NCBI GenBank assembly: GCA_016873115.1
Contig: VGYB01000026.1
Coordinates: 1-32,736 of the forward strand
Origin: Planctomycetota bacterium
GTDB lineage: Bacteria > Planctomycetota > Phycisphaerae > Phycisphaerales > SM1A02
Direction: 5' to 3'
DNA: 32,736 nucleotides
The stretch's first letter is position 1. The number at the start of each line of letters is the position of its first letter. Below, piece after piece: positions 1-32,736 of the stretch. A program made the translations under genes and the position numbers. The notes under the pieces are model-generated. The model was not told the DNA's origin. It did no database searches and saw only the letters and a list, made by a program, of their open reading frames with translations.

Positions 1-316
1 GGACGGGATTCCGCGTGCCTTCGTCCCGAGGGCATCGTCGGGACGCTCGGCACGCGGGACGGGATTCCGCGTGCCTTCGTCCCGAGGGCATCGTCGGGAC
101 GCTCGGCACGCGGGACGGGATTCCGCGTGCCTTCGTCCCGAGGGCATCGTCGGGACGCTCCTCACGCGGAACGGGATTCCGCGTGCCTTCGTCCCGAGGG
201 CATCGTCGGGACGCTCGGCACGCGGGACGGGATTCCGCGTGCCTTCGTCCCGAGGGCATCGTCGGGACGCTCGGCACGCGGAACGGGATTCCGCGTGCCT
301 TCGTCCCGAGGGCACC
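1..316. repeat. 56-bp tandem repeat array, 5.6 copies, two hairpins per unit
   Basis: Units start at 1, 57, 113, 169, 225 and 281 and are nearly identical. The array begins at the window edge, so more copies may lie upstream. Each unit holds two inverted repeats: GGCACGCGGGA/TTCCGCGTGCC around a 5-nt loop, and CGTCCCGA/TCGGGACG around an 8-nt loop. Most of the 56 bp is therefore paired. Copies differ at few sites. One change turns GGGAC into GGAAC, replacing a G-U pair by A-U in the first stem, so pairing is kept. Because 56 is not a multiple of 3, several frames stay open here by chance; I do not consider any of them coding. There are no unique spacers, so this is not CRISPR. Confidence 0.93.
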
Positions 317-324
317 AAAGACAA

Positions 325-348
325 CAGCGGGCCCCGAGGGGCCCGCTG
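325..348 (-). terminator. Rho-independent terminator of the PEP-CTERM gene
   Basis: A perfect inverted repeat (CAGCGGGCCCC / GGGGCCCGCTG) is followed, on the minus strand, by the T-rich stretch TTGTCTTTGG. It lies 33 nt beyond the stop of the minus-strand gene at 382-987 and just before the tandem repeats. Confidence 0.75.
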
Positions 349-381
349 GGAATGTTCCTGATCCTGTTTGCGTCCCGGCAG

Positions 382-987
382 TCAGCGGCGGCGGCGCGCC
401 GACGAGGCGAGTCCGGCGGCGACCAGCAGCGCAAGCGCGCCCGGAGCGGGCACCACGGTGAAGTACAGGTTGTCGACCGTGGAGTAGACAGCGCTGGAGC
501 CTATTGCTGTGGATTGGATCGAGATGCTCGCGATCGCGGCACCAGTCGAGTAGAAGCCCACGAAGTCAGCGACTGTGGTCGCGTAGTCCACATACGCGGT
601 GCCATCGGCCAGGCTGACCTGAATGATGCACGGCGTGACATTGAAGCTGATGTCAGTGCCGAAGATGTTCCCACCCACGCCCTGCACACCGGGACTGAAG
701 GTGAACGTGAGGGTTTCCGGGACATTCGTGCTGAAGAGACCGCCTTGGGTGTAGATGCCGTGGGTGGCCGAGCCGGTCCAGTTCACGCCGCTGACTGATC
801 CGCTGTACGAGTTGGCGTAGAACCCGTCGGACACGCCGTTGAAGGTCTCGGTGGCGACTTGCCAACCAATGCCGGTGACAAATTGGCTCCAGAGGGTTTG
901 GTTGCCGAAGGTGATGAACGCCGCCTGCGCGGTCGACGCGAAGGCAGTGCACGCCACGGCACCAAGGAAGAGTCGAACTGACTGCAC
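382..987 (-). CDS. PEP-CTERM sorting-domain secreted protein
   Basis: A 201-aa exported protein. I chose the GTG at 987 because it has GGAG 6 nt upstream and begins a good signal peptide (about residues 1-23, VRLFLGAVACTAFASTAQA), whereas the longer open frame to 1137 adds an Arg-rich, non-signal N-terminus. The mature part (about 24-175) is rich in Gly, Ser, Thr and aromatic residues, typical of beta-sandwich surface proteins; I recognise no catalytic motif. The C-terminus is a sorting signal: VPAPGALALL, a short hydrophobic helix, then RRRR. Family knowledge says such tails are processed by an exosortase-type system at the inner membrane; none is encoded here. The upstream 988-1137 region looks like a 5' leader with two small hairpins. 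The biological role is unknown. Confidence 0.85.
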   Translation of the reverse strand: MQSVRLFLGAVACTAFASTAQAAFITFGNQTLWSQFVTGIGWQVATETFNGVSDGFYANSYSGSVSGVNWTGSATHGIYTQGGLFSTNVPETLTFTFSPGVQGVGGNIFGTDISFNVTPCIIQVSLADGTAYVDYATTVADFVGFYSTGAAIASISIQSTAIGSSAVYSTVDNLYFTVVPAPGALALLVAAGLASSARRRR

Positions 988-1282
988 GGTGGACTCCGGG
1001 AACGAGGATCTCCGAGGAATCCGGCTCAACAGCAGAGCCGGGAGGACAACTCCCTTGTCCACCCCTCGTTGCGGCGATGCGTTCGCCGCGATCCCTATGT
1101 TCCGTTCGCCCCGACGCGCCAAGGCGCATCTAGCCACACCGTAGCGCGGATCGGCCGGCAGGCCAACTCAAAGCCAATATCTCTTGGAACTTCTCTGCCT
1201 CACTGGCCTTTGGGGGCGTGACCCTTCCGGGGCTTGAGGCCTCGACGCGAGGATGGCCTGGCTCGAGGGCCCCCGGGCAGCC
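988..1282. other. Intergenic region with two leader hairpins upstream of the PEP-CTERM gene
   Basis: There is no convincing gene here. Two perfect small inverted repeats lie 34-72 nt before the GTG start at 987: 1021-1041 (CCGGCTC/GAGCCGG, 7-nt loop) and 1043-1059 (GGACAA/TTGTCC, 5-nt loop). They would sit in the 5' UTR if transcription starts near the TACGGT hexamer at 1138-1143. I saw no U-rich terminator for the kpsF gene that ends at 1283. Confidence 0.5.
1138..1143 (-). promoter_or_regulatory. Possible -10 element for the PEP-CTERM gene
   Basis: TACGGT on the minus strand fits the TANNNT pattern seen before other genes here. It would give a leader of about 140 nt. No -35 is obvious. Confidence 0.25.
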
Positions 1283-2281
1283 TCACTCGCTGATAACCCG
1301 CAGCGCAATCAGGTCCTGCACATCGACCAGCCCGGTGGGCCGGCCAAGCGCATCAACCACCGGGATTTCGTCGATCCGACGCTCCCGGACCAGCCGCACC
1401 GCATCGCGCACCAGCGAGTCGATCGGCAGGGTGCGAGGGTTCCGTGTCATCACGGAACCCATGGGAAGCTCGAGCGTGGACGCACCGCGCTCATGCAGCA
1501 GACGGCGCAGGTCGCCGTCGGTGAAGATCCCCGAGAGGGTGCCGGAGCCATCCACCACGAGCACTGCGCCCGCGCGCCGCCCCGTGGTTCCCTGGGCGAG
1601 CGATGCACCGACGGTCGTTGACTCGTTCACGCACAGCAGGTTTTCGCCGACCTTGAATCGCAGCACCTCGGCAACGGGCCTGAGCCCGGCGCCCAGCATG
1701 CCGCCTGGATGGTGCTTGTGGAAATCGTCCGCGGTGAAGTTCCGGCGGCGTGACAGCGCGAGGGCAAGCGCATCCCCCACGGCAAGCATCGCGGTGGTGC
1801 TTGCCGTTGGTGCCAGGTCGTGGGGGCACGCCTCGGCGAGATCGCCGAGCTCGATGTGGGCGTCGCAGACCCTGCCCAGGCTGCTGTCATGGGACTTCGA
1901 GATGCCCACCAGCCGGATGCCGTCGGCCTTCAGGATCAACGCCAGGTCGACAACCTCTGCCGTTTCGCCGCTGAACGAGAGCAGCATGACGACATCGCCG
2001 GAACGGATCCTCCCAAGATCGCCGTGGACCGCCTCGGAAGGGTGCACCACATGCGATGGCTGGCCGAGGCTGCTGAGCGTGGCGGCGATCTTGGCGCCAA
2101 TCAGCCCGCTCTTTCCCATGCCACTGACCACCACGTGGCCGCGGCAGGCTTCAAGGAGATCAAGGGCCGCGCTCCAGCTCGTGCGCTCCCGGCCCAAAGC
2201 CGAACGACGCAGCGACTCGAGCGCGTGCACCTCGGCGGCAAGGGCGCTGGCAATGAATTCCGCTTCGTCCATCCCTGGCAT
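1283..2281 (-). CDS. kdsD: D-arabinose-5-phosphate isomerase (KpsF/KdsD/GutQ family)
   Basis: A 332-aa protein, close to the usual 320-330 aa. It interconverts ribulose 5-phosphate and arabinose 5-phosphate, the first step toward KDO for lipopolysaccharide, in the cytoplasm. The SIS domain (about residues 25-165) shows GMGKSG (54-59), HPSEAVHGDLG (80-90) and SFSGET (102-107). Two CBS domains follow (about 200-330), including GIFTDGDLRR and the final VDVQDLIALR. I chose the ATG at 2281; the open frame runs 20 codons further but has no supporting signal, and TAGCCT ends 7 nt before this ATG. A second ATG at 2272 is possible. It is divergent from scpA with 58 bp between starts. Presence of this gene suggests an LPS-type outer membrane, but KdsD versus GutQ/KpsF function cannot be told from sequence. 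Confidence 0.93.
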   Translation of the reverse strand: MPGMDEAEFIASALAAEVHALESLRRSALGRERTSWSAALDLLEACRGHVVVSGMGKSGLIGAKIAATLSSLGQPSHVVHPSEAVHGDLGRIRSGDVVMLLSFSGETAEVVDLALILKADGIRLVGISKSHDSSLGRVCDAHIELGDLAEACPHDLAPTASTTAMLAVGDALALALSRRRNFTADDFHKHHPGGMLGAGLRPVAEVLRFKVGENLLCVNESTTVGASLAQGTTGRRAGAVLVVDGSGTLSGIFTDGDLRRLLHERGASTLELPMGSVMTRNPRTLPIDSLVRDAVRLVRERRIDEIPVVDALGRPTGLVDVQDLIALRVISE

Positions 2282-2288
2282 GGCGTAG

Positions 2289-2294
2289 AGGCTA
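2289..2294 (-). promoter_or_regulatory. -10 element (TAGCCT), likely leaderless kdsD
   Basis: TAGCCT on the minus strand ends 7 nt before the ATG at 2281, placing transcription start at or next to the start codon. No Shine-Dalgarno lies at the usual distance. Confidence 0.5.
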
Positions 2295-2326
2295 CCTCGG
2301 GCCTTCGTGGTTGGGCGTTCCTGCGC

Positions 2327-2332
2327 TACCCT
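2327..2332 (+). promoter_or_regulatory. -10 element (TACCCT), likely leaderless scpA
   Basis: TACCCT ends 7 nt before the scpA ATG at 2340. No Shine-Dalgarno is visible. A weak -35-like TTCGTG lies 17 nt upstream. Confidence 0.5.
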
Positions 2333-2339
2333 CCGTGCC

Positions 2340-3131
2340 ATGCCTCTTCAGGACGATTACGAGGTTCGGCTGGATGCCTTCCAAGGTCCCATGGACCTGT
2401 TGCTCTACCTGATCCGCCGTGCCGAGGTGGACATCAATGACATCCCGGTGGCGCAGATCGCCAACCAGTACTTCGCGTTCCTGAGGCAGCTTGGCCAGGT
2501 CGACATCGACCTGGCGGGCGAGTTCCTCGTGATGGCTGCCACGCTCGTCGAGATCAAGAGCCGCACGCTCGCCCCACGCGAGACGAGCGATGGCGAGGAT
2601 GCCGCCGTGGAGGGCCTTGACCCGACCGACCCGCGATTCGAACTCGTGCAGCAGCTCGTTGCCTACCAGCGGTTCCGCACGGCGGCGGACACGCTCGACC
2701 GGCTGCGTCGGGACTTTGCCAAGCGCCACCCCATCGGTGGCGTTGGGGCGGGCACCGAGCCGCAGGCCGCCGACGATGCGATCGAACTGGAGGATGCCCA
2801 CATCCTCGATCTCTTCGGTGCGTTCGAGCGCATCATGCAGTCGGTGGACATGACGCGCCTGGGTGACCACAAGGTCGAGTACGACGACACGCCGATCGGC
2901 CTGCACCAGGACGACATCATCGATCGGCTGGAGCGTGCCGAGGGCCGATCGCTGACCCTCCATGAGATCTTCCGTGGCCGGACCCGCGGCGAAGCCATCG
3001 GACTGTTTCTCGCGCTCCTCGAACTGGCGCGCAACCAGAGGGTGGCGGTCCGCCAGGAGCGCCCGGACGATGCCATCGAGATCGCCCTCGCTGCCGCGGC
3101 TCCCGAAGCCGCCGTGCCGCCGCAGGGTTGA
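2340..3131 (+). CDS. scpA: Segregation and condensation protein A
   Basis: A 263-aa kleisin. With Smc and ScpB it forms the bacterial condensin that organises and segregates the chromosome. The N-terminal Smc-binding signature FQGPMDLLLYLI is at about residues 13-24, followed by DINDIPVAQI and the FLVMAATLVEIKSRTLAP helix typical of the family. The C-terminal winged helix (about 190-255) contains a SLTLHEIF-like segment. Length is normal. The ATG at 2340 matches the family N-terminus; the longer open frame from 2307 adds 11 residues without family character. scpB and smc are not in the window. Its 3' end nearly abuts the convergent dacB gene (5 nt between stops), so the two transcripts probably overlap. 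Confidence 0.95.
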   Translation: MPLQDDYEVRLDAFQGPMDLLLYLIRRAEVDINDIPVAQIANQYFAFLRQLGQVDIDLAGEFLVMAATLVEIKSRTLAPRETSDGEDAAVEGLDPTDPRFELVQQLVAYQRFRTAADTLDRLRRDFAKRHPIGGVGAGTEPQAADDAIELEDAHILDLFGAFERIMQSVDMTRLGDHKVEYDDTPIGLHQDDIIDRLERAEGRSLTLHEIFRGRTRGEAIGLFLALLELARNQRVAVRQERPDDAIEIALAAAAPEAAVPPQG

Positions 3132-3136
3132 CGCCT

Positions 3137-4717
3137 TCATCCGCCAGGCTGGCGCGCGAGGATCGCGGCCACGGCGTCCTGCAGATCCTTGGCCTTGCTG
3201 ACCTCGCTTTCCTTGAGGTCGTTGCAGAGCACGCTCATCGCGAAGCGCCGCCCGTTCGTGCAGATCACGTAACCCGACAGGCAACTGGTCCCGGCGATGT
3301 AGCCGGTCTTGCACCAGACCTTGGCGAGCGAATCGGGAACTTCATCCATGCGCGTCTTGAGCGTGCCGCTGCTGCCGCCCTCGGCGAAGCTGCGCAGGTA
3401 GGCGTCGAAGTCCGGCAGCATGCGCGGCATGGCCAGCAGCCACCTGGTCATGCCCATGGCCGTGACCCGGTTCTCCTTGCTCATGCCGCTGCCGTCACGG
3501 ATCGCGAAGGACTCAACCTCGTTGCCGATCACGGCACGCAATGTGGTGCGCATCAGGTCCTGGCCATCGGCCCACGATCCCGCCCGGCCGGTGGCCTTGG
3601 CGGCCGCACGCTTGAGCAGTGCCTCGGCATACAGGTTCTCGCTGTCGGTGTTCGCCCGCGCGACAACGCTGGCCAAGGGAGTGCTCAGCGTCGGGCCGAC
3701 GGCGGTCCCGGTGGCTGGGGCATCGGCTGCGGTGGCGATGCGGACCGCCCCCACATCGATGCCGTTGGTACGCAGGCGCGAGGCAAGCAGGTGGCCCAGG
3801 AAGAGCGGGGGATCCTGCAAGGTGACGATGTATGGACCATCGGCCTTCGTCAGGTTGCCCCTGATGGCGTAGGCATCCGTGCCCTGCGCACGGGCGATGC
3901 CGGCAGACTGCTTGGCATCCTTGCCCTGCTTGGCGGTCGCATCGTTCACCACGGTGAGCCACGGTGCGGACGGCTGCGTGCGCCACGCGACCTTGCCATC
4001 CTTGGGGGTGAGCCAGAACCGCAGCGAGTTGAAGTGGAAGTTGATGCCCCAGCACGCCACGCAGTAGGTCGCATCGAGCTGGTCGCGAGGCCAGTCAGGG
4101 TGCGCGCCCTCGCGTGCGAAGATCCGGTCATCGACGATGACCTCGCGGATGCGCGGAATGCGCAGGCGCTCGACGGCACGCGCCCATTGGTCGATGAGCT
4201 GCTCGGGCGTGAGCCCCGTGTGCATGACGCCCTGGGCATCCTTCCACACCGTTCCTGACAGCAGTTCGGGATCACCAAGCGAAGGGTCGCCGTCGCCCAC
4301 GATCGTCAAGCGATCACCTGCCAGAAGGAGCTTCGTGCCGAAGGAGAATCCCTCGCCCAGCACCATCATCGCCATGCCCGTGCTGATCGCCTTCTGGTTG
4401 CTGGCCGGCCGCATCGGGCGCGAGCCGCCGAGATCGACGATCACGGCATCGCGGTCAAGATCGGCCACGACGGCGGTGACCTTCGGACCCAACCCGCTCG
4501 TGGCGATCGCCGCGCTGATCCGCTTGGTGATCGCAGCATCGATCGACTTGGTGGCTGCTGCGGTCGACTGGGTCTTCGTGGCGACGGCAGGGGGCTGCGG
4601 CCAGGCGGAATTGCGTGCGCTGGCACGCTGGCCGGCTGGCAGGAGCAGGGCCGCGGAGGTGCCGATGAGCGCCACGACCGCGACCGTCGCCCATCCGTGG
4701 CGAAGGTCCAACTTCAT
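3137..4717 (-). CDS. dacB: D-alanyl-D-alanine carboxypeptidase/endopeptidase, PBP4 (peptidase S13) family
   Basis: A 526-aa exported penicillin-binding protein that trims D-Ala or cleaves cross-links in peptidoglycan in the periplasm. All three serine-hydrolase motifs are visible: SNQK (S106-K109), SEN (359-361) and KTG (470-472), with the large insertion after the first motif that marks the PBP4/S13 family (GDGDPSLGD within it). The N-terminus has a hydrophobic export segment (about 9-30). The ATG at 4717 was preferred to one 10 codons earlier because it starts the signal sequence and has TACACT 8 nt upstream. The gene follows tsf on the same strand but a strong terminator separates them. 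It supports the presence of a peptidoglycan wall in this organism. Confidence 0.93.
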   Translation of the reverse strand: MKLDLRHGWATVAVVALIGTSAALLLPAGQRASARNSAWPQPPAVATKTQSTAAATKSIDAAITKRISAAIATSGLGPKVTAVVADLDRDAVIVDLGGSRPMRPASNQKAISTGMAMMVLGEGFSFGTKLLLAGDRLTIVGDGDPSLGDPELLSGTVWKDAQGVMHTGLTPEQLIDQWARAVERLRIPRIREVIVDDRIFAREGAHPDWPRDQLDATYCVACWGINFHFNSLRFWLTPKDGKVAWRTQPSAPWLTVVNDATAKQGKDAKQSAGIARAQGTDAYAIRGNLTKADGPYIVTLQDPPLFLGHLLASRLRTNGIDVGAVRIATAADAPATGTAVGPTLSTPLASVVARANTDSENLYAEALLKRAAAKATGRAGSWADGQDLMRTTLRAVIGNEVESFAIRDGSGMSKENRVTAMGMTRWLLAMPRMLPDFDAYLRSFAEGGSSGTLKTRMDEVPDSLAKVWCKTGYIAGTSCLSGYVICTNGRRFAMSVLCNDLKESEVSKAKDLQDAVAAILARQPGG

Positions 4718-4725
4718 GGGGGCGG

Positions 4726-4731
4726 AGTGTA
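4726..4731 (-). promoter_or_regulatory. -10 element (TACACT), likely leaderless dacB
   Basis: TACACT on the minus strand ends 8 nt before the dacB ATG at 4717. No Shine-Dalgarno precedes that ATG. The hexamer lies downstream of the tsf terminator. Confidence 0.5.
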
Positions 4732-4750
4732 CGGAGCCGCGGCGCAAAAG

Positions 4751-4784
4751 CGAGTCGAGGCGCCCCGAAGGACGCCTCGACTCG
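4751..4784 (-). terminator. Rho-independent terminator of rpsB-tsf
   Basis: A perfect 12-bp stem (CGAGTCGAGGCG / CGCCTCGACTCG) with a 10-nt loop is followed on the minus strand by CTTTTGCG. It lies about 41 nt beyond the tsf stop and before the dacB promoter. Confidence 0.8.
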
Positions 4785-4825
4785 ATTCCGATCGCGTCGG
4801 ATGGATCAGGGCGGGCCGGCCCGGC

Positions 4826-5632
4826 TCAACTGCCGCCGACAACCATGCGACGGAATCCCGTCAGCGTGGTGCCCGCGGGCAGCAGGTCCTTGATCTTCTT
4901 CTTCTCGTCGAAGACGAACGCCTGGCCAAGGAGCGTGACTTCCTCGAACCACTTGCGCATCTTGCCTTCGGCCATCTTCTCGGCGATCTGGGCCGGCTTG
5001 CCGCTGGCGGTCGCCTCAGCGGTGGCCTCGGCGCGCTTCTGCGCAAGTTGGTCGGCGGGGAGGCCGGTCTGGTCGATCGCCTGCGGGGTCACGGGCGAGG
5101 CCACGATGTGCTGGCAGATCGCGGCGCCGGTCTCGGCATCGAGGGTTCCGGTGTACTCCAGGAGCGCGCCCTGCTTGTGGTCATGGTGCAGGTATGAGGC
5201 GTAGGACTTGCCCGACATGACCTGGCCGCGCGCGAACTGGACATTCTCGCCGGTCTTGAGGCGAACATCATCCACGCGCGCGATGATTGCGGCGGTGGCG
5301 GTGACGGTACCGGCAGCCGCTTCGAGGGCCATCGTCGCGACATCGGCCGCCATCGCGCGGAACTCCGCGTTCTTGGCGGTGAAGTCGGTCTCGCTGCGGA
5401 TCTCGACGATGGCGATCTTGCCGTTGCCTGTCGCGATGGACAGGCAGCCTTCGCCGGCCGGGCGATCGGTGCGGCCATCCATCTTGTCCTTCATGCGCTC
5501 GCGCAGGAGTTTCTCGGCGGCATCGAAGTCGCCATGGGCCTCGACGAGGGCATCCTTGCAGGCACCCATGCCAAGTCCGGTCTTCTGGCGCAGCTTCAAC
5601 ACGGTCTTGGGATCGATGGCGGCGGTGCTCAT
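4826..5632 (-). CDS. tsf: Translation elongation factor Ts
   Basis: A 268-aa nucleotide-exchange factor for EF-Tu. The N-terminal UBA-like domain (about residues 8-45) has the family pattern VLKLRQKTGLGMGACKDAL. The core carries SETDFTAKNAEF (about 79-90), matching the conserved TDF(V/T)A-N motif that contacts EF-Tu, followed by the dimerisation-type helical region. The C-terminus ends in a basic segment. Length is close to E. coli EF-Ts (283 aa). The ATG at 5632 is preceded by GGAG 7 nt upstream. It lies 32 nt downstream of rpsB on the same strand, the usual rpsB-tsf order, and ends in a strong terminator. Confidence 0.97.
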   Translation of the reverse strand: MSTAAIDPKTVLKLRQKTGLGMGACKDALVEAHGDFDAAEKLLRERMKDKMDGRTDRPAGEGCLSIATGNGKIAIVEIRSETDFTAKNAEFRAMAADVATMALEAAAGTVTATAAIIARVDDVRLKTGENVQFARGQVMSGKSYASYLHHDHKQGALLEYTGTLDAETGAAICQHIVASPVTPQAIDQTGLPADQLAQKRAEATAEATASGKPAQIAEKMAEGKMRKWFEEVTLLGQAFVFDEKKKIKDLLPAGTTLTGFRRMVVGGS

Positions 5633-5664
5633 GGTGGTGCTCCGTGGGTGTGCTGATGGAGGAC

Positions 5665-6486
5665 TCAGGCGCCGGCTGCGGGCGTTGCCGCTGCGCCGTG
5701 TCCGTCATCCATGCGGAAGCGGCTGCGTGCGCTGCGGCGGCGCGGGGCCTGGGCATCGACCTCGGCGGCGGGTGCATCACCTTCCGCGGCCGCCGGTGCC
5801 GACGCGCGGTTGCCCTTGCCTTCGGTGGCGGCGGCGCACAGCTCGCGTACGACGATGTCGATCGAGCGCATGCTGTCGTCGTTGCCCGGGATCGGGATGT
5901 CGGCCAGGTCGGGATTGCCATCGGTGTCGATGAGGCAGATCGTCGGGATGCCGAGGTTCTTGGCTTCGCGGAGCGCGTTGATCTCGCGCTGCGTGTCGAT
6001 CACGACGAGCGCGCCGGGCAGGCGGGTCATCGAACGCAGCCCGTTGAGGTTGCGGTAGATCTTCTTGTGTTCGCGGGCGAGCTGCGCTTCCATCTTCTTG
6101 GAATAGTTCTTGATTTCGCCGCTCTCGACCAGGCGCTCAAGCTCCTCCAGTCGCTTCAGGCGCTCACGCACGGTGCGGAAGTTCGTGAGCGTGCCGCCGA
6201 GCCAGCGCTCGGTCACATAGGGCATGCCGGAGGCACTACAGTGGGTTTCGATTGCCGCGCGTGCCTGGCGCTTGGTGCCGACGAAGACGACATCCTTGTT
6301 CTCCGACACGCACTTCGCGATGAACTTCTTCGCGAGCAGGATCCCCTTGATGGTTTCCTTGATGTCGATGATGTGGATCTGGTTCTTGGTCCCGTGGATG
6401 TACGGGCCCATCTTCGGGTTCCAGTTGCTGCGACGCTGGCCGAAGTGGATGCCTGCTTCGATGAGTTCGTTGACGAGCGATGACAT
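5665..6486 (-). CDS. rpsB: 30S ribosomal protein S2
   Basis: A 273-aa S2 protein of the small ribosomal subunit. Family signatures are clear: ELIEAGIHFGQRRSNWNPKM near residues 7-26, FVGTKRQA at about 68-75, RWLGGTLTNF at about 94-103, and PGALVVIDTQREINALREA followed by IPTICLIDTD. The C-terminal tail (about residues 225-273) is an Ala/Pro/Arg-rich extension beyond the E. coli protein (241 aa). The ATG at 6486 has AAAGGA 7 nt upstream, so the in-frame extension toward 6546 is rejected. It is cotranscribed with tsf. The 267 bp upstream are non-coding; a leader for autoregulation, known for rpsB in other bacteria, is possible but I did not recognise a specific fold. Confidence 0.97.
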   Translation of the reverse strand: MSSLVNELIEAGIHFGQRRSNWNPKMGPYIHGTKNQIHIIDIKETIKGILLAKKFIAKCVSENKDVVFVGTKRQARAAIETHCSASGMPYVTERWLGGTLTNFRTVRERLKRLEELERLVESGEIKNYSKKMEAQLAREHKKIYRNLNGLRSMTRLPGALVVIDTQREINALREAKNLGIPTICLIDTDGNPDLADIPIPGNDDSMRSIDIVVRELCAAATEGKGNRASAPAAAEGDAPAAEVDAQAPRRRSARSRFRMDDGHGAAATPAAGA

Positions 6487-6675
6487 GGACGATTCCTTTC
6501 GAACAGCGACACCGGCGGCCTGGCGCGATGGTCGCCTTGCCGCCACAAGGGCGCTTCGGGGGTGGGCGGACTGCCCAACGAGGCGGTTGCGTTCGCCGCG
6601 CGCCCATCGTGCGCACCGCGCTGTCGCGAGCAGGGGAGGACGCGTGTCCGCCGTCCCACCCGGGCCAGAGGGGGG

Positions 6676-6681
6676 AGGCTA
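6676..6681 (-). promoter_or_regulatory. Possible -10 element for rpsB-tsf
   Basis: TAGCCT on the minus strand is the best TANNNT hexamer upstream of rpsB. It would give a leader of about 180 nt. No clear -35. Confidence 0.25.
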
Positions 6682-6739
6682 CCGGGACCGCGGTGCCGCG
6701 GCAAGCATCGCGGCGGCGGTTTATGGCCGCAATGGCCGA

Positions 6740-6745
6740 TAGGAT
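6740..6745 (+). promoter_or_regulatory. -10 element (TAGGAT), likely leaderless phosphohexomutase mRNA
   Basis: TAGGAT ends 8 nt before the ATG at 6754. The AGGA inside it could alternatively act as a weak, rather distant ribosome-binding site, so this case is ambiguous. Confidence 0.45.
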
Positions 6746-6753
6746 CTGCCTTC

Positions 6754-8151
6754 ATGCTCGATCAATGCTTCAAGGCTTACGATGTCCGAGCGACATACCC
6801 CGAGCCGCTGAACGAGGATGGCGCCTGGTCCGTCGGCTACGCCACGGCGAAGTTCGTCACCGAGCGAGCGCAGGAGCAGGGGCTCGACAGCCCCGGCATG
6901 CGTCATATCGTGGTCGGCCACGACATGCGGCGCAGCAGTCCATCGCTCTCGCGTGCGCTCATGGACGGCATCCTCGACTTCGGTGTCAATGTGATCGACA
7001 TCGGGCTCGTCGACACGCCGGCGGTGTACTTCGCGATCAACCACTTCGGCGCAGGGGGTGGAGTGCAGGTCACCGCCAGCCACAATCCTGCGCAGTACAA
7101 CGGCTTCAAGGTCAGTCAAGTCAAGGCACGGCCGGTTGGCCAAGGTACGGGCTTGGAACGGATCAAGCAGGGCGCGGTTGCCGTCTCGCGTGCGGCCGGG
7201 GAGCACGAGGGCGGCATGCGCTCCGAGCGCGACATCTGGCAGGCCTATCGATCGCATCTCCTGCGGTTGCTCGATCCCTGTTACCAGGATGGCTCGCGCA
7301 AGGTCCGGATCGCGATCGATGCCAGCAACGGCATGGCGGGCGTCGCTGTGCCCAAGCTCTTCCATGGCCTGCCCGGCCTTGAGATCGAGGCGATCAACTT
7401 CGACACCTCGCGCGGCGACTTCGTGCACGAACCCAATCCGCTCGTCGAGGCGAATCTCGCGCAGGTGCGTGAGGCCGTCGTACGGGGCAAGGCCGACTTC
7501 GGTGTCTGCTTCGACGGTGATGCCGACCGCTGCATGGTGATCGATGAGCACGGCACCCCGGTCGGCTGCGACCTGATGCTCGCAGCGATGGTCGGTCGGG
7601 CGCTGAAGTCCAACCCCGGCGCGGCGGTGGTCTATGACCTCCGCTCCTCGCGCAGCGTCCCCGAGGCGATCCGCGAGGCCGGCGGTGAACCCGTCGAGAG
7701 CCGCGTCGGCCATGTCTTCATGAAGGCCGCTCTCGCGCAGACCGCCGCGCCGATCGGCGGCGAACTCAGCGGCCACTTCTACTTCGCCGACCTGTGGAAC
7801 ACCGACAGTGGGGTCCGCGCCTTCATCGAGGTGCTGAACCTGCTTGCCTCGGGCGGGCGCACGCTCTCGGCCTGCGTCGCTCCGTTCCGGCGCTACGCCC
7901 AGTCCGGCGAGATCAACTTCGAGAACGCCGACACCGCGGGCACGCTCGAACGGATCAAGGCTCGCTACGCCACGGCCACCATGAAGGAACTCGATGGGCT
8001 CTCGCTCGATACGGGCGGATGGTGGGCGAACATCCGCCGCTCGAATACGGAGCCGCTGTTGCGACTGAACCTGGAGGCACGCGACGCGGCCGCCGTCGCC
8101 GCCGCCCTGGCGGAGCTCGAGCCGATCCTGGGCCATCGCGTGGATCACTGA
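6754..8151 (+). CDS. Phosphomannomutase/phosphoglucomutase (alpha-D-phosphohexomutase)
   Basis: A 465-aa enzyme moving phosphate between C1 and C6 of hexoses, feeding sugar-nucleotide and polysaccharide synthesis. All four active-site loops are present: TASHNP with phosphoserine S109, the metal-binding loop DGDADR (254-259), the sugar-binding loop GGELSGH (335-341), and the phosphate-binding RRSNTEP (428-434). Length and order match the AlgC/ManB-type bacterial enzymes (about 455-465 aa). The ATG at 6754 starts the usual FKAYDVR region; the open frame extending back to 6562 is out of character. GEMSGH versus GELSGH does not settle mannose versus glucose preference. Its stop overlaps the start of the next gene (TGATG), so the two are translationally coupled. 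Confidence 0.95.
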   Translation: MLDQCFKAYDVRATYPEPLNEDGAWSVGYATAKFVTERAQEQGLDSPGMRHIVVGHDMRRSSPSLSRALMDGILDFGVNVIDIGLVDTPAVYFAINHFGAGGGVQVTASHNPAQYNGFKVSQVKARPVGQGTGLERIKQGAVAVSRAAGEHEGGMRSERDIWQAYRSHLLRLLDPCYQDGSRKVRIAIDASNGMAGVAVPKLFHGLPGLEIEAINFDTSRGDFVHEPNPLVEANLAQVREAVVRGKADFGVCFDGDADRCMVIDEHGTPVGCDLMLAAMVGRALKSNPGAAVVYDLRSSRSVPEAIREAGGEPVESRVGHVFMKAALAQTAAPIGGELSGHFYFADLWNTDSGVRAFIEVLNLLASGGRTLSACVAPFRRYAQSGEINFENADTAGTLERIKARYATATMKELDGLSLDTGGWWANIRRSNTEPLLRLNLEARDAAAVAAALAELEPILGHRVDH

Positions 8152-9626
8152 TGGAGCGTGTGGCCTGGCTCAGGTCATTCGGTCTCAGGCGCGATCCCTT
8201 CGAGGCTCCCGACGCGCGCCGTGACGAGGTCTTGGCACTCGAGCCGATGGGCATGCTGCATGTGCGATACGCCGAAGTGCATGGCGCGACCGAGGTGCCG
8301 CACTCCTGCCTGATCGAGGGCGTCACCGGGAGCGGCCGGACGGCGCTGTGCATGCAACTGGTGGCCGAGGATGAGCACGCCGCGCTGCAGCGGCCGGGGC
8401 TGGGCCGTCGCGTCGTGCCGATCGATCGATTCACCGAGGTGTCAAGGGAGGTCGAGCAGCGCCGGGGCAGCGCGATCACCGCGTGCGAGGCGCTGGATCT
8501 CATCCTGCACCGCATCGTGCCGGAGATCGTGGACGAGGTGCTCGGCCACGCCAACGACGGCACGCGACCGCGCATGCCGGTGGCCGACGCTGCTGCGGCG
8601 ATCGAGTCGGCAGGACCCTCGGCATGCCGCGACCTGTTGGTGCTCCAGACGCTCTACGACCGCGCCGACGGCACACCGAGCAGGACGATGCTCCTGCGGG
8701 ATCGCTTCGCGCTCAGCGGCGGCGTGTTGGCGGAGGCGTCGCGATCGTGGGGGTTGGTGCTCCTTGGCTCGAGTGCGGTCCTCGGGATCGTGCTCGTTGT
8801 GTTCGGTGATCGCCTCGATGCCGCGCTCGAGCGCTCGCTGCCGTCCGTCGCGCCCGAGTGGGCCCGGGCACTGCCTTGGATCGGGCTGGGTCTGGTGCTC
8901 AGTGCGAGCCTTGGCCTGCTTGGGCGCTGGGCGGTCGCTGGACTCCTGGCACGAAGCCGTGTCCGCCGGGCCATGCGATCGATCCTGGTGACCGACCGCG
9001 ACGCGGAGGACCTTGCGACCTGCCTGAACGAGTTGCGCCCCGTGGACTTGCGGCGCGTGCCCCGACGGGGCGCGATCGGGCCGAGGCTTGAATTGCTCGA
9101 TCGCCTCGAACGGATCGTTCGGCTGCTCGGATGGAACTCGATTGCCGTGGTCGTCGATGGTGTCGATGACGATGTGGATTCGCGGCGAGCGATCAAGGCG
9201 TTGCTCGACGAACGCATCGTGCAGCGATCGGGAACATCGGTGGTGCTGGCTGCGCCACCGTCGGCGGTGGAGGATGTGCGCGTGCCGTGCTCGCGCGTGG
9301 TGCTCGACTGGCCGGTACCGGCCCTGCGACGCCTGATCCAGTCGCGTCTTGACCGATGTGTTGATCGACCGGTGGCGCCACCCTCGCTCGATGCACTGTT
9401 CGAGCCCGCGATCACCAGTTCGGAGATCGATGGCTGGCTGGCGCGCTGGGCCACGCCCGGTGTGGCGCTCGATGCCCTGCACCGACTGGTCGTGGCGCAC
9501 ACCGAACCGACCTCGTCGCCGCTGCGGTCGCTGGACGCCGACGAGCCGAGCGAGCTGCGGCCGGCAGCGCACCCCATCACGCGTGCGACGATCGAGCGGG
9601 TGCTGGGTCGGCAGCGTCCGGCCTGA
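8151..9626 (+). CDS. Membrane-anchored P-loop (AAA-like) ATPase of unknown function
   Basis: A 491-aa protein; I do not recognise a named family. The N-terminus (SFGLRRDPFEAPDARRDE, about 9-26) resembles the leader of ExeA/ORC-like AAA ATPases. A Walker A loop, GVTGSGRT, lies at 57-64. Two hydrophobic segments (about 199-220 and 240-268) would place it in the inner membrane with a short loop between them. A Walker B-like strand, IAVVVDGVDDD, lies at about 330-340, after the membrane segments, so the P-loop domain appears split by a membrane hairpin. That layout recalls KAP-type NTPases, but this is only a resemblance. The start overlaps the phosphohexomutase stop by one base, implying coupled translation and perhaps a role linked to envelope polysaccharide. 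The gene converges on thiG. Confidence 0.8.
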   Translation: MERVAWLRSFGLRRDPFEAPDARRDEVLALEPMGMLHVRYAEVHGATEVPHSCLIEGVTGSGRTALCMQLVAEDEHAALQRPGLGRRVVPIDRFTEVSREVEQRRGSAITACEALDLILHRIVPEIVDEVLGHANDGTRPRMPVADAAAAIESAGPSACRDLLVLQTLYDRADGTPSRTMLLRDRFALSGGVLAEASRSWGLVLLGSSAVLGIVLVVFGDRLDAALERSLPSVAPEWARALPWIGLGLVLSASLGLLGRWAVAGLLARSRVRRAMRSILVTDRDAEDLATCLNELRPVDLRRVPRRGAIGPRLELLDRLERIVRLLGWNSIAVVVDGVDDDVDSRRAIKALLDERIVQRSGTSVVLAAPPSAVEDVRVPCSRVVLDWPVPALRRLIQSRLDRCVDRPVAPPSLDALFEPAITSSEIDGWLARWATPGVALDALHRLVVAHTEPTSSPLRSLDADEPSELRPAAHPITRATIERVLGRQRPA

Positions 9627-9696
9627 TCAGCACATGGTGCATCGATCCGCCGTCCCGGCCGGTCGACTCCCTCGGTCGCCCGGTCTCCAGTCCGGT

Positions 9697-10548
9697 TCAC
9701 TCGCCCGGGATGTGCGTGATCACGCCTTCCCAGGGGCTGCTGGCGGTGGCGAATTTCCGGCGCGGGATGCGGCCGCTGCGCGCACCGTGCCAGCCAGCCT
9801 CCAGCGCAAGGCGCATGGCATGCGCCATGCGCACGGGGTCCTTCGCCTGCGCAATGCCGGTGTTGAGCAGCACGCCGTCAGCACCGAGCTCCATGGCGAT
9901 CGTGATGTCGCTCGGCGTGCCCACGCCGGCATCCACGATGACGGGATAGTCAGGCGATCCGCCGTGCGACGGATCCTTCAGGAGTTCGAGGATGATCGCG
10001 ATCGCGCTGGGATTGGCGATGCCGCGCCCCGAGCCGATGGGACTGCCTGCGGGCATCACGCTCGTGGCGCCCGCATCGCGCAGCCGCACCGCCATGATCG
10101 GGTCGTCGCTTGAGTAGCACAGCACCTCGAACCCATCCTTGACCAGCTCGCGGCAGGCTTCGAGCGTGCCCACGGGATCAGGCAGGAGCGTGGTCCGGTC
10201 GCCGAGCACCTCGAGCTTGACCCAGCGCGCACCGGCATGGTCCAGTTGCTCCAGCAGTTCGCGGCCCAGGCGGGCGACGCGGATGGCATCGTTCGCACTG
10301 AAGCACCCGGCGGTGTTGGGGAGGATGGTGTAGCGGTCGGTGTCGAGCGCATCGAGCAGCGACCTGCCGCTCGCATCGACGAGCCGTTCCCGGCGCACCG
10401 CCACCGTCACGGCACTGCAGCCACTCGCCTCGAGCGCTGCGTTCATCGTGGCATGGTCGGGATACTTGCCGGTGCCGGTGACGAGCCGGCTGCGCAAGGA
10501 GAACGATCCGACGGTGAGCGGGGGTGGGATCATGGTCGTTGCGTGCAT
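9697..10548 (-). CDS. thiG: Thiazole synthase
   Basis: A 283-aa TIM-barrel enzyme that forms the thiazole phosphate of thiamine from deoxyxylulose 5-phosphate, dehydroglycine and ThiS thiocarboxylate. Family motifs: [10 protein letters not shown] (20-29), the Schiff-base lysine in WVKLEVLGD (K111), the [12 protein letters not shown] phosphate-binding loop, [12 protein letters not shown], and the [19 protein letters not shown] segment. It is slightly longer than the common 255-265 aa at both ends. I chose the ATG at 10548: GGAGG lies 8 nt upstream, formed by the last codons of thiS. A GTG at 10563 would overlap thiS further. The stop of thiS lies 4 nt before this start. Confidence 0.95.
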
Positions 10549-10552
10549 GGCG

Positions 10553-10753
10553 TCAGCCTCCACCGACCAGGGTCACGACCTCGATCCGGTCATCCTCCCG
10601 AAGCAGCGTCTCCCCGTGCAGCCGCTTGGGCACCAGGGCGCGATTCACCTCGACGGCGCAGGCCGAGCGCTCGAGGCCGAGGCGGCCAAGCAGGTCGGTC
10701 ACGCGCTCGCCGTCGGGGAGTTCCATCGACTGTCCGTTCACGGTCACGAGCAT
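10553..10753 (-). CDS. thiS: Sulfur carrier protein ThiS
   Basis: A 66-aa ubiquitin-fold protein ending in Gly-Gly-Gly; the terminal glycine is the one that is adenylated and thiocarboxylated to deliver sulfur to ThiG. Typical features are the N-terminal MLVTVNGQ strand, ELPDG, and the C-terminal [14 protein letters not shown] chose the ATG at 10753, which fits the family N-terminus; an upstream in-frame start would add nine residues and remove the promoter spacing. TAGGAT ends 7 nt upstream, and AGGTGGG directly precedes the ATG and could serve as a ribosome-binding site. It is the first gene of thiS-thiG and is divergent from a lipoprotein gene with only 18 bp between starts. Confidence 0.93.
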
Positions 10754-10759
10754 CCCACC

Positions 10760-10766
10760 TATCCTA
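10760..10766. promoter_or_regulatory. Overlapping divergent -10 elements for thiS and the lipoprotein gene
   Basis: The heptamer TATCCTA reads TATCCT (10760-10765) on plus, 6 nt before the GTG at 10772, and TAGGAT (10761-10766) on minus, 7 nt before the thiS ATG at 10753. One site can therefore serve both directions. No TPP riboswitch can fit here. Confidence 0.55.
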
Positions 10767-10771
10767 GTGCC

Positions 10772-11539
10772 GTGCGACACGCCTCCATCATGCTCATCTC
10801 GTGTGTCATGCTCGCCGGCTGCAGCAAGCCGGCGATCGACACCAGCACCCCAGACGCCCTGCTCGAGGCGGTCCGGGTCGCGGTCGAGGATGGCCGTCCC
10901 GAGATCCTGCCCGATCTCATCGATGTCCCCGTGCGTGAGGTCGAGTTCGACGACGGCGTGACCGAGGCGAGCGCCGTGGAGGATGTGCGGGGCAAGCTCA
11001 AGGAGATGCTGGCCCAGCTCTGGCGCGTCACGGTCAAGCTGCGCAACCGATTCCCGGGGCAGGTCTCCAAGGAACTCGTGGCCGCGCAGTCCGAACTCGT
11101 TCCCAAGGACTTCCGCGAGGGCTTCGCACGGTTCTTCGCTGACCCCTTCGGCGAGTTGCAGCGCGAGCGCGCGAACCTGAAGGCAGAAGACCTTGGCGAT
11201 GGCACGGCGGCGCTGCTCTGGAAGGACGAGCCGCTCTGGGGCGGTGTGATCGCGATCGAGGAACGCCCGGGCGGCTGGCGGTTCGTGGTGCCGGTCGATC
11301 TCCTGCGATCGAACGAGTACTTCCCCGACACGCGCGAAGAGTGGGCGATCCTGGCGAGCATGATGCTGGGCATCGAGAACTCGCTCTCGGACTTCGAACG
11401 CGAACTCGACGAGGGAAAGTTCCGCGACCTCAAGGCCGCGAGCACCCGGGTCGGTCGCCTCGTGGGTGAGAGCGTGATCGTGCAGAGCGTGATCTACGCC
11501 ATGATGAAGCGCGACGACACGACCGACGCGACCAACTGA
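10772..11539 (+). CDS. Predicted lipoprotein of unknown function
   Basis: A 255-aa protein with a lipoprotein signal: MRHASIMLISCVMLAGC, with lipobox LAGC and Cys at residue 17. The GTG at 10772 is chosen because it keeps the basic n-region and lies 6 nt after TATCCT; an ATG at 10790 would leave too short a signal. The mature part is helical and charged, with no transmembrane segment and no motif I recognise. A central stretch (GTAALLWKDEPLWGGVIAIEERPGGWRFVVP) looks like paired beta strands, as in proteins that assess or bind a ligand, and the beginning (TPDALLEAVRVAVEDGRPEILPDLI) resembles periplasmic helical repeats. It shares a divergent promoter region with thiS but nothing ties it to thiamine. 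Confidence 0.8.
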   Translation: MRHASIMLISCVMLAGCSKPAIDTSTPDALLEAVRVAVEDGRPEILPDLIDVPVREVEFDDGVTEASAVEDVRGKLKEMLAQLWRVTVKLRNRFPGQVSKELVAAQSELVPKDFREGFARFFADPFGELQRERANLKAEDLGDGTAALLWKDEPLWGGVIAIEERPGGWRFVVPVDLLRSNEYFPDTREEWAILASMMLGIENSLSDFERELDEGKFRDLKAASTRVGRLVGESVIVQSVIYAMMKRDDTTDATN

Positions 11540-11590
11540 GCCCGAGCGTGGCGAGGGGTTCCGCAGGAAGGTCCGCGTGGCTCGAAGGAG

Positions 11591-13051
11591 TCACGGTGCC
11601 GCGACGAAGAGCCGCGAGGCCAGGCAGAGCGTGGGCAGGAGCACCAGGCAGGACCAGCCGAGATACCCAAAGAAGCTTGGCATGCGCACCCCGCGCTGCT
11701 CCGCGATCGCCTTGACCATGAAGTTCGGACCGTTGCCGATGTAGGTCATCGCGCCCATGAGGACCGCGCCGAGGCTCACGGCCGTGAGCAAGGGCTCGGA
11801 GACCTGCCCCAGGTCGCCGACGGGAATCAGGGGTGCACCCTGGATGGGTGTGGCGACGGCGGTCTGCAGGAAGACGAGATAGGTCGGTGCGTTGTCGAGG
11901 ATGGCGCTCAGGCTGCCGGTCGCCCAGAAGTACTCCATCGGCGTGGTGAGGCCCAGTGCGGCACCCTTCTCCTTCAGCACCAGGAGCGGCACCTGCATCG
12001 TGACGAAGATGCCGATGAAGAGCGCGGCGACCTCGGCGATCGCGCCGAAGTCGAACTCGTTCGCCTTGCGCACGGCATCCTTCGTGAAGGACATGCTGAG
12101 CGCGCAGAGGCCGAGCATGAGCAGTTCGCGCAGGTAGGGGAAGGGCTTCCACTCCGTGCCCGGCAGCGGCCGGCTTGGATCCACGGTGGCCACGACGAGC
12201 ACCACCAGGAGGAGCCAGAGGATGTTCAGGCGTCCGTCGATCGAGATCCTGCGCTGCGCATGCTCGTCGCGCGAGATGTCCTTGCGCCGCTCGGCCTTCC
12301 ATTCGTGGCGATCCCACAGGAAGTAGAGCGCCAGCAGGATGCCGTTGACGAGCAGCCACTCGCGCCAGAGCGAGGTGGTCCAGAGGAACGGCACGCCCTT
12401 CAGGTAGCCCAGGAAGAGCGGAGGATCGCCGATCGGCAACAGCAGGCCGCCGCAGTTGCTCACGAGGAAGATGAAGAAGATCACGGTGTGCGCGACCTTG
12501 TGGCGCTCCTTGTTCACCGAGAGCAGGAAGCGAATGAGCACCATGCTGGCGCCGGTGGTGCCGATCGCGCTCGCGAGCACCGTGCCGATCGCCAGGATCG
12601 CCGCATTGGTACCCGGGTGGGCAGGCAGGTTCCCGCGGATCGCGATGCCACCGGAGATCACATAGAGCGAGAAGAGCAGCGCCATGAAGGGGATGTACTC
12701 ATCGAGCACCGCGTGGCGGGTCAGGGTGGCCGCGTGATGTGCGCCCATGGTGGCCGTGATCCACGCCAGCGTGGCCACGCCGCAGGTTGCGGCGACGGCG
12801 AGCCGGCTCACATTGCTGTGCCACCAGCCGGCGATCGCGGGGATCAGTGGGAGGACGGCGATCGCCAAGAGCAGGAAGGCGAACGGTGCGGCACCCAGGG
12901 CCCACGACCCCGGCAGAGCCGGTGCCGCGTGCGCGCCGTCGTGTTGACCGAGCAGGCTACCCATGAGCGCAGCCACGATCGCGAGACAAGCGATGACCGC
13001 CATCGCACGGACCAGGGTCGATGGTCCCCGGTGATGGGGAGTGTGGCTCAT
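11591..13051 (-). CDS. Sodium:proton antiporter, NhaD-like (CitMHS/ArsB-NhaD superfamily)
   Basis: A 486-aa integral inner-membrane protein with about 11-12 hydrophobic segments. The re-entrant-type motifs of the ion-transporter superfamily are visible: LASAIGTTGASMVLIRFLL, SNCGGLLLPIGDPPLFLGYLKG (about residues 200-220), and in the second half SAILDNAPTYLVFL and AVLMGAMTYIGNGPNFMVKAIAEQRG. These Asn/Asp- and Gly-rich sequences match NhaD-type antiporters. Many family members exchange Na+ (or Li+) for H+; the actual ion is not determined by sequence. The ATG at 13051 has TATCCT 6 nt upstream. The gene is divergent from the NHL operon (50 bp between starts) and convergent with the lipoprotein gene (51 bp between stops). 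Confidence 0.88.
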   Translation of the reverse strand: MSHTPHHRGPSTLVRAMAVIACLAIVAALMGSLLGQHDGAHAAPALPGSWALGAAPFAFLLLAIAVLPLIPAIAGWWHSNVSRLAVAATCGVATLAWITATMGAHHAATLTRHAVLDEYIPFMALLFSLYVISGGIAIRGNLPAHPGTNAAILAIGTVLASAIGTTGASMVLIRFLLSVNKERHKVAHTVIFFIFLVSNCGGLLLPIGDPPLFLGYLKGVPFLWTTSLWREWLLVNGILLALYFLWDRHEWKAERRKDISRDEHAQRRISIDGRLNILWLLLVVLVVATVDPSRPLPGTEWKPFPYLRELLMLGLCALSMSFTKDAVRKANEFDFGAIAEVAALFIGIFVTMQVPLLVLKEKGAALGLTTPMEYFWATGSLSAILDNAPTYLVFLQTAVATPIQGAPLIPVGDLGQVSEPLLTAVSLGAVLMGAMTYIGNGPNFMVKAIAEQRGVRMPSFFGYLGWSCLVLLPTLCLASRLFVAAP

Positions 13052-13057
13052 GGCGTG

Positions 13058-13063
13058 AGGATA
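13058..13063 (-). promoter_or_regulatory. -10 element (TATCCT), likely leaderless antiporter gene
   Basis: TATCCT on the minus strand ends 6 nt before the ATG at 13051. No Shine-Dalgarno is present. Confidence 0.5.
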
Positions 13064-13089
13064 GTCAGTGCTGCGATTGGGCTACGCGC

Positions 13090-13095
13090 TAGGCT
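13090..13095 (+). promoter_or_regulatory. -10 element (TAGGCT), likely leaderless NHL operon
   Basis: TAGGCT ends 6 nt before the ATG at 13102; its first three bases also form an in-frame TAG stop, so the protein cannot start further upstream in this frame. Confidence 0.5.
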
Positions 13096-13101
13096 TCCCG
13101 C

Positions 13102-14994
13102 ATGGCCGTCGATTGCCCACCGCATGCCCAGCCCGTGGCGCAGGTCGAGGACCTCCGCGGCGCGTGCAGCGTGGCGTTCGTCAAGACTGCGTTGGCACAG
13201 TCACTCGGGATTCCTGATGGTGTCGAGGGCATGATCGTGCTCGAAGGTGAGCGCGGCGTCCTGCGTGTGGTCGGGGAGTCTGGAGTGGGTGCGGAACTCG
13301 CCCTGACACCGCCGTTGCGTGCTCCGGTCGCCGTGGCTGCTGACGACGAGGCGCTCCTGATCGTTGAGCGGGTGCCGCCACGGATTCGCATCGTGCATGG
13401 GGGCATGACGAGCTTCATCGGCGATGCAATCCTCCGGGAACCGGTGGCGGTCGCGGCACGCGGCACACGGGTCGCCGTGGCGGACGCTGCGCTGCGACAG
13501 GTGCTCGTCTTCGATCGTGCCGCTCCTGCCAACGCCGTGGTGGCTCGCGCCGATGGGCTGTCACCCGCTGGAGTGGCCTTCGATGCCGAGGGCCGGGTGT
13601 GGTGGACCGATGCCGCTGCGCACCGCGTGCATCGTTGGGTGATCACCGAACCCGGACCGGGAGATGCCTTTGGGGAGCGTGGCGCGTTCCCGGGCCAGTT
13701 GACCCAACCCACGGGCATCGTGTGCCGTGATGGGTGCGTGTATGTCTGCGATCACCTGAATCATCGCATTGCCGTGCTGGATGAGGTCACCGGGCGCATG
13801 GCCGGGTGGTGGGGGATGCATGCGGTGATCCCGCGCCAGGGGAAGGGGCGCATCCACTATCCGGATGCACTCGCGTTCACACCGGATGGTGCACGAGCGT
13901 TCGTCTGCGAAGGGTTCGAGGATCGAGTGCAGGTCCTCGCACCCGGTGGACCGGCCCCGATCAACGATGGGCTTTCCGTACCACGCGATTCGGTCAGCAG
14001 CCACTTCGGCTCCGACGCCAGCGCGCTCGGCCCGATCATGGCCATGACCGAACCCGAGACGGGATCCGTCATGATCTTCAACCTGATGGGAGCATCGCCG
14101 GCCCCCGCGCACATCGCCACCTTCGGCGGCAGCGGGGCGCTGCCGGGTCGCTATCCGTCGATCGCCTCGGTCTGCGTGCTGCCCGGTGAGCGCGTCGCCG
14201 TGGCCGACCAAGCGAATGCTCGGCTCGATGTCGTCTCCGCATCGCCGGATCGATCCAAGCCGGTCGCGTTCGACCCATTCCTGCCGCGGCTGGTGCGGTC
14301 GACGGATCTCGTCGCCATGGTGCGGCCAATCGGCGGCAAGCCTCCGTTGGTCGAGGACCTTGCCTGGGATGGATCTGCGTTGCTTGCGCTCGATGCAGCC
14401 AATCGATGCATCTGGCGCTTCGATCGCCAGGGTGCGCCGGTGCGCTACTCGACGGGTGAGCCCAAACGGACCGACCTGCCCGAGGGCATGCGTGAGCCGG
14501 TGCAGCTTGCCGCATCGCGGGGCGAACTCGTGGTGGCTGACCGGGCCGGCGGCGCCATCTGGCGGGGCCGTGAGGATGGGGCGTGGGTCCGCATCGCCGG
14601 GCTCGGCCAGGGTGATGCGCGCGTGAAACTCGTTCGTCCCTTCGGCGTGGCGATTGCCGACGATGGCTCGCTCGTCGTCACGGATGAGTCGGCCGATGCA
14701 TTCCATGTCGTCCAATGGGGGCCCGATCACACCACGACCCTGGTGTCGTCCACGGCGGCCCGGGGGATCCTGGATCAGGAGTTCTGGCTCCCGCAGGGCG
14801 TGACGGCGATGCGCGACGGTGTGCTCGTCGTCGATCGCGGCAATCACCGGTTCCAGGCCTTCGGCATCGATGGCGCATGGCGCTTCACCGGATCGCTGGG
14901 CAAGTTCTACACCCGCAAGCGCACGCAGGTCCGGCAGAATGAGTTGCCCTCGGTCGTTCCTGCTCCCAAGGCACCGACGGAGGGAGACTCATGA
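13102..14994 (+). CDS. NHL-repeat beta-propeller protein
   Basis: A 630-aa protein made largely of NHL-like repeats. Examples are VAFDAEGRVWWTDAAAHRVHRW (about 155-175), PTGIVCRDGCVYVCDHLNHRI (about 202-222), FGVAIADDGSLVVTDESADAF (about 515-535) and GVTAMRDGVLVVDRGNHRFQAF (about 566-587). Such propellers usually bind proteins, ligands or act as scaffolds; no enzyme motif is visible. There is no signal peptide or membrane segment at the N-terminus, and an in-frame stop 12 nt upstream excludes a longer form, so it appears cytoplasmic. The next two genes are predicted to be exported, which is odd for an operon partner. Its stop overlaps the next start by 4 bp (ATGA), implying coupled translation. 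Function unknown. Confidence 0.85.
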   Translation: MAVDCPPHAQPVAQVEDLRGACSVAFVKTALAQSLGIPDGVEGMIVLEGERGVLRVVGESGVGAELALTPPLRAPVAVAADDEALLIVERVPPRIRIVHGGMTSFIGDAILREPVAVAARGTRVAVADAALRQVLVFDRAAPANAVVARADGLSPAGVAFDAEGRVWWTDAAAHRVHRWVITEPGPGDAFGERGAFPGQLTQPTGIVCRDGCVYVCDHLNHRIAVLDEVTGRMAGWWGMHAVIPRQGKGRIHYPDALAFTPDGARAFVCEGFEDRVQVLAPGGPAPINDGLSVPRDSVSSHFGSDASALGPIMAMTEPETGSVMIFNLMGASPAPAHIATFGGSGALPGRYPSIASVCVLPGERVAVADQANARLDVVSASPDRSKPVAFDPFLPRLVRSTDLVAMVRPIGGKPPLVEDLAWDGSALLALDAANRCIWRFDRQGAPVRYSTGEPKRTDLPEGMREPVQLAASRGELVVADRAGGAIWRGREDGAWVRIAGLGQGDARVKLVRPFGVAIADDGSLVVTDESADAFHVVQWGPDHTTTLVSSTAARGILDQEFWLPQGVTAMRDGVLVVDRGNHRFQAFGIDGAWRFTGSLGKFYTRKRTQVRQNELPSVVPAPKAPTEGDS

Positions 14995-15425
14995 CTCGTT
15001 CGCTGCGGGGCGCCGTCCTGATCATGATCGGCACGGCGGTCCTTGCGTTCCAGGCCTGCCTGCCGCAGCCGTCCGACAGGGTGTTTGTGCGCAAGGCCGT
15101 GACCGAGGATGGATCGCTCACCGTCTGGTGGCGCGTAGCCGGTGAGCGCGACGCCTTGCCCGACAGCGACCCCTTCGACATCGAGGTTCATGTCGATGAC
15201 GCACACGGTGCGCCGGCCGATGTGGCGCTGGAACTCGATGCCGAGATGCCCCACCACGGCCATGGCATGAATGTCCGTCCTGTGGTCGAGCGGCTCGGCC
15301 CGGGGCGTTTCGTCGTCAAGGGTGTCCTCCTGCACATGAGCGGGCGCTGGGAACTCGCATTCGATCTTGGTGATCCCGATGGCGTGCAGTGGCGGCGTGC
15401 GCAGTGCACCGTGGAGGCGCCGTGA
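14991..15425 (+). CDS. YtkA-like domain protein, membrane-anchored or exported
   Basis: A 144-aa protein with an N-terminal hydrophobic segment (about residues 8-22) and a small beta-sandwich resembling the YtkA-like family. The hallmark is the His/Met-rich AEMPHHGHGM segment (about 83-92), followed by GRFVVKGVLLHMSGRWELAFDL. That segment could bind a metal such as copper, by analogy to related redox-associated proteins; this is inference. Cys23 after LAFQA is a poor lipobox, so a membrane anchor is as likely as lipidation. Start and stop overlap both neighbours by 4 bp (ATGA at 14991-14994, GTGA at 15422-15425). Placed before a di-haem peroxidase, it may help assemble or feed that enzyme. 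Confidence 0.75.
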   Translation: MTRSLRGAVLIMIGTAVLAFQACLPQPSDRVFVRKAVTEDGSLTVWWRVAGERDALPDSDPFDIEVHVDDAHGAPADVALELDAEMPHHGHGMNVRPVVERLGPGRFVVKGVLLHMSGRWELAFDLGDPDGVQWRRAQCTVEAP

Positions 15426-16756
15426 CCGGGCAACGCCGGCTCGGCCTCTTCACGCTGGCGGCCATGCTTGGTCTGGCATGGTGGTCATGGCGCACCCTGG
15501 AGCAGGGCCAAACGAGTGGCTTGGCGTCCGGGCCCTCGCCGGCAGCTGACCTGCCAAGGGCGCTCGCCGTGCACACGCAGGCGCGGGCGCCCATCCCGCC
15601 TGATCCAACCAACCGGTTCGCCGATGACGCCCGGACCGTAGCGCTCGGCGAGCGGCTCTTCTTCGACGAGTCGTTCTCGGCCAGCGGTACCGTGAGCTGC
15701 GCAACCTGCCACGATCCCGAGCGTGCGTTCACCGATGGAGAGCGGGTGGCTCGTGGCGAGGGCCCCGGTACGCGCAACACGCCAACCATCCTCGGCGCGG
15801 CGCGACGGCGATGGTTCACCTGGGACGGCCGTGCCGACACGATCTGGTCACAGGCTGCAGAGCCGATCGAGCAGCCTGTCGAGCATGGGTTCGACCGCAC
15901 ACGGTTTGCCGTGGCCATTCGCGACGATCCGGGCATCCGCCGGCTCTGGGAGGCGGCGTGCGGATCGTTGCCGAAAGCGCTCGAAGCCGTGCCGGTGGGG
16001 CTCGCCGCCCGACCTGCACTCGCGGGGGAAGGTCCTGGCGCGGCGCCGGTCGCCAACTGGTCGACGCTGCCCGCAGAGCAACGGGCAGCGATCAATCGCG
16101 TGTTCAGCGCCTCGATGAAGGCACTCGGTGCGTACCAGCGAACGCTTGACATGCCGCTGTCGGCATTCGATCGCTGGGCCGATGCGGTTGGGCGGGGCAG
16201 TGTGTCGATCGATGACGCCGAGGCGGGGGGGATCATCACGCCGGCGGCTCGCCGCGGTTGGCTGCTCTTCTCAGGCAAGGCCAACTGCATCCAATGCCAT
16301 GGTGGCCGCGAGTTCACCGACGGCGAGTTCCACAATCTCGGGCTTCCGGGTCCCGATGGTCGGCTCGGCGGCGATCCGGGGCGGCGCGATGCGATCGCCC
16401 GGCTCAAGGCGGATCCCTTTTCCAGCGCCGGGGAGTTCAGTGATGATCGCGATGGCGCCGAGGCTCGGCTCGTCCGATCCCTCAAGGATGATCCGGAGAC
16501 ATGGGGCCAGTTCCGCACGCCGAGCCTGCGTGGGGTGGCGCTCACCGCGCCGTACATGCACGACGGCCGCTTCGCCACCTTGGCGGATGTGATCGCGTTC
16601 TACGACACGCTCGAAGGAGCCATCGCACTCGATCACCATCGCGAAGCCGTCTTGCAGCCGCTCGGGTTGACGGGCGATGAGCGGGCAGATCTCGAGGCGT
16701 TCCTCGTGGCGCTCAGCCCCGAGTCGATGCCACGCCTTCCGGATTCCGCCCGGTAA
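15422..16756 (+). CDS. Di-haem cytochrome c peroxidase (CcpA/MauG family)
   Basis: A 444-aa exported protein starting with GTG at 15422, which overlaps the previous stop (GTGA); the frame further upstream lies inside that gene. An N-terminal hydrophobic segment (about 7-23) targets it to the periplasm. Two haem c sites are present: CATCH (93-97) and CIQCH (289-293). Other family features are LGERLFFDE, the FTWDGRADTIWSQAAEPI segment, and the C-terminal RTPSLRGVALTAPYMHDGRFATLADVIAFYD. The family reduces hydrogen peroxide with electrons from cytochrome c or, in MauG-like members, oxidises protein substrates. It is longer than classic CcpA (about 320-350 aa), partly because of an insertion between the haem sites. 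It is the last gene of the three-gene operon. Confidence 0.92.
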   Translation: MTGQRRLGLFTLAAMLGLAWWSWRTLEQGQTSGLASGPSPAADLPRALAVHTQARAPIPPDPTNRFADDARTVALGERLFFDESFSASGTVSCATCHDPERAFTDGERVARGEGPGTRNTPTILGAARRRWFTWDGRADTIWSQAAEPIEQPVEHGFDRTRFAVAIRDDPGIRRLWEAACGSLPKALEAVPVGLAARPALAGEGPGAAPVANWSTLPAEQRAAINRVFSASMKALGAYQRTLDMPLSAFDRWADAVGRGSVSIDDAEAGGIITPAARRGWLLFSGKANCIQCHGGREFTDGEFHNLGLPGPDGRLGGDPGRRDAIARLKADPFSSAGEFSDDRDGAEARLVRSLKDDPETWGQFRTPSLRGVALTAPYMHDGRFATLADVIAFYDTLEGAIALDHHREAVLQPLGLTGDERADLEAFLVALSPESMPRLPDSAR

Positions 16757-16768
16757 TCCCCAGAGTTC

Positions 16769-16797
16769 TTGATCCGTTGTCCGACTTGGGGTATGTT
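16769..16797 (+). promoter_or_regulatory. Promoter of the choice-of-anchor B gene
   Basis: TTGATC (16769-16774), a 17-nt spacer and TATGTT (16792-16797) match the sigma-70 -35/-10 pattern at 4/6 each. The leader would be about 28 nt and includes AAGGAG at 16821-16826. Confidence 0.5.
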
Positions 16798-16831
16798 TCG
16801 TCTGACGCTGCCCGATCACCAAGGAGATCCC

Positions 16832-19075
16832 ATGCGCACTTCCACGACGGCGACCCTCGTTGCTTGCAGCCTGCTCTCTGGCGTGGTGCTGACCGCGCTG
16901 GCCCATGAGGACGATGGCAAGGTCCGCGATCGTGAGCCGGCGGTCATCGCGCCGGCTTGGCGCGCGGCCGACGGCGGACTTGCTGGCGACGACTTCGCCT
17001 CGAGTGGCATCCTGCTGAAGGCCTGGTTCCCCCTCGCGTCGATCGATTCGGGCGCGACGAGCGGCAACGACTGCTGGGGCTATGTCAGTCCCTCGGGCCG
17101 CGAGTACGCCATCATGTGCGTGAGCAACGGCACCGCGGTGTATGAGGTGACCAACCCCGCTGCGCCGGTGAAGCTCGGCTTCATCCCGGGTGCGCAGAGC
17201 CTCTGGCGCGACGCGAAGGTCTTCGGGAACCGCGCGTATGTCGTCACCGAGGGTGGCGTGGGCATCCAGACGATCAACCTGTCGAATGTTGACGGCGGAT
17301 CGATCTCGCTCGAGAGCACGGTCACCGCAGGGTCGGGCGGTCTGGCAACCCACAATGTCGCGCTCAACACGCAGAGCGGCTACCTGTACCGCTGCGGCGG
17401 CGGGTCGAGTGGCCTGCGCATCTACAACCTGAACGTGACCCCGGGCTCGCCCCAGTATGTGGGTGAGTGGGCGGCCTACTACGTCCACGATGCCCAGGTC
17501 GTGACCTACACCAGCGGACCCTACGCCGGCAAGGAGATCGCCTTCTGCTGCGCCGGACTCAACGGCGGGAATGTCGAGACCGGCCTGTATGTGGTCGATG
17601 TCACCAACAAGTCGGCGCCTGTGCTCCTGAGCCGGATCCTCTATCCCAACGCGCGGTACAGCCACCAAGGCTGGCTCACGGAAGACCGGAAGTACTTCCT
17701 GCTCGGTGACGAGCTCGATGAGGGGGCCACCCAGCCGCTCACCACGACCTATGTCATCGATGTGCAGAATCTCGCATCGCTGATCTACCGGGGGCAGTTC
17801 GGAAACAGCACGCCGGCCATCACGCACAACTGCTACACGCACCAAGGGAAGATGTTCGCGGCCAATTACCGCAGCGGGCTCCGAGTCTTCGATGTGAGCA
17901 ACGCCGGCACTCCGTCGACCGTGACGGAAATCGCGTACTTCGATACCTACCCCGGATCGGACGCGCCGCAGTTCAACGGCCTGTGGTCCTGCTATCCGTA
18001 CCTGCCCAGCGGCACGATCATCGGCAGCGACCTCGAGCGTGGCATGTTCGTCCTCCGCCTCGGGGAAGTGGGCGTTCAGCTTTCGTTCCCGGGCGGTGCT
18101 CCCGAAATCGTCTCGCCCGCCGGGCAGACGGTCACCTTCGATGCCGTGGTGCAGCCAGGCGTCACCGTGACCAACAAGCGCTTCTACTACAACACGCCGA
18201 GCGGTACACAGGCACTGCCGGTCATCGAGGTGGATTCCGATACGTTCTCGGCGGCGTTGCCCGCGGTCGCCTGTGGAAGCGCGGTTGGCTTTGCGATCGA
18301 GTTCACGACGGCGACGGAGATGTACCGCCTCCCGTCCACCGGGTTCCTGCCGGCCACGGCGGCCTTCGGGGTGGCGACCGGGTTCACCGATGAGATGGAG
18401 ATCAACCAGGGCTGGACGGTCGGTGGTACCGGCGATACGGCCACCGCAGGCATCTGGCTCCGGGCCGACCCGGTCGGCACCACGGCGCAGCCAGAGGATG
18501 ACCACACCGTCAACGGCGTGAATTGCTGGATCACCGGCAATGGCGTCGTCGGTGGCGGTGTCGGTGCGGCCGACATCGACGGTGGCCAGACCTCGCTGAC
18601 CTCGCCGGTCTTCGATGCGACGATCGTCGACACGCCGTACATCAATTACTGGCGGTGGTACTCGAACAATGCCGGTGCGGCTCCCAACGAGGACAGCATG
18701 CCGGTCGAGATTTCCAACAACGGAGGCTCAACATGGTCCCAGTTGGAACTCGTGACGGAGAACGCTGGCATGTGGGTCCAGAAGACCTTCCGCATCGCGG
18801 ATGTCGTGTCACCCACATCAACCATGCGGATCCGCTTCCGCGCAAGCGACCTTTTCAGTGGCTCGGTCGTCGAAGCCGGCGTCGATGATGTCAGGCTCTA
18901 TGGGTATGACTGCACTGCACCGCGCCCGGGCGACCTGAACGGCGACGGCGTCGTGGATGGTGCCGACCTGGCGGTGCTCCTGGGCAACTGGGGCGGTTCG
19001 AGTGCTGGCGACATCGATGGCAACGGGATCATCGATGGGGCGGACCTGGGCCTGCTCGTCGCCGACTGGGGTTGA
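16832..19075 (+). CDS. Secreted choice-of-anchor B/LVIVD-type protein with dockerin-like C-terminal repeats
   Basis: A 747-aa exported protein. The ATG at 16832 has a strong AAGGAG 5 nt upstream and starts a signal peptide (about 1-25, ending LTALA). Residues about 60-430 show LVIVD-type repeats of the choice-of-anchor B family (WGYVSPSGREYAIMCV, WRDAKVFGNRAYVV, GLRVFDVSNAGTPS). A middle beta-rich region (about 430-695) includes a jelly-roll-like part (INYWRWYSNNAG, VEISNNGGSTWSQLE). The C-terminus has two calcium-loop-like repeats: GDLNGDGVVDGADLAVLLGNWG and GDIDGNGIIDGADLGLLVADWG. These resemble type I dockerins; in Phycisphaerae-type proteomes such tails are common and their partner is not established. 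A weak hairpin follows the stop. Confidence 0.88.
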   Translation: MRTSTTATLVACSLLSGVVLTALAHEDDGKVRDREPAVIAPAWRAADGGLAGDDFASSGILLKAWFPLASIDSGATSGNDCWGYVSPSGREYAIMCVSNGTAVYEVTNPAAPVKLGFIPGAQSLWRDAKVFGNRAYVVTEGGVGIQTINLSNVDGGSISLESTVTAGSGGLATHNVALNTQSGYLYRCGGGSSGLRIYNLNVTPGSPQYVGEWAAYYVHDAQVVTYTSGPYAGKEIAFCCAGLNGGNVETGLYVVDVTNKSAPVLLSRILYPNARYSHQGWLTEDRKYFLLGDELDEGATQPLTTTYVIDVQNLASLIYRGQFGNSTPAITHNCYTHQGKMFAANYRSGLRVFDVSNAGTPSTVTEIAYFDTYPGSDAPQFNGLWSCYPYLPSGTIIGSDLERGMFVLRLGEVGVQLSFPGGAPEIVSPAGQTVTFDAVVQPGVTVTNKRFYYNTPSGTQALPVIEVDSDTFSAALPAVACGSAVGFAIEFTTATEMYRLPSTGFLPATAAFGVATGFTDEMEINQGWTVGGTGDTATAGIWLRADPVGTTAQPEDDHTVNGVNCWITGNGVVGGGVGAADIDGGQTSLTSPVFDATIVDTPYINYWRWYSNNAGAAPNEDSMPVEISNNGGSTWSQLELVTENAGMWVQKTFRIADVVSPTSTMRIRFRASDLFSGSVVEAGVDDVRLYGYDCTAPRPGDLNGDGVVDGADLAVLLGNWGGSSAGDIDGNGIIDGADLGLLVADWG

Positions 19076-19081
19076 CCCACA

Positions 19082-19097
19082 GGGGACCGTTGTCCCT
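19082..19097 (+). terminator. Weak terminator-like hairpin after the anchor B gene
   Basis: A 6-bp stem (GGGGAC/GTCCCT, one G-U pair) with loop CGTT, followed by CGGTTTC. It lies 7 nt past the stop codon. The U-run is short. Confidence 0.3.
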
Positions 19098-19140
19098 CGG
19101 TTTCAGCGCCTCGGATCGTTCACGCGCCCCGCGCTCGCCG

Positions 19141-19146
19141 TACACT
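19141..19146 (+). promoter_or_regulatory. -10 element (TACACT), likely leaderless FGE-like gene
   Basis: TACACT ends 7 nt before the ATG at 19154, with no Shine-Dalgarno. A TTCACG at 19119-19124 could be a weak -35 (16-nt spacer). Confidence 0.5.
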
Positions 19147-19153
19147 CAAGCGC

Positions 19154-19960
19154 ATGCGGATCGTGCTGCTTGTGTCGATGGGTCTTGCCTGCGTTGCCTG
19201 GGGGTTTGGCGGTCCGTCGCACTCGGCGGTCGTCACGGATGAAGCCGCGGCCAAGGCCGGTGTGGCACCCGAAGCCCGCAAGGAACCGATCGCCGGCACC
19301 ACGCTCGAGATCGAGTTCGCGAGGGTCCCCGGCAGCGCGGACGGGAGCGTCAAGCCGATGTGGGTCGCGCGGACCGAAACGCTCTGGGACTGGCAGGACA
19401 TCTGCATCTACAAGCGCGACCAGAAGGGCGGAACATCGGGCAACGCATCCGCGGATGCGTGTACGCGCCCTACGAAGCCCTACACCGCGGCCGACCGCGG
19501 CTTCGGCCACGGCGGCTTCCCAGCCGTCAGCATCAGCTTCGGCAACGCGAAGGCGTTCTGCGAGTGGCTGAGCGCCAAGACCGGGCGTCGATACCGCCTG
19601 CCGACCGTGGCCGAGCGCAGGCACCTGTGCGAGCGGTCGGGGATCACCGCCGAGTCGATGAAGGACCACGCATGGACCTTCGAGAACGCGAAGGACGCCA
19701 CGCGCAAGGCCGGCTCGCTCAAGCCCGACGCGCTCGGGCTCTTCGATCTCTACGGCAATGTGCGCGAGTGGTGCGTGGCGTCCGATGGCACGGGCGTGCT
19801 GATGGGCGGCGGATACGAGGATCCGGCCGCCTCGATCACCTGCGACACGGCGCTGGCCGACACGGAGGACTGGAACGCCAGCGATCCACAGTTCCCCAAG
19901 AGCATCTGGTGGCTTGCCGACGGACCATGGGCAGGCTTCCGCATCGTGTGTGACCAGTGA
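19154..19960 (+). CDS. Exported formylglycine-generating-enzyme-like (SUMF1-fold) protein
   Basis: A 268-aa protein with an N-terminal signal peptide (MRIVLLVSMGLACVAWGFG). The FGE/SUMF1 fold is recognisable from FCEWLSAKTGRRYRLPTVAE and the hallmark GLFDLYGNVREWC (F197-C207), then MGGGYEDP and the closing AGFRIVC. In true FGE the enzyme converts a sulfatase cysteine to formylglycine using a paired-cysteine copper site near the C-terminus. I do not see that CxxxxC arrangement here: the GGGYEDPAASITCD stretch has one Cys. So sulfatase maturation is doubtful, and a lectin-like or other role of the fold is possible. No sulfatase is in the window. The Gfo/Idh gene follows after 36 nt on the same strand. 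Confidence 0.82.
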   Translation: MRIVLLVSMGLACVAWGFGGPSHSAVVTDEAAAKAGVAPEARKEPIAGTTLEIEFARVPGSADGSVKPMWVARTETLWDWQDICIYKRDQKGGTSGNASADACTRPTKPYTAADRGFGHGGFPAVSISFGNAKAFCEWLSAKTGRRYRLPTVAERRHLCERSGITAESMKDHAWTFENAKDATRKAGSLKPDALGLFDLYGNVREWCVASDGTGVLMGGGYEDPAASITCDTALADTEDWNASDPQFPKSIWWLADGPWAGFRIVCDQ

Positions 19961-19996
19961 CAGGTCCGATCCAACCGAACTACCGAGGAGATTGCC

Positions 19997-21268
19997 ATGA
20001 TCGAACATGCCGCCGTTGACCGTCGAACCTTCATCCAGGGTGTGGCTGCGAGTGCTGCCGTCATGGCTGCGCCGGGCGTGCTCGCTGCGGGCCGTCGCGC
20101 GGAGGCGCTGCGCGTGGGCGTGATCGGCTGCGGCGGGCGCGGCACGGGCGCCGCCTTCAATGCGCTCGAAGCCGGCGATGCCACCAAGGGCGCCGTGCGC
20201 ATCGTGGCGCTTGGTGATCTCTTTGCCGAGCGCGTCGAGGGTGCACGCAAGGGCCTGGCCGAGAAGGGCGAGATGGGCGCGGTCCCCAAGCAGAACTGCT
20301 TCACCGGCTTCGATGCCTACAAGGGCGTGATCGCGACCGACTGCGATGTCGTGATCCTGGCGACGCCACCGGGGTTCCGACCGAGCCACTTCAAGGCGGC
20401 AGTCGATGCCGGCAAGCATGTCTTCATGGAGAAGCCGGTCGCCGTCGATGCGCCCGGTGTGCGCAGGGTGCTTTCCGCTGCGGCCGATGCCGAGCGTCGC
20501 AAGCTCAGCGTGGTCGCCGGCACGCAGCGCCGCCACGAGCAGTGCTACCTCGAGGCGATGGAGCGCATCCACCGTGGCGACCTGGGCAAGGTCGTCGGTG
20601 CACGGTGCTTCTGGAACCAGCAGGGGCTGTGGGATGTCGAGCCGCGCGCCGACCGCAGCGAGATGGAGAACCAGGTCCGCAACTGGCTCTACCACGCGTG
20701 GCTCTCGGGCGACCATGTCGTCGAGCAGCATGTGCACAACATCGATGTGGTGAACTGGGCCCTCCAGGCGGTGCCCGAGCGCTGCGTCGCCACCGGCGGC
20801 CGCCAGTCGCGCACGCAGTCCAAGTACGGCCACATCTACGACCACTTCGCCTGCGACTTCACCTATCCCGGCGACCGCTTCGCGCTCTCGATGGCGCGCC
20901 AGCAGGAGGGGACCGACGGCCGCGTGCAGGAGTTCATCCACGGCAGCGATGGCGTGGCCGAACTGTCATCCGGCAGCGCGGCGATCGTCGGTGCCAAGGC
21001 GTGGAAGTTCGCCGGCAAGCAGCGCAATCCCTACGTGCAGGAGCACATCGACCTGCAGACGAGCATCCGCGGCGGCGCCTACCTCAACGAGGGCAAGCGC
21101 ATCGCCGAGAGCACGCTCTGCGCGATCATGATCCGCATGTCGGCGTATCGCGGCAAGGAGATCACCTGGGCGCAGGCGATGGACGACTCCGAGGACCTGA
21201 TGCCGAAGGTGCTTGAGTTCGGTCCGAATCCGCAGGCACCCGTGGCGATTCCCGGTTCTGGAGCCTGA
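19997..21268 (+). CDS. Tat-exported Gfo/Idh/MocA family oxidoreductase
   Basis: A 423-aa NAD(P)-dependent oxidoreductase. The N-terminus is a twin-arginine signal (DRRTFIQGVAASAA, Arg9-Arg10), so the protein is probably folded with cofactor and exported. The Rossmann domain shows RVGVIGCGGRGTG (about 38-50) and the family lysine in FMEKPVAVDA. The C-terminal domain begins after about residue 170 (AGTQRRHEQCYLEA) and carries the HNIDVVNWAL segment typical of this family. Substrates are usually sugars or inositols; the actual one cannot be read from sequence. GAGGAG precedes the ATG by 6 nt, as expected for a downstream operon gene. Such secreted oxidoreductases are numerous in Planctomycetes. 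Confidence 0.92.
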   Translation: MIEHAAVDRRTFIQGVAASAAVMAAPGVLAAGRRAEALRVGVIGCGGRGTGAAFNALEAGDATKGAVRIVALGDLFAERVEGARKGLAEKGEMGAVPKQNCFTGFDAYKGVIATDCDVVILATPPGFRPSHFKAAVDAGKHVFMEKPVAVDAPGVRRVLSAAADAERRKLSVVAGTQRRHEQCYLEAMERIHRGDLGKVVGARCFWNQQGLWDVEPRADRSEMENQVRNWLYHAWLSGDHVVEQHVHNIDVVNWALQAVPERCVATGGRQSRTQSKYGHIYDHFACDFTYPGDRFALSMARQQEGTDGRVQEFIHGSDGVAELSSGSAAIVGAKAWKFAGKQRNPYVQEHIDLQTSIRGGAYLNEGKRIAESTLCAIMIRMSAYRGKEITWAQAMDDSEDLMPKVLEFGPNPQAPVAIPGSGA

Positions 21269-21271
21269 CGA

Positions 21272-21298
21272 CAGCAGACCCCGTGCTCAGGGGTGCTG
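21272..21298. terminator. Convergent hairpin between the Gfo/Idh and apbE genes
   Basis: CAGC-(AG)-ACCCC pairs with GGGGT-GCTG around a 7-nt loop, giving 9 bp with a 2-nt bulge. It spans the apbE stop codon. There is no U-tract on either strand, so terminator function is uncertain. Confidence 0.35.
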
Positions 21299-22345
21299 CC
21301 GGGTCGCAGCGTCAGGGACGGTGACCGCGTCGGCAGGGCACGGCGAACCCTCGGGCCCGGGAGTCGTGGACCAAGTCCGCAGCACATCGTCCTCGGCCGT
21401 GGTCACGCTGGCCCGGTAGCCGGGGAACCGTCGCATGAGGCTGGCAGCATCGCGCACGCCAGCAACGCAGAGCGCCGTCGCCAGCGCATCGCAGGTTGCA
21501 CCGAGAGGACCACGGACGCATGCGGCCGTGCGGTTGCGCAGCGCGCGGCCCGTGCGCGGATCGACGATGTGCGAGTGGCGCACGCCGTCGAGCTCGATGA
21601 ACTGCTCGAGGTCGCCGCTGGTGGAGACGGCCTCGCCGAGCAGCATGAGCTCGAATGGCGGGCCGAGCCCGTCTTCCTTGCGGATGATCCAGCCGGGCTT
21701 GCCGGGCGGCGGCATCGGGCCGGCGACCAGGTCACCCGCCACCGCGACAAGATGGATGGGGTGGCCGGATGCAACCAGGACGCCGCTGGCGCGTTGGGCG
21801 GCGAATCCCTTGCCGATGCCGCCAAAGTCGAGTGCCATGCCGTCTCGCCCGAAGGTGATCGTTCGCGCTCGAGGGTCGAGCATCGCGTCCTGCCAGCCGA
21901 CGCAGGCAAGCGCAGCATCGAGCGCGGCGGGGTCAGGAAGCGTTCCGTCTGCACGGGCGGTGCGCCAGGCCTGCACGATCGGCGCGATGGTCGGATCGAA
22001 TCGGCCCTCGGTCTTGCGCGCGATCTCGATCGACTGGGCCGTGATGTCGAAGAGCCGCTCGCTGACGGCCGCAGCCATGCCTCCAGTTCGCGGCAGGCGG
22101 CTGCGTTCACTGGAGTCCTGCCAGTCGCTGAGGGCCTCATCGCAGGCGCGGACCTCAGCCATCGCGAGCCTGCCAGCGGCCAGCCGGGTTCCGGCCTCCG
22201 GGCCAGCCACCTTGATGCCGACATCGACGCCCATCGCGACTTCGGCGAAGGAGTCGACCTCGATCCGCGAATGGTCGGTCTGGGTGGATGCAACGCATCC
22301 GGCGAGAGCGAGGGCGACGAGCGCTCCTTGCACCGGGGTGACCAT
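21287..22345 (-). CDS. apbE: FAD:protein FMN transferase (ApbE family), lipoprotein
   Basis: A 352-aa enzyme that attaches FMN to threonine residues of exported flavoproteins (such as NqrC/RnfG or other FMN-binding domains), using FAD and Mg2+ in the periplasm. The ATG at 22345 starts a lipoprotein signal MVTPVQGALVALALAGC with Cys17; the 28 extra residues possible upstream would spoil it. Motifs: GRFDPTIAPIVQAW, ALDFGGIGKGFAAQRA, SGDLEQFIELDGVRHSHIVDPRTGRAL and the metal-binding CDALATAL. The start lies 88 nt downstream of the HD-GYP stop. No obvious flavinylation target is in the window. Confidence 0.92.
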   Translation of the reverse strand: MVTPVQGALVALALAGCVASTQTDHSRIEVDSFAEVAMGVDVGIKVAGPEAGTRLAAGRLAMAEVRACDEALSDWQDSSERSRLPRTGGMAAAVSERLFDITAQSIEIARKTEGRFDPTIAPIVQAWRTARADGTLPDPAALDAALACVGWQDAMLDPRARTITFGRDGMALDFGGIGKGFAAQRASGVLVASGHPIHLVAVAGDLVAGPMPPPGKPGWIIRKEDGLGPPFELMLLGEAVSTSGDLEQFIELDGVRHSHIVDPRTGRALRNRTAACVRGPLGATCDALATALCVAGVRDAASLMRRFPGYRASVTTAEDDVLRTWSTTPGPEGSPCPADAVTVPDAATRQHP

Positions 22346-22432
22346 GAGCGGGAGGGTGCCGGGCCGATCATCGGCAGTGCCGTGGCGCACGCCCCGGCCG
22401 ATCACGCGTCCGCGCCCGTGCCCAGGCATCGC

Positions 22433-24157
22433 TCAGTCCGGCTCTTCGGGGCTGGCCGCGCGGATGGCCCGCAACTCCGCCAAGCGGTCGAACAGGATGT
22501 CGATGAGTTCGGGGTCGAAGGCCCGGCCGCGTTCGGAGCGCATCTGGTCCAGCACGCGCTCCTCGGGCCAGGCAGGCTTGTAGCAGCGCACGCTCGAGAG
22601 GGCATCGAAGACATCACAAATCGCCACGATGCGCGCGAAGACGGGGATCTCCTCGCCGCGTCGGCCGCGCCGCTGCCCGCCCTCGAGGATGCCGGGGTAG
22701 CCCGTGCCGTCCCAGCGCTCGTGGTGCATGAGCGCCACCTCGCGTGCGGCCTCGTCGTAGTCGGTGGGCATGTCGTCGAAGAGATCGCCGCCGATGATCA
22801 CATGACGCTCGATCTCGCCGCGCTCGTGCTCATCGAGGAGCCCTGGCTTCTTGAGGACGCGGTCACTCACGCCGACCTTGCCAACATCGTGCAGCTTGGC
22901 CGCGATCCGCAGGCGGTCGCGCTGACGCTCGAGGTTTGCGCCCTCGAGCCCGCGTCGACGCGCCCATTCCTCGAAGAGGACCGCCGCATAGCCGGAGACG
23001 CGCTCGACATGCGGCGTGGTCTCGCTCGGGTCGTGCACCTCGGCCATGCGGATCATGCGCATGATGATGCTCTCGGTCAGGTGCGTGCGCTCGAGTGCCA
23101 CGGTCGCGATGCTCGCGAAGTGCTCGATCAATCCCTGGTCCTCGTCGGTGAAGCCACCATCGCGCGGTCGTCCCTGGTCATCGCGGGCGTTGATGAGTTC
23201 GATCACGCCGAGCACACGGCCGAGCCGGTTCTTCAGCGGCATCGCGAGCATGCTCTGCGTGCGATAGTCCAGCAGTTGGTCGAACGAGTGATCGAAGCGG
23301 AAGGGCAGGCTCGGATCGAGCCGGTCCGTGTCGGTGATGTTCACAGGCTGGCCGGTGAGCGCCACCCAGCCGGCGATGCTCCGCTCGTTGATGGGGATGC
23401 GGAAGGTCTGCATGGGCGGCGTCTCGCCACTGCGGGTGCGCCGGGCGAGCGTCTCGTTCTGGAAGAAGGCAAAGCGCAGCCGGTCGCCCTCGCGCACGAA
23501 GATCGTGCCGGCATCCGCATTGAGCAGGTGCCGGCTCTCGTCGAGGATCCGGTCCATCAACGAGTGGAAGTCCTGGACCTGATTGAGTTCGATGCCCACC
23601 TGCAGCAGCCCGCTCATGCGGGTACGCCAGCGTTCGACCGGTGTCTTGTCGCCTGCGTCGCGCGCCGCGCGAGCCCGCAGGTCCTCGTTCTCGCGCAGCG
23701 CCTGGCGCAGTTGGACCTGCACGCGCTGCAGGGCGGCGAGCGCATGGTGGCGCTCGACGCTGGCCAGATAGGCCCTTGAGTGCAGCAGGCAACGCGTGCG
23801 CAGTTCCGCTGGTTGCACCGGGCGCTCGATGTAGTCGCTGGCACCCAGGCGGAACGCATCGGCGCGGTCGGTGTCGAGGTCGCTGCCGACCATGAGCACC
23901 GGTACGCCTTCGGTCTCGGGTGCGCGGCGGAACCGCTCGAGCACCGCATGCGCCTCCTCGCGCCGCTCAAGATCGAGCACGATCGCGGTGGGTGCCACGC
24001 GCATGGCGTGGTCATACGCGTCATAGCCGCGCGAACAGCGGTGCACCGTCGTGTCGTGGGCCTCGGCGATCAGGGCGGCAGGGGATGCAGACTCGGGAGA
24101 GCCGTCATCGACCGCCAACACGACATGCTGGGCGAAACTCGGTGCTGAGGCGTTCAC
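22433..24157 (-). CDS. Response regulator with GAF and HD-GYP domains (putative cyclic-di-GMP phosphodiesterase)
   Basis: A 574-aa protein with three parts. A receiver domain (about 10-125) has the acidic pair DD (17-18) and phospho-acceptor D62, but the conserved lysine is Arg (R112, in YIERPV), so phosphorylation may be altered. A GAF domain (about 185-355) follows a short coiled segment. The HD-GYP domain (about 365-555) has AKLHDVGKVGVSD (HD at 423-424), KKPGLL, and HHERWDGTGYP (478-488), all intact, with a small insertion just after GYP. The family hydrolyses cyclic di-GMP; here that is inferred. The GTG start overlaps the stop of the PIN-TRAM gene (GTGA), so translation is coupled. Confidence 0.92.
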   Translation of the reverse strand: MNASAPSFAQHVVLAVDDGSPESASPAALIAEAHDTTVHRCSRGYDAYDHAMRVAPTAIVLDLERREEAHAVLERFRRAPETEGVPVLMVGSDLDTDRADAFRLGASDYIERPVQPAELRTRCLLHSRAYLASVERHHALAALQRVQVQLRQALRENEDLRARAARDAGDKTPVERWRTRMSGLLQVGIELNQVQDFHSLMDRILDESRHLLNADAGTIFVREGDRLRFAFFQNETLARRTRSGETPPMQTFRIPINERSIAGWVALTGQPVNITDTDRLDPSLPFRFDHSFDQLLDYRTQSMLAMPLKNRLGRVLGVIELINARDDQGRPRDGGFTDEDQGLIEHFASIATVALERTHLTESIIMRMIRMAEVHDPSETTPHVERVSGYAAVLFEEWARRRGLEGANLERQRDRLRIAAKLHDVGKVGVSDRVLKKPGLLDEHERGEIERHVIIGGDLFDDMPTDYDEAAREVALMHHERWDGTGYPGILEGGQRRGRRGEEIPVFARIVAICDVFDALSSVRCYKPAWPEERVLDQMRSERGRAFDPELIDILFDRLAELRAIRAASPEEPD

Positions 24158-25383
24158 GCGCGGCCACCCCGACGGGGGTTGCGTCCGCTCGGGCCGGCGG
24201 GTTCCCGGTGGGGCGCACTCTCGGTGACCACGCGCTCCTGGCCGGTGGCGGCATCCGCCAGCGACTGCACGGAGCCCGGATCGGGGTCGTGCCGTGCAAA
24301 GACCAGTCTCCCGGCCGCGGTCTGGAGCGTGTTCGTGACCGCGGCCCAGATGTCCTGACCGATCAGGTGCTGCGCATCCTCGACGACGACCATCGTTCCG
24401 TCCTCGAGCCAGCCGACCGCCTGTTGGCGCTGCTCACCTGCCTTCTCGAGATGCACGCGAAGGCGCTCGCCACTCGCGCCCGTGCCACGCATCGAGGTAG
24501 CGAGGTCGTTCAGGTTGATGCTCGCCACGCCCCGGATCTGTGCGACCTTGTGCAGCCCCGCATCGGTCGTCAGGATCCGGCCGCCGTCGCGCTGCGCTGC
24601 CTCGATCAAGGCCGCATCAACGCCGCCGCCGTCCGGCGTGCGCGTGCCGTCGATCTGGACCTCGACGAGCAGCACATTCTGGAGCCGCGTGAGGGTGTCG
24701 AGGCCGCGCCGCCCGCGTGCGCGCTTGCCGCGATCGTCGCTGTCCGAGAGCGTCTGCAACTCATCCATCACGAAGCCCGGCACGATGATCGGCGCATCCA
24801 TGAGCCGTGACGAGGCCAGGTCCAGGACACGGCCGTCGATGAGGGCGCTCGTGTCGAGCAGGTACGGCTGCTCGCCGCGTCGCTGCTTGCTGAACTCGAT
24901 GTAGGGGATGACCAGCCGGAAGTCATCCTTCGTGGTGATGACCATGCTCACCGACAGGTAGCACAGGGTCAGGCCGAGGGTCATCTTCGCCAGGCCGAGG
25001 TAGAGCGCACCCGGACCTTCCTTGCCCAGTTCCCATGAGTCCGCGATCGTGTCGAGCAGCGAGCCGAAGGACAGTGCGGCGACCAGACCCAGGCAGAGTC
25101 CGAAATAGACCGCCGCCACGCTCGTGATGCGCTTGTTGGGGGTCAGCGCATCGAGCACCAGCACCAGCAGGCCGAAGCCGCCGGCGGCCACGATGATGCC
25201 CACGACGGTCGCGAAGGAGAACTCGTTCGCCTTCGATGTGCTGGCCAAGGTCAGCATCACGCTGACGACCAGGAGCACCACGAAGAGCAGGCGAGTCGCC
25301 AGCAGCACGGGCGACGATCGCTCACGGCGTGGCGCAGGGGCCACAGGGCGGTTAGCAGCGTCCATGTCCGATCCCGGCTCCAT
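24154..25383 (-). CDS. PIN/TRAM domain membrane protein (YacL-like)
   Basis: A 409-aa protein with four hydrophobic segments in the first 150 residues, then a PIN ribonuclease-type domain (about 174-295) and a TRAM domain (about 305-365). The PIN core shows YLLDTSALIDGRVLDL (from 174), PGFVMDELQTLSD, and ILTTDAGLHKVAQIRGVASINLNDL, so the acidic residues are kept. Such proteins are widespread; B. subtilis YacL is the best-known relative and its precise function is unclear. The ATG at 25383 has TACACT 6 nt upstream; an ATG six codons later is possible. The gene is divergent from ffs and heads the operon with the HD-GYP and apbE genes. Confidence 0.9.
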   Translation of the reverse strand: MEPGSDMDAANRPVAPAPRRERSSPVLLATRLLFVVLLVVSVMLTLASTSKANEFSFATVVGIIVAAGGFGLLVLVLDALTPNKRITSVAAVYFGLCLGLVAALSFGSLLDTIADSWELGKEGPGALYLGLAKMTLGLTLCYLSVSMVITTKDDFRLVIPYIEFSKQRRGEQPYLLDTSALIDGRVLDLASSRLMDAPIIVPGFVMDELQTLSDSDDRGKRARGRRGLDTLTRLQNVLLVEVQIDGTRTPDGGGVDAALIEAAQRDGGRILTTDAGLHKVAQIRGVASINLNDLATSMRGTGASGERLRVHLEKAGEQRQQAVGWLEDGTMVVVEDAQHLIGQDIWAAVTNTLQTAAGRLVFARHDPDPGSVQSLADAATGQERVVTESAPHREPAGPSGRNPRRGGRA

Positions 25384-25389
25384 GGTTGG

Positions 25390-25395
25390 AGTGTA
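25390..25395 (-). promoter_or_regulatory. -10 element (TACACT), likely leaderless PIN-TRAM operon
   Basis: TACACT on the minus strand ends 6 nt before the ATG at 25383, with no Shine-Dalgarno between. The same hexamer occurs before dacB and the FGE-like gene. Confidence 0.5.
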
Positions 25396-25415
25396 CGGGG
25401 GCGTGGTGGGGTCGC

Positions 25416-25421
25416 TACCAT
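25416..25421 (+). promoter_or_regulatory. -10 element of the SRP RNA gene
   Basis: TACCAT ends 7 nt before the first paired base of the SRP RNA (25429), which is the expected position for its transcription start. No clear -35. Confidence 0.55.
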
Positions 25422-25428
25422 TTGGCTC

Positions 25429-25552
25429 GGTGTCGCCGAGGACGGCCGGGCCCGAGGGACGGGCGTCCCGTGAACCTGGTCAGGGCTTGACGGCAGCAGC
25501 CATAAGCGAAGGCGTTCGGGCCTTCGGCAACCTGGCCGTCCTCGGCGACACC
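25429..25552 (+). ncRNA. ffs: Signal recognition particle RNA (4.5S-type)
   Basis: About 124 nt, closed by a perfect 19-bp terminal helix (25429-25447 with 25534-25552). The apex carries the Ffh-binding box: GTGAACCTGGTCAGG on one side and GCAGCAGCCATAAGC on the other, matching the conserved GGTCAGG...AGCAGCC core. The apical tetraloop is TGAC (URRC class) rather than the common GGAA. Both loop classes are known to be functional. Position directly upstream of dnaX-recR is common in bacteria. The 59 nt between this RNA and the dnaX GTG contain no TANNNT hexamer, so dnaX may be read through from this promoter. No Alu-domain sequence is evident. The exact ends are estimated from the helix. Confidence 0.88.
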
Positions 25553-25611
25553 CACCGGAACCAGCCGCGCGACGTGCGCGGCACCGGAGCACCGCGCACG
25601 AGGGCACGACC

Positions 25612-26772
25612 GTGGCAAGGAAGGCGAGAAGCGAGCAGGAGGCGCCGGCCGCCGGCGGATCAGGCTATGTCGTCCTGGCGCGTCGCTACCGCAGCCGCGA
25701 CTTCGGCGAGGTGGTGGGGCAGGAGCCGATCGCCCGGACCCTGCAGAACGCGATCCGGCTCGGGCGCACCGCCCACGCGTACCTCTTCTGCGGCACCCGC
25801 GGCGTCGGCAAGACCAGCATGGCGCGCATCTTCGCCCGCGCGCTGAACGCGACCGAACAGCTCACCGAGCGCACCCAGATCGAGGAAGCGATCATGCGGG
25901 GCCAGGACATGGATGTCATCGAGATCGACGGCGCGAGCAATCGCGGCGTCGACGACGCGCGTGACCTGATCGCTGGTGCAGGCATCGCGCCCACGCGCAG
26001 CCCGTACAAGATCTACATCATCGACGAAGTCCACATGCTGACGCAGCCGGCATTCAACGCGCTGCTCAAGACCATGGAGGAGCCGCCGTCGCACGTGAAG
26101 TTCATCCTCTGCACGACCGAGCCGCACAAGGTGCCGGCCACGATCCAGAGCCGTTGCCAGCGCTTCGACTTCCGCAACATCAGCGTCCAGCGGATCGCCG
26201 GGCACCTCAACGATGTCCTCGCCAAGGAGGGCATCGCCGCGGACGAGGCTGTGGTGCTCCAGGTGGCACGGCTGGCCAACGGCTCCATGCGCGATGGCTT
26301 GAGCCTGCTCGACCGCCTGGCGGCGGCCAGCGATGGTGCGCTCACGCACGATGTGGCACGCGATGTGCTCGGCCTGCCCGATGACGAGGCGCTCGACGCC
26401 ATCGTGCGTGCAATCGCAGGGGGCGACGCTGCTGGCGCGATCGGTGCGGGCGGTGCGCTGATCGAGCGTGGATTCAGCGCTGACCATGCGCTCGAGTGCC
26501 TGGCGGCACGGCTCCGCGATGTGATGGTCGTTGGAGCGTGCGGTCCCCAGACGGAGATGGTCGAGCTGCCGAGCGAGGCCAAGGAACAACTCGCCGAGTT
26601 GGCACGCTCGATGCAGGGTGCCGACCTCGTGCACGCGATCGCGCTCGCGGACGCCGCGAGTCGGACCTGTCGCAGCAGCTCGATCCCGCGCGTGGTCTTC
26701 GATGCACTCCTTGCGCGACTCGCGCTGGCGGAGCGATTCGGGTCGACGGGAGCGGCGCCGCCAAAAAAATGA
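25612..26772 (+). CDS. dnaX: DNA polymerase III gamma subunit (zero-frame product of dnaX)
   Basis: A 386-aa clamp-loader ATPase. Motifs: LARRYRSRDFGEVVGQE, Walker A GTRGVGKT (61-68), DVIEIDGASNRGVDDARDLI, Walker B IIDEVH (136-141), and the sensor 1/SRC region LCTTEPHKVPATIQSRCQRF (166-185). Domain III follows to about residue 375. The four cysteines of the usual zinc module between Walker A and DVIEID are absent: the segment ATEQLTERTQIEEAIMRGQDM (79-100) is shorter and has none. The GTG at 25612 has GAGGG upstream. The frame ends at a TGA immediately after an A7 run, where a -1 shift would continue to 27182 and give tau. The short product resembles E. coli gamma. Confidence 0.95.
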   Translation: MARKARSEQEAPAAGGSGYVVLARRYRSRDFGEVVGQEPIARTLQNAIRLGRTAHAYLFCGTRGVGKTSMARIFARALNATEQLTERTQIEEAIMRGQDMDVIEIDGASNRGVDDARDLIAGAGIAPTRSPYKIYIIDEVHMLTQPAFNALLKTMEEPPSHVKFILCTTEPHKVPATIQSRCQRFDFRNISVQRIAGHLNDVLAKEGIAADEAVVLQVARLANGSMRDGLSLLDRLAAASDGALTHDVARDVLGLPDDEALDAIVRAIAGGDAAGAIGAGGALIERGFSADHALECLAARLRDVMVVGACGPQTEMVELPSEAKEQLAELARSMQGADLVHAIALADAASRTCRSSSIPRVVFDALLARLALAERFGSTGAAPPKK

Positions 26773-26809
26773 CGGCGGCAGTGCCCGCGGCCGAGGCCCG
26801 CGCGCTGCC
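26748..26809 (+). promoter_or_regulatory. Predicted programmed -1 frameshift site in dnaX
   Basis: Three elements are lined up as in E. coli dnaX. A Shine-Dalgarno-like GGGAG (26748-26752) lies 10 nt upstream of the slippery site. The heptamer A AAA AAA (26763-26769) is in the correct zero-frame register (CCA AAA AAA TGA). A hairpin starts 7 nt downstream: GGCAGTGC (26777-26784) pairs with GCGCTGCC (26802-26809), one G-U pair. The zero-frame stop TGA follows the heptamer directly. Transcriptional slippage on A7 could also contribute. Confidence 0.8.
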
Positions 26810-27182
26810 GACTGCCACGCCTCGACCGGTCGCAACGCGTGCAGCGCCAGCGCCAGATGCGGTCGCGCAGCCTGCGCGGATCACTGCTCCGCGTGCGCCG
26901 GATGCGCCGCGCCATGTCGACGCCGTGCATCCGCCTGCCGACCGCATGTCGCCAACGCCTTCGCCGCTTGCTGCCGAGCGCGGTGACCAGTCGCGCGCGG
27001 AGGCTTCCGATGGCCCTGCCGTCGTGCGCAATGCCGCGGGTCGAGCCATCGATCCGGCCGTTGCCGATCGCTTGCGCGCCGAACCGCTCGTACGGCAGGT
27101 GACCGACATCCTCGACGCACCGGTGCAACGCGTGGTGCCGCGGCGCGCTCGTCCCGCACCGGCGCAGGACGAGGGGGAGTGA
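26769..27182 (+). CDS. dnaX: Tau-specific C-terminal extension of dnaX (-1 frame)
   Basis: Reading on in the -1 frame from the slippery site gives 137 further residues, for a tau of about 523 aa. The first part (to about residue 95) is an Ala/Pro-rich linker. The end, EPLVRQVTDILDAPVQRVVPR, resembles the conserved C-terminal piece found in other bacterial DnaX proteins. This frame stays open to TGA at 27180-27182, 3 nt before recR. An alternative is a separate coupled gene, since ATG at 26769-26771 overlaps the dnaX stop (ATGA). I favour tau because of the frameshift signals and the DnaX-like tail; a sequencing error in the A-run is a further possibility. Confidence 0.75.
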   Translation: MTAAVPAAEARALPTATPRPVATRAAPAPDAVAQPARITAPRAPDAPRHVDAVHPPADRMSPTPSPLAAERGDQSRAEASDGPAVVRNAAGRAIDPAVADRLRAEPLVRQVTDILDAPVQRVVPRRARPAPAQDEGE

Positions 27183-27185
27183 TCG

Positions 27186-27821
27186 ATGCTCGAGCCGACC
27201 AAGGGGCCGTATCCCGAGAGCGTGAACCGACTGGTCGCGGAGTTCGCGAACCTGCCGGGCATCGGCCGTCGGACCGCGGAGCGCCTCGCCTTCTGGGTGC
27301 TCAAGGCCGATGCGGGGCAGGCGCTCGGCCTGGCGCAGGCGATCGAGGATGTCAAGCGCACGGTGCGTCACTGCAGCATCTGCTGGAACCTGGCCGACAG
27401 CGACCCGTGCGCGATGTGCTCCGATCCGCAGCGGGACCAGTCGGTCGTGCTCGTCGTCGAGCAGCCCAAGGACCTGATCAGCCTCGAGTCGACCGGTCGC
27501 CACCGCGGCGCCTATCACGTGCTCATGGGACGGCTGGACCCGCTCGATGGCGTGGGTCCCGATGCCCTCACCATCGCCGACCTCGTGTCGCGCGTGAAAG
27601 ATCCCGCGCGCAACGCCCGTGGCGTGGCGGTGCGTGAAGTCATCCTGGGCCTGAACCCCGACCTCGAGGGCGACAGCACGGGGCTGTTCGTCGCGCAGGC
27701 ACTTGAAGGGACTGGCGTCGCCGTGAGCCGCCTCGCGCGCGGATTGCCGAGTGGTTCGCACATCGAGTTCGCCAATCGTGCCGCGCTCGCGGATGCGATC
27801 AGCCACCGGCAGCGGCTCTGA
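27186..27821 (+). CDS. recR: Recombination mediator protein RecR
   Basis: A 211-aa protein that works with RecF and RecO to load RecA at gaps. The N-terminal helix-hairpin-helix reads LPGIGRRTAERLAFWVL (about 23-39). A four-cysteine zinc finger follows (HCSICWNLADSDPCAMC, about 62-78). The Toprim domain (about 85-180) begins VLVVEQPKDLISLE and includes the family-typical segment VREVILGLNPDLEGDSTGLFVA. A C-terminal Walker B-like region ends the protein. The ATG at 27186 is preceded by GAGGGGGAG, which lies inside the end of the dnaX -1 frame, so translation is closely linked to tau. rpoN follows after 3 nt. Confidence 0.97.
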   Translation: MLEPTKGPYPESVNRLVAEFANLPGIGRRTAERLAFWVLKADAGQALGLAQAIEDVKRTVRHCSICWNLADSDPCAMCSDPQRDQSVVLVVEQPKDLISLESTGRHRGAYHVLMGRLDPLDGVGPDALTIADLVSRVKDPARNARGVAVREVILGLNPDLEGDSTGLFVAQALEGTGVAVSRLARGLPSGSHIEFANRAALADAISHRQRL

Positions 27822-27824
27822 ACG

Positions 27825-29351
27825 ATGTCAGGGATGGGCTTCAACCTCTCGCAAGGCGCTCGACTCGGGCAGAACCTGAAGCTCTCACCCCGCATGCTCA
27901 CGACCATGAGCGTGTTGCAGCTGCCCTTGGGCGAGCTCGAGGAGCGCGTCGAGCAGGAACTGCAGGAGAACATCGCGCTCGAGCGCACCGAGCCCGACGG
28001 TTCGTCGATGGATCCTGTCGATGCCCGCGCGGATGGCCAGGAGGCTGGGGATGGCGCCGATGATCGCGCGCTCATCGTTGAGGACGGCGGTGCGGCGGAC
28101 TTCGACAGGCTCGATCGCTTCGAGCGCCGCTACGGCGAGGATCTCGACAGCGATTCGTGGCGCGAGTCGCGTCGGCTCGACGGCGAGCCCGATGGACGCA
28201 GCGAGGCCATGGCCAACACGCCGGCGCGCACGGCGAGCCTCGAGGAACAGCTCCTCGAGCAGTGGATGCTCGTCGATGCCAGCCCGCGCATGATGGCGAT
28301 CGGGCGCGTGCTGGCAGGTTTCGTCGGTGATGACGGGCTGCTGCACACGCCCATCGAGTCGATCGCGGCGGCCGCCGCGCCGGTCGTCGATCCTCCGGCG
28401 ACTCTGGCCGAGGTCCGCGAGGCGTCCCGGCTGTTCCAACTCCTGCTCGAGCCGCCGGGCATGGGTGCGCCGGATGTGCGCGAGAGCCTGCTCTCCCAGC
28501 TCGATGTCATGCGCGGCCGCCTGGGCGAGCATGACCGGGCTTGGCATGATGCGCGTCTGCTCATCGAGCACTACCTCGATGACCTCGAGGCGAACCGGAT
28601 CCCTCGCATTCAGGAGCGGACGGGCATGACCACTGCCCAACTCGATGCAGCGCGTTCCATGCTGCAGCTCCTGGATCCATCGCCAGCGTCCGGCCTCACC
28701 TCGCGGCCGGTGCCGGGGATCCGTCCCGATGTGATCGTGACCCACGACGCCGCGAGCGATCGTTGGAGCGCGCACCTGGCCGATGGCAGCGAGCCGAGCG
28801 TGCGGCTGGCCGAGGAGTATGTGCGCATGAGCCGTGACCCCAAGGTCGACAAGGCCACGCGTGATCTCATCAAGGCCAACATGCAGCGAGGCAAGTGGTT
28901 CATCGAGGCGCTGGGCCAGCGCGGCGTGACGCTGCTGCGCGTGGTCGAGCGCGTGCTCGATCGCCAGCGCGGCTGGTTCGAGTTCGGCCCGGGCCACCTG
29001 AAGCCGCTCCCGATGGTCGAGGTCGCCGCCGACATCGGCATGAACGTGAGCACGGTCAGTCGCGCCGTGGCGGGAAAGTGGCTCCAGACGCCGCGCGGCG
29101 TCGTCGAACTTCGCAGGTTCTTCACCGGCGGCACGCACACCGAGCAGGGGGCCGTGTCATGGGATGCGATCAAGGAGCGCCTGCGCGAGGTGGTCGCTGC
29201 CGAGGACCGTGCGAAGCCGCTGTCGGATGAGGCGATCGCCAAGGCCCTCAAGGCCGAGGGGATCACGCTGGCGCGCCGCACGGTGGTCAAGTACCGCGAG
29301 CAGCTGGGGATCCCTCCGGCACGCCTGCGTCGGGCGCATCCGGCTACCTGA
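27825..29351 (+). CDS. rpoN: RNA polymerase sigma-54 factor
   Basis: A 508-aa alternative sigma factor. Region I (FNLSQGARLGQNLKLSPRMLTTMSVLQLP, about 6-34) binds activators and core polymerase. Acidic region II follows (about 55-130). The core-binding domain and the helix-turn-helix (VEVAADIGMNVSTVSRAVAGKWLQTPRGVVELRRFF, about 396-431) are intact, and the RpoN box is ARRTVVKYRE (about 484-493), with V for the common A at one position, in contact with the -24 element. Length is near the usual 480-510. The ATG at 27825 lies 3 nt after the recR stop. No sigma-54-dependent activator is encoded in the window. Confidence 0.96.
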   Translation: MSGMGFNLSQGARLGQNLKLSPRMLTTMSVLQLPLGELEERVEQELQENIALERTEPDGSSMDPVDARADGQEAGDGADDRALIVEDGGAADFDRLDRFERRYGEDLDSDSWRESRRLDGEPDGRSEAMANTPARTASLEEQLLEQWMLVDASPRMMAIGRVLAGFVGDDGLLHTPIESIAAAAAPVVDPPATLAEVREASRLFQLLLEPPGMGAPDVRESLLSQLDVMRGRLGEHDRAWHDARLLIEHYLDDLEANRIPRIQERTGMTTAQLDAARSMLQLLDPSPASGLTSRPVPGIRPDVIVTHDAASDRWSAHLADGSEPSVRLAEEYVRMSRDPKVDKATRDLIKANMQRGKWFIEALGQRGVTLLRVVERVLDRQRGWFEFGPGHLKPLPMVEVAADIGMNVSTVSRAVAGKWLQTPRGVVELRRFFTGGTHTEQGAVSWDAIKERLREVVAAEDRAKPLSDEAIAKALKAEGITLARRTVVKYREQLGIPPARLRRAHPAT

Positions 29352-29356
29352 ATCGA

Positions 29357-29362
29357 TAGCCT
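29357..29362 (+). promoter_or_regulatory. -10 element (TAGCCT), likely leaderless ilvE
   Basis: TAGCCT ends 8 nt before the ilvE ATG at 29371, just after the rpoN stop. No Shine-Dalgarno is present. Confidence 0.5.
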
Positions 29363-29370
29363 CTCTCCAC

Positions 29371-30243
29371 ATGGCCACCATCTGGTTCGACGGTTCCATC
29401 GTTCCGCCGCACGAGGCCAAGGTCTCCGTCTATGACCACGGCCTGCTCTACGGCGACGGCGTCTTTGAGGGGATCCGTGTCTACGGCGGCCGCGTCTTCA
29501 AGATGCAGTCACACCTGCGACGGCTGTACGAGAGCGCCGAGCGCATCCGGCTGTCGGTCCCGTACACGCTCGCCGAGCTCGAGCAGGCGCTGCGTGACAC
29601 GGTGCGCACGAGCGGCAAGCCCGATGCCTACATCCGCCTGGTCGTCACCCGCGGCGTGGGCACGCTGGGCCTGAACCCGTTCACCTGCCCGATGCCGCAT
29701 GTGTTCATCATCTGCGACTCGATCCAGCTCTTTCCGCCGCAGCTCTACGACACCGGCATGAAGGTGATCGTCGCCAAGCGGCCGCGCATCCCGGTGGCGT
29801 GCCTCGATCCGGCGATCAAGAGCCTGAACTACCTCAACAACATCCTCGCCAAGATCGAGTCGATCGATGCCGGCGTGCTCGAGGCCATCATGCTCAACAC
29901 CGATGGCCAGGTCGCCGAGTGCACCGGTGACAACATCTTCGTGGTGAAGGATGGTGCGATCACGACGCCCCCGCCCGACGCAGGGCTGCTGAACGGCGTC
30001 ACGCGTCGCTTCGTGATCGAGACGCTGTGTCCCGCACTGGGCATTCCCTGCACGGAACGGCACATGGTGCTTGATGATGTCTACGCCGCCGACGAGGTCT
30101 TCCTGACCGGGACCGCAGCGGAGGTCATCGGCGTGAATGCGGTCGGTGACCGTGCGATCGGCACGGGTCGCGGTGGTCCGGTCACCGCGCGGCTCATGGC
30201 AGAGTTCCGCCGTCGCGTGGCGACTGGCGCGCCGGAGGATTGA
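29371..30243 (+). CDS. ilvE: Branched-chain amino acid aminotransferase (class IV)
   Basis: A 290-aa PLP enzyme for the last step of Val, Leu and Ile synthesis (and the first of their breakdown). Class IV motifs: YDHGLLYGDGVFEGIRVYGG (about 22-41), RLVVTRGVGTLGLNP, the PLP lysine K150 in AIKSLNYLNN, and ECTGDNIFVVKDG. The phosphate-binding LLNGVTRRFVIE and TGTAAEVIGV segments follow. The ATG at 29371 fits the family N-terminus (MATIWFDGSIVPPHEAKV). The frame remains open back to 29164 but inside rpoN. D-amino-acid transaminase and aminodeoxychorismate lyase share the fold; the overall pattern fits IlvE best. The next gene starts 6 nt downstream. Confidence 0.93.
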   Translation: MATIWFDGSIVPPHEAKVSVYDHGLLYGDGVFEGIRVYGGRVFKMQSHLRRLYESAERIRLSVPYTLAELEQALRDTVRTSGKPDAYIRLVVTRGVGTLGLNPFTCPMPHVFIICDSIQLFPPQLYDTGMKVIVAKRPRIPVACLDPAIKSLNYLNNILAKIESIDAGVLEAIMLNTDGQVAECTGDNIFVVKDGAITTPPPDAGLLNGVTRRFVIETLCPALGIPCTERHMVLDDVYAADEVFLTGTAAEVIGVNAVGDRAIGTGRGGPVTARLMAEFRRRVATGAPED

Positions 30244-30249
30244 CCTCTC

Positions 30250-31140
30250 ATGCGCTGCCGCAGCTGCCAGCACGAACTCTGGAATGTTCGCCCGGGCCCG
30301 TGCCCGGAATGCGGTGAGCCGTTCAATCCGCGCACCGCCATCTTCGAGCGCTACAGCGCGCACTTCTGCTGCCCGCACTGCGGCGAGGCCTACTGGGGCA
30401 ATGGCAAGGATGGCCTGCCCGATCCGCCGGAGTTTGCATGCGCGCGCTGTTCGGGCATCGTGCGACTGGAGGAGATGGTGCTGCGTCCGGCACCCGGGCA
30501 GGAGGGGCGCGAGATCCGCCAAGACCTGCATCCGTTCGAGGGCTCGCCGAAGGGGCTGTTGCGCCGCACATGGGACACGCTGTCGATGGCGACGAGCGAT
30601 CCCGTCCGGCTCGGGCGGGCGTTGCCACCTCGGCCGGATCTGGCGCAGGCTGGCCTCTTTGCCGGCCTGATCGCAGGCGTCGGTGTGGGGGCAGCGCTTG
30701 CACCAGCCGTCGTGACCACCGCGTACAACCTGATCACGGTCGGTTCGATCGATGTGCTGTCGATGCGCAGCAGCGATTTGCAGCTCGTCGTTGGCGCCGC
30801 CATGGGTGCCGCCGTCATCGGCTCGATCGTGTACCTGGGACTCATCGCCTTGATCATCGCCATCATCCTGCGCGTGATGAACCCGCGCGCGTTCGATGCA
30901 CGGCGCATCGTGGCCTGCTGGTGCTACGCGAGCGGTGTGACCGTGCTTGGTGCGCTTCCCTGCATCGGCGCCTGTGCCACGCCACTGATCCTGATCCTCG
31001 GGCCGCGCATCCTCCTGGCGCAGCTGGAGGGCGCAGGCCTGATGACGCCGCGCATGGCGAAGGTCATCTACACCGTGTGCATCGCCTTGACGCTCGCTGC
31101 GCTCGCGCTGTTGTTTCTGAGCCTGTTTGTGCAGCGCTGA
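30250..31140 (+). CDS. Zinc-ribbon membrane protein, Yip1-like
   Basis: A 296-aa protein of unknown function. The N-terminus is two CxxC pairs forming a zinc ribbon (CRSC at about 3-6 and CPEC at 18-21), followed by a second set (CPHC near 41-44 and CARC near 64-67). After a linker (about 75-130), four to five hydrophobic segments follow (about 135-160, 178-208, 220-250, 270-292), a layout seen in YIP1-family proteins. The short spacing to ilvE (6 nt) and GGAGG across the ilvE end indicate cotranscription. The stop lies in an inverted repeat shared with the convergent MATE gene. Confidence 0.82.
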   Translation: MRCRSCQHELWNVRPGPCPECGEPFNPRTAIFERYSAHFCCPHCGEAYWGNGKDGLPDPPEFACARCSGIVRLEEMVLRPAPGQEGREIRQDLHPFEGSPKGLLRRTWDTLSMATSDPVRLGRALPPRPDLAQAGLFAGLIAGVGVGAALAPAVVTTAYNLITVGSIDVLSMRSSDLQLVVGAAMGAAVIGSIVYLGLIALIIAIILRVMNPRAFDARRIVACWCYASGVTVLGALPCIGACATPLILILGPRILLAQLEGAGLMTPRMAKVIYTVCIALTLAALALLFLSLFVQR

Positions 31141-31160
31141 ACGCTGATCGTCCGCGTTCA
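31138..31160. terminator. Inverted repeat spanning two convergent stop codons
   Basis: TGAACGC (31138-31144) pairs perfectly with GCGTTCA (31154-31160) around a 9-nt loop. The left arm contains the TGA of the zinc-ribbon gene and the right arm the TGA of the MATE gene on the other strand. No U-tract, so termination is plausible but unproven. Confidence 0.4.
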
Positions 31161-32705
31161 CACCTTCGCTCGCGCCCAGCCTCCGTGCAGGAAGCGCGCC
31201 AGGAACAGGAGCCCGCGCACGGCGAGCTCGGTGCAGAGCCCGATCCAGATGCCCGTCAGCCCCTTGCCCAGCTTCACGCCCAGGAGCCACGCGAGCGGCA
31301 ACCTGAGCCCGTAGCAGGAGACGAAGGTGATCGCGAGCACCCATGTGGTGTCGCCCGCACCGCGGATGCCGTTGCGGATCACCATCGCCATCGCGAAGAA
31401 GACCTGGATCAGCCCGCAGATGAAGAGCAGCGAGGGCACCTCGCGCAGGTGCACCGGATCCTCGCTGATGATGCGCGTGAGCGGTTCACCGAGGGTCATG
31501 AACGCGATGCCGAACCCGCCCATGATCGCCATGCCCACCACATTGCATCGCCAGATCGCGGCGCGTGCCTTGGAGGCGCTGCCTGCACCGAGGAACTGAC
31601 CGGCGAGCGCACCCGCGGCCGTGCCCATGGCGAAGCCCGGCAGGAAGCTGAAGGCCTCCCACTGCACGGCGATCATGTGCGCGCCGACCAGGCCCTGGCG
31701 CGGCACGCCATCGGTCCCCTCGGCCAGGCTGATCATGCCGATGAACGCCATGACGAAGAGGTTCACGGCCCACAGCGTCACGCCCTCGAAGAAGTTGGGG
31801 ATGCCCACACGCGCGATCCGCCAGGTCGTGGCACGGTCCAGCCGTACATCGTGCCGTTCCAGGCGAAGGTCCTTGACGCCGCGGCTGAGCACGCGCCAGG
31901 TCATGAAGGCCCCGATGGCATAGCCGATCGCGGTGCCGATCGCGATGCCCGAGACACCCCACTCGCTTGCATCGATCCCCAGGAGGTTGGGCAGACGCAC
32001 ACCGCCCAGCCGCATCTCCACGCCCGAGAGCAGGATGCTGAGCACCATGTTCACGATGTTGACCCAGGCCGAGATGATCGAGGGCCTGGTCGTCTCGCCC
32101 GCGCCGTGCAGGATCATCGAGCCGATGCTCATGACCGAGAGGAACGGCATCGCGACTGCGTTGATGCGCGTGTATTGGATGCAGAATTCCGCGCTGCGAC
32201 CGTGCAGCTCGCACAGTTCCGCCAAGGGCACGACCGCGAACCAGAGCACGACGCCGACGATCGAGCCCCAGGCCAGGCCGAGCGCAAGGCCGCGTCCGGC
32301 GACCACCTGGGCCTCGCGGGGATTGCCGGCGCCCATGGCGCGCGCGATGATCGCCTGCGCGCCGACGCCCACCCCCATGAGCGCGATGCCGATGAACCAG
32401 CCCACATAGGCGCCAATCCCGATGCCGTCGAGGGCGGGCGTGGCCACGCCGTCGGGCAGGCTGCCGGCGACCATCTTGTCGACCAGTCCGACGCAGGCCG
32501 CCATGACCTGCTGCAGGAGCACCGGCCACGAGAGCACCCAAATTGCGCGGTTGATCGTGAGTCCCGCAAGCTTTCCGCTGCGGATCGTGCCCTCGTCATC
32601 CAGCGCGGTCTCCGCCTCGATCACCGCCGAGACGGGGCTCATCGGGTCCTCAGGGGAGACCACCGTCGTGGGATCGATCCCTCGATCGCGTTCTGGCGTG
32701 GGCAT
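31158..32705 (-). CDS. MATE family efflux transporter
   Basis: A 515-aa integral membrane protein with about 12 hydrophobic segments in two similar halves, typical of multidrug and toxic compound extrusion transporters, which swap Na+ or H+ for cationic drugs. MATE-like segments include LSWPVLLQQVMAACVGLVDKMVAG (start of half 1), GVGVGAQAIIARAMGAGN, LHGAGETTRPSIISAWVNI, GIPNFFEGVTLWAVNLFVMAF (half 2), and AGALAGQFLGAG and NGIRGAGDTTWVLAITF. A 45-residue charged N-terminal tail precedes the first membrane segment. The ATG at 32705 is used; a GTG two codons earlier is possible. Upstream sequence is mostly outside the window, so the promoter cannot be judged. Substrate is unknown. Confidence 0.93.
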   Translation of the reverse strand: MPTPERDRGIDPTTVVSPEDPMSPVSAVIEAETALDDEGTIRSGKLAGLTINRAIWVLSWPVLLQQVMAACVGLVDKMVAGSLPDGVATPALDGIGIGAYVGWFIGIALMGVGVGAQAIIARAMGAGNPREAQVVAGRGLALGLAWGSIVGVVLWFAVVPLAELCELHGRSAEFCIQYTRINAVAMPFLSVMSIGSMILHGAGETTRPSIISAWVNIVNMVLSILLSGVEMRLGGVRLPNLLGIDASEWGVSGIAIGTAIGYAIGAFMTWRVLSRGVKDLRLERHDVRLDRATTWRIARVGIPNFFEGVTLWAVNLFVMAFIGMISLAEGTDGVPRQGLVGAHMIAVQWEAFSFLPGFAMGTAAGALAGQFLGAGSASKARAAIWRCNVVGMAIMGGFGIAFMTLGEPLTRIISEDPVHLREVPSLLFICGLIQVFFAMAMVIRNGIRGAGDTTWVLAITFVSCYGLRLPLAWLLGVKLGKGLTGIWIGLCTELAVRGLLFLARFLHGGWARAKV

Positions 32706-32736
32706 GGTCACGGCGTGCTGGCTTCGCCGCGATCAG

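Follow-up and report, generated by a model that had tools for sequence, protein, structure and literature searches.

In this planctomycete of the order Phycisphaerales, the hexamer TANNNT stands a few nucleotides before the start codon of many genes and is strongly depleted in coding DNA. The best overall explanation, to which we assign a probability of about 0.9, is that TANNNT would be the -10 element of sigma-70, working without a -35 element close to start codons to give leaderless mRNAs, and that the hexamer has been purged elsewhere. TANNNT is very probably a promoter element because the box also precedes the SRP RNA gene, is conserved in a sister species, is accompanied by a -35 signal where it lies far from the start codon, and is depleted on both strands of coding DNA.

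An earlier note on this DNA had named eleven genes with TANNNT 6-8 nt before the start codon in the window, i.e. the whole analysed stretch of 32,736 nt. Direct reading and a re-check by coordinates found the hexamer at this distance in 11/11. On the (+) strand, the boxes are TACCCT at 2327..2332 before scpA (spacer 7 nt to the start at 2340; posterior of the box class in the mixture model described below 1.00; Pfam SMC_ScpA), TAGGAT at 6740..6745 before a phosphohexomutase gene (8 nt to 6754; 0.69, the weakest; Pfam PGM_PMM), TATCCT at 10760..10765 before a lipoprotein gene (6 nt to a GTG start at 10772; start outside the model; no Pfam family), TAGGCT at 13090..13095 before an NHL-repeat protein gene (6 nt to 13102; 1.00; Pfam NHL), TACACT at 19141..19146 before an FGE-like gene (7 nt to 19154; 1.00; Pfam FGE-sulfatase) and TAGCCT at 29357..29362 before ilvE, encoding a branched-chain aminotransferase (8 nt to 29371; 0.99), where a same-strand gene ends 19 nt upstream. 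The (-) strand carries TAGCCT at 2289..2294 before kdsD (7 nt to 2281; 0.99; Pfam SIS and CBS), TACACT at 4726..4731 before dacB (8 nt to 4717; 0.99; Pfam Peptidase_S13), TAGGAT at 10761..10766 before thiS (7 nt to 10753; gene uncalled and outside the model; Pfam ThiS), TATCCT at 13058..13063 before an antiporter gene (6 nt to 13051; 0.88; Pfam CitMHS_2) and TACACT at 25390..25395 before a PIN-domain protein gene (6 nt to 25383; 0.97; Pfam PIN). Nine of these genes were scored by the model, eight above 0.8 and the phosphohexomutase gene at 0.69. A leadered promoter in the same window provides a contrast: TTGATC-17-TATGTT at 16769..16797 (+) precedes a gene starting at 16832 with the Shine-Dalgarno (SD) sequence AAGGAG at 16821-16826 (model SD 0.85).

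Gene starts were taken from a purpose-made finder, which misplaced some of them; in the window it missed thiS and set the lipoprotein start wrongly, so both boxes were checked by eye and thiS also by Pfam. The chance estimate of about 1% per gene given earlier was fair, as a hand-calculated product over three spacers with the model-learned upstream composition gave ~1.4%. Boxes in 11 of ~26 window genes correspond to a binomial p of ~3e-14, a post hoc value for which the genome sample is the independent test.

This sample covered 18% of the genome in 21 stretches, 20 of them on contigs other than that of the window. It contained 383 called genes, of which 360 entered the mixture model, the rest having no neighbour, no full upstream stretch or no complete start. 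The box class had a weight of ~0.52 for divergent genes (shuffles 1-2%), 0.30 for genes following a same-strand gene by more than 30 nt and 0.19 where this distance was 30 nt or less, with shuffles of all three groups at 0.005-0.044. High-confidence box genes (posterior >0.8) numbered 104/360. When starts were set by coding score only, a box at spacer 5-9 was present in 33/124 divergent genes against 2.7 expected, and TANNNT at -12 to -14, the enrichment proposed beforehand as the deciding test, was strongly over-represented. The proposal that most genes at the head of a unit carry the box describes the window; in the sample the share is about half of the divergent genes (58/124 at posterior >0.8). 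The three class weights favour first genes, but the box is not exclusive to them, since 18/127 genes that follow a same-strand neighbour within 30 nt also carry it. The hexamer is also oriented: tandem intergenic DNA holds 71 sense versus 12 antisense copies (4.2 versus 0.7/kb), convergent intergenic DNA 4 and 2 (1.0 and 0.5/kb) and divergent intergenic DNA 46 and 47 (4.4 and 4.5/kb). The reverse motif TNNNAT (8/124 divergent genes) was set aside as a control because TAGGAT and other real boxes fit either pattern, and positional and shuffle controls were used in its place.

Box genes and other genes differ in their remaining signals. At leaderless boxes, a -35 element (four or more matches to TTGACA at a spacing of 16-18 nt) was found in 10/97 cases versus 7.2 in shuffles (p 0.19), and a search for an extended -10 (TGn) at boxes gave no enrichment. 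Boxes farther upstream of other genes, 58 in number and drawn from 121 genes with a box posterior <0.2 and any SD score, carried a -35 at the same 16-18 nt spacing in 16 cases versus 4.8 in shuffles (0/200 as high); the two frequencies differ with a Fisher p of 0.007. The statement that box genes lack an SD sequence was borne out in the divergent genes of the sample, where 3/33 genes with a box and 36/91 without one were SD-like. The corresponding values were 4/104 at box posterior >0.8 and 139/226 at <0.2 (farther-upstream backgrounds 11 and 26), a contrast in which the model itself uses the SD. SD depletion in box genes is partly mechanical because a box at spacer 6-9 occupies part of the SD region, and the SD fractions are rough, as the model defines its SD component loosely (5-18% in shuffles). 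ATG is the start codon in 95/104 box genes versus 154/196 SD-led genes. RpoD was found with regions 1.1, 1.2, 2, 3 and 4. An altered anti-SD was looked for at the 16S 3' end, which is intact (GGATCACCTCCTTTCT) and gives no sign of a loss of SD-based initiation.

The SRP RNA gene (25429..25552, (+); Rfam match with core 25444-25540) has its ends set by the outer helix GGTGTCGCCGAGG / CCTCGGCGACACC. The coordinate check located the reported TACCAT at 25416..25421 (+), 7 nt 5' of the helix strand GGTGTCGCCGAGG at 25429. In G003, a sister species of the same genus, 12/12 boxes, those of the eleven genes and of the SRP RNA, retain their T, A and T; the distance to the start codon is more variable than the box, and the SRP RNA retains its box and RNA start with an altered spacer. 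The ilvE box reads TAGGCT in 8/8 relatives of the genus, G003 included. One comparison of named loci comprised 47 of 80 loci, hand-picked by title and length with at least one fitting locus, L151, overlooked, and 46 after 1 of 10 Planctomycetia loci was dropped on coverage. Among 60 SRP RNA loci of relatives viewed by eye, TANNNT occurs within 45 nt in some and is absent in others; these loci were left out of the evidence, since the Rfam end differs from the RNA end.

Coding DNA is depleted of TANNNT. In 353 gene interiors of this genome, trimmed by 45 and 48 nt, observed/expected was 0.10-0.11 in a synonymous shuffle and 0.42 on each strand in a shuffle keeping protein, codon use and dinucleotides. 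A whole-contig dinucleotide shuffle was rejected as too crude for coding DNA in favour of these synonymous shuffles. TANNNT had the lowest ratio among xyN(1-5)z motifs with at least 60 expected occurrences; other gap-3 motifs reached at least 0.85, and no motif fell below 0.95 at gaps 4 and 5. Ratios by phase were 0.32, 0.37 and 0.79 for sense and 0.55, 0.54 and 0.33 for antisense, so that all three phases and both strands are affected, with one phase weak (0.79). TANNNT ranked 1/64 motifs for depletion in 13/13 sampled genomes of Phycisphaerales and in 0/4 genomes sampled elsewhere in the class Phycisphaerae. Across the sampled genomes leaderless use and TANNNT depletion do not track cleanly, and the promoter use of a given hexamer showed no link to its depletion (rho 0.22, p 0.21, 34 hexamers).

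The gap between head-to-head leaderless genes in the sample is 48.5 nt at the median. In the window, thiS and the lipoprotein gene are divergent and 18 nt apart, and the symmetric 7-mer TATCCTA at 10760-10766 forms a box on both strands, the two boxes sharing 5 bp. Of only 10 TANNNTA occurrences in the sample, 4 were flanked by CAY and RTG, versus 10/466, 1/159 and 4/126 for control motifs. The symmetric shared box is not put forward as a general feature, since on inspection the divergent starts were convincing at the window case only, possibly also at L013.

A coincidence selected from one 33-kb stretch might account for the window pattern, given that unit heads may have been picked partly by the box (ilvE) and that 'most' exceeds the sample average, but the same signal in the sample, nearly all of it on other contigs, with box-blind starts refutes this. 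That the hexamer instead serves translation, as an unstructured, A/T-rich or S1-binding stretch before the start, is very improbable. S1 binding can cause an AT-rich bias near -10, and passages of PMC5397173 do not separate the two for some phyla; yet the occurrence of the box before a non-coding RNA, the strong coding depletion at gap 3 only on both strands, the -35 accompanying distant boxes and the strand specificity in tandem intergenic DNA all speak against it. The depletion itself could result, independently of promoters, from high GC and a biased codon context, which we consider improbable, though less so than a translation signal. In 25 samples the junction-shuffle ratio correlated more strongly with GC (rho -0.51, p 0.009) than it did with the leaderless weight (rho -0.33, p 0.10), as was also the case in 21 planctomycete samples (rho -0.58 and -0.47, respectively), and genome G109 is depleted (0.72) despite few leaderless genes. 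Against this stand the shuffle that holds protein, codon use and dinucleotides constant, the restriction to one motif, with both strands affected, and the milder ratios of G017 and G042 (0.73 and 0.98), which have a similar GC.

A more serious competitor, still unlikely, holds that the promoters are real but that leaders of 1-6 nt or staggered starts make the mRNAs near-leaderless rather than strictly leaderless. The modelled spacer distribution peaks at 6 (0.43), has the next highest share at 7 (0.25) and extends to 12. Among 97 boxes, 44 have a spacer of 6, 23 of 7 and 30 of 8-12; the 22/97 at 9-12 would leave a leader of ~3-6 nt. Two thirds of the spacers, however, are 6 or 7, which with a canonical -10 to +1 distance would fit transcription from the start codon or from 1 nt upstream. 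The 7 nt between the SRP RNA box and its helix suggest the same distance, and together with the spacers they point to a transcription start at the start codon. The earlier interpretation of the box genes as probably leaderless is supported, the transcription starts being inferred from sequence.

The leaderless reading can be put as a mechanism. TANNNT would be recognised as -10 element by the housekeeping sigma-70 holoenzyme, and a box 6-7 nt before a start codon would, without a -35, direct transcription from the first base of that codon or 1 nt earlier. On the resulting mRNAs, ribosomes would recognise the 5' AUG or GUG rather than an SD. Leadered mRNAs of the same genome would use a -35 (TTG at 16-17 nt) and a -10, followed by an SD; the anti-SD is intact. 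We propose that TANNNT was purged on both strands of genes and of other DNA outside promoters because the bare hexamer may be enough to start a transcript, so that selection against spurious starts would lie behind the depletion. The purge would leave the hexamer marking transcript starts almost like punctuation and would permit very short head-to-head intergenic regions.

A wider set of claims has, taken jointly, about an even chance of holding: that leaderless expression in Phycisphaerales is independent of that in Deinococcota and Actinobacteria, that bare TANNNT is a complete promoter with the -35 reserved for leadered genes, that the purge is order-wide, and that in this genus the hexamer is nearly a start-of-transcript mark, firing back to back from 20-60 bp or from one shared symmetric box. 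This planctomycete lineage would join the groups with Deinococcus-level leaderless expression. Coding TANNNT depletion, ranked against other motifs, may serve as a sequence-only signature for recognising such lineages where RNA data are lacking, with the caveat of G109. Gene-start annotation that seeks an SD is likely wrong for many of these genes. The leadered and leaderless genes of the same genome differ in carrying a -35, and so offer a setting in which to ask what allows a sigma factor to initiate from the -10 by itself.

Expression of this kind is already known in Deinococcota and Actinobacteria, including the mycobacterial TANNNT depletion; for Phycisphaerales our literature searches yielded no report of such leaderless genes. 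Symmetry of promoters has a precedent in the bidirectional promoters described in PMC12825309, where a single pseudo-symmetric element fires both ways; TATCCTA might do likewise, with the difference that the two transcripts would each be the leaderless mRNA of a gene, the genes lying 18 nt apart. Froula and Francino (2007; PMC1939733) described an under-representation of -10 hexamers in coding DNA of 24/42 genomes and tied its extent in nonfunctional DNA to growth rate and the number of tRNA genes; 'Planctomycet' and 'Deinococcus' are absent from the text of that paper. In the present case the depletion is strong in a genome whose leaderless genes are numerous.

In Deinococcota, TANNNT is reported a few nt before the ORF, mostly without a classical -35; in D. 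radiodurans the -10 alone is sufficient, and such genes make up ~30% of ORFs on average alongside SD-type genes (PMC12340547; Zheng et al. 2011, PMC3160421). The 104/360 box genes beside SD-type genes resemble this arrangement, in another phylum and as read from sequence. The control stretches that we scored for box weight were all small: plasmid stretches of D. radiodurans and D. deserti gave 0.49 (null 0.09) and 0.65 (null 0.08) with 12 divergent genes each, T. thermophilus 0.29 for divergent genes (null 0.18) and 0.57 for far genes (null 0.04), and a 50-kb stretch of Rhodococcus only 0.12 (null 0.06). The coding TANNNT ratio is 0.43 here versus 0.81 in D. deserti, 0.81 in T. thermophilus and 1.00 in D. 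radiodurans MP1 (50-kb plasmid stretches). Mycobacteria have -10-only promoters and up to a quarter of their mRNAs leaderless; TANNNT is depleted in their three coding frames, and recoding that adds it creates intragenic starts (PMC10653884). The planctomycete shares the depletion in three frames, one phase being weak, and differs from the mycobacterial work in that the depletion was measured for each strand and relative to further spaced motifs, and in that its leadered genes show a -35 signal.

The window (67.7% GC) is contig C26 of a genome of 2.36 Mb in 87 contigs with 95.9% completeness. The best named match of its ilvE was a Planctomycetota MAG (95%), followed by rank by MAGs with the titles Phycisphaera (73%) and Phycisphaerales, from which the order name used in this text is taken. 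The earlier note had described TANNNT hexamers shortly before 11 genes and the SRP RNA gene, and reading the sequence with a coordinate check, and Rfam for the SRP RNA, located all of them. A Pfam family was found for nine of the ten scanned genes downstream of these boxes: kdsD (SIS and CBS), scpA and phosphohexomutase (family match each), dacB (S13), thiS (ThiS), the antiporter (CitMHS-type transporter), the NHL protein (NHL), the FGE-like gene (FGE) and the PIN-domain protein (PIN); only the lipoprotein gene had none. IlvE matched branched-chain aminotransferase models. Elsewhere in the window, the 3' end of dnaX (NCBIfam gamma/tau) reads CCAAAAAAATGA (26762-26772), and another open frame, in register -1, continues to 27182 (ORFs 25612-26772 and 26496-27182). 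The arrangement resembles a programmed frameshift or slippage site that would yield a long and a short DnaX. The contig end (1-314) carries a 56-bp GC-rich unit in 5.6 tandem copies with 97% matches.

To analyse the box over the genome, we sampled twenty 20-kb stretches from as many contigs in addition to the window (433 kb in all) and predicted genes using a codon model blind to upstream signals. The spacer between TANNNT and called starts peaked at 6 nt, followed by 7. In this sample the enrichment, which the note had proposed to look for across the genome, was evident in divergently oriented genes, 33/124 of which had the hexamer at a spacer of 5-9 nt, against 2.7 expected from other positions. 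A mixture model running over alternative starts, with the classes box, SD and no signal, learned the consensus T A [CG] [AC] [CA] T and gave box weights of 0.52 for divergent genes (n=124), 0.30 for genes that follow a same-strand gene at a distance above 30 nt (far, n=109) and 0.19 for closer ones (near, n=127); five shuffles gave 0.005-0.044. High-confidence box genes numbered 104/360 (95% CI 24-34%), with 58/124 among divergent and 28/109 among far genes. The box was also present in 18/127 near genes, five of these 18 overlapping the upstream gene; such boxes may represent internal promoters in apparent operons.

The suggested scarcity of SD sequences in box genes was likewise observed: SD-like sequences preceded 3/33 divergent genes with a box versus 36/91 others, and 4/104 genes with a box posterior above 0.8 versus 139/226 below 0.2, although this is partly mechanical, because the box occupies SD positions and both signals enter the model. 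ATG was the start codon in 95/104 leaderless versus 154/196 SD-led genes (p 0.006). The 16S 3' end keeps CCUCC, so SD initiation is retained.

Four lines of evidence say that the TANNNT box is a promoter, as a putative -10 element. It is strand-biased: tandem intergenic DNA had 4.2/kb on the sense strand versus 0.7/kb on the other, convergent intergenic DNA 1.0 and 0.5/kb and divergent intergenic DNA 4.4 and 4.5/kb on the two strands. It is conserved: in G003, a genome of the same genus with 79-88% DNA identity across matching pieces, T, A and T were retained in 12/12 boxes, and the distance from box to start codon or RNA start was more variable. The ilvE box (TAGGCT, spacer 6-7) was found in 8/8 genus relatives including G003, whereas other genera were mixed, some with an SD in place of the box. 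The SRP RNA is preceded by the same box at the same distance as protein genes. Finally, we searched for a -35 element (at least 4 matches to TTGACA, spacing 16-18) upstream of 58 boxes lying 13-200 nt before genes with low box posterior. It accompanied 16/58 of these leadered boxes versus 4.8 in shuffles (0/200 as high), and four control positions gave 1-7; a clean example lies at window 16769-16832. Leaderless boxes showed no such enrichment (10/97 versus 7.2 in shuffles, p 0.19; control positions 4-7), and the two sets differed (Fisher p 0.007).

Both members were leaderless in 18 of 61 divergent pairs, one in 22 and none in 21; the gaps had medians of 48.5, 108.5 and 217 nt, respectively. 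The starts of thiS (-) and the lipoprotein gene (+) are 18 nt apart (window 10753-10772), and the symmetric TATCCTA between them, conserved in G003, is a putative -10 box on both strands. The putative promoters of the SRP RNA and the PIN-domain gene are arranged head-to-head; the outer helix of the SRP RNA (25429-25552), GGTGTCGCCGAGG / CCTCGGCGACACC, extends past the Rfam match span.

The sample contained 411 TANNNT on both strands, 98 of them at a high-confidence leaderless start, at densities of 2.96/kb/strand in intergenic DNA versus 0.26 within genes. Gene interiors held 151 against about 1,430 expected from a synonymous codon shuffle (ratio 0.10-0.11, both strands). The control TANNNA was also low (0.36 and 0.43), so part of the shortfall reflects an overall scarcity of TA steps. 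A stricter shuffle that also keeps every dinucleotide, and moves only 24% of codons, cancels this effect: TANNNT remained at 0.42 on each strand versus 1.11 for sense-strand TANNNA. No other motif built from two letters, a gap of 1-5 and a third letter, with at least 60 expected, had so low a ratio; the runner-up reached 0.71 (gap 1), and 0.85 was the lowest value for any other gap-3 motif. Depletion affected both strands and every codon phase (0.32-0.79, one phase weak). It would be expected if unwanted transcription starts are selected against, as has been argued for mycobacteria (PMC10653884) and many bacteria (PMC1939733).

Among 64 gap-3 motifs, TANNNT was the most depleted in 13/13 genomes of the order (0.43-0.89, own genome lowest). 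It ranked 3, 17, 23 and 39 in four genomes of the class outside the order (0.93-1.01) and 1, 1, 3 and 3 in four of the phylum (0.72, 0.93, 0.95, 0.96). Comparing 46 named loci gave 0.78 (rank 1) for 13 Phycisphaerales-titled loci (singly mostly 0.57-1.00), 0.97 (rank 4) for other Phycisphaerae, 0.91 (rank 1) for Planctomycetia and 0.98 (rank 5) for Verrucomicrobiota. Controls ranked 1 (D. deserti, 0.81; Rhodococcus, 0.75), 3 (T. thermophilus, 0.81; Cupriavidus, 0.94), 6 (Sinorhizobium, 0.96), 11 (E. coli, 0.97) and 33 (D. radiodurans MP1, 1.00).

Leaderless use was surveyed with a fixed generic model as divergent-gene box weights, whose single values are rough at 14-40 divergent genes per genome except our own. 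Weights were 0.53 and 0.51 in the genus itself. Among six further genera of the family they were 0.50, 0.30, 0.26, 0.18, 0.16 and 0.08, and among five further genomes of the order 0.39, 0.24, 0.13 (far 0.25), 0.05 and 0.03. The family's lowest, G020, was at its null (0.10), yet its far genes reached 0.35 versus 0.06. Four genomes of the class outside the order gave 0.20 (null 0.04), 0.20 (0.11), 0.09 (0.20) and 0.07 (0.08), and four of the phylum 0.35 (null 0.06, n=14), 0.18 (0.08), 0.09 (0.03) and 0.03 (0.06). Across samples, depletion follows GC no less closely than it follows leaderless weight, so any causal link between leaderless use and depletion stays hypothetical. G109, a genome of the phylum (loci L283-L287), has TANNNT as its most depleted gap-3 motif (0.72) but few leaderless genes (0.09, null 0.03); depletion and leaderless use are thus separable.

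Searching the literature for "leaderless" with Planctomycetes, Phycisphaera or Planctomycetota, mostly in open-access papers, revealed no report for Phycisphaerales. Nakagawa and co-workers place Planctomycetes (one species) among groups with a base bias that may point to leaderless mRNA and/or S1 (PMC5397173). Leaderless TANNNT genes have been described in 207/953 genomes, at about 20% in Actinobacteria and 40% in Deinococcus-Thermus, planctomycetes being absent from that list (PMC3160421). For Deinococcus, a 2025 study reports that the -10 alone is sufficient and that most such genes miss a classical -35; its domain-wide figure S7 may cover Planctomycetota (PMC12340547). Box weights in our control genomes were 0.65 in D. 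deserti and 0.49 in D. radiodurans (12 divergent genes each), 0.29 in T. thermophilus (null 0.18; far 0.57), 0.17 in E. coli (null 0.15), 0.15 in Cupriavidus (null 0.13) and 0.09 in Sinorhizobium (null 0.17); Rhodococcus failed as a positive control (0.12, null 0.06). With its transcription starts predicted from sequence, the system is putatively widespread leaderless expression of a known kind, in a group for which we found no description and with strong depletion of the predicted promoter hexamer in coding DNA.
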